The notes under the pieces were generated by a model. The model made no database searches and had not been told where the DNA came from. It saw only the letters and a list, made by a program, of their open reading frames with translations. A stretch of 64,000 nt of DNA from Caldifarciminota bacterium (GTDB lineage: Bacteria; Hydrothermota; Tepidihabitantia; SM23-42), in the NCBI GenBank assembly GCA_027026255.1, contig JALVOT010000009.1:27833-91832 (forward strand). Reading direction: 5' to 3'. The position numbers were made by a program, and so were the translations under genes. Position 1 is the first letter of the stretch, and each line of letters starts with the position of its first letter. Positions 1 to 64,000 of this stretch are shown here, piece by piece.

Positions 1-30
1 GTTTCAATTCCTCATAGGTAGACTATTAAT
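1..30 (-). CRISPR. Leader-proximal CRISPR repeat (single copy visible; array continues outside window)
   Basis: GTTTCAATTCCTCATAGGTAGACTATTAAT resembles known type I-B repeats. The minus-strand form ends in ATTGAAAC (typical 8-nt crRNA 5' handle). Adjacent to cas2. Repeat length is inferred from family because only one copy is visible. Confidence 0.75.
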
Positions 31-239
31 CCATTTTTACCGCATAAATAAAATACTTTGTCAAAGAACGATACAGTAAAAATATTTAATATTTTGCAAA
101 TTTTAGTCATTTCTTTTGAAAAGTCAATACATTCTTTGACCTTGCGGTTTCGTCTATCTTCTGATATTTTTACATCATCATAGGTCGACGAACAAATTTT
201 TTTTATATTTTGATACCCGCTATGCGCATAAATTTTCAT
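12..239 (-). CDS. Possible 75-aa leader ORF, unknown function
   Basis: ATG lies 5 nt downstream of the leader -10 box; the ORF ends inside the first repeat. Coding status unproven. Confidence 0.25.
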   Translation of the reverse strand: MKIYAHSGYQNIKKICSSTYDDVKISEDRRNRKVKECIDFSKEMTKICKILNIFTVSFFDKVFYLCGKNGLIVYL

Positions 240-296
240 ATTTTATTATACACATTTTAAATCGAATGTCAAGGCAAAATTTGCAAATTTTTGTAT
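31..296 (-). promoter_or_regulatory. CRISPR leader with strong promoter
   Basis: AT-rich region between cas2 and the first repeat. On the minus strand TTGACA (267-272), 16-nt spacer, TATAAT (245-250). Confidence 0.7.
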
Positions 297-566
297 TTAT
301 ATAATAGTTTCTTCCTTTCCTTTTTCAATACCCATCGTTTCCCTGGATGTATACATTTTTGTTCTGAAAATATAAAATACTACAGCATCTTTTTCTGTAT
401 CGATTATTTTCCCCATTTCAACTTTTAGCCTTTCAAATTTTGCTCGGGTAATCTCACCTTCAAAAACTGAATTTTGAATCCAGGTTAGGTATTTTCTTGC
501 CACCTTTAATGCCCTGGCTACCCTTTCCACCCCGACATCGTAAGTCATTATAACAAACATCACCAC
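297..566 (-). CDS. cas2: CRISPR-associated endonuclease Cas2
   Basis: 89 aa, MFVIMTYDVGVERVARALKVARKYLTWIQNSVFEGEIT is Cas2-like; adjacent to cas1. Confidence 0.95.
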   Translation of the reverse strand: MVMFVIMTYDVGVERVARALKVARKYLTWIQNSVFEGEITRAKFERLKVEMGKIIDTEKDAVVFYIFRTKMYTSRETMGIEKGKEETII

Positions 567-1564
567 CTCGCAACGAATGGCTCGTAGTTTTTCTCACCTA
601 ATAAATGCTTTTCAATCTTGTATGCCTCAAGATGTAGAAGAGAACGATACGAGACATTTCTTTTCAGGCTGGGATGTCTGATTGTTGTAGTCATTCGTTT
701 ATCAAATTCCTCAATAAATCGTCGTCTGCCGCTTTCTTTTAGAAAAATGCCATTGGCTTCTTCATAAAAATCATTTGTTTTAATCATATTTTTATTCACC
801 AGTGTAAAAATAATCCGGTCAATAATTATCGGTTTAAAAATCTCAGCAATATCAAGGTTTAAAGAAAATCTTCTGAAATTAGATGTATGTAAGAATCCTA
901 TTCTTGGATCAAGATGGGTCCTGTAAATTTCACTCAGGCAGGCTACATATAATAGACTATTCCCAAAACTAATCAGGGTATTCAATCGATTCTCAGGGGG
1001 ACGTCTGGTTCTGCTTTTGAATTCAAATTCCGGATTGGTGAAAATTTTATCAAAGACCTTATAATATTGTTCTCGGATATTGCCTTCAATCGCCATTAAC
1101 TTATCAGTGGTATTCTGGTTATGAATCAGCTCCGCCAGTTTTTCTATATCTTCAATAATACTCTGCAATGCGGCACCACGATTTAGATAATAATTTAATA
1201 CTCTTTTCATATTATCTACAGCACCCTTTACAAATCGCCGGGCAAGGTCGATTCTTCTTTCATCATCAAGATAAAATTCCGCCTGTTTCAAAATCATATG
1301 CCCGGAATTATAATGTTCTCTTGGATAGAATGTGCCGATATAATAGCCATAATGGTTGAAAAAGTGGATAATAATTTCTTTCTGACACAGAAATTCTAAA
1401 AGTTTCTTGTTGATTGTAATCTCACCCATAATAAGCATCTCTCTGGTATTCTCGACCGGAATATACTTTCGTCCCTTTTCACCTTCAAAATATAATGTAT
1501 TCTGCTTTCGATGCAGTTCACCATTGGAAAAGATATATAAAGTTTTTTTCATAACATCACGCAA
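560..1564 (-). CDS. cas1: CRISPR-associated endonuclease Cas1 (type I-B)
   Basis: KKTLYIFSNGELHRKQNTLYF...EGNIREQYY...RPPENRLNTLISFGNSLLY...GFLHTSNFRRFSLNLDIAEIFKP. True start probably the internal ATG (MKKTLYIF). Confidence 0.96.
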   Translation of the reverse strand: MRDVMKKTLYIFSNGELHRKQNTLYFEGEKGRKYIPVENTREMLIMGEITINKKLLEFLCQKEIIIHFFNHYGYYIGTFYPREHYNSGHMILKQAEFYLDDERRIDLARRFVKGAVDNMKRVLNYYLNRGAALQSIIEDIEKLAELIHNQNTTDKLMAIEGNIREQYYKVFDKIFTNPEFEFKSRTRRPPENRLNTLISFGNSLLYVACLSEIYRTHLDPRIGFLHTSNFRRFSLNLDIAEIFKPIIIDRIIFTLVNKNMIKTNDFYEEANGIFLKESGRRRFIEEFDKRMTTTIRHPSLKRNVSYRSLLHLEAYKIEKHLLGEKNYEPFVARW

Positions 1565-1674
1565 TATTTAATCGTAAAACCAATCATAATACTTAGATTT
1601 TCCACGCCATTCATCTTTGATTTTAAACCTGCCAAGTTTATATTTTCCATATCCTCTTCTTGGTTCCTACACCC

Positions 1675-1710
1675 ATTTTTGTATTTAGCCAATTGGCTAA
1701 ATACAAAAAT
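1675..1710. promoter_or_regulatory. 36-bp perfect palindrome, putative operator A
   Basis: ATTTTTGTATTTAGCCAA|TTGGCTAAATACAAAAAT. Confidence 0.6.
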
Positions 1711-1725
1711 ATAAAATACAGCAAA

Positions 1726-2034
1726 TTACAGTTTTTTGACACGAATACGCTGGACGAATTTCTCTAATTGATTAATTATCTCGATCACTGTTTGGTCTTT
1801 GAGCCAATAGATTCTTTTATTAACTTCCACCTCGTATCTGATTAAATCAATATTTCGTAAATCCCTTAAGACCCGTGAAATAGTGGGGACTGAAACGCCG
1901 ATTGCCCTGGCTAATTCAGAAGGGTTTCTTCTTTTATGAAAGAGCAACTTAACAGTTTTGTATGCCGTAGGGTTGCTTAATACACGACAAACCCGCGAGG
2001 CACGATATTCTGTTTCCGGCATTTTTTTTCTCAT
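1726..2034 (-). CDS. ArsR-like winged-helix transcriptional regulator
   Basis: RVLSNPTAYKTVKLLFHKRRNPSELARAIGVSVPTISRVLRDLRNIDLIRYEVEVNKRIYWL; SD GGAGG 7 nt before ATG. Confidence 0.8.
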   Translation of the reverse strand: MRKKMPETEYRASRVCRVLSNPTAYKTVKLLFHKRRNPSELARAIGVSVPTISRVLRDLRNIDLIRYEVEVNKRIYWLKDQTVIEIINQLEKFVQRIRVKKL

Positions 2035-2192
2035 TTAACCTCCGTATATTATTTTATAAAATATTCAGAATAAATCAACTGTTTTTTCTGAATCGAGGCT
2101 GAAGTTTTGTATGAATTTTTTGAAAAAATATATCAGAGATATTAAGGTGTGGGTCGCACAACTCAATATTTTTTCCAAAATAGAATATCTAT

Positions 2193-2311
2193 CATCCTGA
2201 CCCCCGCCGATTTTTATATTTAGCCAATTGGCTAAATATGAAAGTGAAAGGTTTATATTTTGAGTGCGGATATTGTATGGGATTGTTTGTAATACCGGCA
2301 GGGTCAGGATG
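2193..2311. repeat. 119-bp segment bounded by 11-bp perfect inverted repeats
   Basis: CATCCTGACCC (2193-2203) versus GGGTCAGGATG (2301-2311), with further imperfect GCCG/CGGC pairing inward. Confidence 0.5.
2216..2239. promoter_or_regulatory. 24-bp perfect palindrome, putative operator B
   Basis: ATATTTAGCCAA|TTGGCTAAATAT; shares the 22-bp core TATTTAGCCAATTGGCTAAATA with operator A. Confidence 0.6.
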
Positions 2312-2560
2312 GGTGGTTGATACTTGGGTTCGGTTCAGAAAACAGGGGATTGTTTAATATAAATACTTAAATATAAATAGAGGATAAGACTTGAAATTTG
2401 CTTTCGCCTCAGTCAGAATTGCTTAATGTAAATAGACGCCGGGATGAGTATCGACACCTGAACCAGTGGATATTTTTATTGCGGTATTTCAACCTAATCA
2501 AGAAACCCGGTGTTAATGCTGTAAACAAATGGATGTTTCTTAGTCAATTTTTTAATCATT

Positions 2561-3055
2561 CTATACCCAGCAGAATTCTTTATATGCACAGCGATTGCAG
2601 AATCCAATTTTCACAGGTTCTGGAGGTGTATCCTGTGAAATAATTTTTTGTATCGCTTCAAATGTTCTTTCCAGTTCATCCTCCAACTCCGGGGTCAGTT
2701 CCACAGGTATCCGCTTTTTCTCTTTGGGGATTAAGAGTTCACCGGTTGCCTTAATATTTATTTTTTTTAATTGATAAAGGTAAAAAGATAATTGCATTTT
2801 TGCTGATTGTAGATACCTGCTGGATTTTTTTACTTCAGCTACCAACAATTTTCCTTCTTTTTTACCGAAAATATCAATTTTCATCCCTGCTGTTTCAAAT
2901 TCTTTCTTTGCCCTCTGATATGATTCTTCATGTATCAATCTTCCCAATTCGATTAGTTGATTGTCCTGACTTGGATCAAGTTCATGTGCCATCAGCCAGA
3001 CCTCTCGCGGACAGATATAATAATACCAGATTAATGTTCCTGTGATTTTTTTCAT
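2561..3055 (-). CDS. cas4: CRISPR-associated exonuclease Cas4
   Basis: ITGTLIWYYYICPREVWLM...RLIHEESYQR...VAEVKKSSR...QLSFYLYQL...CNRCAYKEFCWV. Confidence 0.95.
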   Translation of the reverse strand: MKKITGTLIWYYYICPREVWLMAHELDPSQDNQLIELGRLIHEESYQRAKKEFETAGMKIDIFGKKEGKLLVAEVKKSSRYLQSAKMQLSFYLYQLKKINIKATGELLIPKEKKRIPVELTPELEDELERTFEAIQKIISQDTPPEPVKIGFCNRCAYKEFCWV

Positions 3056-3125
3056 TAAAACTTTAGCACTTCGGAATTCTGTGGTGAATCTAATTTTACA
3101 ATTGTTATCCAGTATTCGTAATAAA

Positions 3126-3965
3126 TTAAATGTTCTGCCATCTAAAAATCTGTTCTATGAGACGAGTCTTTTTAATTATTACATTTACATTAAATTCTCG
3201 CTCCATATCTCTTTCTATTTCAATCAGACCGAATCTATCCAAGAATCGTTCAATCACCCTGTAAAAATAACATTCCTGATATCTTTTTATATTATTCAAG
3301 AAGTCGATAATCAAACGGGGAAACGCACGGAGGTATTTATCTGAATAAAACTGAAATTTTCTCGATTCATTACCATATTTCTGAACAAGAAAGATGGTAA
3401 AACCAAATCTCTCCTGTATAATCGGGGAACTTGGATAGTAATCGAAATATTCCCAGTTACATTTTGTAGCAAAACTGACTAACATTGTTAAGTACAATTC
3501 AACAATTGAGTTCGATTTTAGATACCTAATTGCTTTCTTTGTTAGAGTCAGCTTGCCATATTTTTTTCTGGTTAAACCCGATACTCTGGTAATTATATTT
3601 ATTGTATGGATATGTGGACTGTCCAACTCAGTTTTAAGTGGAAATTGGTGCAAAAATATCCGTGTGAATCTGTCGTAGATACCTTCATCAATAAGCATCC
3701 GACAGAAAAATAGTGGGAGATTGCCTTTTTGTGTTAATTTTACTGGCTCCACTTTTTTTAGAATGGATAAATATTTAACTACATCTTTATAAAAGTGAAT
3801 ATCTTTAATTAATTGAGCATCGAACTTTTTATTTAACAACATCGGCGAATTGTTTTTATCGAAAGGATAACGCAGCAAATTAACCATTTCATTTGTTGTA
3901 AGCCCTTCAAAATTATCGCGTGGTATATTTGCTAACAGAAATCCAAGATAATCCATATCTAACAT
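3126..3965 (-). CDS. Uncharacterised protein encoded within the cas operon
   Basis: 279 aa; TLTKKAIRYLKS...KCNWEYFDYYPSSPIIQERFGFTIFLVQKYGNESRKFQFYSDKYLRAFP. The C-terminal pattern resembles a family of conserved hypothetical proteins, from memory. No Cas6 signature. Confidence 0.8.
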   Translation of the reverse strand: MLDMDYLGFLLANIPRDNFEGLTTNEMVNLLRYPFDKNNSPMLLNKKFDAQLIKDIHFYKDVVKYLSILKKVEPVKLTQKGNLPLFFCRMLIDEGIYDRFTRIFLHQFPLKTELDSPHIHTINIITRVSGLTRKKYGKLTLTKKAIRYLKSNSIVELYLTMLVSFATKCNWEYFDYYPSSPIIQERFGFTIFLVQKYGNESRKFQFYSDKYLRAFPRLIIDFLNNIKRYQECYFYRVIERFLDRFGLIEIERDMEREFNVNVIIKKTRLIEQIFRWQNI

Positions 3966-4119
3966 TTATCTATCATTTCTGTGGCTGACAGCTTTATTTT
4001 ATGAATTATAAAATACCCCAACCTCCTCCACCATAAATCAAACTTCATATATGTGGATAAGGTGATTGAGGGTGAAAATATCAGTAGGGTTATATACAAT
4101 TTAATTTCTGTTATGTTAT

Positions 4120-6483
4120 TCAACAGATAGATACCTCGCTTTTGGACTTGAATCCTGTTTCAATATCATAAAATTCATCTAATTGAAATTTTGAAATGAA
4201 TCTGAATCCAGAAACTTCTGGCGGTAAATTCTCTTTTACCTTAGGCAAGGATATCGATATTACATAATTATAAAATTCCCCCCGTACTTCCAAAAATCGT
4301 TGCTTCCTTTTCCGCGGATCAGCTATTTGCATCGCTTCCTGATATTGATTCCAAATATCTGTGGCCTCATCATTTAGTTCTACAAAAACATCAACCTTCT
4401 CGCCTTTTTCTTCAATCAGGCGAAACCTACTAATTTTCTCATAGTCAAGAACTTTTATTGCCTCAAGATATTCTTGGGAAGTATCGTCTGATATTGCATT
4501 AAGTAGTTGCTTATAATATTGATTGGCTAAAGCCAAGAAATTTTCTTCATCAACTATAGAGTAAGACTTAAGAATTCTTTCGGTATTGTCGATAAGGACA
4601 GGATCGTAAATATAGGAGTAACAAAATCTCTGATTTTTTTCATCCTGCAGCAGAAAAATTTCTATTTTCCCTAAAGATATGTTCCAATTGCGATTTGCCC
4701 TTCCTGCAACCTGATTAATACTATCCATAGGACCAAAATCTCTAATTACTCTTTCCAAATCAATATCCACGCCCGCTTCCACCAGCTGAGTTGAGATGAC
4801 AAATTTTTTATGATTTGGTTCTTTTATTTTTTTTATTCGCATAAATCGTTCATAGGGAGTTACATGTGAGGATAGAAAATAAATCTTGTATCCTAATTGT
4901 TCTAAAGGTTTCTTCATAGCTTTAAAAAGTTTCTCAGCAGATGAAATTGTATTCAAAACGACCAGTGTACTCTTTAAATTTGAAGATGCATTCTTTATAA
5001 GTTCATCAGCAAGCTCAATAGTAGTTTTGGGTAATGCAGTTTTAATTATAATTTGGGTCCTTTTGCAGGACTTAAAATATTTTTCATTATTGGTGAGAAG
5101 CTCTCTTGTATTCTTAAAAATTGCAGGTTGTGTAGCAGTGGATAGAAGAAAATATGTGCCAAGGTATTTTTGCATTGCTTCTGCCATTTTTCTAAAAAGC
5201 AACCAATATTTATGAGGAAATGATTGGATTTCATCAAGGATGACAATACCTCCTGCAATTTTATGAAGTTTCCGAATCGCTCTATTCCGGTTTGAAAATA
5301 GTGTATGAAATAACTGGACGAAAGTGGTAATGATAATTTCTGAATCCCAGCCTTCGATAAGAATTTCACTCTTATCACTGCCATACTCAGTATCCTCCTC
5401 TATATAAGTATAGTCGGAAAGATGATGATGGATCAAAAATAAATCCGATGTGGGATTTTTACCAATCTCATACTTAAAAACTTTCTCAATTTCTTTAGCA
5501 TTTTGATCAATAATACTTAAAAAAGGGAGACAATAAATAAGTCGAGGGCAATATTTTTTCTCATTGATAATTCGGCTCCTTAATTTTAGGGCAAAAGCTA
5601 ATGAAGTTAACGTTTTACCTAAACCTGTAGGCGCTGTGAGAGAGAAGATACGATCTCGGTCAAGATTAAGGGCTTCAATTTGATGGAGTACTTCTTGATA
5701 AACTTTATTTCTAAGAATATCAATTTTTCTTCGAGTATTATCAAATCCTCTTTGCTTACGATAATTTTCTACCATATCAACCACTAAAGGTTTTCTCTCT
5801 AAATGGGAACCAACAGTGACTTCATGTTTATCAGCATCTAACAGTAGTGAATAGAGCAAATGCTGGATGAGGTAAGGGAGAATTCCCCCATTTCGTTTAA
5901 GCCAGTGAGCTAAGGAATATTTCCGTAGAGGCCAGTTCTCAGAAAAGTTTCTTAATTTTTGGGAAACAGTATCCCAGTATGGTATAAAGGAAAAATATTC
6001 ATGATAAAGATTTTTTACCTGCTTTTTTAATGTCTCTTCTATATCTAATCGTAAATCTTCGGTTGCTGATTGTAGATTGCCGTGGTGTCTACGTACTGTA
6101 AGAAAAGAAACGATCGGCAGAAACGAAGTGAACTCATTATTAAAATGCACCTTTTTTAGATATTCCTCAATTACAAAATAGGTGGCTATAGCGGAAATAA
6201 GACTATGCCTAGTTTCTGGCATATTCTTAAACCGGGCTTTTTTATCATCGTTTTTCTCTCGAAGATACTCCTGAAAGAAAGGAGTTGCTTTTCCGATGTC
6301 ATGGTAAAGCCCAATGAGACGAACTACATCCACCAGAATTCTTTTTTCTATGGGCAAAGCTAAAGGAATAGCCTTTATTGAAAGTCTTGCTAATTCCCCT
6401 GTTTTTATTAAATGTTCCTTTAAAGATTTATCAGGATGAGACCATATCTCATCATAAGGGAACAATGATATCGCCATTGTCAA
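4120..6483 (-). CDS. cas3: CRISPR-associated helicase/nuclease Cas3 (HD domain)
   Basis: HD motif GLYHDIGKATPFFQEYL; LTAPTGLGKTLTSLAFAL; ILDEIQSFP; STATQP; STQLVEAGVDIDLERVIRDFGPMDSINQVAGRANR. Confidence 0.96.
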   Translation of the reverse strand: MTMAISLFPYDEIWSHPDKSLKEHLIKTGELARLSIKAIPLALPIEKRILVDVVRLIGLYHDIGKATPFFQEYLREKNDDKKARFKNMPETRHSLISAIATYFVIEEYLKKVHFNNEFTSFLPIVSFLTVRRHHGNLQSATEDLRLDIEETLKKQVKNLYHEYFSFIPYWDTVSQKLRNFSENWPLRKYSLAHWLKRNGGILPYLIQHLLYSLLLDADKHEVTVGSHLERKPLVVDMVENYRKQRGFDNTRRKIDILRNKVYQEVLHQIEALNLDRDRIFSLTAPTGLGKTLTSLAFALKLRSRIINEKKYCPRLIYCLPFLSIIDQNAKEIEKVFKYEIGKNPTSDLFLIHHHLSDYTYIEEDTEYGSDKSEILIEGWDSEIIITTFVQLFHTLFSNRNRAIRKLHKIAGGIVILDEIQSFPHKYWLLFRKMAEAMQKYLGTYFLLSTATQPAIFKNTRELLTNNEKYFKSCKRTQIIIKTALPKTTIELADELIKNASSNLKSTLVVLNTISSAEKLFKAMKKPLEQLGYKIYFLSSHVTPYERFMRIKKIKEPNHKKFVISTQLVEAGVDIDLERVIRDFGPMDSINQVAGRANRNWNISLGKIEIFLLQDEKNQRFCYSYIYDPVLIDNTERILKSYSIVDEENFLALANQYYKQLLNAISDDTSQEYLEAIKVLDYEKISRFRLIEEKGEKVDVFVELNDEATDIWNQYQEAMQIADPRKRKQRFLEVRGEFYNYVISISLPKVKENLPPEVSGFRFISKFQLDEFYDIETGFKSKSEVSIC

Positions 6484-7177
6484 GTTTTAAAGCTGCCTCT
6501 ATTTTGGCTCTTATTGTTTTTCCTTCAATTTCATAGAGTATTTCGCGGTATTCAGTTACTATTCTTCCAGGACGCATTTCAACTGGGATTCGTTCTTTGA
6601 AATATTTTTTACCGTGTTGCAGGAGATTAAGTTTAATTTTCTTATCTAAGGGAATAACAGTGTGTATATCCACAAATTCTTTACCATTTAGTCTTTTCGA
6701 TACCGTAGATTCCGAATTAAAGTTAAAATCGGCAATGAGTTCACTTAGTCCAAGACAAGGTGTATAGACAGATTTATGGTTTTTTAAATTTACCCTTAGC
6801 GAGTTAAAAATGCTCATATCGGAATGGTTGAAGTAAATTCTAAACCTTGGGTCCTTGAGATATTCAAAACGAATTTGGGTTCTCGGTTCATGTGTACCTT
6901 TTTTAACCGGTATCCAATAACCATCTTTTGTATTTATAAGATTCTGTGTTATTCTGACCTTTTTGATAGGATTAATAACTCGGATAGCAATTTTCGCTTT
7001 ATCTTTTGTCATTATCTGGAGGTATTCTTTTTTACCTTTGCCAATGACAGCGCTAATTAATCCAATGATTGCAGTTCGAGGTGGAATTGAAAAGGTAAGT
7101 GGCGATGAGGTAGTATAATATTTCTTAAAATGTGCGTAATCGCCCCAGATGTCAAAGATTAAGAATTTCTCTGACAT
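6452..7177 (-). CDS. cas5: CRISPR-associated protein Cas5 (type I-B)
   Basis: FLIFDIWGDYAHFKKYYTTSSPLTFSIPPRTAIIGLISAVIG. Confidence 0.94.
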   Translation of the reverse strand: MSEKFLIFDIWGDYAHFKKYYTTSSPLTFSIPPRTAIIGLISAVIGKGKKEYLQIMTKDKAKIAIRVINPIKKVRITQNLINTKDGYWIPVKKGTHEPRTQIRFEYLKDPRFRIYFNHSDMSIFNSLRVNLKNHKSVYTPCLGLSELIADFNFNSESTVSKRLNGKEFVDIHTVIPLDKKIKLNLLQHGKKYFKERIPVEMRPGRIVTEYREILYEIEGKTIRAKIEAALKLDNGDIIVPL

Positions 7178-7181
7178 AGTC

Positions 7182-8138
7182 TTAAAAACTTAATGGTTCA
7201 AAGGTAATGTTACCTATTTTGTCGACTTCTATCGGTTTTCCGTCTTTTATAAGTTTGAAGTGCTTATCTTTCGCGTGGCGAATTTTTTCAATTTTCCCTT
7301 TATTTTCCATTAATACATTAGCCAATTGAGTAATATCCAATTTCACCTCTTCAATTCTTCTGATTTCCTCATCTCTTTTTTCAGAGACGAATTTTATTCT
7401 ATGGTCAAGTTCACCAATATGGTAGTTTTTCTCTTTATATATAACTTGAAGTAGTAGCCGCGGTATCTGTCCAATCTTAGAGCGAGTGATAAGATTCTTG
7501 GTTCCATTCCAAATACCTTCAAGCATAAGTCCCACATCACCATCGGTTAATCGAGTATCTTTAGCTGCGTTTTCATTGATGACGCCATAGAAAGCAATGA
7601 GAGAATAGGGTAAGATATATGCTTCCCAGAAAGTTCCAGTGCCTTTTTTTTCACCTGAAGGCATAACGGTCGTCCCTTTTACGAAAGTAGGCTCACCTAC
7701 ACGGTGTAGTGATCTACCAAATTTGAACTGTACCGGCCCTGTCAAAGCGAATGCTCTTTCTGTTGGTTTTTCTTCCTCTGTTTTTGCTTTCTTTCTTCTT
7801 TCTCCTTTCTTTTTAAGGGCAAACGTGCCACCGAAGAGTCTGATGTCTATACACTTCCTAATCACTTCCTCGGGTGAACCATATTCTTCGTATATACTTT
7901 CTTTCGTTTTCAGTTTTCCTGAATTGTCTCTCTCTTCTCGTACGAATATTTCCTGTTCCTTAAAGTCATGAAGATAGTCACGAATTGTCCTTTTTAGGCG
8001 GACATCAGTTACAATATTCATTCCTGTTTCTTCATCAATGCGAGGTTTGTTTTCATCTATAGGATCACCGTTTGGATTAGCATCGGTGACATCGTAGATG
8101 AAAAGTATCTCTGACCTGTTTTTAATAACACTAGCCAT
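7182..8138 (-). CDS. cas7: CRISPR-associated protein Cas7/Csh2 (type I-B)
   Basis: IKNRSEILFIYDVTDANPNGDPIDENKPRIDEETGMNIVTDVRLKRTIRDYL. Confidence 0.95.
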   Translation of the reverse strand: MASVIKNRSEILFIYDVTDANPNGDPIDENKPRIDEETGMNIVTDVRLKRTIRDYLHDFKEQEIFVREERDNSGKLKTKESIYEEYGSPEEVIRKCIDIRLFGGTFALKKKGERRKKAKTEEEKPTERAFALTGPVQFKFGRSLHRVGEPTFVKGTTVMPSGEKKGTGTFWEAYILPYSLIAFYGVINENAAKDTRLTDGDVGLMLEGIWNGTKNLITRSKIGQIPRLLLQVIYKEKNYHIGELDHRIKFVSEKRDEEIRRIEEVKLDITQLANVLMENKGKIEKIRHAKDKHFKLIKDGKPIEVDKIGNITFEPLSF

Positions 8139-9932
8139 TTACTCCTCCTTTCCTTTTGTTAATCCTAAAACCTTATCTACTTCATCCACAAGATTCATCC
8201 CAAGGACGAAGTAGAAATTAAGTTCATCGGTACTTATCCCCCAGCTTTTACCTGCTTGAAGGAAATACTCGGATATAAGGGATTCCAACGAGTGATAATA
8301 GTTTTTGCCGTATTCTTCGAGTTTGTTTTGAATTTTTGGCAGCAGACCTTTGAAGTCTTCTTCCTTCATCTTAAGACCTTTGAAATTTTTTCTGAATGGT
8401 GTGGCTTTCCCTTCTTGACGCTGAATATTTAATAGTTTTTGAGCAAGAACGCCTAAAAGAAACACTGTCTTGTGAGCTGGTGAAGAAAAGGTTTCTGGAA
8501 AGTTCATAAAGAAACTTTCCGCCTTTTCCTTTAATTCAGTCATGAGTTCACCTCCTTCTTTAAAGTATATTTTTTGAGGCAATATCTTTAATTTCTTAAA
8601 AAATAAAAGTGATACAAAGGCTTTTAGAACCTGCAGTTTCAGGTAAGATTCATTAACAAAGCCTCGTCGAATTGGCGTCATAAACCATGAGAAGAGAAGA
8701 TTAGGTTCAATCTTTACCCCACGGAATGTTTTATCCACTACTTCCAAGAAAGCCTTCTGAGATGGTGCGAATTGGCGAAACTCATCAAAACGGAATTCAA
8801 TATTTTCATATTTATTTTTGAGTTCTATGTTTTTAAATATCTCCGGTTTTTCGGCTTTTTTCTTAGCCTCAAATATCCTTTTTATCCTGGAAGGGAGAAC
8901 ATCTTCAACCAACAGGTTTATTTTAAATACCTGTGGATTAGGTGCTGAGAAGAAAAGAAAATTGTAGGTGAGGACATCTTTTAGCTCCCCAAGAATTTCG
9001 AGAATCTCTTTCTCATCTTCGGTAATTCTACTTAGTGATTTATTAGATAGAACTTCCTCAGGGTGAGTCGAATATTTGAAAAAAGTTTCTACTACTTCTT
9101 TAATTCCTTCTACTCCAAGTATGAACTTTGGGATTAAGTAATATTGCTGGTATCCCATTTTTCCTTTAAGGAAATCTTTCAAAAATTTCTTCCCTTCATT
9201 AATTTTTAAAGAACAGTCCAAACAAATAGGTGCATTTTTCCATGCGGCTTTTTCCTGAAATCCACCAGCAATATAACCGGGTTTATCCAAAGTGTAGAAT
9301 TTAAAAATATCAGTAAGGGCACTACCATAAACCTCATTCTTTTTCTTACCACAGACAGCACAAACATGATTAATTTTTTTAATCTTTTCGTACTTCGCTT
9401 TAACATAATTACATAGTAAATCTTTGAAAATAGGAAAATCTCCTATATACTTTAACTTATAATTTTCTTCAATTGCCAAGGTAACTATTCCACTTTGGTT
9501 CTGTTGTAGCGATAGTTTAATGTCAGTCCATTTTTTCGTAAGGTCAGTCAAAATGTCCTTTTCTGAGTCCTCCATTGCTTTTTTTAAACTCGCAATAATA
9601 AAGTTGTTAACTTTGACTTTTTTGAACCATCCTTTGATTTTATTTTTAAAAGTTTTTCCGATATCTGTAATTTTAGCAGTAGGTGTAATGTCAGCGCCCA
9701 TCGAAGCACCACGATGATAAAGATATTTATTTATTTTTAGCTTGGATGTTTCTTCAATTCTTATACTATTATATTTATAGCCTTTTTTTGTTTTTTTAAA
9801 TACTATACATAATGTTTTGGGGAATCGCCCATCCTGATTTGGATCCTGCACAAGAATAGAGAGAAGGTCAGATAAGTCTCTGCCTTCCATTTTTAACTTT
9901 ATCTCCCCTAATTCTTTAATCCCTTCAATCAT
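8139..9932 (-). CDS. cas8b: CRISPR-associated protein Cas8b/Csh1 (type I-B)
   Basis: Position upstream of csh2; zinc-finger-like CAVCGKK...CLDC; Csh1-like N-terminus; SD GAGGAG before ATG. Confidence 0.88.
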   Translation of the reverse strand: MIEGIKELGEIKLKMEGRDLSDLLSILVQDPNQDGRFPKTLCIVFKKTKKGYKYNSIRIEETSKLKINKYLYHRGASMGADITPTAKITDIGKTFKNKIKGWFKKVKVNNFIIASLKKAMEDSEKDILTDLTKKWTDIKLSLQQNQSGIVTLAIEENYKLKYIGDFPIFKDLLCNYVKAKYEKIKKINHVCAVCGKKKNEVYGSALTDIFKFYTLDKPGYIAGGFQEKAAWKNAPICLDCSLKINEGKKFLKDFLKGKMGYQQYYLIPKFILGVEGIKEVVETFFKYSTHPEEVLSNKSLSRITEDEKEILEILGELKDVLTYNFLFFSAPNPQVFKINLLVEDVLPSRIKRIFEAKKKAEKPEIFKNIELKNKYENIEFRFDEFRQFAPSQKAFLEVVDKTFRGVKIEPNLLFSWFMTPIRRGFVNESYLKLQVLKAFVSLLFFKKLKILPQKIYFKEGGELMTELKEKAESFFMNFPETFSSPAHKTVFLLGVLAQKLLNIQRQEGKATPFRKNFKGLKMKEEDFKGLLPKIQNKLEEYGKNYYHSLESLISEYFLQAGKSWGISTDELNFYFVLGMNLVDEVDKVLGLTKGKEE

Positions 9933-10173
9933 CTTTCTCCTCTCAATTTACACCCGTTTTCTTGAGACATTTTTATATAATCCATAATCTTTTTCCCATT
10001 TTTAAGTCTTCAGTTTATTTTTCTATCTTTCTCTCCTTACCATTTTCCAGATTTAAGACATTAATTCCCGTATTCGTATTAAGCGTTTACCAGATACCTG
10101 TGCCTGATATGCTTTAACCTAAGGCACCTTTTACTTAAAATTTCTCATCGTCCATTGTTATTACATCAGCCCT

Positions 10174-10202
10174 ATTATATCCATTTTTTGATGTAATGTC
10201 AA
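10174..10202 (-). promoter_or_regulatory. Consensus sigma70-type promoter for cas operon
   Basis: Minus strand TTGACA (10197-10202), N17, TATAAT (10174-10179). Confidence 0.75.
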
Positions 10203-10552
10203 TAACAATTTAAGGTTTAAGCCTATAGATTTAGATTTTTATGGCGGCTGAAGATGGAGCTTTGTATTTTTCTGCTCAGGGCCTGAAATTGGAGTTAAAA
10301 TATATCATCACAGTTTTTATCAGGTTCTAAAAATCTTTTTTTTCTGATTCAATATTCTGTTTTTAGCTGTTTACAGTTTTTCCTGAACTCGCCACCCGAT
10401 TCCATCATTGATAAACCGGGATAAGGAGAGATGTGTAATATGGGGGAGACCTGCGCTTATATTTTTACGGCATTTGATACGGATGAAATCATTGTCCGGG
10501 CAGTTATTGTAAGGGCAGGGTTAAATCAAAGATTGAAGTTGTAATAAAGTAG

Positions 10553-11617
10553 TTAAATATACGCCAATTTCTTTAATGCCTTAAACTTTTCATTTTGACC
10601 GATGCGTGCCTTTTTTATTGCCGATTCTAAAAAGGCGATTGATTTATTATAGGTTTCCTGATTAACAGGATAGGGAAATCCATCTTTACCGCCGTGGGCA
10701 AATGAGAATCGGGCTGGATCACGGAATGATGGTGCAGCATTGTAGAGCAGTTCAGCGATAAGAGCCAGAGCACGCAGGGTCTTTGGGCCGATGCCCGGCA
10801 CCGTAAGCAGATTTTCAAAATCCGCAGGTGTTCGGTCATAGGTCCGGATGAGAATTTTATAAAGATATTTTTCATTAATATCGGTTTTTAATACCGGGTG
10901 ATGTGCAGGCATCTTTAATATTGTTTTTGCCTCTTTAATGATTTTTTCAGGATGCTGCCGGGTAATCTCAGTTATCGCCTTTCGGCAGGAGGCACTTTCA
11001 TGGGCGATTAAGTTGAGGGGTGCGGTTTTTGTATCACAACAGACTGCAGTATGGGGTTCGTCCACATACGATTTCAGATTAAGAGAGAGCCAGTGGTATC
11101 TTCGTGCCTGGTGATGTTCCGGGTTCATCCCCTGCTGGATAACCGCCCAGTTTCCCTTTCTGGTAAAGATGAAGATATGATGATATAGGTTATATCCATC
11201 CTGGATACAGGAGTTGTCCACCCTGGCAGAAAGTCTTGAGGCATAGACCAAATCATCACCGGCAAGTGATGTGTGGTCAGCATATCTCTGAATCTCCTCA
11301 GGTGTTTTTCGTGATGTCCTTCCTTTCCCTCCGCATATATAAATACCCAGCTGGTTTGATAAGTCCTTGAGTCCCTGCTTCATTGCGCCGCATACTGTAG
11401 TTGTAAGCCCGGATGAGTGCCAGTCAAAGCCCAGAATTGAACCGAATGCCTGGAACCAGAATGGGTCGGCAAGCCGGCGAAGAAATTCATCGGTATTATG
11501 TTCAATTACAATTGCCTCAATTACCGCCCTTGATAATCTTGTCATCTTTTCGAACAGCCATCTCGGCGCCCGCCCGTAATGGAGGGGCAGTTCTGCATAA
11601 CCGGTCTTCATATTCAA
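10553..11617 (-). CDS. DUF763 domain protein with helix-hairpin-helix motif
   Basis: TGYAELPLHYGRAPRWLFEKM...CGGKGRTSRKTPEEI...LLTVPGIGPKTLRALALIAELLY. Confidence 0.9.
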   Translation of the reverse strand: MNMKTGYAELPLHYGRAPRWLFEKMTRLSRAVIEAIVIEHNTDEFLRRLADPFWFQAFGSILGFDWHSSGLTTTVCGAMKQGLKDLSNQLGIYICGGKGRTSRKTPEEIQRYADHTSLAGDDLVYASRLSARVDNSCIQDGYNLYHHIFIFTRKGNWAVIQQGMNPEHHQARRYHWLSLNLKSYVDEPHTAVCCDTKTAPLNLIAHESASCRKAITEITRQHPEKIIKEAKTILKMPAHHPVLKTDINEKYLYKILIRTYDRTPADFENLLTVPGIGPKTLRALALIAELLYNAAPSFRDPARFSFAHGGKDGFPYPVNQETYNKSIAFLESAIKKARIGQNEKFKALKKLAYI

Positions 11618-11621
11618 TGAT

Positions 11622-11642
11622 ACACTAAAAATTTTTTAGTGT
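11622..11642. terminator. Hairpin between small ORF and DUF763 gene
   Basis: ACACTAAAAA/TTTTTTAGTGT inverted repeat. Confidence 0.4.
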
Positions 11643-11653
11643 TAGGTGTCGGG

Positions 11654-11845
11654 TTAAATGCGTTTGATTTTTCTCCATCCTATGTCCTTGATATACATTA
11701 TCTTATCATAATTCAGTTTTATGAGCGCACCGTTCAATAATTTCATTCTTAATGATTTATCGCTGCGATGGATGATTTCACCAATATAGACCTTACGGTC
11801 TAAAAGTTTTGTTTCATAGAGGAAGACCTTTTTTATTGCCGTCAT
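11654..11845 (-). CDS. Small conserved-looking protein, 63 aa
   Basis: TTGACA-N17-TATAAT promoter 7 nt upstream of ATG supports a real gene. Confidence 0.65.
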   Translation of the reverse strand: MTAIKKVFLYETKLLDRKVYIGEIIHRSDKSLRMKLLNGALIKLNYDKIMYIKDIGWRKIKRI

Positions 11846-12015
11846 TTACGCCATTATATACAATAGTTATCTGTTTGTCAAGGAAAATTGACCCTGGTTG
11901 TTTATGAAGTTCATAGTAAAACAGAGGGTTTTTAAAATCGACTGGTGCGGCTGTGAGGTTTGCTTATACAGTGCTGGTTGAAATCATAGACGGCCGATTA
12001 TCTTCCTGATGTTTT

Positions 12016-12681
12016 TCAGCCCGGGGCCCGAGATTTTTCGAATTCTTCCATTATTCTTATCCCGGCTGAGGTTCCAATACGATCAGCCCCGACATCAAGA
12101 AATGCCTGCGCCTGTTCATAGGTTCTGATACCACCGGACGCCTTCACTCCGAAATCCCCGCCCACCGTCTCACGCAGAAGCCTCACATCTTCTAAAACCG
12201 CACCACCTTTTGAAAAACCGGTTGAGGTCTTAACAAAATTTGCTCCGCTGTTCTTAACCAACTTTGCACCGGCAATCTTTTCCTGAACAGTCAATAAACA
12301 GCATTCCAGGATTACCTTTACCACTCTACCCCGGGCGGCATCGACAACCGCCTTTATTTCCTCAGTGATATAATTGTAATCTTTATCCTTCAGCCGACCG
12401 ATATTTATCACCATATCAATCTCATCACAACCAAGTTTGACAATTTCTGCGGCTTCAAGTGCCTTTATCCTGATGGTATCACCACCCAGGGGAAAGCCCA
12501 CAACACTTCCAATCTTTATATGAGCTGGTAATTTTTTTCTGAGCAGACTTACCCAGCAGGGGTTAACGACTGCACAGTAAAATTGATATCGTCTTACCCC
12601 TTCTATGAATTCCAGAATCTCTTTCTTTGTCGCATCCGGTTTCAGGATTGTCTGATCAATAAATCTATTTATCTCTTTCAT
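12016..12681 (-). CDS. deoC: Deoxyribose-phosphate aldolase
   Basis: IDQTILKPDATKKEI...SVVGFPLGG...EIDMVINIG...VKVILECC...FVKTSTGFS...VKASGGIRT. Confidence 0.96.
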   Translation of the reverse strand: MKEINRFIDQTILKPDATKKEILEFIEGVRRYQFYCAVVNPCWVSLLRKKLPAHIKIGSVVGFPLGGDTIRIKALEAAEIVKLGCDEIDMVINIGRLKDKDYNYITEEIKAVVDAARGRVVKVILECCLLTVQEKIAGAKLVKNSGANFVKTSTGFSKGGAVLEDVRLLRETVGGDFGVKASGGIRTYEQAQAFLDVGADRIGTSAGIRIMEEFEKSRAPG

Positions 12682-13421
12682 TTTTCTTCAATCTCCTTTA
12701 AGAGTTTTAATGCCCCGGGTCGATCATGGAGCAGATAATCTGCTTCATATCGGGGTTTTTTGATATTCAGCATCCGATTCAAAAACCATCGTGCCTTTTC
12801 ATATTTCTTCTTTTTTATGAACACACGCGCTATATCAAGATAAAGCACAGTATAACTTGAATCAATGCGGAGCGCCCTGTTTAATGCATCAAGTGATTTG
12901 TTCAGATTACCGCCCAGGAGTCCGGGTAATTCATAATATAACATCGCCCTGGCATCCAGGGCGCCGGTGTGAAGGGAATCAAGTTTTAAAACTTTATCAA
13001 TCTCTTTTTTTATTTCCGGGACAAGTCCCAGGGAATTCAAAATCCCTTTTGTCTGACCCATCCTGCCGAGATTTACCAGATACCAGAAATGGGCTTCAGC
13101 ACAGCCGTCATCAATATTCTTTGCCTTTTTTGCCAGCTCGACCCCCTGTTTATAGAACTTAAGTTTTTCTTTCTTATCCCGGGCGTCATCACCGCGCAGA
13201 TAGCAGACCTTTGAATATTCATATAATGCCCTTATATTTTTCGGGTCCGATTCGATGACCTGCGCCAGTAATCGGGCGCTGGCTTCTAAATTGTTGTGAT
13301 TCAGATGTCTTGTTTCGTATAATTTTACAGCTTCATTGATGAGCGAATCATTTACCTGTCCATTCATTAAAACAGCCGAGCAAAAGATGGATAGGCCGAT
13401 ATATTTGATTATATGCCTCAT
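12678..13421 (-). CDS. TPR-repeat protein with signal peptide
   Basis: Hydrophobic N-terminus; repeated TPR-like helices. Confidence 0.7.
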   Translation of the reverse strand: MRHIIKYIGLSIFCSAVLMNGQVNDSLINEAVKLYETRHLNHNNLEASARLLAQVIESDPKNIRALYEYSKVCYLRGDDARDKKEKLKFYKQGVELAKKAKNIDDGCAEAHFWYLVNLGRMGQTKGILNSLGLVPEIKKEIDKVLKLDSLHTGALDARAMLYYELPGLLGGNLNKSLDALNRALRIDSSYTVLYLDIARVFIKKKKYEKARWFLNRMLNIKKPRYEADYLLHDRPGALKLLKEIEEK

Positions 13422-13425
13422 AATT

Positions 13426-14142
13426 TTATTTCCTTTTTATCATTGTTGCTATTGTAAAATAATTGATGATACGCTGTTTCATCCTTTCGTATCTGTAAAA
13501 TATCAATGGTCTTTCCTGAACCTTTACAGATAAACTATAAGGGTTATCAATTATGTAGATTGCTTCTTTTTTGATTAGCAATCTTGTTGAACCATCACCA
13601 CCAAAACCATAACGATAGCCCGCCTTTTTAACCGCATCCAGGACCTTATGATTAACGCGGTTGAACGGATAGGAAATTGTATCAACCGGACCGAGTCTTT
13701 TTTCTAAAACCATACGCGATTCCACTAACTCATATTCTAATTGATATTTATCAAGTCTGGTGAGATTTCTATGGTTCATAGTATGGGAGCCAAAACAGAT
13801 ACCCCAGGAATGCATCTTCAAAATTTCATCCCAGGAAAGGTGTTTTGTGTATCGACCAAAGCTCCCGATATCCCAGTAATTTTTTCTTCCGATATATCCG
13901 GCAACCAGAAAGACCAGGGCTTTAATATTATAATCTTTTAAAACAGGAAATGCATAATTATAGACCGAACGATCACCATCATCAAAGCAGAGAACAAGAT
14001 CAACATCTTGCTGAGGCAGACCAATGCGAAAACCCGCATCAATAAGAAACCTGAGTAATCGCTCAAACTGCCCTGGACTATTCCAGGTTCCGGCAAACTG
14101 GACCTCAGGTGTTATTTTGTGAAACTGTAATGCTTTTACCAC
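13426..14142 (-). CDS. Polysaccharide deacetylase family protein
   Basis: DLVLCFDDGDRSVYNYAFPVLKDYNIKALVFLVAGYIG...FGSHTMNHRNLTRL. Confidence 0.9.
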   Translation of the reverse strand: MVKALQFHKITPEVQFAGTWNSPGQFERLLRFLIDAGFRIGLPQQDVDLVLCFDDGDRSVYNYAFPVLKDYNIKALVFLVAGYIGRKNYWDIGSFGRYTKHLSWDEILKMHSWGICFGSHTMNHRNLTRLDKYQLEYELVESRMVLEKRLGPVDTISYPFNRVNHKVLDAVKKAGYRYGFGGDGSTRLLIKKEAIYIIDNPYSLSVKVQERPLIFYRYERMKQRIINYFTIATMIKRK

Positions 14143-15391
14143 GGGCGAACACCAGCCAGCCAGATATGGATAATACTGCTATCGCAATCCCGAAGATTGC
14201 AAAGAGCAGATTTTTTTTGATGAAGTTTGCAAGGAAACCGATAAATAGCGCCCAGAGCAGGAATGAGCCATTCAGTATCCAGTCCCGCAGGGAAAATACC
14301 CTGCCCCGGACCAGTTCATCAGCATAATGGTGAATAAGCGTATCCTGTCCGATAAAGATGGGTGAGATTGCAATCCCCCCAATCAGTGTCCCCAATGCAA
14401 ATGTCCAGAAGTGGCGGGCGAACGGAAAAAGAATCAGTATCGCGCCGACAACGATAAAACAGAAGAGCATTAAGTTTTTAAGGTCAAAATGGTGACCGAA
14501 TATTCCGGTCAGGTAGGCACCCAATAAAAGACCTATCGCCCCAACCCCGGCAAGTATGCCCACCCCGCTGGTGCCCCACGCCATCTCTTTCTGGATTGTT
14601 GGAATTGCCAATACATAAATTACACTGGCGCCCATAATCACAAGGAATATCGTGGACATTGCAAAGGCAAGATTTTTACTCTTCACAATCATCTGAATCG
14701 CATGGCGCAGCTCAGCCCAGAGCCTACCCAGTCGATGAAATAAGAGTCGGAAAAATCCACCGGGTCTTAAATGGTCAATCCGCTTTTCAGGTCTTATAAG
14801 TTTAACCTTCATAAGATAGAGCATTGCGGCAGAAACCGCAAAGGTAACTGCATCCAGGATAAATGCCGCGCTCCAGCCTTCAATACCGATATTTACCTTC
14901 CAGAAACGCCAGTCTACGATTAAACCGCCCAGAAGCATACCGAGGAATGTTGCACCCCTGCCGACTAAATTTATTACTGAATTTGCGGTCAGGATACGGT
15001 CTCGAGAAACCAGATTTGGTATGATGGAACTGCGTGCCGTATTGAAGAAAAGACCGAGAAGAAACATAAAGAAGACGACCGCAAAGACCGGATAGATATT
15101 ATGTGTAACAATAAAAACAATCGGAATCAATATGGCACATCCCGTGCGCATCGTATCACATATTACCATAACCTTTTTTTTATGCCAGCGGTCAACCAGC
15201 ACTCCGGCAACCGGTCCAAAGACCAGGACCGGTAAGGTAATAAATACGGCAAGCTGGGAAAGCAGGAACGGCACCTGTTCCCGGGGAAAAAGACCGATGA
15301 TTGCAATCAGTGCGATATAGTCGAGTTTATCACCAAACTGGCTTACTGTCTGAGAAAAGACGAAGATGGAAAAATCTCGGGTTTTGAGGAT
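14105..15391 (-). CDS. MFS transporter; N-terminus extended upstream of ORF-track start
   Basis: ORF track begins at a GTG at 15274. In-frame upstream translation ILKTRDFSIFVFSQTVSQFGDKLDYIALIAIIGLFPREQ looks like MFS TM1. No ATG/GTG/TTG is present there; the start is uncertain (ATC at 15391?). Confidence 0.75.
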   Translation of the reverse strand: MLKTRDFSIFVFSQTVSQFGDKLDYIALIAIIGLFPREQVPFLLSQLAVFITLPVLVFGPVAGVLVDRWHKKKVMVICDTMRTGCAILIPIVFIVTHNIYPVFAVVFFMFLLGLFFNTARSSIIPNLVSRDRILTANSVINLVGRGATFLGMLLGGLIVDWRFWKVNIGIEGWSAAFILDAVTFAVSAAMLYLMKVKLIRPEKRIDHLRPGGFFRLLFHRLGRLWAELRHAIQMIVKSKNLAFAMSTIFLVIMGASVIYVLAIPTIQKEMAWGTSGVGILAGVGAIGLLLGAYLTGIFGHHFDLKNLMLFCFIVVGAILILFPFARHFWTFALGTLIGGIAISPIFIGQDTLIHHYADELVRGRVFSLRDWILNGSFLLWALFIGFLANFIKKNLLFAIFGIAIAVLSISGWLVFARGKSITVSQNNT

Positions 15392-15401
15392 ATCCCAGAA
15401 T

Positions 15402-16520
15402 TTAGCCCTTCTGATTTAACACCTCGCAGTAAAAATCGAGCACCATTTTGGTAATAATATTCCAGTCATACTTTAAGGACTTAGCCCTTCCAGCCATACC
15501 CATCTTTTGCATCAAATCTTTGTTCTTTAATAAATAGATTATCTTTTCGGCAAGTGATTTTATATCACAGACCTTGAAAAACAGTCCCTCCTTGCCGTCT
15601 TCAAGCACCGTGCGGTAACCCGGAATATCGGATGCAACAATGGGTTTGGCGGTTGCCATCGCCTCCAACAAAACAATACCAAAACTTTCCGCTCCGGTTG
15701 CTGGTGTGCAGTAAATATCACAGGACGCATAGTATCTGGGGATATCTTCGGGGTTCACCTTACCTACAAAGATAACATTTTCCTTTATATGTTCTTCAAT
15801 ATAACGCCGATAAAATCTTTCCAAAAATCCACTTCCCACAACGACCAGCTTGGCACTGGGAAACTCTTTGGTAATCAGAGGAAATGCCTGGAGCAGATAT
15901 TTCAATCCTTTTCTCGGTTCAAATCTGCCCACAAAAAGGATTTTAGGATAATATTTTTCAAGTTCCTTTATCGGCTCAACATCGGGTCGGAATCGAGCAG
16001 TATCAATGCCATTCGGAATGATCTGGTAATCACCGGGAAAATATTTTGATACTGAATCCCGGGCAACCTTGCTTACCGCAATCCTGCCGTCCAGTTTTCT
16101 GAAATACTGTTCTAAAACCGGCTCCCAGAGGACATAACCCAGACTTTCACTGTGTGCAGAATGGAAAGTGATAAAATTCTTTGCCGTTGAATATTTCAAC
16201 GCAAGATACGGTAAGGTCGGGGCAACCGGACCGTGGAGATGGATAACATCAAATTTTTCTCTTTCCAGAATTCTGCGCAACTTCCAGGGTAAGAGAATGC
16301 CGAATGTCAATACCGAGAATGACTTATTCTTTGGAATGTTTATTGCCCGGCCCAGCCGGATAAAATCCTTGTCTGTATAGGGGGCATTGTCACCGTAGGA
16401 AGGAGCCAGAACCCGGGCATCATGGCCCATTTTCTTTAAGGTTTTCCATAGGTAGTAGATATGTTCAGGAACACCGCCGGTATGAGGGTAGAATACATCA
16501 GAAACAAATAAAATCTTCAT
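15402..16520 (-). CDS. Glycosyltransferase family 4
   Basis: [40 protein letters not shown]...[17 protein letters not shown]...[25 protein letters not shown]. Confidence 0.95.
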
Positions 16521-17005
16521 ATTCCGGTATGGCCGAATCCGCCTTTATGCCTTTTTGTGCGTTTGAGTCTTTTAACCTTTTTGAAATGTCCCCGGACTAC
16601 TCGATTAAAAACGAGTTGGGCAATACGGTCACCATTCTTTATCCGAAAAGGTTTCTTACCAAAGTTGAAAAGGATAATCATAATCTCACCCCGATAATCT
16701 GCATCAATCGTACCGGGACTATTCAGAATTCCGATACCATATTTCCTTGCCAGACCACTGCGCGGTCTGACCTGTGCCTCATAACCCTCCGGAATTTCGA
16801 TACTTAGTCCTGTAGGCACCGTGCAGAATTCACCCGGAGAAATTACCATCTCCTTTTTTAAACAGGCACACAAATCACAACCGGCTGCATCCTCGGTCTT
16901 ATATTCAGGCACAAACCCGCCTGTCATTCTTACTTCAATATTATCTGAGTCATAAGGGATATTTTTTTTCTTCAAGAACACCACCCCCGTTGAAAAACAA
17001 ACCAC
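16517..17005 (-). CDS. dut: dUTP diphosphatase
   Basis: AGCDLCA...[45 protein letters not shown]...GDRIAQLVF...[10 protein letters not shown]. Confidence 0.96.
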
Positions 17006-17820
17006 TGATCCGGATATCTTTTAACCAGGTTCTGGATATGTCCGATGAGCCAGTCATCAAAATCCTTCTCTCTGGAAAAGACCCGGGGTTCAGTAACTGC
17101 AGCTGAGTAGCGTCTACGGCCTGAATAATTTAATACCATATGACCGATAAGAACCGGAATATGTCTGCGCACCAGAATAGAACCCAGACCCCGGGGTAGA
17201 CGCCAGATCCCGGAAAAAAGTCTTTTCTTAACACCGTTCCCGGCGACATCACGGTCCGCAAGGACCGCCAGCACCTGATTTTTCTTTATAATATGCAAAA
17301 ATGCATAACCGGCCTTTGATAGGGGATAGGGTTTCAAACCAAAACGACTTCGATGCCGGTTGTAAAGTTGAAACATCTCCGGTGATGTCTCTTCAACCAG
17401 GGCATTCATCTTAAAGCCCAGGGCGGCGAGATATGAACCGGCATAATCCCAGTTTCCAAGATGTAATGTAATCAGAACACAGCCGTTTCCCGTGCTCAGG
17501 GCTTGAGAAAGGTTATCAAGACCGCTCGATTCAACACTTTCTATTAATATCTTTTTTCTCATAAATTTGAGCCGTAAAAAATCGTGCATAATCCGTGCAT
17601 AGTTGATAAATGTCCGCCGGCAATAATGCGCAAGGTCCCGGTTACTTAATCTTTCATTATGGAAAATATGAGAAAGATTTTCCATAATGATAGACCTTCT
17701 TTTTGCCAGAAGATAATAACTGAATAACCCAAGCAGAGCCGCAATAAGGTCAGCCAATTTTACAGGAAGACAATAGGCAATAATGATGCCGAATTTTTGC
17801 AGACGAACACCCCAATTCAT
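16972..17820 (-). CDS. Lysophospholipid/lipid A acyltransferase family (LpxL/HtrB-like)
   Basis: [32 protein letters not shown]...[13 protein letters not shown]...[11 protein letters not shown]. Confidence 0.9.
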
Positions 17821-17829
17821 TCAAGGTTT

Positions 17830-19056
17830 CTATCGGGATTTGTAGACCTCAAGACCCTTTTTTAACACCTCTAAGGCTTCAGCAAGTTGAGCTTTATTTA
17901 AGACATAGGCGATGCGCACTTCATCCGCACCTTTACCCGGGGTTGAGTAGAAGCCGTTCGCCGGTGCCAGCATAACCGTTTTGTTGTTGTAACTGAAATC
18001 GCTTAAGAGCCAGCGGCAAAAGTGGTCGGCGTCAGCAACCGGCAGCCGCAGGACGGTATAAAATGCACCTTCCGGCTTATGTCCATAAACACCAGGAATT
18101 TCTTTAATCTGCTCAAAGAGAAAATTTCTGCGTTCTTCATATTCCGCAATGATTGGTTTGATATATTCATCAATATGCTGGTATGCAGCTATTGCACCAA
18201 TCTGTTCCAGGGTTGGAGGACAGAGCCGTGCCTGACCGAATCTCAATAGGGCATTCATTATTTCCGGATTCCGTGAGACAAGACAGCCTACCCGGGCACC
18301 ACACGCTGAAAATCGTTTGGAAATAGAATCCATCAAGATGACCTGTTTTTCAATCTCCGGTAAAGAAAGGGCACTGATTTGAGATTTACCGTCATAGACA
18401 AATTCCCGATAGACCTCATCTGACAGGAGGAAGAGTTGATGCTGCTTGCAGAGTTTATAGATTATGAACATTTCCTCTTCAGTAAGCACCGTGCCGGTCG
18501 GGTTATTCGGTGTATTTATCAAAATTGCCTTTGTCCTCGGCGTAATCCGCTCTTCAATCTTCTGGGCCGAAGGCAGATGAAAACCGTGCTCAACATCTGT
18601 GGTTACCGGGACAAGTTTTACATTTGACATTACCGAAAATCCATTGTAATTTGTATAAAACGGTTCAAACACAAGAATTTCATCACCGGCATCACAGACC
18701 GCCATCATTGCGAATATAATCGCCTCACTACCACCGGTTGTAATCCAGACATTGTCCAGGTCTATATTAATACCCAGCTCACGATAATATTTAACCACCG
18801 CAAGCCTCAAGTCCAGAAGTCCGCCCGATGGTCCGTATCTGAGAACATCCTCTTTATAATCGGCAATCGCATCAAACAATTCTTTCGGCGTTTTGATATC
18901 AGGCTGTCCGATATTCAGGTGAAAAACCGTAATTCCCTTTTTCTTCGCCTCATCCGCAAGCGGGGCGAGTTTTCGAATTGGGGAATAGGGCATCTGCTCA
19001 GCCCGCTTTGACAAACTCCGCATTTTTGTTTTGCTAAATTGTTGTGCTGTTTCCAT
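17830..19056 (-). CDS. Pyridoxal-phosphate-dependent aminotransferase (class I/II)
   Basis: FHLNIGQPDIKTPKE...NTPNNPTGTVLTEEE...LLSDEVYREFVY...DSISKRFSACGARVGCL. Confidence 0.96.
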   Translation of the reverse strand: METAQQFSKTKMRSLSKRAEQMPYSPIRKLAPLADEAKKKGITVFHLNIGQPDIKTPKELFDAIADYKEDVLRYGPSGGLLDLRLAVVKYYRELGINIDLDNVWITTGGSEAIIFAMMAVCDAGDEILVFEPFYTNYNGFSVMSNVKLVPVTTDVEHGFHLPSAQKIEERITPRTKAILINTPNNPTGTVLTEEEMFIIYKLCKQHQLFLLSDEVYREFVYDGKSQISALSLPEIEKQVILMDSISKRFSACGARVGCLVSRNPEIMNALLRFGQARLCPPTLEQIGAIAAYQHIDEYIKPIIAEYEERRNFLFEQIKEIPGVYGHKPEGAFYTVLRLPVADADHFCRWLLSDFSYNNKTVMLAPANGFYSTPGKGADEVRIAYVLNKAQLAEALEVLKKGLEVYKSR

Positions 19057-19062
19057 AGTAAA

Positions 19063-19090
19063 ATTATATACATTTGAAAAAGAAAGTCAA
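19063..19090 (-). promoter_or_regulatory. Promoter for aminotransferase operon (predicted leaderless)
   Basis: TTGACT (19085-19090), N16, TATAAT (19063-19068), 6 nt, ATG. Confidence 0.75.
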
Positions 19091-19343
19091 CATAACCAGC
19101 ATCAGGGTCGGGTCTGGATGTTTATTGTAAGGCATCGTCAGGGATGGGCCGGGCAGATGGATAATCAGCCTCAGTTATTATACCAATAATCCGGTTATTG
19201 TCTGGTTTTTTGAGATTGCATCGCGGTGTCCGGGAATCTGATGATGGATGAGTTTTCTGAGTCGAGTCCTGGATAGGACCGCGGAATAAGGGTCAGGATT
19301 AATCCGATTATTGTCTGATTATAACAAAGTTTTATTGAAAAAA

Positions 19344-20645
19344 TTAACGGGATTGAATATTTTCCGCACCGGGTATTAATTCAAATTCGGCTATCGTATT
19401 CCGCTCTTTACCATTTAATTCATCCTTTGCCCTGAGCACTATTATATAGTGACCAGGCGGCAGGTCCATCGGGTGATACAGGGCGCCGAGATAGGCAACA
19501 TCACCCGGTTCAAACCAGTCATCAATCATTATATCCGCAATCTCCTTGCGCATCTTCTCTCTATTATAGACTTCATAGGTCGTTCTCAGATGATGCCGGC
19601 CGTCTTTGGTCTCTAAATTATAGACTTCAGCATATAGATAAAATGGTCGGTGCACGGGCAGGACCGGCTCTACCAGGGGAATCATCCTGCCGATCGGTTT
19701 ATCAAACTTTTTTCGGGTTGCAGAATGGTCAATAAGATAAGCCGGGATGAGGTCGCTTATCTCCTTGGCGTCATTTTGATAATTAATCAGGTTTACACTT
19801 AATTTCTTTTTCCCGATATAGTGATTTTTTAAATCAGTATATGATACCTCTATGTGATACCTTGCTGGCTTTAACCGGAGATTAACTTCATCGTAGAAAA
19901 TTGTGTTATTACCGTCAACCGGCTTGAGGATATCATTGTATTGCATTAAGATGCTGTCGTTTTCGTTTTTGACTATTATCCGCCGTCCGAATGAGAGACC
20001 GGTGGTGTCGGTGATTTCAAATTTCACATACAATTCCAGTCTTGTGAGATTTCTTTTCTGGCGGAATCGGCCGCAGGCGATTTTAAAGTCCAATCTTCCT
20101 TCGGACTTAATATCCACCAAGGTGTCGGAAAATATCTTTTTCAGATAGGGAATTTTTACGGTATCACCGAATGATGAAGTTGAGATTAATTTGTATGCCC
20201 GGCCTATTCTGACAAAATCGAATATCAGGCCTTCGGTTTTATATGTCCAGACCTCAGCGGGTTTTACAAAGATATTGGTTTTTGCTCCAAACATTTTCCG
20301 GGGGGTTATCCGCTCCTGTTTCGTAGGCCTGCCGTATTTTACATAGGTCGGTAATCGGTCATCACTCAATGGGGCATAACGGCCAAATTTTTTGAAGGCA
20401 TATTCTATGCGTTGTTCAAACTCTATTTTTTCCCGGGGGTCTTTATCCTTCCATAATTTTTCATAGAATCGCCTGCGTTCATAGGGGGATGAGAGTTCAA
20501 TATAGTGGTGTGCGCTTACACTGTCGACAGCCCTCAGTCCTAAATATATCTTACGCTCTTTTTTTAAGAGGTGGTAATAGCGCGGGGCTATCAGATTTGT
20601 CGTGCAGGATAGCAGCAGCAGGTAGAAAATGGTTATCTTTTTCAT
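19344..20645 (-). CDS. GWxTD-like domain protein
   Basis: KLWKDKDPREKIEFEQRIEYAFKKFGRYAPLSDDRLPTYVKYGRPTKQERI resembles the GWxTD family with a degenerate motif. Confidence 0.7.
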   Translation of the reverse strand: MKKITIFYLLLLSCTTNLIAPRYYHLLKKERKIYLGLRAVDSVSAHHYIELSSPYERRRFYEKLWKDKDPREKIEFEQRIEYAFKKFGRYAPLSDDRLPTYVKYGRPTKQERITPRKMFGAKTNIFVKPAEVWTYKTEGLIFDFVRIGRAYKLISTSSFGDTVKIPYLKKIFSDTLVDIKSEGRLDFKIACGRFRQKRNLTRLELYVKFEITDTTGLSFGRRIIVKNENDSILMQYNDILKPVDGNNTIFYDEVNLRLKPARYHIEVSYTDLKNHYIGKKKLSVNLINYQNDAKEISDLIPAYLIDHSATRKKFDKPIGRMIPLVEPVLPVHRPFYLYAEVYNLETKDGRHHLRTTYEVYNREKMRKEIADIMIDDWFEPGDVAYLGALYHPMDLPPGHYIIVLRAKDELNGKERNTIAEFELIPGAENIQSR

Positions 20646-20650
20646 AAGGT

Positions 20651-21955
20651 CTACTGCGTCAGACCCAATTTGATGATTTTACGGCTTCTTTTCTTTACGG
20701 CATTCCGCGTATCGATGATCAATCGGCTGTGTTTGATGATAAAGTCATAATCATATTTTGTGTGGTCAGTCAGAATCACAACCGCATCAACTTTTTTCAA
20801 CAACCCTGGTGTCAGGGCAACGGATTTTATAATTTTATTGTTGAGGTTTATCCGGGGGACATAGGGGTCGTTGTATTGAACCTTCTTCACCCTGGTTGCG
20901 ATGAGTTCGAATACTTTAAGGGCCGGTGAGTGCCTCAGGTCTGCAATATCCTTTTTGAATGCCATACCCAGGAGCAGGATATTCGCCCGACCTGAACACT
21001 GGCCGCTCCTTCCTAAGGCGTCAATGATTTTATTGACGACAAAATAGGGCATCTCTTCGTTGATACGGGCGGAAAGTTCAATGAATGCGGTATGGAAATC
21101 ATATTCCCTTGCCTTCCAGGAGAGATAATATGGGTCGATAGGGATGCAGTGTCCGCCCACCCCTGGTCCCGGATAGAAGGGCATAAATCCAAAGGGTTTG
21201 GTCTTCGCCGCATTGATTACTTCCCAGATATCGATGTTCCCCATTCTTTCGCACAGCTGGGCGAATTCATTGACCAGGGCAATATTTACATTCCGGAATG
21301 TGTTTTCAAGAAGTTTGGTCATCTCGGCTGTTCTCGGTGATGATACGGGGAAGACGGTGTTTATGAACTGGCGGTAAAATAGGACTGCTGTTTTGGTGCA
21401 ATTTTTTGTTACACCACCAACCACTGTCGGGGTATTGGCAACACCGAATTTTTTATTGCCGGGGTCGATCCGCTCCGGACAGAAGGCGAGGAAGAAATCC
21501 TTACCGATTTTAAGACCGGATTCTTTAAGGATTGGTAAAACAACTTTTTCTGTAGTCTCGGGATAGGTGGTGCTCTTTAGAATTATTAGCTGCTCTTTTC
21601 TCATATACTTACTTATTCCTTGTGAACATCTTACAACTGCACTGAGGTCCGGTTCTTTATTGACATTGATGGGTGTAGGGACGCAGATTATAATAATATC
21701 ACATAATTTTAACCGGGCATAGTCTGAGGTTGCAGTTATTCGTTTTTCAGAGATGAAAAATTTCAGGTCTTGAGGGTCAACATCGCTGATGAAAGAAATA
21801 CCTTTGTTTATCTGATTCACCCTGTTCTGATCAAGGTCGACACCGATAACCTTGAATCCTGCCCGGGCGATCTCCAGGGCAAGGGGCAGTCCTACATAAC
21901 CAAGTCCGATAACAGCAACTTTTGCCTTTTTTTTATTAATCAATTCTTTAAGCAT
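20651..21955 (-). CDS. Nucleotide sugar dehydrogenase (UDP-GlcNAc/ManNAc 6-dehydrogenase type)
   Basis: VAVIGLGYVGLPLALEIARAGFKVIGVD...FCPERIDPG...PGPGVGGHCIPIDPYYLSWKA. Confidence 0.95.
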   Translation of the reverse strand: MLKELINKKKAKVAVIGLGYVGLPLALEIARAGFKVIGVDLDQNRVNQINKGISFISDVDPQDLKFFISEKRITATSDYARLKLCDIIIICVPTPINVNKEPDLSAVVRCSQGISKYMRKEQLIILKSTTYPETTEKVVLPILKESGLKIGKDFFLAFCPERIDPGNKKFGVANTPTVVGGVTKNCTKTAVLFYRQFINTVFPVSSPRTAEMTKLLENTFRNVNIALVNEFAQLCERMGNIDIWEVINAAKTKPFGFMPFYPGPGVGGHCIPIDPYYLSWKAREYDFHTAFIELSARINEEMPYFVVNKIIDALGRSGQCSGRANILLLGMAFKKDIADLRHSPALKVFELIATRVKKVQYNDPYVPRINLNNKIIKSVALTPGLLKKVDAVVILTDHTKYDYDFIIKHSRLIIDTRNAVKKRSRKIIKLGLTQ

Positions 21956-22012
21956 TATGCACTCCTTTTTATATTCTTGGTATTGTAACGCAAAAAAATA
22001 AAAGAAACCGTC

Positions 22013-23275
22013 TTATAGATTCCGTAGATACCACTGAAGATTAAATATGTCATCCAGTTCATCTTCACTAATATAGGATTGGAGTTTTTTGTTTCTTTTA
22101 ATAATTTCTTTTAAATCGGTCTTCTGATTTAATGCCTGAAACGACGCCTTTTGAATAATTGTATATGCTTCAGCCCGGTCCATACCATTCGCAATTAATA
22201 GATTCATCAGTGCCTGGGATGCAAAGGTGCCGCAGGTCTTTTTGATATTCTCCTGCATTCGGTCTTTATGCACATTCAACCCTTTCAATACCCAGAGCAT
22301 CTTTTTTGTAATATAATGAATCAGATGGAAGCTATCCGGGATGATTATGCGTTCCACCGAAGAGTTTGTGATATCCCTTTCATGCCACAGGTTGATATTC
22401 TCATAGGCAGGTATAAGCATACCCCTTAATACCCTGGTAAGGCCGCATATCCGTTCACAGATAATCGGATTTTTCTTATGGGGCATTGCTGAAGAACCTT
22501 TTTGTCCCCGGGTAAACGGTTCAGAAAGTTCCCTGACCTCGGACCTGCAGAGGTTTCGGATTTCTGTGGCAATCCTTTCAATGCCGCAGGCATAGAGGAC
22601 TAAATTCGCCGCAAGATAGGCAAATCTGTCCCGGGGAAGCACCTGGGTGGAGACCGGTTCTGGTTTTAAACCGAGTTTCTTCATTACCTTTTTCTCAATC
22701 CTTTTTGGCAGCATTGCATAAGTACCTACGGCTCCGGATAGTTTTCCATAACGGACCTCCTCAGATGCCCGAAGGAGTCTATCATAATTTCTTTTGGCCT
22801 CTTCATACCATGACCGCACCTTATATCCGAATGTAATCGGCTGGGCAAACATTCCGTGGGTTCTGCCGATCTGGAAGGTTTTTTGATGTTTTTCAGAAAG
22901 TTTTTTCAATGTTTTGAGAACCATCTTTATATCGGGAAGTATTATCTTCATCGCCTCCTGGATTGTTAATGAGAACGCCGTGTCCACAAGGTCATATGAG
23001 GTGAGTCCAAAATGAAGCCATTTACCCGGTTTGCCAATCTTTTCACGCACCGCAGTTAGAAAGGCGATTACATCGTGGTTTGTTGTTTTTTCAATCTCCG
23101 CAACCCTTTCCGGATTGACTATAATTCCTTTCAGTTTTTTACTCAGACCCCGGGGTATTATTCCTTCTTTTTCTTCTATTTCAGCAACAACGGTTTCGAC
23201 AAAGAGCCATTTTTGAAACCGGTATTCTTCATTGAAGATTTTTTTTAAGGGGCTGGTTTGATATCGTTCAATCAT
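22013..23275 (-). CDS. purB: Adenylosuccinate lyase
   Basis: HFGLTSYDLVDTAFSL...QIGRTHGMFAQPITFG...GQKGSSAMPHKKNPIICERICGL. Confidence 0.96.
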   Translation of the reverse strand: MIERYQTSPLKKIFNEEYRFQKWLFVETVVAEIEEKEGIIPRGLSKKLKGIIVNPERVAEIEKTTNHDVIAFLTAVREKIGKPGKWLHFGLTSYDLVDTAFSLTIQEAMKIILPDIKMVLKTLKKLSEKHQKTFQIGRTHGMFAQPITFGYKVRSWYEEAKRNYDRLLRASEEVRYGKLSGAVGTYAMLPKRIEKKVMKKLGLKPEPVSTQVLPRDRFAYLAANLVLYACGIERIATEIRNLCRSEVRELSEPFTRGQKGSSAMPHKKNPIICERICGLTRVLRGMLIPAYENINLWHERDITNSSVERIIIPDSFHLIHYITKKMLWVLKGLNVHKDRMQENIKKTCGTFASQALMNLLIANGMDRAEAYTIIQKASFQALNQKTDLKEIIKRNKKLQSYISEDELDDIFNLQWYLRNL

Positions 23276-23284
23276 TTTGCTCCT

Positions 23285-24742
23285 TTAATAACCTGGATAG
23301 AGATGGATAATAAAACCACCACGATTAATAATAAAACTGAGCACCCTTGTCTTTTTTATCGCCCTTTTGAAATCCTCTTTATTTCTTATTCTTTTGTTAT
23401 CAACAAATAGTATGATATCCCCAGGCAGGATTCCGAATTTTTCGCCGATGCCGTTTTTTTCTACTTTTGTAACGACTACACCTTCGGAATATGTGAGATT
23501 ATATTTTCGAGCAATCTGCGTATTGATATCTTCTATGTAGATTCCCAAATCCGTAGGCAGACCCGGGGATTCTTTATATGCTGATACAATAATTTTTGTT
23601 TTGATTGTATCGTTATTCCTCAATAAGACAATCCTCAGGGTGTCATCGACAAAGATTGTTGAGGTCGCCTCGCGCCAGTTGGCAACATTGTTAATATTAC
23701 TATCGTCCACCTTTATTATACGATCACCCTCTTTTATCCCGGCATTTTCCGCGGGACTTTCCGGGTCGACATTACTCACCAGAACACCCCGGGTGCTTAT
23801 ACCCATTGCCCGGGCAATTGCCGGTGTGATGTCCTGGGTCCAGATACCGATCCAGGGGATCCTTATAGTTTGATATTTTTTTGCTTCGGCGATGAATTTT
23901 TTTACAACATTAATGGGTCGGGCAAAACCGATTCCTTCTGAACCGCCACCGGAAGTGAGGATAAAGGTATTTATCCCTATTACCTGACCCAGGATATTGA
24001 CCAGGGGACCGCCTGAATTACCGGGATTTATTGCAGCATCAGTCTGTATCATATTTTTATAGATGCGTTCTGTATTTGTCGATTTTATTGAACGGTTGAG
24101 TGCGGAAACCACGCCTACCGTAACCGTTGGTCTTGTGTCTTCCAAGAGAAAACCGAATGGATTACCCAGGGCGATTACCCATTCACCGATCATTAAATCG
24201 TCAGAATTACCCAGTGCCGCATAGGGGAGATCTTTACCGTTTATTTTAATTAAGGCGAGGTCATGGATTCTATCCGCAGCAACAATCCTGCCTTTGAATT
24301 CCCTGGTGTCGGGAAGTGTAATATGAATATCCTGGGCATTGGTAATGACATGCTCGTTGGTAAGGATATAGCCGTCCGGGGAGATAATAACGCCGGTGCC
24401 GAGATTCTTTATCTTTTTTTTATAATAGTATTCAGGGAAAAAATCGCGGAAGAAATCTCGAAAAAAGTCATCACTGAAGGGGGAAAGAAACGGCGCGGTG
24501 GAAACGGTGGTTGTCTGGATAACGGTAATGGAAACCACTGCAGGGGAGACCTTATGGGCGGCGCGAACGATTGCATTCGCCCTCTGGTTTGAAACCTCAT
24601 CATTCAATTTTTTCAGAGTAATCTTGTTGTTGTCCTGTAACGGCTGGGAATGGACTCGATTATAAAATTGCAAACTTAAGAAGGCGATTGCTGCACCGAC
24701 TATAATAAATATTAAATGTCTTTTACTCATCGTTTTTCCCAA
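23285..24742 (-). CDS. HtrA/DegP-family serine protease with two PDZ domains
   Basis: GTGVIISPDGYILTNEHV...HDLALIKI...QTDAAINPGNSGGPLVN. Confidence 0.97.
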   Translation of the reverse strand: MGKTMSKRHLIFIIVGAAIAFLSLQFYNRVHSQPLQDNNKITLKKLNDEVSNQRANAIVRAAHKVSPAVVSITVIQTTTVSTAPFLSPFSDDFFRDFFRDFFPEYYYKKKIKNLGTGVIISPDGYILTNEHVITNAQDIHITLPDTREFKGRIVAADRIHDLALIKINGKDLPYAALGNSDDLMIGEWVIALGNPFGFLLEDTRPTVTVGVVSALNRSIKSTNTERIYKNMIQTDAAINPGNSGGPLVNILGQVIGINTFILTSGGGSEGIGFARPINVVKKFIAEAKKYQTIRIPWIGIWTQDITPAIARAMGISTRGVLVSNVDPESPAENAGIKEGDRIIKVDDSNINNVANWREATSTIFVDDTLRIVLLRNNDTIKTKIIVSAYKESPGLPTDLGIYIEDINTQIARKYNLTYSEGVVVTKVEKNGIGEKFGILPGDIILFVDNKRIRNKEDFKRAIKKTRVLSFIINRGGFIIHLYPGY

Positions 24743-25365
24743 TCATTTAGAAATCTTTCGATGCCGATGTCGGTGAGCGGATGTTTAATCATTGAGGAGA
24801 AGACACGATAGGGCATTGTCACAATATGGGCACCGAGGATTGCTGCCTGCCTGACATGTTCGGGATGGCGCACCGATGCAAAGATTAACCGGCTCGGAAA
24901 GTTATAGTTATTCAGAATATCAAGGATATCCTTTATTACTTCAATCCCGGGGTTTGCAATATCATCAAGACGTCCAACAAATGGGCTGATATATGAAGCG
25001 CCGGCCTTTGCCGCCAGGATCGCCTGATTCGCAGAGAATATCAGTGTCATATTTACACGAATTTTCTCTTGAGAAAGGATGTTTGTCGCCTTAAGACCAT
25101 CAATCGTGCAGGGGATTTTGATTACAATATGTTCGCTTATTTTACTTAAATCTTTTGCTTCTTTAACCATATCAGCACTGTTCGGACTTAAGACTTCAGC
25201 ACTGACCGGTCCTTTTACAATATCACAAATTTCTTTTAGAATTTCACGATAATCTCCTTTTTCCCGGGACATCAGACTGGGGTTGGTGGTTACTCCATCG
25301 AGCACTCCCCATTGTGCAATTTCTTTGATTTCACCGATATTTGCCGTATCAAGATATAATTTCAT
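24727..25365 (-). CDS. Transaldolase (FSA/TalC type)
   Basis: MKLYLDTANIGEIKE...GVTTNPSLMSRE...VKIPCTIDGLKA...NMTLIFSANQAILAAKAGASYISPFVGRLDD. Confidence 0.97.
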   Translation of the reverse strand: MKLYLDTANIGEIKEIAQWGVLDGVTTNPSLMSREKGDYREILKEICDIVKGPVSAEVLSPNSADMVKEAKDLSKISEHIVIKIPCTIDGLKATNILSQEKIRVNMTLIFSANQAILAAKAGASYISPFVGRLDDIANPGIEVIKDILDILNNYNFPSRLIFASVRHPEHVRQAAILGAHIVTMPYRVFSSMIKHPLTDIGIERFLNDWEKR

Positions 25366-25383
25366 AAAAGACCCCCTTTGGTT

Positions 25384-26097
25384 TTAATAATTCACCTTCA
25401 TCAGAAACAGCCCCTGAGGCGGTGCAAAATAGAGGTTTTTTAAATTGTCGATTTGCCCGGCATTCTCTATCTGAAATCTTCCGCGGCCCACATCAACAAG
25501 AAATCCAACCATTCCGCGCACCATCTTCCTCAAGAATCTATTACCCTCAAATTCTATTATAATCTCTTCTGTCCTTTCTGTCAAGCTAATCTTCATTATT
25601 TCGCATACCGTGTTTTTTTGACCATCGGATACAGAAAATTTTTTGTAGTCATTCTTGCCGAGCAGAAATTTTGCCGCACTTTTCATATTTTCGATATTCA
25701 ACCTATAATTGATATACCAGCTGTATCTGATCTTAAATGGTGATGGAATAGAGGTTATTCGATATTGATAAATCTTTGACCGGGCAGAATATCGGCTGTG
25801 AAATTGGTCTTTGACAATATCTATATGTTTGATATAGATATCATCGGGTGTGAGGGAATTGAGCGCCCGGCAAAGTTTTGTCGGAGCCCAGGGGAGCTGT
25901 ATCTTGAAATTCGCCACCTGTCCCAGGGCGTGTACCCCCTGATCAGTTCTTCCTGCACCGATCAATTTTATTTCTTCATTGGTAATATTTTTAAGCGCCT
26001 TTTCAATTTCACCCTGGACGGTTCTTAAATCGGGCTGGATTTGCCAGCCGTAAAAATCGCTGCCGTCATATTCGATGAGCAACCTGATGTTTTGCAT
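25384..26097 (-). CDS. truA: tRNA pseudouridine(38-40) synthase
   Basis: IEYDGSDFYGWQIQPDLRTVQGEIEKAL...GAGRTDQGVHALGQVANF...FLRKMVRGMVGFLVDVGRG. Confidence 0.97.
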   Translation of the reverse strand: MQNIRLLIEYDGSDFYGWQIQPDLRTVQGEIEKALKNITNEEIKLIGAGRTDQGVHALGQVANFKIQLPWAPTKLCRALNSLTPDDIYIKHIDIVKDQFHSRYSARSKIYQYRITSIPSPFKIRYSWYINYRLNIENMKSAAKFLLGKNDYKKFSVSDGQKNTVCEIMKISLTERTEEIIIEFEGNRFLRKMVRGMVGFLVDVGRGRFQIENAGQIDNLKNLYFAPPQGLFLMKVNY

Positions 26098-26104
26098 TGT
26101 AATA

Positions 26105-27583
26105 TTATGTCGCTTTTGCTGATAGAGGAAGGGTGATTATAAATTTACTTCCCTTCCCCGGTTTACTTTCCACCGTGATTTTTCCACCATGGGCTTCAAT
26201 AATATTCCGTGCAATCGCAAGGCCGAGACCGGTGCCGCCCTTTTTTGTTGTGTAGAATGGTGAGAAAATTTTTTTAAGTTCTTTGGGATTAATGCCGGGA
26301 CCATAATCTTGAACCTCAATAACCGCCTGATTGTCTTTAATATATGATTTGATTTCAATTGTTTGGCCGTCCTTGCTGACTTCACAGGCGTTATCCAGCA
26401 GATTGACGATCGCTGATTTTAGTTTATTGAGGTCTACATAACAGTAAAAATCTCCATCCTTGCGCTTAATCGTAATGTTCTTTTTTTTGTTTTGATGCTG
26501 CATCATTGAGATTACCGCTTCATTTATAATTTCTACAATGTGGTGGCGATTTCTTTTTGTCGGTGTGAACTGGGCAAAGTTTAAAAAATCGGTTACAATC
26601 TCATTGAGTCGAATCGTTTCATTAAGTGCCATAGCAATAAACGATGTCACCTTACCGCGGCGCATCGATTCATTTATCACCTCAAGGGCGCCCCGTATTG
26701 AGGCAAGGGGATTTCTGATTTCATGGGCAAGTGAACCACCCAGTTCAGCAAGAAGACGGGTCTGTTCGGCAATCCGTGATTTTTCTTCCAGCATTCTCAG
26801 CTCAGTAAGGTCCTGAAGCACACCAAGCCCTGCCCGGGAGTTGTATATCCGGGCACAGGAAAGGACATAGTAGCGTTTTGAAACCTTCAATTCAATCGAG
26901 GACCGGGCATCAGGTGTTCCTAAAAACTTCGCCAGATGAAGATGCACCATAGTGCGTAATTTTCCTTCGGGAATATTTGTGTAGATGATATCGCCGTTGC
27001 GATTTATCGTGATGATGCCCGAAGGGATATTTTTTATTATTTCTTCAGTGGTCAAGCGCAGCTGCCTCGCCTCTTCGGTGCCTTTTTGATATCTTGTCGA
27101 CAGTGCCCCGCTTAAGATTGATGTGAACATAAAGAGCAGGGCGAATATATAGAACCGATACATAACCATCTGTATAGCGGTGCCTGCGCCCTTTGTTTCA
27201 CACATAATCAGGACAAAATAGATAACCACCGAACTCAAGCCGATTATGTATGCCCCGGTTCGGAATAGATACATTGAGGCAAGTATTATGACGAGTATGA
27301 ATAACAGAGAAAACATACTTTCAACACCGCCGGTATAATGGATCATTGCGGCTATAAGAGCGAGGTCAGACAAAAAGAGGATGTAGAGCGTGAATGATTC
27401 TGATAACCATTTCTGAAGAAAGAGAAGGATGATTGCGATTGCGGATGATACAAGGATTATAAACCAGAATGGTAACGGGATATTATGGAATACCGGGTAC
27501 GAACTGAGGAGGATAAAACTGACAACCAAAGGATGCAGGATGATGAGTTCAGTAAGTTTACTGAACCGATCTGGACAGACCAT
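26105..27583 (-). CDS. Membrane sensor histidine kinase (PilS/AtoS-like)
   Basis: N-terminal TM helices; LGGSLAHEIRNPLASIRGALEV; DNACEVSKDG; GPGINPKELKKIFSPFYTTKKGGTGLGLAIA. Confidence 0.94.
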   Translation of the reverse strand: MVCPDRFSKLTELIILHPLVVSFILLSSYPVFHNIPLPFWFIILVSSAIAIILLFLQKWLSESFTLYILFLSDLALIAAMIHYTGGVESMFSLLFILVIILASMYLFRTGAYIIGLSSVVIYFVLIMCETKGAGTAIQMVMYRFYIFALLFMFTSILSGALSTRYQKGTEEARQLRLTTEEIIKNIPSGIITINRNGDIIYTNIPEGKLRTMVHLHLAKFLGTPDARSSIELKVSKRYYVLSCARIYNSRAGLGVLQDLTELRMLEEKSRIAEQTRLLAELGGSLAHEIRNPLASIRGALEVINESMRRGKVTSFIAMALNETIRLNEIVTDFLNFAQFTPTKRNRHHIVEIINEAVISMMQHQNKKKNITIKRKDGDFYCYVDLNKLKSAIVNLLDNACEVSKDGQTIEIKSYIKDNQAVIEVQDYGPGINPKELKKIFSPFYTTKKGGTGLGLAIARNIIEAHGGKITVESKPGKGSKFIITLPLSAKAT

Positions 27584-27637
27584 TAATCTTTTATCATCCT
27601 GCTCCTCATATTTTTTTGATTGCCTGAAGCCTATAGA

Positions 27638-28840
27638 TCAGCGAATTGTTCCTGCCAACTGGAAGATTGGCAGATACATTGAAACGACCAGAAAGCCGAC
27701 AATACCTCCTAAGAAGACCATTATTATCGGTTCCAGGGCACTGGTAAGGTTTTCAACCGCCTGATCCACTTCTGCATCGTAAAAGTCTGCAACCTTTGAG
27801 AGCATTTCATCCAGTCCACCTGATGCCTCACCGATGGCAATCATCTGGGTGACCATTGGCGGAAATACCGCGGTCTTGCTCAGAGGGTCAGCAATATTTT
27901 CACCACCTTTGATTGAGGTTCGGGCGCGCAGGATTGCATCTTCGACAACCCAGTTACCCGCACTCTTGGCTGTGATTTCCAGGGCATCGATGATTGGAAC
28001 ACCACTGGAGAGCAGGGTTGATAGGGTGCGGGAAAAACGGGCGATGGACTGTTTTCTGATTAAGTCGCCAAAGACCGGTAATTTTAATATTAAGGGATCA
28101 AGGGTTTTCGCCCCGGATTCGGTCTTGTGCCATCTTCGAATAATCGTGAACAGGGCAATCAATATGATGAGCATAGGGAGCGCCCACACCTTCATCAGGT
28201 TGGACAAAGCCATAACGAATCGGGTCATCGCCGGAAGTTCCGCACCCACGCCGTGGAACATCTTGGCAAAGACCGGAATAACAAAGAGCAGAAGGATTGC
28301 GATTGCTCCAATTGCAACCACCAGGATTATTGCAGGATAAATCATTGCACCACGGATTTTACGAATCAGGGCGGCGGTCTTCTCCAGATAATTGGCAAGC
28401 CTTACAAGAATTACATCAAGGGCACCACCGGTTTCACCGGATTCAACCATATTTACATAGAGATTATCAAAGACCTTGGGCTGCCGTCTCAGTGCATCGG
28501 CAAGGGAGAGTCCACCTTCAACATCACTCCGGACCTCACCCAGCACCCGACGCAGGGCAGCGCTTTCGGTCTGTTTGGCCAGAATCTCAAGACAGGTTAA
28601 TAGAGGTAATCCAGCATTGAGCATCGTCGAGAACTGTCGGGTAAATACGGCCAGGGCATGTCGGGAAACTCGGCCGCCAAAAAATGAAACACCCTTTTTC
28701 TCCTCTTTTATCTTTATTGAAGTCGGAATTATCTTTTTCTGTCTTAATGCCGCCACCACATCGGCCTGAGAACCCGCAGCAAGTTCTCCACTTGTTGAGG
28801 CCCCGGTGGCTGTTCTGCCTTTCCAAACAAATACAGGCAT
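27638..28840 (-). CDS. pilC: Type II secretion/type IV pilus inner membrane protein (GspF/PilC)
   Basis: FTRQFSTMLNAGLPLLTCLEILAKQTES...MIAIGEASGGLDEMLSKVADFYDAEVDQAVENLTSALEPIIMVFLGGIVGFLVVSMYLPIFQLAG. Confidence 0.96.
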   Translation of the reverse strand: MPVFVWKGRTATGASTSGELAAGSQADVVAALRQKKIIPTSIKIKEEKKGVSFFGGRVSRHALAVFTRQFSTMLNAGLPLLTCLEILAKQTESAALRRVLGEVRSDVEGGLSLADALRRQPKVFDNLYVNMVESGETGGALDVILVRLANYLEKTAALIRKIRGAMIYPAIILVVAIGAIAILLLFVIPVFAKMFHGVGAELPAMTRFVMALSNLMKVWALPMLIILIALFTIIRRWHKTESGAKTLDPLILKLPVFGDLIRKQSIARFSRTLSTLLSSGVPIIDALEITAKSAGNWVVEDAILRARTSIKGGENIADPLSKTAVFPPMVTQMIAIGEASGGLDEMLSKVADFYDAEVDQAVENLTSALEPIIMVFLGGIVGFLVVSMYLPIFQLAGTIR

Positions 28841-28849
28841 TTTACCTCC

Positions 28850-29926
28850 TTATTTTAGGACTGGTGATTTTTGTTCAACCATATGTTCAAGCTCCTCAAC
28901 ATTAGGTGAATAATTAAATGCGGTCTCAAGGGTTATAAGCCGTCTTGAATAGAGTGTATAAAGTCCCTGGTTCATTGTCTGCATTCCATATTTCTGTCCG
29001 GATTGAATTGCCGAATAAATCTGGTGTTCTTTTTCATCCCGGATCAGGGCACGGATAGCAGGTGTTGCAATCATAACTTCGGCTGCGAGCACACGACCAC
29101 CACCAATTTTGGGCAGCAGCTGCTGGGTCACGACTCCTTCAATCACAAACGCAAGTTGTGCCCTGACCTGACCCTGCTGATGGGGAGGAAAAACATCAAT
29201 GATTCGATGCATCGATTCTGCAGCCGAGTTGGTGTGCAGGGTTGCCATAGTTAAATGCCCGGTTTCGGCTATTGTCAGGGTTGTAGCAATGGTCTCAGGG
29301 TCCCTCATTTCACCGACCATCACCACATCCGGGTCTTCTCGCAGGACATATTTTAAGGCATTGGCGAAGGATTTCGTATCGTTTCCTACCTGTCGCTGGT
29401 TTACAATTGCCTTTTTATGTCTGAAAAGATATTCAATTGGGTCTTCAACCGTAATAATATGGCACCTTCTGGTGTTGTTCACCTTATCAATAATTGCGGC
29501 AAGGGTTGTTGATTTACCGCAGCCGGTCGGTCCGGTGAGCAGAATCAATCCTTTGGGCCTTAATGCCAGCTGTTCGACCGCACGGGGAATACCGAGTTCC
29601 TTGAAACCCCGGATCTCAAAGGGGATTGTTCTTATCGCTGCGGCAGCACTTCCCCGCTGTAAAAAACAGTTACCCCGGAACCGGGATAGGCCGGCAATGC
29701 CGAATGAAAAATCTAATTCCCACTCCATCTCAAATTTTTTCTTTTGCTGGTCATTTAAAACACTGTAGACAAGATTCTGGATTAATTCCGGGGTCATTAT
29801 TTCGTAGTTTGTCGGAACCAATTCTCCATCGATACGGAACATCGGCGGTGCCCCGGTGGTAAGATGTAAGTCAGTAGAATTTCTCTGGACCATTTCTTCC
29901 AAAAGTTGTTTCATTGTAACCGGCAT
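28850..29926 (-). CDS. pilT: Type IV pilus twitching ATPase PilT
   Basis: STDLHLTTGAPPMFRIDGEL...GPTGCGKSTTLAAIID...VGEMRDPETIATTLTIAETGHLTMATLHTNSA. Confidence 0.97.
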   Translation of the reverse strand: MPVTMKQLLEEMVQRNSTDLHLTTGAPPMFRIDGELVPTNYEIMTPELIQNLVYSVLNDQQKKKFEMEWELDFSFGIAGLSRFRGNCFLQRGSAAAAIRTIPFEIRGFKELGIPRAVEQLALRPKGLILLTGPTGCGKSTTLAAIIDKVNNTRRCHIITVEDPIEYLFRHKKAIVNQRQVGNDTKSFANALKYVLREDPDVVMVGEMRDPETIATTLTIAETGHLTMATLHTNSAAESMHRIIDVFPPHQQGQVRAQLAFVIEGVVTQQLLPKIGGGRVLAAEVMIATPAIRALIRDEKEHQIYSAIQSGQKYGMQTMNQGLYTLYSRRLITLETAFNYSPNVEELEHMVEQKSPVLK

Positions 29927-29957
29927 TTTACCTCCTTTTAATAAAAATTACTAATAA

Positions 29958-31676
29958 TTAAAATGATGAAGTCTCCCTTAATAACTCTTCAATGGTTGTA
30001 ACACCTTTTTTAATTTTATCGATTCCATCATTTCTCAATGTCTTCATACCTTCTTTTTTTGCCTGCCGGGCAATTTTATCAGAGGTTTCGCCCTGCAAAA
30101 TCATCGCCCTCAATTCCGGAGATATCGGCATCACTTCGTAAAGCCCGATCCTCCCTTTATATCCGGTTTCGCTGCAATGGGAACAGCCCTTGCCTTTATA
30201 GACCATACCATCAGGAAATGTCTCTTCAGGTATTCCCGCTTCTTCCAGCAGTTTGGGGTCCACCTTGATTTTCTCTTTACATTTGGGACAGATGCGGCGC
30301 ACAAGACGCTGGGCCTGAATCAGAACCAGGGCGCTGGCAACGAGATAGGGGGGTATGCCGATATCAATTAGACGGTTAATGGTGGTCGGTGCATCATTCG
30401 TATGGATTGTGGAGAATACCAGGTGTCCGGTGAGTGCAGCCCGAATCGCAATCTCAGCAGTTTCAGAATCACGGATTTCACCTACAAGGATGATATTGGG
30501 TGCCTGCCGCAGGAACGCCCTCAGCGCCGTAGCAAAGGTCAATCCAATCTCTTCATGGACCTGGATCTGATTTATACCGTGAATATTATACTCAACCGGA
30601 TCCTCAATCGTCATTATCTGTCGATCCGGTTTATTCAATTTTGCCAATGTTGAATAGAGGGTGGTGGTCTTTCCTGAACCGGTTGGTCCGGTTATCAAAA
30701 TGATACCATAAGGGCTTTCAATCGCCCGGGAATATTTTTTCAGTGCCTCATCCGAAAAACCGAGTTTTGTTAAATCAAGCATCAACGAGGAGCGGTCAAG
30801 GATTCGCATCACCACCTTTTCTCCATAAAGCGTCGGAATCACTGAGACACGAAGGTCAATCATTTTATCGCCCACCATTATATTGATTCTTCCATCCTGA
30901 CAGAGGCGGTGTTCGGCGATATCCATCTTTGCCATTAACTTTAATCGGGTGATAATACCCGCCTTAAGATTGAATGGCGGGGACTGTTGTTCCCTTAAAA
31001 CCCCATCAACTCTGAATCTTACCCTTACCTGCCTTTCGTAGGGTTCAATATGGATATCCGATGCCCCTTTCTGCACCGCATCTGCAATATAGAAGTTAAC
31101 CAATCGGATAACCGGTCCACCCTCGGCATCAGCGCGCAGTTTGTTTTCTTCGACCTCCTGTTCATATCCGGTCTCAAGCAGTTCTAAATCTTCAATCCCC
31201 AATTCCTTTGCACCCGGGGTTACCTCTTCTTTAACTTCTGTGATACCCTTTTCCATTTTATAATAGCGGTCCAGTGCTTCTCTGATACTCGATTCTGAGG
31301 CAAGAACCGGATTGATTTCCATTCCGGTGATGAACCGTAAATCCTCAATTGCACTGATGTCGGTTGGGTCCACCATTGCTACTGTAAGATATCTCCCTTT
31401 TCGATTAATCGGCAGAACCTCATAATGATATGCCTTGGATGCCGGAATCAACTTCAAAACATCCTCAGAGGGAATAATATAGTCGAGGTCAATGACTTCC
31501 ATTCTGTAAAGATTACTCAGGTGGGCAAGCAGTTTATTCTCGGGAATCAGTTCAAGACGATTCAGGACACTGATAAGACGCTGACCGGTCTCCCTCTTCT
31601 CCTGAACCGCCTGACGCAGTTGTTTTTCGGTTAGAAGACCATTCTTAACTAAATAACTACCAAGTTTTTCTTCCAT
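29958..31676 (-). CDS. GspE/PilB-family assembly ATPase (copy 2)
   Basis: GSYLVKNGLLTEKQLRQAV; GPTGSGKTTTLYSTL; VGEIRDSETAEIAIRAALTGHLVFSTIHTND. Confidence 0.96.
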   Translation of the reverse strand: MEEKLGSYLVKNGLLTEKQLRQAVQEKRETGQRLISVLNRLELIPENKLLAHLSNLYRMEVIDLDYIIPSEDVLKLIPASKAYHYEVLPINRKGRYLTVAMVDPTDISAIEDLRFITGMEINPVLASESSIREALDRYYKMEKGITEVKEEVTPGAKELGIEDLELLETGYEQEVEENKLRADAEGGPVIRLVNFYIADAVQKGASDIHIEPYERQVRVRFRVDGVLREQQSPPFNLKAGIITRLKLMAKMDIAEHRLCQDGRINIMVGDKMIDLRVSVIPTLYGEKVVMRILDRSSLMLDLTKLGFSDEALKKYSRAIESPYGIILITGPTGSGKTTTLYSTLAKLNKPDRQIMTIEDPVEYNIHGINQIQVHEEIGLTFATALRAFLRQAPNIILVGEIRDSETAEIAIRAALTGHLVFSTIHTNDAPTTINRLIDIGIPPYLVASALVLIQAQRLVRRICPKCKEKIKVDPKLLEEAGIPEETFPDGMVYKGKGCSHCSETGYKGRIGLYEVMPISPELRAMILQGETSDKIARQAKKEGMKTLRNDGIDKIKKGVTTIEELLRETSSF

Positions 31677-33391
31677 TATTCCACCTTTGTTTCCCGAATT
31701 ACTTCTTCAATTGTTGTAACTCCCTGTTCTAATTTGTGTAATGCCGAATCCCTGAGGGTGAGCATCCCTTCTTCAACTGCGGCCTTTTCGATTTCTCCAG
31801 TCGGTGCCTTTTTAAGGATCAACTCACGAATGCGTGAGGTAACCAGCATCGTTTCAAAGACTCCGATTCTGCCTTTATATCCGGTCCCCCGACATTCATT
31901 ACAGCCTTCACCCTTAAATAAGGGGAAATTAATCTTTTCAGGGTCAAGCCCCGCATCCATCAATACCTCGGGAGGGTATTTCATTTCTTTTCGGCATTTA
32001 TTACAGATTTTCCGCAAAAGTCTCTGGGATTCTACCGCGAGCAGGGTTGAGGCGATCAAGAACGGTTCAACATCCATATTTACAAGTCGGGTGATGGTTG
32101 CAGCGGCGGAGTTTGTATGAACCGTGGATAAGACAAGGTGGCCGGTCAGAGAGGCGCGGATTGATATTTCCGCAGTCTCTAAATCCCGAATTTCACCGAC
32201 CATAATAATATTCGGGTCCTGACGCAGATAGGAACGGAGTGCAGAAGCAAATGTGAGTCCGATCTTTTCGTTCACCTGTAGTTGATTGATTCCCATCAAT
32301 GAATATTCAATCGGGTCCTCCGCGGTAATGATATTCAGACCGGGGTCGTTAAGTTCGGTGAGGGCGGAATAGAGGGTGGTGGTCTTTCCTGAACCGGTTG
32401 GCCCGGTAACAAGCACGATACCATAAGGGGTCTTTATCGCCCGACGGAAATTCTTCAGGGTTTCAGATTCAAATCCCAGGAGGTCAAGGTTTAACTGGAC
32501 TGTTGAACGGTCCAATATTCTCAAGGCAACCTTTTCGCCGAAGAGGGTGGGGACGGTTGATACACGAATATCAATAATTTTGTTATGAACCCGTGCCTTT
32601 ATCCTGCCGTCCTGGGGTAACCGTTTTTCCTCGACCTTGAGTTTAGCCATTACCTTTAAGACCGTGGCTAATGCCCGGTTCATTTTCTTCGGCGGTTTCA
32701 TTATTTCGTGAAGTATTCCGTCAATTCTGTAGCGCACCCTCATATCTTTTTCATAGGGTTCGATATGGACATCGGATACATTCAGATCAACCGCATCGGT
32801 GATTATTTTACTTGCCAGTTTTAAGGCAGGGCCACTATCCCGATTATCAACAACCTCAGAAAGGTCTTCTTCTCCCCTGCGTTCGCTGATATCGGGCTCA
32901 TCCATAACCTTTACTTTCTGCTCACCGGCTTCAGTCATTTCGATTTCATACATTACATCAGAGAGTAATTTCTGGATATTATAATGTTCCTGGATTATTT
33001 TAAGTATTGCTTCATCTGAGGCAACGACCGGTTCTATCTCAAAGCCGGTAGCAAACTGAATATCCTCGATCGCCGCCACATCTCCAGGATTGAGCATTGC
33101 CAGGGTAAGCTTTCGACCAAAACGCGAGACCGGAACCACAAGGTATTTTCCAGCAAGGTCAGACGGAATTAATTTTAATATTGAATCATCGATTTTTTTC
33201 CCTTTTAAATCAACTGCTTTTACACCAAAGTGTTTTGAAAGGGCCTTTAATAAATCTTCTTCTTTGATAAAACCCATACGGACCAGGGTCGCTCCAAGCT
33301 TGGTGCCGTCTTTTTTTTGTTCTTCTAAAGCCTGGGTAAGCATGTCTTCAGAAATCATTCCCTGTTTAATCAATATCTCACCTAACTTCAT
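31676..33391 (-). CDS. GspE/PilB-family assembly ATPase (copy 1)
   Basis: MKLGEILIKQGMISEDMLTQALEEQ; GPTGSGKTTTLYSAL; VGEIRDLETAEISIRASLTGHLVLSTVHTNS. Start reset to ATG 33391 downstream of TTGACA-N16-TATTAT. Confidence 0.95.
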   Translation of the reverse strand: MKLGEILIKQGMISEDMLTQALEEQKKDGTKLGATLVRMGFIKEEDLLKALSKHFGVKAVDLKGKKIDDSILKLIPSDLAGKYLVVPVSRFGRKLTLAMLNPGDVAAIEDIQFATGFEIEPVVASDEAILKIIQEHYNIQKLLSDVMYEIEMTEAGEQKVKVMDEPDISERRGEEDLSEVVDNRDSGPALKLASKIITDAVDLNVSDVHIEPYEKDMRVRYRIDGILHEIMKPPKKMNRALATVLKVMAKLKVEEKRLPQDGRIKARVHNKIIDIRVSTVPTLFGEKVALRILDRSTVQLNLDLLGFESETLKNFRRAIKTPYGIVLVTGPTGSGKTTTLYSALTELNDPGLNIITAEDPIEYSLMGINQLQVNEKIGLTFASALRSYLRQDPNIIMVGEIRDLETAEISIRASLTGHLVLSTVHTNSAAATITRLVNMDVEPFLIASTLLAVESQRLLRKICNKCRKEMKYPPEVLMDAGLDPEKINFPLFKGEGCNECRGTGYKGRIGVFETMLVTSRIRELILKKAPTGEIEKAAVEEGMLTLRDSALHKLEQGVTTIEEVIRETKVE

Positions 33392-33514
33392 AACAGTAAT
33401 ATAATACCAATAATTTTTCAATTGTCAAGAGGGAAGTTTTTTAAGCGTTACCCTGTCTGTATATATCTCGATTCAGCTATTGACTTATTGGTCAATATTT
33501 CTATAATGGAAGCG

Positions 33515-33883
33515 ATGATATCGATATTTTCGCTGCTTTTGCTGTCTGCCGGACCGGATACCGGTATCTTTGCTCCAGATACTACTATCTCAAATGACAG
33601 CCTCAGGATAAAAAAGGTGATTTACCGGGACCCCTGGATTTCTCCGGATAAGTTTCTGCACTTTTCCGCCTGTACGGCGATTCCCGGTCTTACCTACCAT
33701 CTTTATGTCTGTCGTTTAAAAAGGGATGAACACTTAGGCCGTGTCTATGCGGTTTCCCTTACTGCAGTCATCGGTCTGGGTAAGGAACTTTACGACAAAA
33801 AAAGAAAAGGTCAGTTTTCCTGGCGCGACCTCTGCTGGGATGGCCTGGGACTCCTGGCCGGCTATTTTATCTTTATCTATTAA
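33515..33883 (+). CDS. YfiM/DUF2279-like small (lipo)protein
   Basis: PDKFLHFSACTAIPGLTYHLY...VSLTAVIGLGKELYDKKRKGQFSWRDLCWDGLG. Start MISIFSLLLL chosen from promoter TTGACT-N16-TATAAT, 7 nt upstream. Confidence 0.75.
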   Translation: MISIFSLLLLSAGPDTGIFAPDTTISNDSLRIKKVIYRDPWISPDKFLHFSACTAIPGLTYHLYVCRLKRDEHLGRVYAVSLTAVIGLGKELYDKKRKGQFSWRDLCWDGLGLLAGYFIFIY

Positions 33884-34940
33884 CAAAACCCATAATTTTG
33901 CTTATCATCTGCACCAGCTTCGCTCTGACCGGCTTCATTATATTCAATTTTACCTCAGGATGAACCGCATTGGTAAGAAGTATAATTATCAGGTTTCTTC
34001 CGGGAACGGCAAGCAGCATTGTCCCGGTGAAGCCGGTATGACCGAAGCTGTTTTTTGGAAGGTGACCGGGAAAAGGGTCAATAACCCAGCCCAGCCCTCT
34101 TTTTTCTTTACCCCTGGTATGGGGTTGAATCATTTTATTGAGCCGGAGACGATTTACGAGTTCGCCCTTAAGATAGGCGCGCATCAATTTTGCGAGGTCT
34201 AAAACATTTGAAAAAAGTCCGGCGTTACCGGCTACACCTTCAAAACAGTAATATGCATTACCGTCGTGCACCTCTCCTGTAATCAAATAATCGCGCCAGG
34301 CAATCTTTCCGGTATCACCATATTTCCGGGCAAGCATTTTTTCATAAAGGTTTCCCATCTCTGTGGGGGCGATGTTATTTTTATTCTGCGGATTAAAACC
34401 GGTATTTTGCAATCCGATCTTTTTTACAACCTTTTTCTCAAAGAACCGGTTGAGTTTCTCTCCGGTGATATTTTCGATAATCTTTCCCAGGATGATATAA
34501 CCAAGACAGGAATAAATAACACGCTTTAAACCGGTATTCACCCGGGCAAGATAATTCCAGCGTTCTTTACGGCTTAACAGATATAACGGAAACCAACCGG
34601 GTAAACCTGTAGTATGTATCAAGAGTTCTTTTATTATCTTATCGCCGTTTAATCCAGCCTTGAATTCCGGAATGAATTTTGCAATCTTATCATCAAAATG
34701 GATGAGATTTTCTTCATATAACATCGTTATCAAGGTTGCGGTGCATATCGGTTTGGTCAGCGATGCAAGGTCAAAAATCATATCTTTCGTCATCGGTTTA
34801 TGTAGGGGAATAACCCGGGAATTACCATAGGATTCAAAAAAATATGTCTTTTCCATATCACCGACCCAGCATACCGCACCGGGGAATCTCTTTTTAGCCA
34901 CACCCTCCTTTAAAAAATTTTCCACCTTCTTAAATGGCAT
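33873..34940 (-). CDS. Serine hydrolase, beta-lactamase/class C family
   Basis: FDLASLTKPICTATLITML...SCLGYIILGKIIE...FGHTGFTGTMLLAVP. Confidence 0.93.
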   Translation of the reverse strand: MPFKKVENFLKEGVAKKRFPGAVCWVGDMEKTYFFESYGNSRVIPLHKPMTKDMIFDLASLTKPICTATLITMLYEENLIHFDDKIAKFIPEFKAGLNGDKIIKELLIHTTGLPGWFPLYLLSRKERWNYLARVNTGLKRVIYSCLGYIILGKIIENITGEKLNRFFEKKVVKKIGLQNTGFNPQNKNNIAPTEMGNLYEKMLARKYGDTGKIAWRDYLITGEVHDGNAYYCFEGVAGNAGLFSNVLDLAKLMRAYLKGELVNRLRLNKMIQPHTRGKEKRGLGWVIDPFPGHLPKNSFGHTGFTGTMLLAVPGRNLIIILLTNAVHPEVKLNIMKPVRAKLVQMISKIMGFVNR

Positions 34941-35859
34941 TCAGGTCGATTCCCCTTAAAAGGTTTAAAAATTTTTTATACGGGGTTGATTTCAGGTCCC
35001 TTATCAATATGCGCAGTCCGGCAGGAATGAATTGTTTGAACCAACTCTTTTTTTTATTGAGGGCGAGATTCGCATAAGCACCAAGTGCCTGCATAATACG
35101 CTGGAGAGCGCAGTATTGATACATACGGATGAAATCCAACCTTTGATAATTCATATCCCGGGATGCTAAACATCTAAGGTAGTAATCGAAGAGTTCAAGT
35201 TCCTGTTTGGGGGTGAGAGAAACATAGGGGTCTTTTAAGAGTGATGCCAGGTCATAGCCGAGCGGACCGTGCCGTGCCGATTGAAAATCGATAATCCTGA
35301 TTTTTTTCTGTTTAATAAAAATATTGGTCGATTGATAATCACGATGCATCAGAAAATCACCCATCGATTTTATTGTATGCAGCATAATGCGTGCGATATC
35401 TTCAAGTTCCGGGTAGATGGGTTTAATACAGCGATCATCAAGATGACAGAATTGTTTAAGAAAAAAATTTTCAAAATATTCCTGTTCCCATCTTATATGT
35501 TCTGCATCATAATGGAGTTCAGTCGGGGCATCGGGATGTGCATCAATCTGGAATTTAATCAGTTCATCTATCGCCTGATGATAATAGTCAAGCCGGCACT
35601 CTTTATTGAATATCTTATAGAGTGAATCCCGGCCCAAATCCTCAACTCCAGCCACCCGCTGGTTGATATCATACCAGTAGAGTTCAGGAACTGCAACCCT
35701 GTTTTTAATAAGATGCTGCTGCAGTTCGATATATCTATCAATGTTTTCGTCCTGGATAAGTATAAATGTCTTTTTACCCTGGCGACAACGCAGGAACCGG
35801 CGGTCTGAACCGCCGCTATTTATCTCTTCCATAACTTCAAATTTCCGGTTATTCAGCAT
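34930..35859 (-). CDS. Aminoglycoside phosphotransferase family sugar kinase (AmgK-like)
   Basis: GGSDRRFLRCRQGKKTFIL...GDFLMHRDYQSTNIFIKQKKIRIIDFQSARHGPLGYDLASLLKDPYV; adjacent to nucleotidyltransferase. Confidence 0.85.
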   Translation of the reverse strand: MLNNRKFEVMEEINSGGSDRRFLRCRQGKKTFILIQDENIDRYIELQQHLIKNRVAVPELYWYDINQRVAGVEDLGRDSLYKIFNKECRLDYYHQAIDELIKFQIDAHPDAPTELHYDAEHIRWEQEYFENFFLKQFCHLDDRCIKPIYPELEDIARIMLHTIKSMGDFLMHRDYQSTNIFIKQKKIRIIDFQSARHGPLGYDLASLLKDPYVSLTPKQELELFDYYLRCLASRDMNYQRLDFIRMYQYCALQRIMQALGAYANLALNKKKSWFKQFIPAGLRILIRDLKSTPYKKFLNLLRGIDLNAI

Positions 35860-36740
35860 ACCGGTATATTAATATTGTTTGCGATGATACGATTGTGGAA
35901 TGAACCCTGCTTAAGCTCTGTGCCGGGAAGGATGATGGAATTATGCAGTTCAACATCCTTATCGATAAAACAATCATCTCCGATACTGACAAAACCGGTG
36001 ATCTTATTTGTGCGCACCCGACTTGAATCCGAGATATATATTGAATCTTCAATCTTGTTTTTAAAAAAACTTTTTTTACCCGTGAGAATATCGCGGTGGA
36101 TTTTCCAGTATGTCAATGGTGTATTAATATTATACCAGGTTAAATCTGTCGGCATACCACATACTACATTTCCTTTCTGTATTGCAGCCAGGAGGACCTC
36201 AACCAGACTGAACCTCTCCTTTGTCGGAAGATAGGAGAAGATTGCCGGTGATAAAACCGCAATACCGGAAAATGTATAATAGTTTCGATGACTGCGTGAT
36301 GTTATATCGACGATGCGATAGTTTTTTATTTTCACAAAATTTGTTTCTGGATTTTTAATGAGGGCAAGGGTGGCGATTGCACCCTTTTTAATATGGAAAT
36401 TTATAAGTTTGCCGAGTTCCATATCGGAAATGACATCTCCGGAATGGTAGATAAAATCCTTTTTTAATATTGAAGAAAAATTATTCAGGACACCGCCGGT
36501 CCCGGTCAAATTCTTTTCTATTGTATATCTGACCCGGGGGATTTTTTCAAGATGCAGCGCAAGTTTATCCGCCTGGTAAAAGAGGTTTATCAATATCTTC
36601 TTCACCCCCTGATTTTTGAGTTTTTCGATATTTATATCAATAAGTTTTCGGTTGATAACGGGGAGTAAAGGCTTTGGTATATGGTATGTAATCGGCCGCA
36701 TCCTTTTGCCATAGCCGGCGGATAAAAGCAATGCGTCCAT
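35853..36740 (-). CDS. NDP-sugar nucleotidyltransferase (MurU-like)
   Basis: MDALLLSAGYGKRMRPITYHIPKPLLPVINRKLIDINIEKLKNQGVKKILINLFY. Confidence 0.88.
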   Translation of the reverse strand: MDALLLSAGYGKRMRPITYHIPKPLLPVINRKLIDINIEKLKNQGVKKILINLFYQADKLALHLEKIPRVRYTIEKNLTGTGGVLNNFSSILKKDFIYHSGDVISDMELGKLINFHIKKGAIATLALIKNPETNFVKIKNYRIVDITSRSHRNYYTFSGIAVLSPAIFSYLPTKERFSLVEVLLAAIQKGNVVCGMPTDLTWYNINTPLTYWKIHRDILTGKKSFFKNKIEDSIYISDSSRVRTNKITGFVSIGDDCFIDKDVELHNSIILPGTELKQGSFHNRIIANNINIPVC

Positions 36741-36741
36741 A

Positions 36742-37905
36742 TTATTTATAAAGCAGATACCGCTTTCTTATTTTCTTGAAATGATTAAGTCCGGACAGCC
36801 ACCGCTTTTTTATACGGCAGACCGGTTCACCCTTTGTCAACGAATTTCTAATCCAATCATTTCCAATCAGGATATCAAACGGCATTTTCTCCTTTTCGAA
36901 TTCATAGGGTGGTAAACGCCATTGAAATGTTTCTGGATATAATCTTTTTATTGTCCTTATCACTTCAAGACCGAGCAGCAGTGGATTAAAGATTTTTTTA
37001 TTTTCAATATAGACCTGTGCTCCACCGCACAACTGGCCCTTATATTTATTGAATGTCGGGATGAAACAGAGCGGTCTGAATACTACACCCTTGATATTTT
37101 CTTTATGCAATGCCTTACAGAGCTCCGCCGGGTCAATATAAGGGGCACCGAAGATTTCAAAGGGCCGGGTTGTCCCCCTGCCTTCTGAGATATTTGTCCC
37201 TTCCAACAGGCACATCCCGGGATAGACGAGTGCTGTATCAAATGCGGGCATATTGGGTGACGGAGGAACCCATTTGAGTCCGCTCTGGGAAAAGTCGTTT
37301 TTTCTCTTCCAGCCGTTAAGTTTAATAATTCTGATATCGGCATCAATCTTATATTCAGTATTAATCAAGATGCATGCCTCTCCAATGGTCATAGCATGGC
37401 GCACAGGTAGAGGATATAATCCAACAAAAGAAGAAAATCGCTTATCCAGGACCGGTCCCTGAACCGCAGTACCGTTTAAGGGATTGGGCCGGTCAAGAAT
37501 ATAGACCGGTTTCTTTATTTTTGCACATTCCTTTATCAAAATCATTGCCGACCATAAAAATGTATAATACCTTGTTCCAATGTCGATGAGGTCAATAACC
37601 ACGGTATCAATATTGGATAAAATTTCTGGTTTGGGAGCCAGGGTTCTGCCGTAAAGACTGGATATGAGAATTTTTTTGCGGGGGTGAATGAAATCATAAG
37701 CCCTTTTTTGGTCCTGAAGGGCGGAGAATAATCCGTGTTCCGGTGCGAATATTACATTGAGTTTACAGTATCGCTGCGCCAAAAATATATCGATGGTGGG
37801 TATAAGTTTGCGATTACAGGAAGCGATATTCGCCAGCAGACCGATCCGCTGTCCGCGCAGTTTTTTAAAATGTGTGCGCACCAGCCTATCTATCCCCAAT
37901 TCCAT
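36742..37905 (-). CDS. DUF1343 protein (NamZ-like exo-beta-N-acetylmuramidase)
   Basis: MELGIDRL...LRGQRIGLLANIAS...FAPEHGLFSALQD...DIGTRYYTFLWSAMILI...ILDRPNPLNGTAVQGPVLD...LLEGTNISEGRGTTRPFEIFGAP. Start reset to 37905. Confidence 0.93.
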   Translation of the reverse strand: MELGIDRLVRTHFKKLRGQRIGLLANIASCNRKLIPTIDIFLAQRYCKLNVIFAPEHGLFSALQDQKRAYDFIHPRKKILISSLYGRTLAPKPEILSNIDTVVIDLIDIGTRYYTFLWSAMILIKECAKIKKPVYILDRPNPLNGTAVQGPVLDKRFSSFVGLYPLPVRHAMTIGEACILINTEYKIDADIRIIKLNGWKRKNDFSQSGLKWVPPSPNMPAFDTALVYPGMCLLEGTNISEGRGTTRPFEIFGAPYIDPAELCKALHKENIKGVVFRPLCFIPTFNKYKGQLCGGAQVYIENKKIFNPLLLGLEVIRTIKRLYPETFQWRLPPYEFEKEKMPFDILIGNDWIRNSLTKGEPVCRIKKRWLSGLNHFKKIRKRYLLYK

Positions 37906-37910
37906 AATAA

Positions 37911-37938
37911 AATATAACGCAAAAACCGATGATGTCAA
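37911..37938 (-). promoter_or_regulatory. Promoter for DUF1343 operon (predicted leaderless)
   Basis: TTGACA (37933-37938), N16, TATATT (37911-37916), 5 nt, ATG. Confidence 0.75.
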
Positions 37939-38021
37939 TGCTCCGCTATTAATATGGAGCGGTCCGAAAAAACACAGGGGATGGTGGAGAAACAGGGCAG
38001 GAAGGAAAGATGATAGAACCC

Positions 38022-38049
38022 TTGACTTGGTTTGATTTTTTTGTAGAAT
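38022..38049 (+). promoter_or_regulatory. Promoter for BFD-lipB-lipA operon (predicted leaderless)
   Basis: TTGACT (38022-38027), N16, TAGAAT (38044-38049), 5 nt, ATG. Confidence 0.75.
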
Positions 38050-38054
38050 AGGGT

Positions 38055-38309
38055 ATGAAGATTGTCTGTCGGTGTGAGGACAGAACCGAAGAGGAGATCA
38101 TCCAGAAGATTAAACAGGGCTATAAGACAATGGATGATCTGAAACGGATTATTCGGGTGACAATGGGCCGTTGTCAGGGACGGGGATGTCGTCGAATCAT
38201 CGCCCGAATCCTTGCCCGGGAACTGGGCGTGCCCGTTGAGGCGATAAAACAGCCCACATTTCGGCCGCCTACAAAGCCGGTGCCGATCAGTGCAGCCGAA
38301 GAGAAATAA
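38055..38309 (+). CDS. BFD-like [2Fe-2S] protein
   Basis: KIVCRCEDRTEEEIIQKIKQGYKTMDDLKRIIRVTMGRCQGRGCRR. Confidence 0.85.
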   Translation: MKIVCRCEDRTEEEIIQKIKQGYKTMDDLKRIIRVTMGRCQGRGCRRIIARILARELGVPVEAIKQPTFRPPTKPVPISAAEEK

Positions 38310-38994
38310 TCAATTTTATAATGCTGCACAGTTGAATATTCTTGATCTGGGAACGAAAGATTATAAAGAGGTCTGGAAACTTCAATTAAACCTTCATAAT
38401 AGCCGGGTCAAAGGTTTGATACCTGATACATTAATCCTGGTCGAACATAACCCGGTAATTACCATCGGAAAAAGCGGTGCGCGGGAAAATCTTCTTGTTT
38501 CTACACAAGAACTGGAAAATATGGGGATAGAGTTTTATCGGGTGGAGCGGGGTGGTGATGCTACATTTCATGGTCCTGGTCAGATTGTCGGTTACCCCGT
38601 ATTCGATATTAAGAATGGACTGGCTGGTATAAGACCGTTTATTGAAAGGATAGAAGGGGTGATAATCAGGGTATTGGAGGATTTCGGAATTTCTGCAAAG
38701 CGGCGTGAGAAGATGATCGGGGTATGGACCGATTACGGTAAGATCTGCTCAATCGGTATTGCGGTAAGGCGCTGGGTGAGTTTTCACGGTTTCGCCCTGA
38801 ATGTCAACACAGATTTGAAATATTTTGGATATATCAACCCCTGTGGATTCAGACAATTGCGGATGACCTCGATGGCAGAAATTTTGAAAGAACGAGTTGA
38901 CCTCTCCCGGGTGAAACAGAGTATTGCAGACCATTTTGTCGGTTTATTTAAAAAGAGTGGGTTTAAACAAATATGCCTGGAAGAAATTATCTGA
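38290..38994 (+). CDS. lipB: Lipoyl(octanoyl) transferase
   Basis: VEHNPVITIGKSG...VERGGDATFHGPGQIVGYPVFD...KICSIGIAVRRWVSFHGFALNVN. Confidence 0.96.
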   Translation: MQPKRNNQFYNAAQLNILDLGTKDYKEVWKLQLNLHNSRVKGLIPDTLILVEHNPVITIGKSGARENLLVSTQELENMGIEFYRVERGGDATFHGPGQIVGYPVFDIKNGLAGIRPFIERIEGVIIRVLEDFGISAKRREKMIGVWTDYGKICSIGIAVRRWVSFHGFALNVNTDLKYFGYINPCGFRQLRMTSMAEILKERVDLSRVKQSIADHFVGLFKKSGFKQICLEEII

Positions 38995-39839
38995 AAAAGC
39001 CGGATTGGCTTAAGATAAAGATTCCTTCGGGTGGTGAATTTAGAGCGGTTTATGAAATTTTAAGGTCCTATCACCTTTCTACAGTATGTGAAGAGGCGAG
39101 GTGCCCGAATATAAATGAGTGCTGGAATAAAAAGAGTGCAACAATTATGATTCTGGGTAAAATCTGCACCCGTGCCTGCAGGTTCTGCGCGGTGAAGACC
39201 GGCAATCCCAGAGCCGGGATAGACCCGGATGAACCAGACAATGCCGCGGAGGTTGTCAGGAGGTTGGGGCTTAAGTATCTTGTAATAACCTCGGTTGATC
39301 GGGATGACCTTTCTGATTCCGGCAGCGGCCAGTATGCGCAGACGATTCGCTCAATAAAAGAAAAAAATCCGAAAACCACCATCGAGGCTTTGATACCGGA
39401 TTTTTCCGGGGTTGAATCATTTATAAGAAAGGTTGTGGATGCCGGACCCAGGGTAATCGGCCATAATATAGAGACCGTGCAGAGGCTTACCCCTTTGATT
39501 CGTGACCCCAGATGCGGTTATGAGCAGTCCTTAGATGTTTTAAAAATTATTAAGAGGCTGAATAGAAAAATATACACCAAGAGTGGAATTATGCTTGGTC
39601 TGGGTGAAGAAAGGGAAGAGATTATTCATACCTTAAAGGAGCTTAAAGACGCCGGGGTTGATATTGTTACAATCGGCCAGTATCTTCAGCCCACCCGGCG
39701 CCATTATCCGGTTCAGAAATACTACACACCTGAAGAATTTGAATTCTATAAAAAAGTTGCGCAGGATATGGGGATAGATTATGTTGTCTCCGGACCCCTG
39801 GTCCGTTCATCCTACCACGCCGAAGAAATCCCGGGATAA
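38973..39839 (+). CDS. lipA: Lipoyl synthase (radical SAM)
   Basis: CEEARCPNINECWNKKSATIMILGKICTRACRFCAV. Confidence 0.97.
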   Translation: MPGRNYLKKPDWLKIKIPSGGEFRAVYEILRSYHLSTVCEEARCPNINECWNKKSATIMILGKICTRACRFCAVKTGNPRAGIDPDEPDNAAEVVRRLGLKYLVITSVDRDDLSDSGSGQYAQTIRSIKEKNPKTTIEALIPDFSGVESFIRKVVDAGPRVIGHNIETVQRLTPLIRDPRCGYEQSLDVLKIIKRLNRKIYTKSGIMLGLGEEREEIIHTLKELKDAGVDIVTIGQYLQPTRRHYPVQKYYTPEEFEFYKKVAQDMGIDYVVSGPLVRSSYHAEEIPG

Positions 39840-39841
39840 TT

Positions 39842-40639
39842 TTAGTAAGACAACAATTTATTCAATTCGTAGTGTTTGCCGTCCTCGGCTGCAAGCACGG
39901 TTATGCCGGTTTTCTTTTTTAACGCACGGGCGATATTCCAGGGTCCGGCCCGAAGCATTGTCATTCCGAAATGGGTGATGATTGCAACGCGGGGTTTAAT
40001 GCTTTTGATGATCTCGGCACACTCGGGCACGGCAAGGTGGTCGATTTCAGAGGGTTCGAGTTTAATAAGATTGATAATCATAATATCCGCCTGATATACA
40101 TCAATCAGTTCCGGAAAATATTTTGTGTCGGTTATATATGATACTGTGGTATTTTTGTAGTAAAGTTTAAAACCATAAGTTTCGACCCGATGTTGATGTC
40201 GAATCGGAAAGGTAAAGCGCAGTTCACCGATTTTGAATTCAAGCCCTTCTTTTATGTAGATAATCTGATTGAGAAAATCGAGCAGATAATTGAATATCAC
40301 CCCACCTGCACCGAAGGCATCGCGCGGGGCGAGTAAGATTCCGTTTTTATTGAAGCCTCCCTTGGTCATCACATCCAGGTAGACATTTATATCAGCCGAA
40401 TGGTCAATATGCTTATGGGAGAGGATTATGGCATCAATCTTTTCGGCATTAAATTCCGGCAGATAGGAAAGGAGGCGGAGATATGAACCCGGGCCCGGGT
40501 CAACAAGCACATTCTTCCCGCCCAGACGAAAAAAGATACCACCGGTCGCACGCAGTTGTTTGGCGATAACATATCTTGCCCCACCGGTTCCCAGGAAGAT
40601 AATTTCATCGCTTTGCGGTTTTGTTTTCTTTCTACTCAT
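39842..40639 (-). CDS. MBL-fold metallohydrolase
   Basis: FLGTGGARYVIAKQLRATGGIFFRLGGKNVLVDPGPGSYLRLL...ILSHKHIDHSADINVYL. Confidence 0.93.
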   Translation of the reverse strand: MSRKKTKPQSDEIIFLGTGGARYVIAKQLRATGGIFFRLGGKNVLVDPGPGSYLRLLSYLPEFNAEKIDAIILSHKHIDHSADINVYLDVMTKGGFNKNGILLAPRDAFGAGGVIFNYLLDFLNQIIYIKEGLEFKIGELRFTFPIRHQHRVETYGFKLYYKNTTVSYITDTKYFPELIDVYQADIMIINLIKLEPSEIDHLAVPECAEIIKSIKPRVAIITHFGMTMLRAGPWNIARALKKKTGITVLAAEDGKHYELNKLLSY

Positions 40640-40663
40640 CGGTTTCCCGGTCGTATTCGGTCG

Positions 40664-41725
40664 TTAATTCGCCCCGGGGTTATTCAGTCTATTCCTGATA
40701 TACTCAGCCCGACGAATATCCCTTTCGTGTTCTTCAAGGACCATACCATAATAGAGTTGAATATTTGCCGGTCTTGAGACGATTAAAAGTTCATTTACAA
40801 GGTCTAATGAGATGTCCTTGATAATACCCATACCAATGCCGAACCTCAATGCAGAAAGCAGATTCAGGACCTCATCACTACTGATAATCCGGGCTGACTT
40901 CAGTACCCCAAGACTGCGGAATACCTTATCTTCAAATTCATAATGTGCCTTTTTAAGGATTACATCCCGTGCCTTCAGTTCAATGTCGATTATCATATGG
41001 ATGAGTTTTCTAATCTGCTCAATCAGGTCTTCTTCTTTTAGACCCAGGGTATATTGATTGGAAATTTGAAAGAGGCTTCCTTTTATTTCGCTGCCTTCAC
41101 CGTAGATTCCCCTTACCGCTATACCAATCTGGAGCGCTCCCTTTAGGACCTTATCCACCTCATTGGTGAAGACCAGACCGGGTAGATGGAGGATAACCGA
41201 GGCGCGTAATCCCGTTCCCAGGTTGGTCGGGCAGGAGGTTAAAAATCCATAATTTTCATTGAAGGCATAGCCCAGTTCATCGCCGAAAACCTCTTCAACA
41301 TCAAAGACTTTTTCAGATAGATTGATCAGGTTCAGTCCTCCAGAAAGCCCCTGGATTCTGAGGTGGTCTTCTTCATTAATCATCACCGAGATATTTCTTT
41401 TGTCATTGATAAATACCCCGGTCGGGCTGTCCTTTTTGATAAAACCGGGTGAGATCAGATGGCATTCCAATAAAGATTCTTTTTCTAAGGGAGTCAATTT
41501 TTTAATCTCATAGAATTTACCCTGCAGCCTCTGTTTTATTGCGGACTGAGTAAGTTCGAGCAGGTGCCGGGCATCCTTGTTTTTCATCTTCATCTCAAAT
41601 GGAATGGTATCGATGTTTCGGGCAAGTCTGATACGCGAGGAGACAACGATTTCCGGATGTTCACCCTGATTTTCTTTATTTGCCGGGGTGAGCCATCTGA
41701 TATTATCCAATATCTTCAACGCCAT
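40664..41725 (-). CDS. mcsB: Protein arginine kinase McsB-like
   Basis: EIVVSSRIRLARNIDTIPF...MINEEDHLRIQ...GYLTSCP-like FLTSCPTNLGTGLRASVILHLPGL. Confidence 0.95.
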   Translation of the reverse strand: MALKILDNIRWLTPANKENQGEHPEIVVSSRIRLARNIDTIPFEMKMKNKDARHLLELTQSAIKQRLQGKFYEIKKLTPLEKESLLECHLISPGFIKKDSPTGVFINDKRNISVMINEEDHLRIQGLSGGLNLINLSEKVFDVEEVFGDELGYAFNENYGFLTSCPTNLGTGLRASVILHLPGLVFTNEVDKVLKGALQIGIAVRGIYGEGSEIKGSLFQISNQYTLGLKEEDLIEQIRKLIHMIIDIELKARDVILKKAHYEFEDKVFRSLGVLKSARIISSDEVLNLLSALRFGIGMGIIKDISLDLVNELLIVSRPANIQLYYGMVLEEHERDIRRAEYIRNRLNNPGAN

Positions 41726-42179
41726 AATCTTTCAACCGATCCCGGATTCGGGCTGCCTCTTCATAGGCTTCCTGTTCCAGTGCCTTTTTCAATTCTTTAC
41801 GCAGCCAGTAGATTTCAATGCTCCGTTTCCTTCCTGATGCAGATTTTCTTCCGATATGTTTATCACTGTGGTGAATCTTCTTAATCAATTCTTTGATATG
41901 CGGGTCAAATGCATTTATACAGTGACTGCATCCAAATCTTCCACTCCTTTTGAATTCGGCAAGGGAGAGGTAGCAGACCGGACATATAATCTCGGCATCC
42001 CGGGCATCTTTTTCCTTGAGCAGTTTATGCATAACCTCCAGGGGCGACATCTTTTTGGTCGAAATGAGCCCCCTCTTTGCTGCACACTGCTCACAGAGGT
42101 GCAGTTCCACGGTTCGGTCCGGCAGGACCTCTTTAAAGAAGATCGTTGCCGGATGCTTTTTGCAATCATCACAGAGCAT
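41703..42179 (-). CDS. mcsA: McsA-like zinc-binding UVR-motif protein
   Basis: MLCDDCKKHPATIFFKE...LCEQCA...CPVC...CSHC; UVR motif WLRKELKKALEQEAYEEAARIRDRLKD. Confidence 0.93.
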   Translation of the reverse strand: MLCDDCKKHPATIFFKEVLPDRTVELHLCEQCAAKRGLISTKKMSPLEVMHKLLKEKDARDAEIICPVCYLSLAEFKRSGRFGCSHCINAFDPHIKELIKKIHHSDKHIGRKSASGRKRSIEIYWLRKELKKALEQEAYEEAARIRDRLKDYGVEDIG

Positions 42180-42846
42180 ATAATCTTCCTTCCTTTAATT
42201 TATAGGCCTGGTTTACTACTCGAGCAATCTCAAGTGCATGGGTCACCAGAACAATGGTTCGGCCTTCATTTTTTAGATTAATAAAGACTTCCAATAGTTT
42301 ATTGGTATTTTCCTCATCAAGGTTGCCGCTCGGTTCATCCGCAAGCAACAATAATGGGTCGTTGATCAGGGCCCGGGCGATTGCCACCCTCTGTTTTTCA
42401 CCTCCAGATAGTTCATCAGGCAGCCGATTTTTTTTATCCGCCATCCCGAATTTTTCCAGCAGCATCAATGCCCGGGTATATGCCTGTTTCTGGGTTGTGC
42501 CGTTTATTAACGCCGGCATTGCGATATTTTCCAGGCAGGAAAATTCACCGAGCAGATGGTGGAATTGGAAGACAAATCCAATCTTCTGATTGCGAATCTC
42601 CGATAATTTGTTATCATTATATGAAAAAAGGTCGATGGAATCAAAATAGACCTTTCCCTGGGTGGGTCGGTCTATACTTCCTAAGATATTGAGCAGGGTC
42701 GATTTTCCACTACCGGATGGTCCTAAGATAACGATAAAACTTCCCTTTTTGACCTCAAGGTTGATTCCCTTCAGGACCTCAATCGTCTCCTGCTTCAGAA
42801 AATATGTTTTGATTAAATTTTCGGTTTTTAAGATAAGCTCACTCAT
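42169..42846 (-). CDS. lolD: ABC transporter ATPase, LolD-like
   Basis: GPSGSGKSTLLNILGSIDRPTQGKV...LSGGEKQRVAIARAL...LLADEPSGNLD. Confidence 0.93.
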   Translation of the reverse strand: MSELILKTENLIKTYFLKQETIEVLKGINLEVKKGSFIVILGPSGSGKSTLLNILGSIDRPTQGKVYFDSIDLFSYNDNKLSEIRNQKIGFVFQFHHLLGEFSCLENIAMPALINGTTQKQAYTRALMLLEKFGMADKKNRLPDELSGGEKQRVAIARALINDPLLLLADEPSGNLDEENTNKLLEVFINLKNEGRTIVLVTHALEIARVVNQAYKLKEGRLYAL

Positions 42847-44038
42847 TTCTTAAGGCGTCAACGGTAAAGAGCCGGGTCGCCCTTTTGGCTGGATAGATGG
42901 TAGCCAGGAATGTTATTATGATTGCAGCTAAGGCGGTTATCATAAAATCGCCTGCCGACATCTCAACCGGCAGGGTTTCGATAAAATAGATATCACCGGG
43001 CAGGGTTATCTGATAATTGTCAAGTGCAGTGCAGGCAAGAAATGCAAATAAAAGGCCGAGGATTGTCCCCATAATTCCAATCATAGTTCCGTGGTAGATG
43101 AATATCTTCATAATACGCGATGAGGTGAATCCAAAAGAGCGGAGAATGCCGATCTCCTTTGTCTTTTTCTTCACCATATTGACCAAGGTGCCGACGATAT
43201 TGAATCCTGCGACCACGATAATCAGGGTTAAGACGATGAATGTAATGATTTTTTCCATCTTCAAGGCAGCAAATATTGCATGATTTGATTCTATCCAGTT
43301 CTGGGCACGATACGGGTAACCTAATTCCTTTTCAATTTTTTTTGAATATCTCGGCACATTATAGATATCCGAGACCTTTATCTCAATTCCACTGACCTGT
43401 CCCTTCATTCTGAAAAGAGACTGGACATCTTTTAAATCCATATAGACCATTGTGGCATCATAGTCATAATAACCGAGATTGAAGATCCCCTTTAAAAGAA
43501 TCTTTTTTGCCCGGGGTAAAAATCCCGGTTGTTCTCCAAAGGGCAGGGCGATGATTAATGTATCACCGACCTGAGCCTGAAGGGTTCGTGCCAGTTCGAC
43601 TCCAATCACACAACCCTGGTTCAGGTCAAAACTGCCTTCCTGAATCTTTACCGGCACATCGGTTATCTTTTTTTCCTGATCGGCAATGACCCCTTTGATA
43701 ATTATCCCGTCCATCCGTTCTTTATTTTTGATTATAGATTTTTGAATCATAAATGGGGCAGAGGCCTTGATAAAAGAGAATTTCTTCAGCTTCTTTTCAA
43801 TGTCCCGGTATTTTACCAGGGGCTCATTAAAGTATCGGCGCACTATAATGTGCGGGGTTCCGGCCAGAATGCGGCGTTTCAATTCATTCTGAAAACCGTT
43901 CATCATTGAAAGGGCAATCAGGATTGCGGCGACACCGACAAAGACGCCGCCGATGGCGATGGTTGTGGAGAGCGAAAAGAACTTTCGATTTCTGGATAAA
44001 AGATACCTGCGGGCAATGTAGTATTCGGTGTTCATCAA
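42839..44038 (-). CDS. Lipoprotein-releasing ABC permease, LolC/LolE-like
   Basis: IARRYLLSRNRKFFSLSTTIAIGGVFVGVAAILIALSMMNGFQNELKRRILAGTPHI. Confidence 0.95.
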   Translation of the reverse strand: MMNTEYYIARRYLLSRNRKFFSLSTTIAIGGVFVGVAAILIALSMMNGFQNELKRRILAGTPHIIVRRYFNEPLVKYRDIEKKLKKFSFIKASAPFMIQKSIIKNKERMDGIIIKGVIADQEKKITDVPVKIQEGSFDLNQGCVIGVELARTLQAQVGDTLIIALPFGEQPGFLPRAKKILLKGIFNLGYYDYDATMVYMDLKDVQSLFRMKGQVSGIEIKVSDIYNVPRYSKKIEKELGYPYRAQNWIESNHAIFAALKMEKIITFIVLTLIIVVAGFNIVGTLVNMVKKKTKEIGILRSFGFTSSRIMKIFIYHGTMIGIMGTILGLLFAFLACTALDNYQITLPGDIYFIETLPVEMSAGDFMITALAAIIITFLATIYPAKRATRLFTVDALRNE

Positions 44039-45459
44039 TCCTTTCTTAACTGGGGGAAGAGGATGACATCACGGATTGATGGTTGTCCAAACAGGACCAT
44101 ACAGAGTCGGTCGATGCCGATTCCCAGTCCGCCGGTGGGCGGCATTCCATATTCTAATGCCTCGATGAAGTCTTCGTCGATTTCCCTGATTCCCTCTTCA
44201 TGCTGGGCAAGTTGTGCCTCAAATCTGCGCCGCTGTTCAATCGGGTTATTCAATTCTGAAAATGCATTGGCAAGTTCCAGACCGAATATTACCAGTTCAA
44301 ACCTTTCTACAAGTCGCTTGTCTTTGCGGTGCTCCTTGGCCAGGGGTGAAATCAATTTTGGATAATCAGTGATAAATGTCGGTTCAATAATCTCTTTCTG
44401 GACCAGCGCGCTGAAGATTTTGTCAATCTTACTGCCCGGTGATAGCCCCTTGTAGTCAATTTTTAATTCCTTACACAAATTGTCAATCTGTTCTGGAGAG
44501 GCATTTAGTATATCAAAACCAACTTTTTTGTTCAGCGTATCTATGTAACTTATCCTTTTAAACGGTTTTTTTATCTCGGTTTCATTATCGCCAAATTTTA
44601 TTGTTGATGAAGCAAGGAGGTTATCAACGAGGAACTGAAACAGTTCCTCGACCAGTTCCATCATTCCTTCATAGTCGGTATATGCCTCATAGGCCTCAAT
44701 CATTGTGAATTCCGGATTGTGGAATCGGTCCAGTCCTTCATTGCGGAAATCCCGACAGATTTCATAGACCTTTTCATACCCGCCGACAATGAGTCTTTTG
44801 AGATAAAGTTCATCAGCAATTCTCAGATACATCTCCTGTTGTAAGGCATTGTAGAATGTTTTGAATGGTTGTGCGGCTGCGCCGCCATAGATGGGTTGTA
44901 AAATCGGGGTTTCCACCTCTAAAAAACCCTTCTGATTCAAAAATTGCCGTATGAAATTTACCAGGGCGGTCCGTTTTTTGAAGAATTCCCGCACCTCGGG
45001 ATTGGCAATGAGGTCAAGATAGCGTTTGCGATATTTGAGTTCAATATCCTTTAATCCGTGCCATTTTTCCGGTAAGGGTCGGAGCGATTTTGAGAGCATC
45101 GAAAACTCATCCACGAGGACGGTAATCTCTCCGGTGCGGGTCTTAAAGACCGTGCCTTTGATACCGATAAAATCGCCGAGGTCAAAAAGTTTAAATAATT
45201 CAAATTTTTCATTCAATCGGTCCCGGCGCAGATATATCTGGAGCTGGGTGTTTTCATCACTCAGGGTGGCGAATGCCGTCTTGCCGTGACCCCGGATGGT
45301 GAGGATTCGTCCTGCGGTTGTGACTACGGTTTCACTCTGATTCAGTTTTTCAAAGTTTTCTTTGATTTCAGAAAAATTATGGGTCTTCTCAAATTTATAG
45401 GGGTAGGGATTGATTCCCTTTTCCCTTAAATCTTTCAGTTTGCGCAATCTCTCTTCCAT
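44035..45459 (-). CDS. lysS: Lysyl-tRNA synthetase (class II)
   Basis: MEERLRKLKDLREKGINPYPYKF...RKRYLDLIANPEVREFFKKR...FRNEGLDRFHNPEFTMIEAYEAYTDY...GLGIGIDRL. Start reset to 45459. Confidence 0.97.
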   Translation of the reverse strand: MEERLRKLKDLREKGINPYPYKFEKTHNFSEIKENFEKLNQSETVVTTAGRILTIRGHGKTAFATLSDENTQLQIYLRRDRLNEKFELFKLFDLGDFIGIKGTVFKTRTGEITVLVDEFSMLSKSLRPLPEKWHGLKDIELKYRKRYLDLIANPEVREFFKKRTALVNFIRQFLNQKGFLEVETPILQPIYGGAAAQPFKTFYNALQQEMYLRIADELYLKRLIVGGYEKVYEICRDFRNEGLDRFHNPEFTMIEAYEAYTDYEGMMELVEELFQFLVDNLLASSTIKFGDNETEIKKPFKRISYIDTLNKKVGFDILNASPEQIDNLCKELKIDYKGLSPGSKIDKIFSALVQKEIIEPTFITDYPKLISPLAKEHRKDKRLVERFELVIFGLELANAFSELNNPIEQRRRFEAQLAQHEEGIREIDEDFIEALEYGMPPTGGLGIGIDRLCMVLFGQPSIRDVILFPQLRKD

Positions 45460-45465
45460 ATTGAG

Positions 45466-45494
45466 ATGATACACAAAAATAGATAAAAAGTCAA
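45466..45494 (-). promoter_or_regulatory. Promoter for lysS operon (predicted leaderless)
   Basis: TTGACT (45489-45494), N17, TATCAT (45466-45471), 6 nt, ATG. Confidence 0.7.
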
Positions 45495-45686
45495 GTTTTG
45501 TCTGCTGAGTTGTGGAAAAAAGACCTGACTTTTTGCTTTTCTCGGCTATTATCATTTAATGCCAAACAAGAGGAAAACCTTGCCGGGTGATAGATGTATT
45601 CTGAGATATTGGCGGCGAATTGAGAGAAGAGATAGACAGAAAATTTTCTCGACTCAGATAAAAATGCAGATTTTAAGTGATTACAT

Positions 45687-46775
45687 TTAATGAATCAAAA
45701 GGCTGAAACCGGCACCGGCCAAGATTAATAGAATCGGTTCAATACGGAAAAAGATAAGCAAGAGCAGGGCGCCGATTCCAAATAGAGCGTAGTAGATATT
45801 GGTCCAGTTTGTCAGGATGAACAAAATCCCGGTGGAGAGCAGCACGGCAACCACGGCCGATTTTATGCCGTTAAAAAAAGATGTTACATAGGGATTTTTA
45901 TTTATCTTCTTATAGAGCTTTGCCAGCAGCACGAGCATAATAAATGAAGGCAGGAATATGCCGATTGTTGCAATCAGGGCGCCGAAAACGCCCATCACCT
46001 TGAAGCCAACGAATGTTGCGGTAATTGCAATCGGTCCTGGAGTCATCTGGCCTAATGCTACACCATCAAGAAATTCCTCAGGACTGAGCCAGGACCTTAT
46101 GGTGCATACTTCATTTTTTATAAAGGGGATGGCGGCATATCCGCCCCCAAATATCACCGCACCAATCTTTAAAAATATTGCAAAAAGTTCTAACGCCTTT
46201 TTAAGGTCGAATATCAATAGAGGGATTGATAAGAATAAGGGATTGAATAGTTTTATGTTATCGAGCAAGACCATAAAGCCTCCGCACACCAGGACGGTAA
46301 GCACGGGGTCGAATTTTAAAAGAAAAAGGATGAAGGCAATACCAAAAACTATAAAACCCTTTACACCCTTAAGCAGCACCCTGCCCATATCATAAGCTGC
46401 CCAGAGGATGATTGCGGTCATTACGGCGCCGATTCCCCTGAAGATTAAATCTACCCCGGGCAGGCTGTGATAGTTCAGATAGAACCAGGAGAGGAGTATC
46501 ATTAATAGAAAAGATGGTAATAATAGAGACGCCCCGGCAACAGCCGCTCCCTTAAAGCCGAACAGGTGATAGCCGATGTATTCACAGTAGTTCGGCACAA
46601 ACGGCCCGGGCAGCATCTGTCCCATCGCCACCGCATTGGCAAGTTCTTTATCATCGATGAATCTTTTCTTTTTTACACATTCATTACGCAGGATTGCAAG
46701 CATACCAAGACCACCGCCAAAACCAAAGATGCCTATCTTCAAGAGGCTCAGGGAAAGTTTTTTTAATGATTTCAT
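45687..46775 (-). CDS. chrA: ChrA-family chromate transporter (two-domain)
   Basis: GIFGFGGGLGMLAILRNECVKKKRFIDDKELANAVAMGQMLPGPFVPNYCEYIGY...ALGQMTPGPIAITATFVG. Confidence 0.95.
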   Translation of the reverse strand: MKSLKKLSLSLLKIGIFGFGGGLGMLAILRNECVKKKRFIDDKELANAVAMGQMLPGPFVPNYCEYIGYHLFGFKGAAVAGASLLLPSFLLMILLSWFYLNYHSLPGVDLIFRGIGAVMTAIILWAAYDMGRVLLKGVKGFIVFGIAFILFLLKFDPVLTVLVCGGFMVLLDNIKLFNPLFLSIPLLIFDLKKALELFAIFLKIGAVIFGGGYAAIPFIKNEVCTIRSWLSPEEFLDGVALGQMTPGPIAITATFVGFKVMGVFGALIATIGIFLPSFIMLVLLAKLYKKINKNPYVTSFFNGIKSAVVAVLLSTGILFILTNWTNIYYALFGIGALLLLIFFRIEPILLILAGAGFSLLIH

Positions 46776-47569
46776 CAGGGGTTGAGACTTCCGCTCCGGT
46801 AACCGGCCAGGTCAAGGGTTGTAAATCGATAGCCCAATCTTTTAAAGTAACGGATAATCCGTTTGCGGAATTTTATGAATTTCATCGCCTGTGTCATATC
46901 GATTTCAATTCGGGCTAATGGATAATGGTCTCGCACCCGGAGTGGTCCAGAAATAAATTTTCTCAGATACCTTTCGGCAAGGGCAACCCGCTGTAAATTT
47001 TCTTTATTGATTTTTGTGCCGTAAGGGATACGCGAAGCAAGGCAGGCCATTGAAGGCTGATTCCAGTTAGGGAGTTTGAGCCTTTTCGCCAATTTTTTTA
47101 TTTCACTTTTTTTGAGCCCGGCCGTAATAAGCGGGGAATCAATTTTTAGTTTGTGCAGCGCCTTGATGCCGGGCCGGTAATCCTTAAGGTCGTCTCTATT
47201 ACTTCCTTCAATAACCGAATAACCATATCGCCGGGCGATTGCCTTGAGTTTTTTGAAGCGCTGCAATTTACAATAGTAGCAGCGCAGGACAGTATTATTG
47301 GAAAAATTTTTATCAGCCAATTCATTGGTCCTGATGATGATGTGCCGGCATTTCAGGGCGCGGGCAATCTTTTTTGAGAGTCTTGTCTCTTCTTCAGAAT
47401 AGGTTTCAGAGCGGACGGTAACTGCAATTACCTTTTTTTTCAGGACCTCCTTTGCCGCCCATAAAAGCAGACTTGAGTCAACCCCTCCTGAGAATGCTAC
47501 AACAACTCCGGGGTAGTTCTTAAGGATTGCTTTTAATTTCTTTAATTTAGTTAAAGGCGCTGATGCCAA
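46775..47569 (-). CDS. larE: ATP-dependent sacrificial sulfur transferase LarE-like
   Basis: VVVAFSGGVDSSLLLWAAKEVL...RCYYCKLQRFKKLK...EGSNRDDLKDYRPG...PSMACLASRIPYG. Confidence 0.92.
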   Translation of the reverse strand: MASAPLTKLKKLKAILKNYPGVVVAFSGGVDSSLLLWAAKEVLKKKVIAVTVRSETYSEEETRLSKKIARALKCRHIIIRTNELADKNFSNNTVLRCYYCKLQRFKKLKAIARRYGYSVIEGSNRDDLKDYRPGIKALHKLKIDSPLITAGLKKSEIKKLAKRLKLPNWNQPSMACLASRIPYGTKINKENLQRVALAERYLRKFISGPLRVRDHYPLARIEIDMTQAMKFIKFRKRIIRYFKRLGYRFTTLDLAGYRSGSLNP

Positions 47570-47836
47570 CTATGCAAGATAGGGGAGGAACTCTTTGCTG
47601 ATCGGGGGGGTTCTAACCCAGCGGGCCAGTTCTTTGTCTTCATCAAAGATAATTACCGTAGGGATATCACTGACTTCATGCATCGCCCCTTCGCTGAGAC
47701 CATCCACGGTTTCCATATCAAAATATTGAATCTCGGCGTCAAATTTTTCCTTTTCTTTAAAATAGTGAATCTTTTTCTGGGTCTCTTTGCAGACTGGACA
47801 GTCAGGCTTGCCAAAGATGTAAATCTTTTTCATCAT
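47570..47836 (-). CDS. Thioredoxin/glutaredoxin-fold protein (CPVC motif)
   Basis: KIYIFGKPDCPVCKETQKKIHYFKE...DIPTVIIFDEDKELARW; SD AGGAGG. Confidence 0.85.
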   Translation of the reverse strand: MMKKIYIFGKPDCPVCKETQKKIHYFKEKEKFDAEIQYFDMETVDGLSEGAMHEVSDIPTVIIFDEDKELARWVRTPPISKEFLPYLA

Positions 47837-47998
47837 ACCTCCTTGGATAATTTTAATCCAAATAAGAAAAAAATCAAGACCCTATGGTGTGAACTCCTCG
47901 TTTGTTCCGATTAAAGTCCGAATGTGTTTGACACATAGTTAAGCATTAGATAAATCAGCAAATTATTGACGCCGGGCGAAAAAGGTATAAAATGGTCT

Positions 47999-49165
47999 AT
48001 GGCAAAGAAAGAAATTCATCCCTTGATCGACAAAGAAAAGCAGAGGATTGCAAAAAGATATCGCAATGATAACTTAAGAGTATCAATTATTTCTTATATC
48101 ATCAGTGCGATATTTATCTTTGTGCTGATCTATTTTGATATTTCACAAAGATTCAGTATGTATCTTGGTTCTATTTTCGGGCCCAGGGTCTTAATCATAT
48201 TTTTCTATTTTTTAGTTCTGTTTTTGGTTTATTCAATAATTACCTTTCCTTTATCTTATATACAGGGATATGTGTTCGAACATAAATATAATTTCTCGAC
48301 CCAGAATTTTAAAGCCTGGTTTATTGACTGGTTAAAATCACTTGCTGTCTCTTTTTTACTCAGTTTAATAATTGTTGAATTCATTTATTTTATCATTTCC
48401 GCCGCCGGGGGTTTGTGGTGGTTCTGGCTTGCCGTTGTTATGATAATCTTTAGTGTAATTATTGCAAATCTCTTTCCGATTTTGATACTTCCTCTCTTTT
48501 ATAAGACATCGCAAATTACCGATGAAGAGCTTATTGATGAAATTTACAGCCTCGGCAAAAAGGCGAAATTAGAAATCAGGGGACTATATTCCATTAATTT
48601 AAGTAATAAGACGAAAAAGGCGAATGCCGCAGTCGTCGGGCTGGGTAATACAAAGAGGATTCTTCTGGGTGATAATCTTCTTAATAAGTTTGAAGATGAT
48701 GAGATTCTTTGCGCCCTCGCTCATGAAATCACCCATTATCAGGAGCATCATATCTGGTGGCTGATTATCTGGCAATCCGTGATTAGCCTTTTTCTGTTTT
48801 TCATATTTTCTAAAATCAGCCCGGTCATTTATTCCTGGGCGGGATTTAACGATATATCTGAGCCTGGTGCATTCCCACTATTTATTGCAATATTTCTCTT
48901 TCTCTCCCTCTTAATTAAACCCATAGGCTCGGCAATTTCACGATATTATGAACGCCGTGCTGATCTGGGTGCACTGCATCTTACCAATAACCCGGACGCA
49001 TTTATTCGACTTATTGCAAAATTTTGCAATGAACAACTCAGTATCGCCTATCCCAATAGGTTGGTTGAATGGTATTCTTATTCCCATCCTTCACCCGGTA
49101 AGAGAATTTCATTTGCCGAAGCCTGGAAAAAAAATTCTTTGCATAAAGGTGTTGACTTTTTTTAA
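47999..49165 (+). CDS. M48-family (Ste24-like) metalloprotease
   Basis: ALAHEITHYQEHHIWW; SRYYERRADLGALHLT; start reset to MAKKEIHPLID. Confidence 0.93.
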   Translation: MAKKEIHPLIDKEKQRIAKRYRNDNLRVSIISYIISAIFIFVLIYFDISQRFSMYLGSIFGPRVLIIFFYFLVLFLVYSIITFPLSYIQGYVFEHKYNFSTQNFKAWFIDWLKSLAVSFLLSLIIVEFIYFIISAAGGLWWFWLAVVMIIFSVIIANLFPILILPLFYKTSQITDEELIDEIYSLGKKAKLEIRGLYSINLSNKTKKANAAVVGLGNTKRILLGDNLLNKFEDDEILCALAHEITHYQEHHIWWLIIWQSVISLFLFFIFSKISPVIYSWAGFNDISEPGAFPLFIAIFLFLSLLIKPIGSAISRYYERRADLGALHLTNNPDAFIRLIAKFCNEQLSIAYPNRLVEWYSYSHPSPGKRISFAEAWKKNSLHKGVDFF

Positions 49166-49236
49166 TTTTTGATTATTATTATTTTCTATGTTAAAAAATT
49201 TTTTGCTTAAAATGGAAAAAGATATGAGGAGGCCTT

Positions 49237-49620
49237 ATGGACCCAATTGCTGATATGTTGACGATTATCCGGAATGGATGCCGGGTGCAGAAGCAGGAGA
49301 TTACGGTTCCCTATTCGCGTTTGAAGACGGAAATCTTAAGGGTGATGCTTGAAGAGGGTTTTATTAATAATTTTACGCTCGATTCCAAAAAACGGAATAT
49401 TACGATTATGCTCAAGTATGCGAAAAATGGTGAACCTGTGATTCGAAATCTCAAGCGCATTTCTAAGTGTTCGCGTCGGGTTTATGTATCTCATAATGAG
49501 ATTCCAAAGGTCCTCTCCGGAATGGGCGTTGCGATTCTTACAACATCTAAGGGTGTGCTTAGTGATCGTGAGGCAAGGCGATTAAAGATTGGTGGTGAGG
49601 TAATCGCCTATGTCTATTAG
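49237..49620 (+). CDS. rpsH: 30S ribosomal protein S8
   Basis: MDPIADMLTIIRNGCRVQKQEITVPYSRLK...GMGVAILTTSKGVLSDREARRLKIGGEVIAYVY; SD GAGGAGG. Confidence 0.98.
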   Translation: MDPIADMLTIIRNGCRVQKQEITVPYSRLKTEILRVMLEEGFINNFTLDSKKRNITIMLKYAKNGEPVIRNLKRISKCSRRVYVSHNEIPKVLSGMGVAILTTSKGVLSDREARRLKIGGEVIAYVY

Positions 49621-49633
49621 AAGGAGGTAAGGG

Positions 49634-50203
49634 ATGTCAAAGAGTCGTTTTCAGCCGGTTCCAATTCCTGAAAAGGTGAAGGTTGAATTGTCTGATTCTG
49701 AGATTGTGGTCAATGGTCCGCTGGGTAAATTGAATCTGAAATTGAGTAATCGGGTAAAGGTTGAAATAGAGGGAAATCAAATTTTTGTGAAAAATCGTGA
49801 TAACAGCAAGGAATCCTCCGCCCATCAGGGAACTATCCGGTCTCTAATCAGCAATATGATTGAGGGGGTGACCAGGGGTTTTGAAAAAACTCTAATTATT
49901 GAAGGAACCGGTTACCGCGCCCAGTTGACTGGTAATAAACTGCAGCTGTTTTTGGGTTATTCAAAACCGAAGATGGTAATTCTTCCGCCTGAGATTAAGT
50001 GTGAGTTAAAGGTAATCAAAAGTGCAGAAAAGGGAGACCTTACCTATATAACTCTGAAAGGAATTGATAAACAGTTTGTCGGAGATGTTGCTGCGACGAT
50101 AAGAAAGATGAGAATTCCTGACCCATATAAGCATAAGGGTGTGCGTTATGCATCTGAGGTTTTGAGAAAGAAGGTAGGCAAACGGGCTGTGGTTCAGGCT
50201 TAA
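49634..50203 (+). CDS. rplF: 50S ribosomal protein L6
   Basis: Canonical sequence and operon position. Confidence 0.98.
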   Translation: MSKSRFQPVPIPEKVKVELSDSEIVVNGPLGKLNLKLSNRVKVEIEGNQIFVKNRDNSKESSAHQGTIRSLISNMIEGVTRGFEKTLIIEGTGYRAQLTGNKLQLFLGYSKPKMVILPPEIKCELKVIKSAEKGDLTYITLKGIDKQFVGDVAATIRKMRIPDPYKHKGVRYASEVLRKKVGKRAVVQA

Positions 50204-50212
50204 GGAGTCAGA

Positions 50213-50557
50213 ATGAGTTTAGAAGGAAAGAAGAGAAGGCATATTCGAGTGCGCAAGAAGATTTCTGGGACACCAGAGCGTCCCAGGCTCTGCGTCTTCC
50301 GGAGTAACCGATATATTTATGCACAGTTTATTGATGATACAAAACAGAAGGTCCTGTTTGGTGCTTCATCGCTGCAACTTAAGGATGTTAAGGGTAAGAA
50401 TAAGATTGCAATTGCGTATGAACTGGGCAAGTTTGTGGGTAAGATTGCCCGGGAAAAAGGGATTGAAAAGGTTGCCTTTGATCGTGCTGGATACAAGTAT
50501 CATGGTCGGGTTAAGGCCCTGGCTGATGGAGCGCGTGAGGCCGGTTTAAAATTCTAA
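50213..50557 (+). CDS. rplR: 50S ribosomal protein L18
   Basis: [31 protein letters not shown]. Confidence 0.98.
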
Positions 50558-50567
50558 AGGAGCGCTA

Positions 50568-51134
50568 ATGATTGATACAACATCCCAATTTGTTGAGAAG
50601 TTAATTGAATTGAAAAGGGTGTCAAAGGTGGTTAAGGGTGGAAAGCGATTGAAATTATATGCGTGTGTTGTGGTCGGAGATGGTGCTGGTAAAGTGGGAA
50701 TTGGTCATGCTAAATCTGCCGAGGTGGCGCCGGCAATCAAGAAGGCGAATGAGATTGCAAAGAAGAAGATGGTTAAGGTGGATGTTACTGAAGGCACAAT
50801 ACTTCACACCGTGCTGGGTAAGTATTGTGCAAGCAAGGTATTATTAAAACCGGCCCGGCCGGGAACCGGAATAATCGCTTCCAATGCGGTGCGTGCAGTA
50901 TGTGAGGCGGTGGGAATAAAGAATATTCTGACCAAATCTTTAGGTTCTCACAATCCAACGAATCTTGCCCGGGCGACGATCAACGCCCTGAGTTCAATCC
51001 GTCCGGTTCGCCTGGTTGCTGAGATGCGAAATAAACCATTAGAATATTTTATTAAGAAGAGGAGAGATGAGGAAGACAAAGAAATTAAAGGTGATACTGA
51101 AGAAGAGCTTGATCGACAAGAAAAAAAAGCATAA
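50568..51134 (+). CDS. rpsE: 30S ribosomal protein S5
   Basis: EKLIELKRVSKVVKGGKRLKLYACVVVGDGAGKVGIGHAKSAEVAPAIKKA; extended charged C-terminus. Confidence 0.98.
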   Translation: MIDTTSQFVEKLIELKRVSKVVKGGKRLKLYACVVVGDGAGKVGIGHAKSAEVAPAIKKANEIAKKKMVKVDVTEGTILHTVLGKYCASKVLLKPARPGTGIIASNAVRAVCEAVGIKNILTKSLGSHNPTNLARATINALSSIRPVRLVAEMRNKPLEYFIKKRRDEEDKEIKGDTEEELDRQEKKA

Positions 51135-51267
51135 ACTGACCCTTAAGGCGTTGGGTCTCACGAAGATTGGAAAGGCAAGGATTTTTCCTGACAATCCCGC
51201 AGTGCGTGGTATGATAAATCAGGTTTCCTATATGGTTTCGGTTGAGGAGTTAGATGATAAGACTTAA
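51067..51267 (+). CDS. rpmD: 50S ribosomal protein L30
   Basis: LKVILKKSLIDKKKKHKLTLKALGLTKIG...PAVRGMINQVSYMVSVEE. Confidence 0.95.
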   Translation: MRKTKKLKVILKKSLIDKKKKHKLTLKALGLTKIGKARIFPDNPAVRGMINQVSYMVSVEELDDKT

Positions 51268-51694
51268 TGAATTAAGCCCGGCAAAGGGTGCGACAAAGAG
51301 ACCCAAGCGGGTCGGATGTGGTCCTGGTTCAGGTCATGGTAAGACATCAACCCGGGGAAATAAGGGCCATAAATCAAGGGCGGGTTATCGGCGTAAGTCT
51401 GGTTTTGAAGGTGGTCAGATGCCGATTACAAGACGCATTCCCAAATATGGATTCAGAAATATATTTAAAGAAAAGTATGAGATTATCAACCTTAAAGACC
51501 TCAATCGGTTTGAATCGGATACGGTGATTACCCCTGAGTTTTTAAAAGAAAAAGGGATTATTAAAGGTCGGCATAAATTAAAGGTGCTGGGACTTGGTGA
51601 ATTAAAGGTTCCTTTGACGATTAAGGCACATAAATTCTCTAAATCCGCCCAGGAAAAGATTACCCGGGTAAAGGGTAAAATAGAGATTATCTGA
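51254..51694 (+). CDS. rplO: 50S ribosomal protein L15
   Basis: IRLNELSPAKGATKRPKRVGCGPGSGHGKTSTRGNKGHKSRAGY. Confidence 0.98.
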   Translation: MIRLNELSPAKGATKRPKRVGCGPGSGHGKTSTRGNKGHKSRAGYRRKSGFEGGQMPITRRIPKYGFRNIFKEKYEIINLKDLNRFESDTVITPEFLKEKGIIKGRHKLKVLGLGELKVPLTIKAHKFSKSAQEKITRVKGKIEII

Positions 51695-53013
51695 TGATTT
51701 CCACATTCGGCAATATCTTTAAGGTTCCTGAATTAAAGAAGAAATTAGGGTTTACTCTTTTTGCCATTGCAGTTTATCGTTTGGGCTCACATCTTCCCCT
51801 GCCCGGAATTAATGCCCATGCATTGGGACTTTTGATGCAGCAGTTAAAACAGCAGGGTTCGGTATTTGGTATGTATGATATATTTGTGGGTGGCGCCCTT
51901 TCCCGTGCTGCGATTCTGTTTCTCGGGGTGATGCCCTATATCTCGGCATCGATTATCTTTCAACTTCTGGGTTCGGTCTTTCCCCAGATTGAGAGGTTAC
52001 AGCGTGACCAGGCAGGACGGAGGAAGGTTACTCAGTATACCAGATATCTAACTGTCGGTCTTGCTGCATTCCAGGCGATTGGAATTTCAATATATTTAGA
52101 AAGCCAGAAATTCACGGCGCCAGGCGGTATAACGATGGCGATTGTCTATAATCCAGGCTGGATGTTCAGACTTACCACCATGCTCACATTGACCTGCGGA
52201 GCAATTTTTGCAATGTGGATTGGTGAGCAGATAACAGAAAAGGGTATCGGTAATGGTATTTCATTTCTTATTTTTATTGGATGCCTTGATGACTATCCAC
52301 GCTACTTTATGCGCACGATCCAGCTTGTGATGACCCAGGGGCTTTCTTTTATTAATCTTATTGTTGTGATTATAATAATGGTTTTGATTGTTGCGGCGGT
52401 AGTGGTGATGACCCAGGCAACGCGCCGTATTCCGGTTCAGTATCCAAAGCGTATTGTCGGTCGAAAGATGTATGGCGGACAGTCCACCTTTCTGCCCCTG
52501 CGGGTGAATACCGCAGGTGTGATTCCAATAATCTTCGCCCAGTCTCTGGTTGTCTTCCCGGCAACGATCGCCTCTTATGTGCCTCAGCTCAAGGAGTTTA
52601 CCCAGCTCTTCAGACCGGGATTCTGGATTTATGACCTTACATTTTTCTTACTTATTGTCTTCTTCACATATTTTTACACATCAATTATCTTTAATCCGGC
52701 AGAACTTGCCAATAATATGAAACGATATGGTGGATTCATACCGGGGATCAGACCGGGTCAACGCACTGCCGATTATATAGACGGTGTCTTGAGCAGAATT
52801 ACCCTGCCCGGTGCAATATTCCTGGGATTTATCGCCCTTGTTCCCTGGTATCTGATTAATTTTTTGAGTGTGCCCTTCTATTTTGGAGGAACCACACTTT
52901 TAATTATTGTCGGTGTTGCCCTTGATACCCTGCAACAGATTGAATCCCAGTTGATGATGTATCATTATGAGGGGTTTATGAAAAGGGGCAGGATTCGGGG
53001 TCGGAGGCGATGA
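51694..53013 (+). CDS. secY: Preprotein translocase subunit SecY
   Basis: Multi-TM SecY sequence: NTAGVIPIIFAQSL; NPAELANNMKRYGGFIPGIRPGQRTADYID. Confidence 0.98.
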   Translation: MISTFGNIFKVPELKKKLGFTLFAIAVYRLGSHLPLPGINAHALGLLMQQLKQQGSVFGMYDIFVGGALSRAAILFLGVMPYISASIIFQLLGSVFPQIERLQRDQAGRRKVTQYTRYLTVGLAAFQAIGISIYLESQKFTAPGGITMAIVYNPGWMFRLTTMLTLTCGAIFAMWIGEQITEKGIGNGISFLIFIGCLDDYPRYFMRTIQLVMTQGLSFINLIVVIIIMVLIVAAVVVMTQATRRIPVQYPKRIVGRKMYGGQSTFLPLRVNTAGVIPIIFAQSLVVFPATIASYVPQLKEFTQLFRPGFWIYDLTFFLLIVFFTYFYTSIIFNPAELANNMKRYGGFIPGIRPGQRTADYIDGVLSRITLPGAIFLGFIALVPWYLINFLSVPFYFGGTTLLIIVGVALDTLQQIESQLMMYHYEGFMKRGRIRGRRR

Positions 53014-53666
53014 GGATTGTGCTTTTTGGCCCGCCTGGAGTTGGTAAAGGAACCCAGGCCGAGCTGCTGGCCAATCATTTTCACCTTGTAAAATTCTCTA
53101 TGGGCGATTTATTAAGACAGGAGGTTGCAGTAAGTAGTTCAATTGGAAGAAGGGTTGAATCATATTTAAAACAGGGTAATCTTGTTCCCGATGATATTAT
53201 AGTTGAACTGGTTTATAATTTTCTTTTAGAAAACAGAGAGAGGGATATCTTATTTGATGGTTTCCCAAGAAATTTAAATCAGGCACACAGCCTGGAACAG
53301 AATCTCGCCCAATTGGGACAGAAGATAGACTTCGCCCTGGAACTCTATATTGCGGATGAGGAAATCATCAAGAGGCTGCAGAATCGACTCTATTGTTCGA
53401 GCTGCGGCAGAATTTATAATTGCCTTACAGACCCACCGAAGAAAAAGGGTATCTGTGATGTCTGCGGTCAGGAGCTTATAAAAAGAGATGATGATGAGGA
53501 ACCTGTCATCCGGCGCCGTCTGGATGTCTATAACTCTCAGACCCGTCTTCTTACTGAATACTACAAAGAGTTGAATGTCTATAAGCGAATTGATGCCTCA
53601 GGCTCCAAGGAGCAGATATTTAAGAGGATTTGTGAAATATTAGATGGCTATATTGATAAAGAATGA
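53010..53666 (+). CDS. adk: Adenylate kinase (zinc LID type)
   Basis: IVLFGPPGVGKGTQAELL; DGFPRNLNQA; CSSCGRIYN...CDVCGQEL. Confidence 0.98.
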   Translation: MRIVLFGPPGVGKGTQAELLANHFHLVKFSMGDLLRQEVAVSSSIGRRVESYLKQGNLVPDDIIVELVYNFLLENRERDILFDGFPRNLNQAHSLEQNLAQLGQKIDFALELYIADEEIIKRLQNRLYCSSCGRIYNCLTDPPKKKGICDVCGQELIKRDDDEEPVIRRRLDVYNSQTRLLTEYYKELNVYKRIDASGSKEQIFKRICEILDGYIDKE

Positions 53667-54402
53667 TGAGGCAATCAGGAGAATCACTGTCGCCGGTAAT
53701 ATTATTTATGAAATTTTCAGGATTATTTCTAAGATGAGTCTTGAGGGTAAAAGCACTGCTGAACTTGATGCTCAGATTGATAACTGGATAAGGGAGAGGG
53801 GTGGATATCCGGCGTTCTTGAATTATCGGGGGTTTCCCAGGAGTTGCTGTATTTCCATTAATGAAGAGGTCGTGCATGCAATACCATCAGAACGTATCAT
53901 CCGTTCCGGTGACCTTGTGAAGATTGACCTCGGGGTGAGATATCAGGATTATATTGCTGATGCGGCATGTACCTATGCGGTGGGTGAGATTTCACAAGCG
54001 GCGCATTCACTTATGGAGGCGACGATGCGTGCCCTTAAGGCGGGAATTACCCGGGCACGCCCGGGTAATCATATCTCCGACATCTCCCGGGCGGTGCAGG
54101 AAACCGCAGAGCAGGCAGGTTTTAATGTGGTGCGTGAGTTAACCGGTCATGGTGTGGGAAAAGATTTGCATGAGGAACCGATGATTCCGAATTATGTCGC
54201 CCGGGGTCCTGATCCTTTGATTGAACCGGGTATGGTATTTGCCATTGAACCGATGGTGAATATGGGCGGCTATGAGGTGCGCACTGCAAAGAATGGCTGG
54301 ACCGTAATAACTGCCGACGGTTCTTTATCCTGCCATTTTGAGGATACGATTGTTGTTTTGAAGAATGGGGTTTTGAATACTACAAGGGTAGGAGAAAATT
54401 AA
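53644..54402 (+). CDS. map: Type I methionine aminopeptidase
   Basis: [47 protein letters not shown]...[17 protein letters not shown]. Confidence 0.98.
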
Positions 54403-54620
54403 TGGCACGTAAGGATTTAATTCAAACCGAAGGGACAATAGTTGAAACCCTTCCTAATGCAATGTTCCGGGTAGAGCTGGATAATGGACATAAGGTGCTT
54501 GCCCATGTCTCGGGCAAGATGCGGATGAGTTATATCAAGATTTTACCCGGGGACCGTGTTTTACTTGAATTGTCGCCTTATGATCTTTCAAGAGGTAGGA
54601 TTGTCTGGCGTTATAAATAG
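54402..54620 (+). CDS. infA: Translation initiation factor IF-1
   Basis: [72 protein letters not shown]. Confidence 0.98.
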
Positions 54621-54669
54621 GCTTGATTATTTTTTGATTTTATATATAATAAAGGTTTAAGGAGGTTGT

Positions 54670-54783
54670 GTGAAGGTTAAGTCTTCGATTAAAAAAAGAT
54701 GTGCGGCGTGTCGGATTATCAAGCGTAAGGGTGTGGTAATGGTTATTTGTAAAAACCCACGCCATAAACAGCGTCAGGGGTGA
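54670..54783 (+). CDS. rpmJ: 50S ribosomal protein L36 (37 aa, GTG start; absent from ORF track)
   Basis: [44 protein letters not shown]; zinc-type Cys3His. Confidence 0.97.
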
Positions 54784-54810
54784 TGACCACGCCTTTTCGA
54801 AAAATTGTCA

Positions 54811-54838
54811 GGATTAGGCAGGGGTTGTGCCTTAATCC
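54811..54838 (+). promoter_or_regulatory. Stem-loop in rpmJ-rpsM gap
   Basis: GGATTAGGCA-GGGGTTG-TGCCTTAATCC, stem with one bulge. Confidence 0.45.
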
Positions 54839-54871
54839 CGAAAGATTGATTGGTCAGAAACAAGGAGGATT

Positions 54872-55258
54872 ATGCCGAGAATAGCAGGTGTTGATTTGCC
54901 ACCCAATAAGAAGGTGGAATATGGTCTGACTGCCATATTTGGAATTGGATTGACCACGGCCCAGAAGATTGTGAAGGAGGCCGGGATTGATGCAAATAAG
55001 AAAATTAAAGACCTTGGTGATGATGAGGTTACCAAAATTAGAAAGATTATCGAATCCAATTACCGGGTAGAAGGTGCATTACGCGCTGAGATTTCTGCGG
55101 ATATAAAGAGGCTTATTGATATCGGTTCTTATCGCGGATTGAGACATAAACATGGACTGCCGGTTCGGGGACAGCGCACAAGAACAAATGCGCGCACCCG
55201 TAAGGGTAAGAAGAAAACGGTTGCCGTTCATAAAGGGGTGGTTGGAGGTAAGAAGTGA
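54872..55258 (+). CDS. rpsM: 30S ribosomal protein S13
   Basis: [25 protein letters not shown]...[25 protein letters not shown]. Confidence 0.98.
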
Positions 55259-55662
55259 GAAAACCAAAATCAACACGCAGACGAAGGGCTCCCAAGCGTA
55301 AGAAGGCCGCCCATATCGAACAGGTCTGTATCGCCAGTATCTATGCGAGTTTTAATAATACCATTATATCAATCTGTGATGCGAGGGGTAATGTTCTATG
55401 CTGGTCATCTGCAGGCAGGATTGGATTTAAGGGAACGAAGAAGGGGACGGCATATGCTGCACACCAATCTGCGGAGGCTGTTGCCCGGGAAGCACTTGCC
55501 TTGGGTGTTAAGAAAATCGAGGTGCGTATCAAAGGACCGGGACCGGGACGGGAGGCTGCGATTCGGACACTTCAGACCGTTGGTTTGACGATTGTTGCAA
55601 TAAAGGATATTACACCATTACCCCATAATGGTTGTAAACCACCGAGAAGGAGAAGGGTATAA
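55255..55662 (+). CDS. rpsK: 30S ribosomal protein S11 (GTG start, GTGA overlap)
   Basis: [40 protein letters not shown]...[13 protein letters not shown]. Confidence 0.98.
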
Positions 55663-56291
55663 TGGCGCGCTATATTGGTGCTCGATGCAAAATCTGCCGA
55701 CGCGAAGGCGAAAAACTTTTTCTCCGGGGCAGTCGGTGCTATACGGATAAGTGCTCCTTTACGAGAAGGGGATATCCTCCAGGAACCCATGGTAAGGTGG
55801 GAAGGCGTAAACTTACATCCTATGCTACACACCTCAGAGAAAAACAGAAGGTGAAGGCAGTCTATGGTGCTCTGGAACGTCCATTCAGAAAGATATTCGC
55901 TGAGGCGGCGAGGAGGCCGGGTAATACCGGTGAAAATCTTTTGATTCTTTTGGAACGGAGACTTGACAATGTGGTATATCAGGTGGGCATTGCTTCTTCA
56001 CGGTCTCAGGCACGTCAGATTGTCCGGCATGGACATATTCTTGTTGACGGCAAAAAGGTTGATATTCCTTCATATCTGGTAAAGGAGAATCAGATTATAA
56101 AATTAACCGAGGCGATGAAAAAGAATCCCTTAGTGAAAAAATCACTTGAGGAAAGGGATCCCGAAAAGATTGTTCCCTGGCTAAAATTTGACCGTAATGA
56201 GATTTCAGCAACGGTTGTTCGTTTACCAAAGCGCGAAGATATTACGATTCCCATTCAGGAAAGTTTAATAGTTGAGTTTTATTCAAAATAG
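55662..56291 (+). CDS. rpsD: 30S ribosomal protein S4 (zinc-type)
   Basis: [33 protein letters not shown]...RRLDNVVYQVGIASSRSQARQIVRHGHILV. Confidence 0.98.
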   Translation: MARYIGARCKICRREGEKLFLRGSRCYTDKCSFTRRGYPPGTHGKVGRRKLTSYATHLREKQKVKAVYGALERPFRKIFAEAARRPGNTGENLLILLERRLDNVVYQVGIASSRSQARQIVRHGHILVDGKKVDIPSYLVKENQIIKLTEAMKKNPLVKKSLEERDPEKIVPWLKFDRNEISATVVRLPKREDITIPIQESLIVEFYSK

Positions 56292-56300
56292 AGGAGGGTT

Positions 56301-57284
56301 ATGGCTCTCAAACCGCTGGTAATGCCAGAAAAGATTGAGATTGATAAGAAGGTAACAACCGATAATTTTGGAAGGTTCATCCTTTCACCATTAGAAAGGG
56401 GTTTTGGTGTTACCATTGGGAATTCATTAAGAAGGATGCTTTTATCGGCAATTCAGGGTTCAGCAATTACCCAGGTGCGGATTGGTGACATCCTCCAGGA
56501 GTTTTCGACCATCCCCGGGATATATGAGGATGTTGTGGAAATTATATTGAATCTGAAGAAGGTGCGTGTGAAGTTGATGAGTGATAAACCGGTAACCTTA
56601 AAAATGCGGATCAAAGGCAAAAAGGAATATCTGGCTGAGGATATCGAAAATAATCCGCTGGCGATGATTGCAACACCGAAACAGAAGATTCTTACAGTTA
56701 CCGGCTCCAAGGTTAATCTTGAGATGGAGATGCGGGTTGAGGCGGGTCGGGGATATGTTCCTGCAGAGTTACTGAAGCGCACCGAGGTGCCGGTGGGAAC
56801 GATATTTCTGGATGCCTTATTCTCACCAGTCCTTTCGGTGAATTTTAATGTTACAAATACCCGGGTTGGTACAAGGACCGATTATGACCATCTGGTTATT
56901 GATATTAAGACCGATGGAACCATCAGTCCGATTGAGGCAATTGTTGAGGGTGCAAGTCTTTTAAAGCATCATCTTGGTTTTATCACCAGCCTTGGTGTAG
57001 AGCCTGAGTTTACCTCCAAGGAACAACTTGATGCCGAGCATCGTAGAATCCGCGAGATTCTCAAACGTAGTATTGATGAGCTGGAGATTTCCGTTCGTGC
57101 CTCAAATTGTTTGAAAAACGAAAAGATTCAAACGATTGGCGACCTTGTCCAGAAAAATGGAAAAGAACTTCTTACTTATGAAAATTTTGGAAGAAAATCG
57201 TTGAAGGAACTGGAAAAGAACTTAGCAAAACTTGGATTGCATCTTGGAATGAAGGTAGAAAAGTATCTTAAAGAGGATATATAA
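56301..57284 (+). CDS. rpoA: RNA polymerase alpha subunit
   Basis: LERGFGVTIGNSLRRMLLSAIQGSAIT...SVRASNCLKNEKIQTIGDLVQ. Confidence 0.98.
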   Translation: MALKPLVMPEKIEIDKKVTTDNFGRFILSPLERGFGVTIGNSLRRMLLSAIQGSAITQVRIGDILQEFSTIPGIYEDVVEIILNLKKVRVKLMSDKPVTLKMRIKGKKEYLAEDIENNPLAMIATPKQKILTVTGSKVNLEMEMRVEAGRGYVPAELLKRTEVPVGTIFLDALFSPVLSVNFNVTNTRVGTRTDYDHLVIDIKTDGTISPIEAIVEGASLLKHHLGFITSLGVEPEFTSKEQLDAEHRRIREILKRSIDELEISVRASNCLKNEKIQTIGDLVQKNGKELLTYENFGRKSLKELEKNLAKLGLHLGMKVEKYLKEDI

Positions 57285-57288
57285 CCAA

Positions 57289-57804
57289 ATGAGACACGGA
57301 GTGCATAAAAAGAAACTGGGGAGAAAGAAAGAGCATCGTCTTGCTCTATTAAAGAATCTGTGTCGTTCACTTTTCATCCATGAAAAGATTAAGACTACAC
57401 TCCCCAAGGCAAAAGAGGTAAGAAGGATGGCAGAGAGGCTTATTGAATTTGCCAAGAGGAACGACCTTGCTGCAAAAAGGCGGATTTACCGCTATATCCC
57501 TGACCATAAACTTGTGAAGATTATCTGTGATGAGATCGGACCGAGATTTGCCTCTATTCAGGGCGGATATACCAGAATCTATCGACTTGGACCGAGGCTT
57601 GGGGATGGTGCTGAACTTGCAGTAATTGAACTTACCAAACCGGGCGAGCCGTCAGATATTGCCTTGAGAAGGAAGTTGATTGAGCGGCGTAAGGTTGAGG
57701 TCGAGGATAAGAAGAAGAAGGACAAGAAGGAAAAGAAAAAGGAAAAGAAAAAAGAGAAGAAAAAAGAGAAGAAAAAAGAAAAACCCAGGAAGAAGAAAAA
57801 ATAG
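57289..57804 (+). CDS. rplQ: 50S ribosomal protein L17 with Lys/Glu-rich C-terminal tail
   Basis: MRHGVHKKKLGRKKEHRLALLKNLCRSLFIHEKIKTTLPKAKEVRRMAERLI...KKKDKKEKKKEKKKEKKKEKKKEKPRKKKK. Confidence 0.97.
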   Translation: MRHGVHKKKLGRKKEHRLALLKNLCRSLFIHEKIKTTLPKAKEVRRMAERLIEFAKRNDLAAKRRIYRYIPDHKLVKIICDEIGPRFASIQGGYTRIYRLGPRLGDGAELAVIELTKPGEPSDIALRRKLIERRKVEVEDKKKKDKKEKKKEKKKEKKKEKKKEKPRKKKK

Positions 57805-57856
57805 GCAAATTCTGAATTCCCCATAGAAGTCCAGCGGCAAAAAATAATTTAAGTAG

Positions 57857-59656
57857 ATGGCTATCCAGGAACGATTTTTATATAAATACTTTTCTGCGGT
57901 TTGGGTATTTATTATCCTGCTCTTTATTGGACTCGGTTGTTTTGAGCCGCTGTTTGCCTGTAAACCAGAGATATCGGTAAAATTTATCAGAGGGCTGTGG
58001 GTCAGGGCTGCGGCAACTGCCGCCCCGGATTCAATTCCCCGGATAATTGAACTTGTTGACGAATTAGGGATTACTGATTTATTCGTGCAAGTGGTGGTCG
58101 GTGGTTATGCATATTACCACTCTAAATATCTGCCGCGCAGCCAGTATCTATCTCGGATTGGTCCAGAAGACTATACCCCCCTGGATTCGCTTCTGAAATC
58201 ATTGAGTAAAAGACCGGTAAGGGTGCATGCCTGGGTTAATACATTTCTTGTCTGGTCGATGAGTTCACCACCGGATTCACAAACCCATTTATACTACACC
58301 CATCCCGGATGGTTTATCAGGGATGTTAACAATCATTCAATCGTTGATTATCCCTTCATCAGCTGGCTGGATATGAATCTTGAAGGGCTTTATCTTGATC
58401 CGGAAAAGGATTCGGTCAGGGAATTTTTATCGGAAATCTGCAAAGAGATAAGTTATAAATTTCCTGTTGCCGGAGTGCATCTGGATTTTGTCCGCTATCC
58501 GGGCGCGCTCTTCGGTCTGGACCAGACTGATGAATCGGCATTACTTGCTGGTAAGGATGAGAATAGTCTTGGCTGGCTCAGTTTATTTCGTTATCCCGGG
58601 CTGAAATTTATTCAGCGCTGGAGGGTGTGGCATTACTGGAAGATTAATAAATTGAGGGAGCAGAATATTACTCGTTTTGTTTCGGAGGTGCGGACAAAGC
58701 TCAGAAAGGGGTGTCTTCTTTCCGCAGCAGTTTTTGCCCAGCCCGGGGTTGCCCGATATCGATTTGCCCAGAATTGGATTCAATGGGATGACCTTGACCT
58801 ACCGGTGATAATGTCCTATACCCGGGATGTTAAAAAGTTTGAGAAGATTGTAAAATATACACTCGGTAAGCGTCCCGATGCAGTTTTTGGCATCGGTATC
58901 CTCTGGCCTGATATGGAAGATGAGGTATTATGGCAGGTAAAACTGGTTAAAAAATCCGGCGGTGCCGGGATATCATTTTTTGATTATACAACAATCCGGG
59001 ATACAATATTTGACCTCACCCGATGTGGTGTTGATGTTATTGATAAGAATGCACTATTTATGGATACAACTTCTTATCGACCTGATAGTATTATTATTGA
59101 ACCACCGGATTCTGTGTGGGCGGCTCTGGGCAGGAAAGAGGTTTCCCGGGGAGAGGACCTTGAGTTCGCCGGTTTTTTGCTTGCGCTCTCGCTTGACCCG
59201 ATTCAGGACATAGAAAGGCTGCATCTTTCTCAAAAAGATTTCATTAATTTTATCCGGGATGATATCGCTGCATTCAGATATTTGGATAAAAAGATATTCC
59301 CCCTTGATGACACCCTTATTCAGCCGCCGGGTGTAGTAATAAAATATTCTTTTATTCCTGGAGAAGAACTTAATACAAACAGGGTTATAAATCCTGACAG
59401 TATGTCGGGAAAACTTGAACACGAGGTATTTATTTATCCTGAAGCCGGTAATAAATTTGTCAGTAATGTCTTTAAGAGCGACACCACAACCGTGAATCTT
59501 TTTTCCACGACACGGGGTTTATATATCTATAAAGTGATAAAAAAGATAAAAGGCGGGGGCAGAGTTTTACAGCATAATGTGAAAACTGAAGAAATGCCTA
59601 TTCATAAATACTGGACTATTAATAATAGATTGACATCTTTATTTACCGGATTATAA
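57857..59656 (+). CDS. Glycoside-hydrolase-like (GHL10/DUF4015-type) secreted protein
   Basis: RGLWVRAAATAAPDSIPRIIELVDELGITDLFVQVVVGGYAYYHSKYLP...HAWVNTFLVW...VAGVHLDFVRYPG...LPVIMSYTRD. Confidence 0.82.
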   Translation: MAIQERFLYKYFSAVWVFIILLFIGLGCFEPLFACKPEISVKFIRGLWVRAAATAAPDSIPRIIELVDELGITDLFVQVVVGGYAYYHSKYLPRSQYLSRIGPEDYTPLDSLLKSLSKRPVRVHAWVNTFLVWSMSSPPDSQTHLYYTHPGWFIRDVNNHSIVDYPFISWLDMNLEGLYLDPEKDSVREFLSEICKEISYKFPVAGVHLDFVRYPGALFGLDQTDESALLAGKDENSLGWLSLFRYPGLKFIQRWRVWHYWKINKLREQNITRFVSEVRTKLRKGCLLSAAVFAQPGVARYRFAQNWIQWDDLDLPVIMSYTRDVKKFEKIVKYTLGKRPDAVFGIGILWPDMEDEVLWQVKLVKKSGGAGISFFDYTTIRDTIFDLTRCGVDVIDKNALFMDTTSYRPDSIIIEPPDSVWAALGRKEVSRGEDLEFAGFLLALSLDPIQDIERLHLSQKDFINFIRDDIAAFRYLDKKIFPLDDTLIQPPGVVIKYSFIPGEELNTNRVINPDSMSGKLEHEVFIYPEAGNKFVSNVFKSDTTTVNLFSTTRGLYIYKVIKKIKGGGRVLQHNVKTEEMPIHKYWTINNRLTSLFTGL

Positions 59657-59674
59657 TATATAAAAGGAGATGCG

Positions 59675-61039
59675 ATGTTTGAAACATTAAAAAATATCGG
59701 TTCCCGGGTGGATGCTGACTATTTTGATATTCGTTATGAGAAGAAGAATGAGACCAAGATTGTGTTTGAAGGTAAGGAATTGACCGAACTCAGCTCCAAC
59801 AGCACGGATGGCTATGTGCTCAGGGTGCTTGTTGATGGCGGGCTGGCTTCAATCGCCTTCACACGACTTGAAGATGCGGAACAGGCGATAAAACAGGTCA
59901 GGGAAAACGCCCGATTGATTGCCCGCAGTACCGAAAAAAAGGTTGTGTTTGCACCGGTTGATATCAAAAAGGACCGGTTTACGCCGAGTTTGAATCAGGA
60001 TCCCAGAAAATTGTCGATTGATGAGAAACTTGAGTTGACACGCCATTATAATGAAATCCCGCTTCAGGAAAAAAAGATTGCGACAACCCATATTGGTTAT
60101 CTGGAAGTGAGTCGGGAAAAATATTTTATCAGTAGTGAAGGTGCAGAAATTGCCGAAGACTTGGTGACGACAAGGATTAACGGTATGATAACCAGTCGGG
60201 ATGGGAATTTGATTCAAACCGTAAGGGTGGGTATCGGAGGTGCTGATGGATTCGCAAGATTGAGAAATCAGGAAGGTCAGTTTGAGAAGAAGACCTCGAT
60301 TGCGATACAACTTTTAAATGCAGAACCAATCCCGGCTGGAATCTATAATGTGATACTGAATCAGGGTATGGCTGGCGTCTTTACCCATGAGGCATTTGGT
60401 CATTTTTCCGAAGCCGACCTGATTGAAGACAATCCGTCGATGCGTGAGAAGATGAGACTGAATGCGAGACTCGGAAGTGAGATTCTTAATATCAAGGATG
60501 ATCCGACGATACCCAATCAACTTGGTTTTTATAAATATGATGACGAAGGTGTTGAGGCAAGGCCGGTCCAACTTCTGAAAAACGGCGTTCTGGCTGGAAG
60601 ATTACATTCGCGTCGGACCGCAACCGTATTTGGGGAGGAAGCGAATGGACATTGTGTTGCTGAAGATTTTCGTTATGCCCCAATTATAAGGATGGGGACT
60701 ATTTTTATTGAACCGGGACCGTTTTCCTTTGAACAGTTGCTCGAGGAGCTTGGTAATGGGTTTTATATCATTGACGCCCGGGGTGGACAGACCAGTGGTG
60801 AGAATTTTACCTTTGGTGCGCAATATGGATATGTAGTAAAGAATGGTAAGATTAACCAGATAGTGCGTGATATAAACATCACAGGGAATTTATACCGGAC
60901 CCTGATGAATATATCTATGATTGGAAATGACCTTGAATTATGTCAGATTGGCGGCTGCGGTAAAGGTCAGCTCAATATCCGTTCCTGTAATGGTTCTCCT
61001 CATATCTTAATAAAAGAAGTTGTTATTGGAGGTGTCTGA
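59675..61039 (+). CDS. tldD: TldD-like metalloprotease subunit
   Basis: GMAGVFTHEAFGHFSEADLI...GLRD-type GQTSGENFTFGAQYGYVVKNGKI. Confidence 0.94.
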   Translation: MFETLKNIGSRVDADYFDIRYEKKNETKIVFEGKELTELSSNSTDGYVLRVLVDGGLASIAFTRLEDAEQAIKQVRENARLIARSTEKKVVFAPVDIKKDRFTPSLNQDPRKLSIDEKLELTRHYNEIPLQEKKIATTHIGYLEVSREKYFISSEGAEIAEDLVTTRINGMITSRDGNLIQTVRVGIGGADGFARLRNQEGQFEKKTSIAIQLLNAEPIPAGIYNVILNQGMAGVFTHEAFGHFSEADLIEDNPSMREKMRLNARLGSEILNIKDDPTIPNQLGFYKYDDEGVEARPVQLLKNGVLAGRLHSRRTATVFGEEANGHCVAEDFRYAPIIRMGTIFIEPGPFSFEQLLEELGNGFYIIDARGGQTSGENFTFGAQYGYVVKNGKINQIVRDINITGNLYRTLMNISMIGNDLELCQIGGCGKGQLNIRSCNGSPHILIKEVVIGGV

Positions 61040-61042
61040 GAA

Positions 61043-62350
61043 ATGGATAAATTGTTAAAACTTGCCGAAAAATGTTGTGATAAGGTTGAGGTTTATTCCC
61101 TTAATCAGTATATCAGGAATGTGGATTTTGAAAACGGCCGGTTAAAATTGATTGATTCTTCAATACAATCCGGGGTCTGTTTGAGAATCATCAAGGATAA
61201 TAAACTCGGTTTTGCATATACAAAAAATCTGCGTGACCGTGAAGGTTTGATTGATAACGCCCTCAATTCATTAAAGGGCGGAGTGAAGGCAGAATTTGAT
61301 TTTCCTGAAACAAAAGATTTAGTTGAGGTTAAGTCATACGACGAATCGATTGAGGAATTGAGTAATGAGACCGTGGTTGAAGAGTGTGAAAGATTGGTAA
61401 AGAAAATTTCTGAAAGGTCCGAGGGGCAGATTAATATCACTGCAATGGTCGATTCCTCCAGGATTCGTATCCTGAACAGCAGGGGAACCGATGTTGCAGC
61501 CCGTATATCAAATTATTTTCTCGTGACTTCAATACTTTTTCCCAATACCTATGCCAGTATTGACCGCATAATCCTTGATAGAAAATTTGTTCCAGCACCT
61601 GATGAATATATCGATTTTATTGTTGATACATATAATCAATCAGCAAAGGTGGTTTCAATCCCAGGGGGGAGGATGAAGGTTCTGTTTCTCCCGGAAACCC
61701 TGTATGTTTTACTCTGGCGGATTGCCTATGCAACAAGTGCAGAGAGTGTCTATCGTAATACATCTCCGATCATTGGTAGTATCGGTAAGAAGATTTTTCA
61801 TGAGGACTTTACTCTGATTAATGACCCTTTGAATCAGGAGACCGGACCGGCGCGCGCATTTGATGATGAGGCAACTCCAACTCAGACCCTGCCGATAATT
61901 GAAAATGGTGTATTAAAGAATTTTTATTATGACCTCGACTATGCACAAAGGATGGATAAGAAGCCGAGTGGAAATGGATTTAAGACGGGGCGCTGGGAAA
62001 GCGAACGGATTTCAATAAAACCCGGCCCGGCACTGGAGCACCTTTTCATTAAACCCGGTAAGAGTTCATTCCCGGAACTTTTGCGTATGGTTGATCAGGG
62101 AATTATTGTGGCTGGTTCACTGGGGGCGCATAGTGGAAATATTCCCAACGGTGATTTTTCCATCGGTCTTTCTCCAGGTTTGTATATAAAAGATGGAAAG
62201 ATTGCAGGTCGTCTTAAGGATGCAATGGTCGCCGGTAATATATATGAGGTAATGCAGAATATTGTGGGTATAGAAGATCGGGTCTATCCGGGTATGGCGG
62301 GATATTTTCCGGCAATGCTTTTTGATAATGTCTCTGTAGCATCACGATAG
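61043..62350 (+). CDS. TldE/PmbA-like metalloprotease subunit
   Basis: Paired with tldD; ARAFDDEATPTQTLPIIENGVLKNFYYDLDYA...GAHSGNIPNGDFSIGLSPGLYIKDGKI. Confidence 0.93.
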   Translation: MDKLLKLAEKCCDKVEVYSLNQYIRNVDFENGRLKLIDSSIQSGVCLRIIKDNKLGFAYTKNLRDREGLIDNALNSLKGGVKAEFDFPETKDLVEVKSYDESIEELSNETVVEECERLVKKISERSEGQINITAMVDSSRIRILNSRGTDVAARISNYFLVTSILFPNTYASIDRIILDRKFVPAPDEYIDFIVDTYNQSAKVVSIPGGRMKVLFLPETLYVLLWRIAYATSAESVYRNTSPIIGSIGKKIFHEDFTLINDPLNQETGPARAFDDEATPTQTLPIIENGVLKNFYYDLDYAQRMDKKPSGNGFKTGRWESERISIKPGPALEHLFIKPGKSSFPELLRMVDQGIIVAGSLGAHSGNIPNGDFSIGLSPGLYIKDGKIAGRLKDAMVAGNIYEVMQNIVGIEDRVYPGMAGYFPAMLFDNVSVASR

Positions 62351-62363
62351 TGTAGACAGCCCG

Positions 62364-63023
62364 ATGTTTTTTCTGCCGATTTCACTGCTATTTTTCTTGT
62401 TGTTGATTCTAATCCTGCCGGCACTTTTTCTGTTTATTCCCGCCCATATCATTGGCTATGCATTTCAGAAACTTGGACTCAGCGCGGAAGCGGGATTGAG
62501 TTTTTTTATCTTTTCACTCATCGGGAGCACGATAAATATTCCAATCAAGGAAGAACCCTGTTATGAGACCCCAAAAATTTCCTCGCTTGCACAGCTCTTT
62601 TTTTCCCATATTTCTGCACCTGCTCAGAAAAGGGTGCTGGCGATAAATGTCGGCGGTGCAATACTGCCGTTGATGCTTGCCCTGTATCTGTTTTTGACCC
62701 GTGCGCCATTTATTCCGACTCTCATTGCTACAGTAATAATGATAATCATTACAAAATACCTTGCCCGACCGGTGCCCAATGTGGGTATTGCGATGCCCGG
62801 ACTTATGCCGCCTCTGTTTGCCGTAATCCTCGCCTGGATTTTATCACCTCATAATACAGCACCGGTTGCCTATGTTTCTGGTGTTTTGGGGACAATTATC
62901 GGTGCTGATATATTAAACCTGCCGCGACTGAAGAAGATGTCCTGCGGTGTTATGAGTATTGGCGGTGCCGGAGTATTTGACGGAATCTACCTGGTCGGCA
63001 TCATCAGTCTAATCCTGGCATAG
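62364..63023 (+). CDS. DUF1614 integral membrane protein
   Basis: Multi-TM; GSTINIPIKE...ALYLFLTRAPFIPT...PLFAVILAWILSPHNTAPVAYVSGVLGTIIGADILNL. Confidence 0.85.
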   Translation: MFFLPISLLFFLLLILILPALFLFIPAHIIGYAFQKLGLSAEAGLSFFIFSLIGSTINIPIKEEPCYETPKISSLAQLFFSHISAPAQKRVLAINVGGAILPLMLALYLFLTRAPFIPTLIATVIMIIITKYLARPVPNVGIAMPGLMPPLFAVILAWILSPHNTAPVAYVSGVLGTIIGADILNLPRLKKMSCGVMSIGGAGVFDGIYLVGIISLILA

Positions 63024-63034
63024 CGATAACGATT

Positions 63035-63059
63035 TATTTCCACTTCGTAAGTGGAAATA
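63035..63059. terminator. Hairpin between convergent genes
   Basis: TATTTCCACTT-CGT-AAGTGGAAATA, 11-bp perfect stem, between DUF1614 and PpiC/SurA stops. Confidence 0.6.
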
Positions 63060-63067
63060 TGGGGGGA

Positions 63068-64000
63068 TTAGAATTTTTTTACAAATACCTTTTCTTTTAA
63101 TTCATCAATTAATGCTTCATATCTTTTTTGTAGTTCCTGTTGATAAAGGTATTGGTATATTTTATCACGCAGGTCTTCAAAACTGAGAAGTTTCTTTTCA
63201 ATCCTTTTTTTCACATAAATCAGATGATACCCATAAGGTGTGAACAGGGGTTTACTTATCTCGCCTTCTTTCAGGTTTTTAACCACCTTATCAAACGGTG
63301 GGGTGAGTTGATTCAAATAGAATTCTCCCAGATTTATGTTCGGGTCGTCAGAGTATTGCTTCGCCAGTGAATCAAAATCCGCGCCGGCGATTACCCTGTT
63401 TCGAATTTTTTCTGCCAGTTTTTCATAACGGAGGGTATCGGCTTTTGTCGGACTTACCTTAATAAGAATTTGTCTTAAGAGCACCCAGTCCCTGTTTTTA
63501 TTGAGCACTTCAACAATATGATAACCGAGTCGGGTAAGAAATGGTTTGGATATCTTGCCCGGCTTGAGATTAAATACTACACTTTCAAATTCTTTAAAGG
63601 TTTCGCCTTTTTTAATCCTGCCCAGCATTCCACCTTTTTTCTTTGAATTTTCATCTTCGGAAAATTCCCTGGCGATGGTTGCGAAGTCCCCTCCCTGATA
63701 TAGAAGTTTGTAGACATCAAGGGCGCGTTCAAATGCCTTTTTTAATTCATTGGTATCAGGTTTTATCGTCAGAAGAATGTGGGCAAGTTCGACCCGGCCG
63801 GGTAAGACCCCGATGGAGTCTTTATTTTTTTCATAGAATCGTTTGACCTCAATCGGTGAAATCGTTATCCGCAGCCCAAATTTTTTTGAGAGCAGGCGCT
63901 GCATCAATGCCTGGGTTTTGGTATTCTCTTCATAGTATTTTTTCATCTGCTCCAGGCTTATATTTTGTTCATCAAGATATTTGAAGAAGTCGGCTTCAGA
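63068..64000 (-). CDS. PpiC/SurA-type peptidylprolyl isomerase (5' end truncated by window)
   Basis: Two parvulin repeats (VELAHILLTIKP...GGDFATIAREFSEDENSKKKGGMLGRIKKGE; LGYHIVEVL). Reading frame stays open to 64000 (SEADFFKYLDEQNISLEQ). Confidence 0.93.
   Translation of the reverse strand, partial: SEADFFKYLDEQNISLEQMKKYYEENTKTQALMQRLLSKKFGLRITISPIEVKRFYEKNKDSIGVLPGRVELAHILLTIKPDTNELKKAFERALDVYKLLYQGGDFATIAREFSEDENSKKKGGMLGRIKKGETFKEFESVVFNLKPGKISKPFLTRLGYHIVEVLNKNRDWVLLRQILIKVSPTKADTLRYEKLAEKIRNRVIAGADFDSLAKQYSDDPNINLGEFYLNQLTPPFDKVVKNLKEGEISKPLFTPYGYHLIYVKKRIEKKLLSFEDLRDKIYQYLYQQELQKRYEALIDELKEKVFVKKF

What the first reader, a model, noticed from the sequence alone, without database searches (positions are those of the whole stretch)
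239..48001. Recurrent leaderless-mRNA architecture: near-consensus promoters whose -10 box ends 5-9 nt before the ATG of operon-first genes
Read directly from sequence. Gene start: -35, spacer, -10, gap to ATG. 239(-): TTGACA,16,TATAAT,5. 11845(-): TTGACA,17,TATAAT,7. 19056(-): TTGACT,16,TATAAT,6. 33391(-): TTGACA,16,TATTAT,9. 33515(+): TTGACT,16,TATAAT,7. 37905(-): TTGACA,16,TATATT,5. 38055(+): TTGACT,16,TAGAAT,5. 45459(-): TTGACT,17,TATCAT,6. A weaker case is 47999(+): TATAAA,7. Bacterial transcription normally starts about 6-9 nt after the -10, so these mRNAs should begin at or next to AUG with no SD. In contrast rpsH, rplF, tldD, cas8b, the HTH gene and the 47836 gene have SDs. This suggests two initiation modes, leaderless for many operon-first genes and SD for others, and it corrects several start codons.
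Basis: partly seen in the sequence, partly recalled or inferred. Interest (0 to 1): 0.8.

Follow-up and report, generated by a model that had tools for sequence, protein, structure and literature searches.

The report
Leaderless genes in uncultured WOR-3 bacteria
In this uncultured WOR-3 bacterium about a quarter of the genes that head a transcription unit have a textbook promoter placed so close to the start codon that the messenger RNA should begin at the start codon itself, with no ribosome-binding leader; this is a known bacterial strategy, here found for a phylum in which I could find no report of it.

Summary
All nine listed promoters are present essentially as described. In 1.41 Mb of the host genome (WOR-3/Stahlbacteria), with starts called blind to any motif, 117 of 467 operon-first genes have a TTGACA/TATAAT promoter ending 5-9 nt before the start, against 1.4 in shuffled sequence and 6 of 671 operon-internal genes. 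The -35 sits almost always at spacer 16. Two classes separate: box at 5-9 nt, no SD (9%); box at 17-22 nt, SD in 97%. The 16S anti-SD is intact. Relatives show the same. In 21 sequences of the 19056 gene from its order the promoter moves together with the ATG although the N-terminus varies by 11 codons; in two other families of the class the gene has an SD instead. Leaderless transcription beside SD initiation is the best reading; no TSS has been mapped. Corrections: '239(-)' is most likely the CRISPR leader promoter, not a gene start; GTG also serves as a leaderless start. Known kind (Actinobacteria, Deinococcus-Thermus, others); no paper found for WOR-3.

The parts
11845..11881 (-). Leaderless-type promoter: -35 11876-11881 TTGACA, -10 11853-11858 TATAAT, gap 7, ATG at 11845 of a 63-aa ORF (11654-11845), no Pfam hit
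19054..19090 (-). Leaderless-type promoter: -35 19085-19090 TTGACT, -10 19063-19068 TATAAT, gap 6, ATG at 19056 of a class I/II aminotransferase
   Evidence: 21 sequences (own plus 20 relatives) keep promoter-to-ATG spacing 5-7 while the N-terminal length varies
33389..33428 (-). Leaderless-type promoter: -35 33423-33428 TTGACA, -10 33401-33406 TATTAT, gap 9 (or TATATT, gap 6), ATG at 33391 of pilB (T2SSE/MshEN)
   Evidence: 12 of 14 WOR-3 pilB loci keep it within about 5-11 nt
33480..33517 (+). Leaderless-type promoter: -35 33480-33485 TTGACT, -10 33502-33507 TATAAT, gap 7, ATG at 33515 of a 122-aa ORF without Pfam hit; the upstream ATG at 33506 overlaps the -10 box and cannot be the start of this transcript
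37903..37938 (-). Leaderless-type promoter: -35 37933-37938 TTGACA, -10 37911-37916 TATATT, gap 5, ATG at 37905 of a NamZ exo-N-acetylmuramidase gene
   Evidence: 21 of 22 readable sequences (own included) keep gap 4-7, 8 ATG and 13 GTG starts
38022..38057 (+). Leaderless-type promoter: -35 38022-38027 TTGACT, -10 38044-38049 TAGAAT, gap 5, ATG at 38055 of a BFD-like [2Fe-2S] protein
45457..45494 (-). Leaderless-type promoter: -35 45489-45494 TTGACT, -10 45466-45471 TATCAT, gap 6, ATG at 45459 of a class II (D/K/N type) aminoacyl-tRNA synthetase gene
   Evidence: no relative matches the first 15 residues of the longer ORF from 45555, so 45459 is the better start
47966..48001 (+). Leaderless-type promoter: -35 47966-47971 TTGACG, -10 47988-47993 TAAAAT, gap 5, ATG at 47999 of an M48 CAAX-type protease gene
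245..272 (-). Consensus promoter (-35 267-272 TTGACA, -10 245-250 TATAAT) that faces a large CRISPR array beyond the left end of the window: probable CRISPR leader promoter, not a gene start
49222..49239 (+). Contrast case: SD gaggagg before rpsH ATG 49237
49620..49636 (+). Contrast case: SD aaggaggt before rplF ATG 49634

Best explanation
The primary sigma factor's RNA polymerase recognises a near-consensus TTGACA-16-TATAAT promoter. Where the -10 box ends 5-9 nt before the start codon, transcription starts at or within about 3 nt of the first base of the start codon, and the mRNA is leaderless. Such mRNAs have no SD, and the 5'-terminal start codon itself must recruit the ribosome. Where the box lies 14 nt or more upstream, the leader holds an SD and initiation is conventional. 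Promoter-to-start distance thus goes with the translation mode, and about 25-29% of operon-first genes (about 10% of all called genes) use the leaderless mode. Shown: the promoters, their spacing, their restriction to operon-first genes, the switch in SD presence with distance, the intact anti-SD, conservation across the order. Inferred: the exact start of transcription and the way the ribosome engages these mRNAs.
For: Motif-blind starts: 117/467 operon-first genes versus 1.4 +/- 1.1 shuffled and 6/671 internal; 137/467 if in-frame starts within 90 nt are allowed, 20 of them only at another start, versus 0-6 shuffled. Of 128 genes with a -10 (at most 1 mismatch) at gap 5-9, 102 have TTGACA (at most 1 mismatch) at spacer 16/17; the spacer scan gives 93 at 16, 9 at 17 and 0-3 elsewhere. 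SD (4 or more nt) by promoter gap: 0-9 nt, at most 9%; 10-13, 27%; 14-16, 89%; 17-22, 97%; leaderless-type versus distant-promoter genes P = 3e-30. Pyrimidine at -1 in 64% of leaderless-type starts versus 31% internal, as expected of a YR start site. Three relatives of the same class repeat the pattern: 28/161, 19/118 and 33/170 versus 0.1-0.4 shuffled. The same pipeline on 200 kb of E. coli: 0/103. Reciprocal best hits: leaderless stays leaderless in 7/12 and 6/10 pairs at about 58% identity. Aminotransferase, NamZ and pilB orthologues keep the spacing; in the aminotransferase the promoter is displaced together with the start. 36% of exact consensus promoters in the genome (101/281) have an ATG 5-7 nt downstream; about 5% would be expected by chance (3 positions, about 1 in 60 each; my estimate).
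Against: I have no TSS map, RNA-seq or proteomics for this MAG, so a leader of 1-4 nt cannot be told from zero. SD absence at gap 5-9 is partly forced, since the -10 hexamer occupies the place of the SD, so it is not fully independent evidence. The first 45 nt of leaderless-type ORFs are not less structured than others, so no compensating feature was found. Function of the promoters is by consensus only.
Confidence: 0.93

Rival explanations
1. The AT-rich hexamer just upstream of the ATG is a non-canonical AT-rich ribosome-binding signal, as described for Bacteroidetes/FCB genomes, not a promoter.
For: WOR-3 is often placed near the FCB group (my own knowledge); AT-rich non-SD signals are reported there (PMC9581028).
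Against: The box comes with TTGACA at a fixed 16-bp spacing in 80% of cases, and it is almost absent before operon-internal genes, which need an RBS but no promoter. The genome uses ordinary SDs elsewhere and the anti-SD is intact.
Confidence: 0.02
2. The starts are called wrongly: the true starts lie further downstream with an SD, and the transcripts are ordinary leadered mRNAs.
For: Three starts in the window differ between methods.
Against: A downstream in-frame start with SD of 5 or more nt within 75 nt occurs in 12% of leaderless-type genes, no more than in internal genes (13%) and less than in the SD class (25%). Alignments with orthologues begin within the first five residues in 90% of leaderless-type genes in two relatives. 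Orthologues keep the promoter tied to the ATG.
Confidence: 0.03
3. Very short leaders (about 2-8 nt) without SD rather than strictly leaderless mRNAs, at least for the larger gaps (8-9 nt; pilB).
For: 24 of 117 cases have gap 8-9; several pilB orthologues have gap 10-11, one 12-14.
Against: 76 of 117 have gap 5-6, where the usual start site falls on the first base of the start codon; a density trough between gaps 10 and 16 argues against selection for short leaders.
Confidence: 0.15
4. Chance or base composition: promoters are common in AT-rich intergenic DNA and sometimes fall near an ATG.
For: The genome is 41-42% GC and promoters are numerous.
Against: Dinucleotide shuffles, internal genes, 3381 non-start intergenic ATGs (125 hits at gap 5-9, 3.7% versus 29.6%), reversed patterns and E. 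coli all give background values.
Confidence: 0.005

Closest known systems
Leaderless (TA-led) genes of Deinococcus-Thermus (PMC12340547, PMC3160421)
   Same: -10 box directly before the ORF, no SD, a large minority of genes, SD genes in the same genome, misannotated starts
   Different: There the motif is a weak TANNNT that can work without a -35; here both hexamers are near consensus at a nearly fixed 16-bp spacer
Leaderless transcriptome of Actinobacteria / Mycobacterium (PMC3160421, PMC3898074, PMC4633059)
   Same: Leaderless genes beside SD-led genes in one genome
   Different: There supported by TSS mapping and ribosome profiling; here sequence evidence only, in a mid-GC, uncultured phylum
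Sigma-70-type promoters (TTGACA/TATAAT)
   Same: Same hexamers
   Different: Preferred spacer 16 here, not the 17 of E. coli (my own knowledge for E. coli)
AT-rich non-canonical RBS of the FCB group (PMC9581028)
   Same: AT-rich signal near the start codon in mid/low-GC genomes
   Different: Not before internal genes here, and coupled to a -35

Membership tests
Bacterial leaderless (TA-led) genes as defined by Zheng et al. 2011 | TANNNT-like signal about 10-12 bp upstream of the start, more often than in dinucleotide shuffles | tested here: met
Bacterial leaderless (TA-led) genes as defined by Zheng et al. 2011 | No SD before these genes | tested here: met
   SD of 4 or more nt in 9% versus 82% of genes with distant promoters; partly forced by overlap of the positions
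Bacterial leaderless (TA-led) genes as defined by Zheng et al. 2011 | Signal belongs to heads of transcription units, not to operon-internal genes | tested here: met
   6/671 internal genes
Bacterial leaderless (TA-led) genes as defined by Zheng et al. 2011 | Transcript 5' end at the start codon | not testable with these tools
   no TSS data; pyrimidine at -1 is enriched
Bacterial leaderless (TA-led) genes as defined by Zheng et al. 2011 | Translation of the leaderless mRNA in vivo | not testable with these tools
   uncultured MAG
Sigma-70-type promoter | TTGACA and TATAAT at 16-18 bp | tested here: met
AT-rich RBS of the FCB type | Signal before operon-internal genes as well | tested here: not met
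AT-rich RBS of the FCB type | SD largely absent from the genome | tested here: not met
   SD enriched before internal and leadered genes; 16S ends in ACCTCCTTTC

The most novel reading that the evidence does not exclude
In this WOR-3 order promoter placement works as a two-state code: a rigid 16-bp-spacer promoter either abuts the start codon (leaderless) or lies far enough away to leave room for an SD, with few intermediates, and orthologous genes have flipped between the states at order boundaries. This would give an evolutionary system for measuring how genes switch translation initiation mode, and possibly a ribosome adapted to leaderless mRNAs beside a full-length S1, IF3 and anti-SD.
Probability: 0.35. 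Interest if true: 0.6.

Novelty: new member of a known kind. Interest (0 to 1): 0.45.

Why it matters
It adds a candidate phylum, known to me only from metagenomes, to the groups with large-scale leaderless expression. It means that start codons and N-termini of WOR-3 proteins called by SD-based gene finders are often suspect, and it offers a set of orthologues that switch between leaderless and SD initiation. The cleanly separated classes make the minimum leader for SD use (about 7-8 nt after the expected start site) readable from sequence.

Tried and rejected
Chance/AT-richness, AT-rich RBS and wrong-start readings were tested and rejected. A structure signal in the first 45 nt was looked for and not found. 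The 239(-) entry was rejected as a gene start: it faces a CRISPR array. Whole-genome pattern counts for E. coli were not possible, so 200 kb served as control. Rfam and tRNA scans of the window found nothing. I did not test functional enrichment of leaderless genes. Only one FCB and two Omnitrophota genomes were compared outside the phylum (0-2 hits each), so absence there is not established for those groups.
Full report
Where it is. The window is part of a 2.10-Mb, 99%-complete genome in 18 contigs. Its pilB is 76-84% identical to records titled candidate division WOR-3 or Stahlbacteria. I took 1.41 Mb of it and called genes with my own dicodon-based finder, which uses no upstream motif when choosing starts (1230 genes, 90% coding).

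The observation. For 47999 a TTGACG-16-TAAAAT-5 reading is better. The contrast genes have SDs. Product names come from Pfam: aminotransferase (19056), PilB-type ATPase (33391), NamZ muramidase (37905), BFD ferredoxin-like (38055), class II D/K/N aminoacyl-tRNA synthetase (45459), M48 CAAX protease (47999).

One entry falls. The 239(-) ORF is 75 aa, has no Pfam hit and is not called as coding. To its left, across a run of Ns in the assembly, lies a CRISPR array of at least 70 repeats (GTTTCAATTCCTCATAGGTAGACTATTAAT, period about 66 nt), and to its right are cas genes, with cas1 at 560-1552. The reverse complement of the repeat ends in ATTGAAAC, a typical crRNA handle for type I-B (my own knowledge), so the array should be read on the minus strand, the direction in which this promoter points. 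It is most likely the CRISPR leader promoter.

More than chance. Among 467 operon-first genes, promoters with at most two mismatches in the two hexamers end 5-9 nt before the start 121 times (117 genes); shuffles give 1.4 +/- 1.2 and 671 internal genes give 6. Intergenic ATGs that are not starts: 125 hits at gap 5-9 among 3381 with a looser criterion, 3.7% against 29.6%. Positions 5 and 6 dominate. Allowing other in-frame starts within 90 nt raises the count to 137 (29%), with 0-6 in shuffles.

Why a promoter. When a -10 is present at gap 5-9, TTGACA stands at spacer 16 or 17 in 80% of genes; the scan over spacers 10-25 gives 93 at 16, 9 at 17 and 0-3 at any other. Operon-internal genes, which need a ribosome signal but no promoter, lack the pair. 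This separates it from the AT-rich RBS of the FCB group.

Two classes. SD frequency as a function of promoter gap rises from at most 9% (0-9 nt) through 27% (10-13) to 89% (14-16) and 97% (17-22). With transcription starting about 7 nt after the -10, the switch falls where the leader first becomes long enough to hold an SD. Caveat: at gaps 5-9 the hexamer covers the SD position, so absence there is partly forced. Promoter density falls between the classes (24 per position at 5-9, 3.1 at 10-16, 5.7 at 17-26). The 16S rRNA ends in ACCTCCTTTC; a six-repeat S1 and IF3 are present, so ordinary SD initiation should be intact. Leaderless-type starts are 111 ATG and 6 GTG, no TTG. T or C at -1 is enriched (64% versus 31% for internal genes), as expected of a start site on the A or G of the start codon.

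Relatives. The same pipeline gives 28/161, 19/118 and 33/170 operon-first genes in one family member, one order member and one class member; shuffles 0.1-0.4. E. coli, 200 kb: 0/103. The exact pattern TTGAC-N17-TATAAT-N(5-7)-ATG has 101 hits here, 63-115 in the sampled genomes of the same order, 2-63 in other families of the class, and 0-27 in other classes of the phylum; the reversed control gives 0-1. Consensus promoters themselves follow a similar gradient (281 here, 183-371 in the order, a few to some tens in most other classes), so the drop in other classes reflects promoter consensus as well as leaderless use.

Orthologues. The aminotransferase (19056) has TTGAC(T/A)-16-TATA(A/C)T-(5 to 7)-ATG in 21 sequences from the order (own plus 20 relatives), while the start shifts over 11 codons relative to the conserved part of the protein: promoter and start codon move as one unit. 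In families f3 and f4 of the class the same gene has a strong SD and no adjacent promoter. NamZ (37905): 21 of 22 readable sequences keep gap 4-7, 13 with GTG and 8 with ATG. pilB: 12 of 14 WOR-3 loci keep it within about 5-11 nt. Reciprocal best hits: 7/12 and 6/10 leaderless-type genes stay so at about 58% protein identity.

Wrong starts do not explain it: downstream in-frame starts with an SD are no commoner than in internal genes, and alignments begin at the first residues.

What is known. Leaderless genes in bacteria were surveyed by Zheng et al. 2011: 207 of 953 genomes, around 20% of genes in Actinobacteria and around 40% in Deinococcus-Thermus, recognised by the same TANNNT signal (PMC3160421). 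A 2025 paper verified the -10-adjacent-ORF pattern in Deinococcus by mutation (PMC12340547). A GeneMarkS-2 survey predicted leaderless transcription in 21.6% of bacterial species (cited in PMC9581028). No paper in the library holds both 'leaderless' and 'WOR-3', or 'Stahlbacteria' and 'promoter'; most subscription papers are not covered. So this is a new member of a known kind, with a notably strict bipartite promoter.

What is shown and what is inferred. Shown: promoter pairs, spacing, enrichment, class separation, conservation. Inferred: the TSS at the start codon, and translation of leaderless mRNA.

Noticed in passing
window 1-566 and L089:3000-7735 (contig C9 left of the window): CRISPR array of at least 70 repeats beside a type I cas operon (Cas1, Cas3, TM1802/Cas8-like); the consensus promoter at 245-272(-) is probably its leader promoter. 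The window begins right after a run of Ns in the assembly next to the array.
   Followed up: partly
whole genome G000 and its order: Promoter spacer is nearly fixed at 16 bp in both leaderless and leadered promoters (100/117 and 92/106), with T-rich positions 4-6 nt upstream of the -10.
   Followed up: partly
WOR-3 phylum genomes: The number of exact consensus promoters falls from 183-371 per genome in the own order to a few or some tens in most other classes of the phylum, which suggests different promoter preferences there.
   Followed up: no
window 47833-47836(-): The SD aaggaggt abuts the ATG at 47836; the next ATG at 47833 is better spaced and is the likelier start.
   Followed up: no
L183-L201 (NamZ orthologues): GTG start in 13 of 21 leaderless-type orthologues: GTG appears to be freely used as a leaderless start in this gene.
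   Followed up: partly
L089:9504-9540 and 10039-10075 (window about 1672-1708 and 2207-2243): Two 89% identical copies of a 37-nt palindromic sequence (TATTTAGCCAATTGGCTAAATA) flank the ArsR-type HTH gene at 1726-2034: probable operators of that regulator.
   Followed up: no
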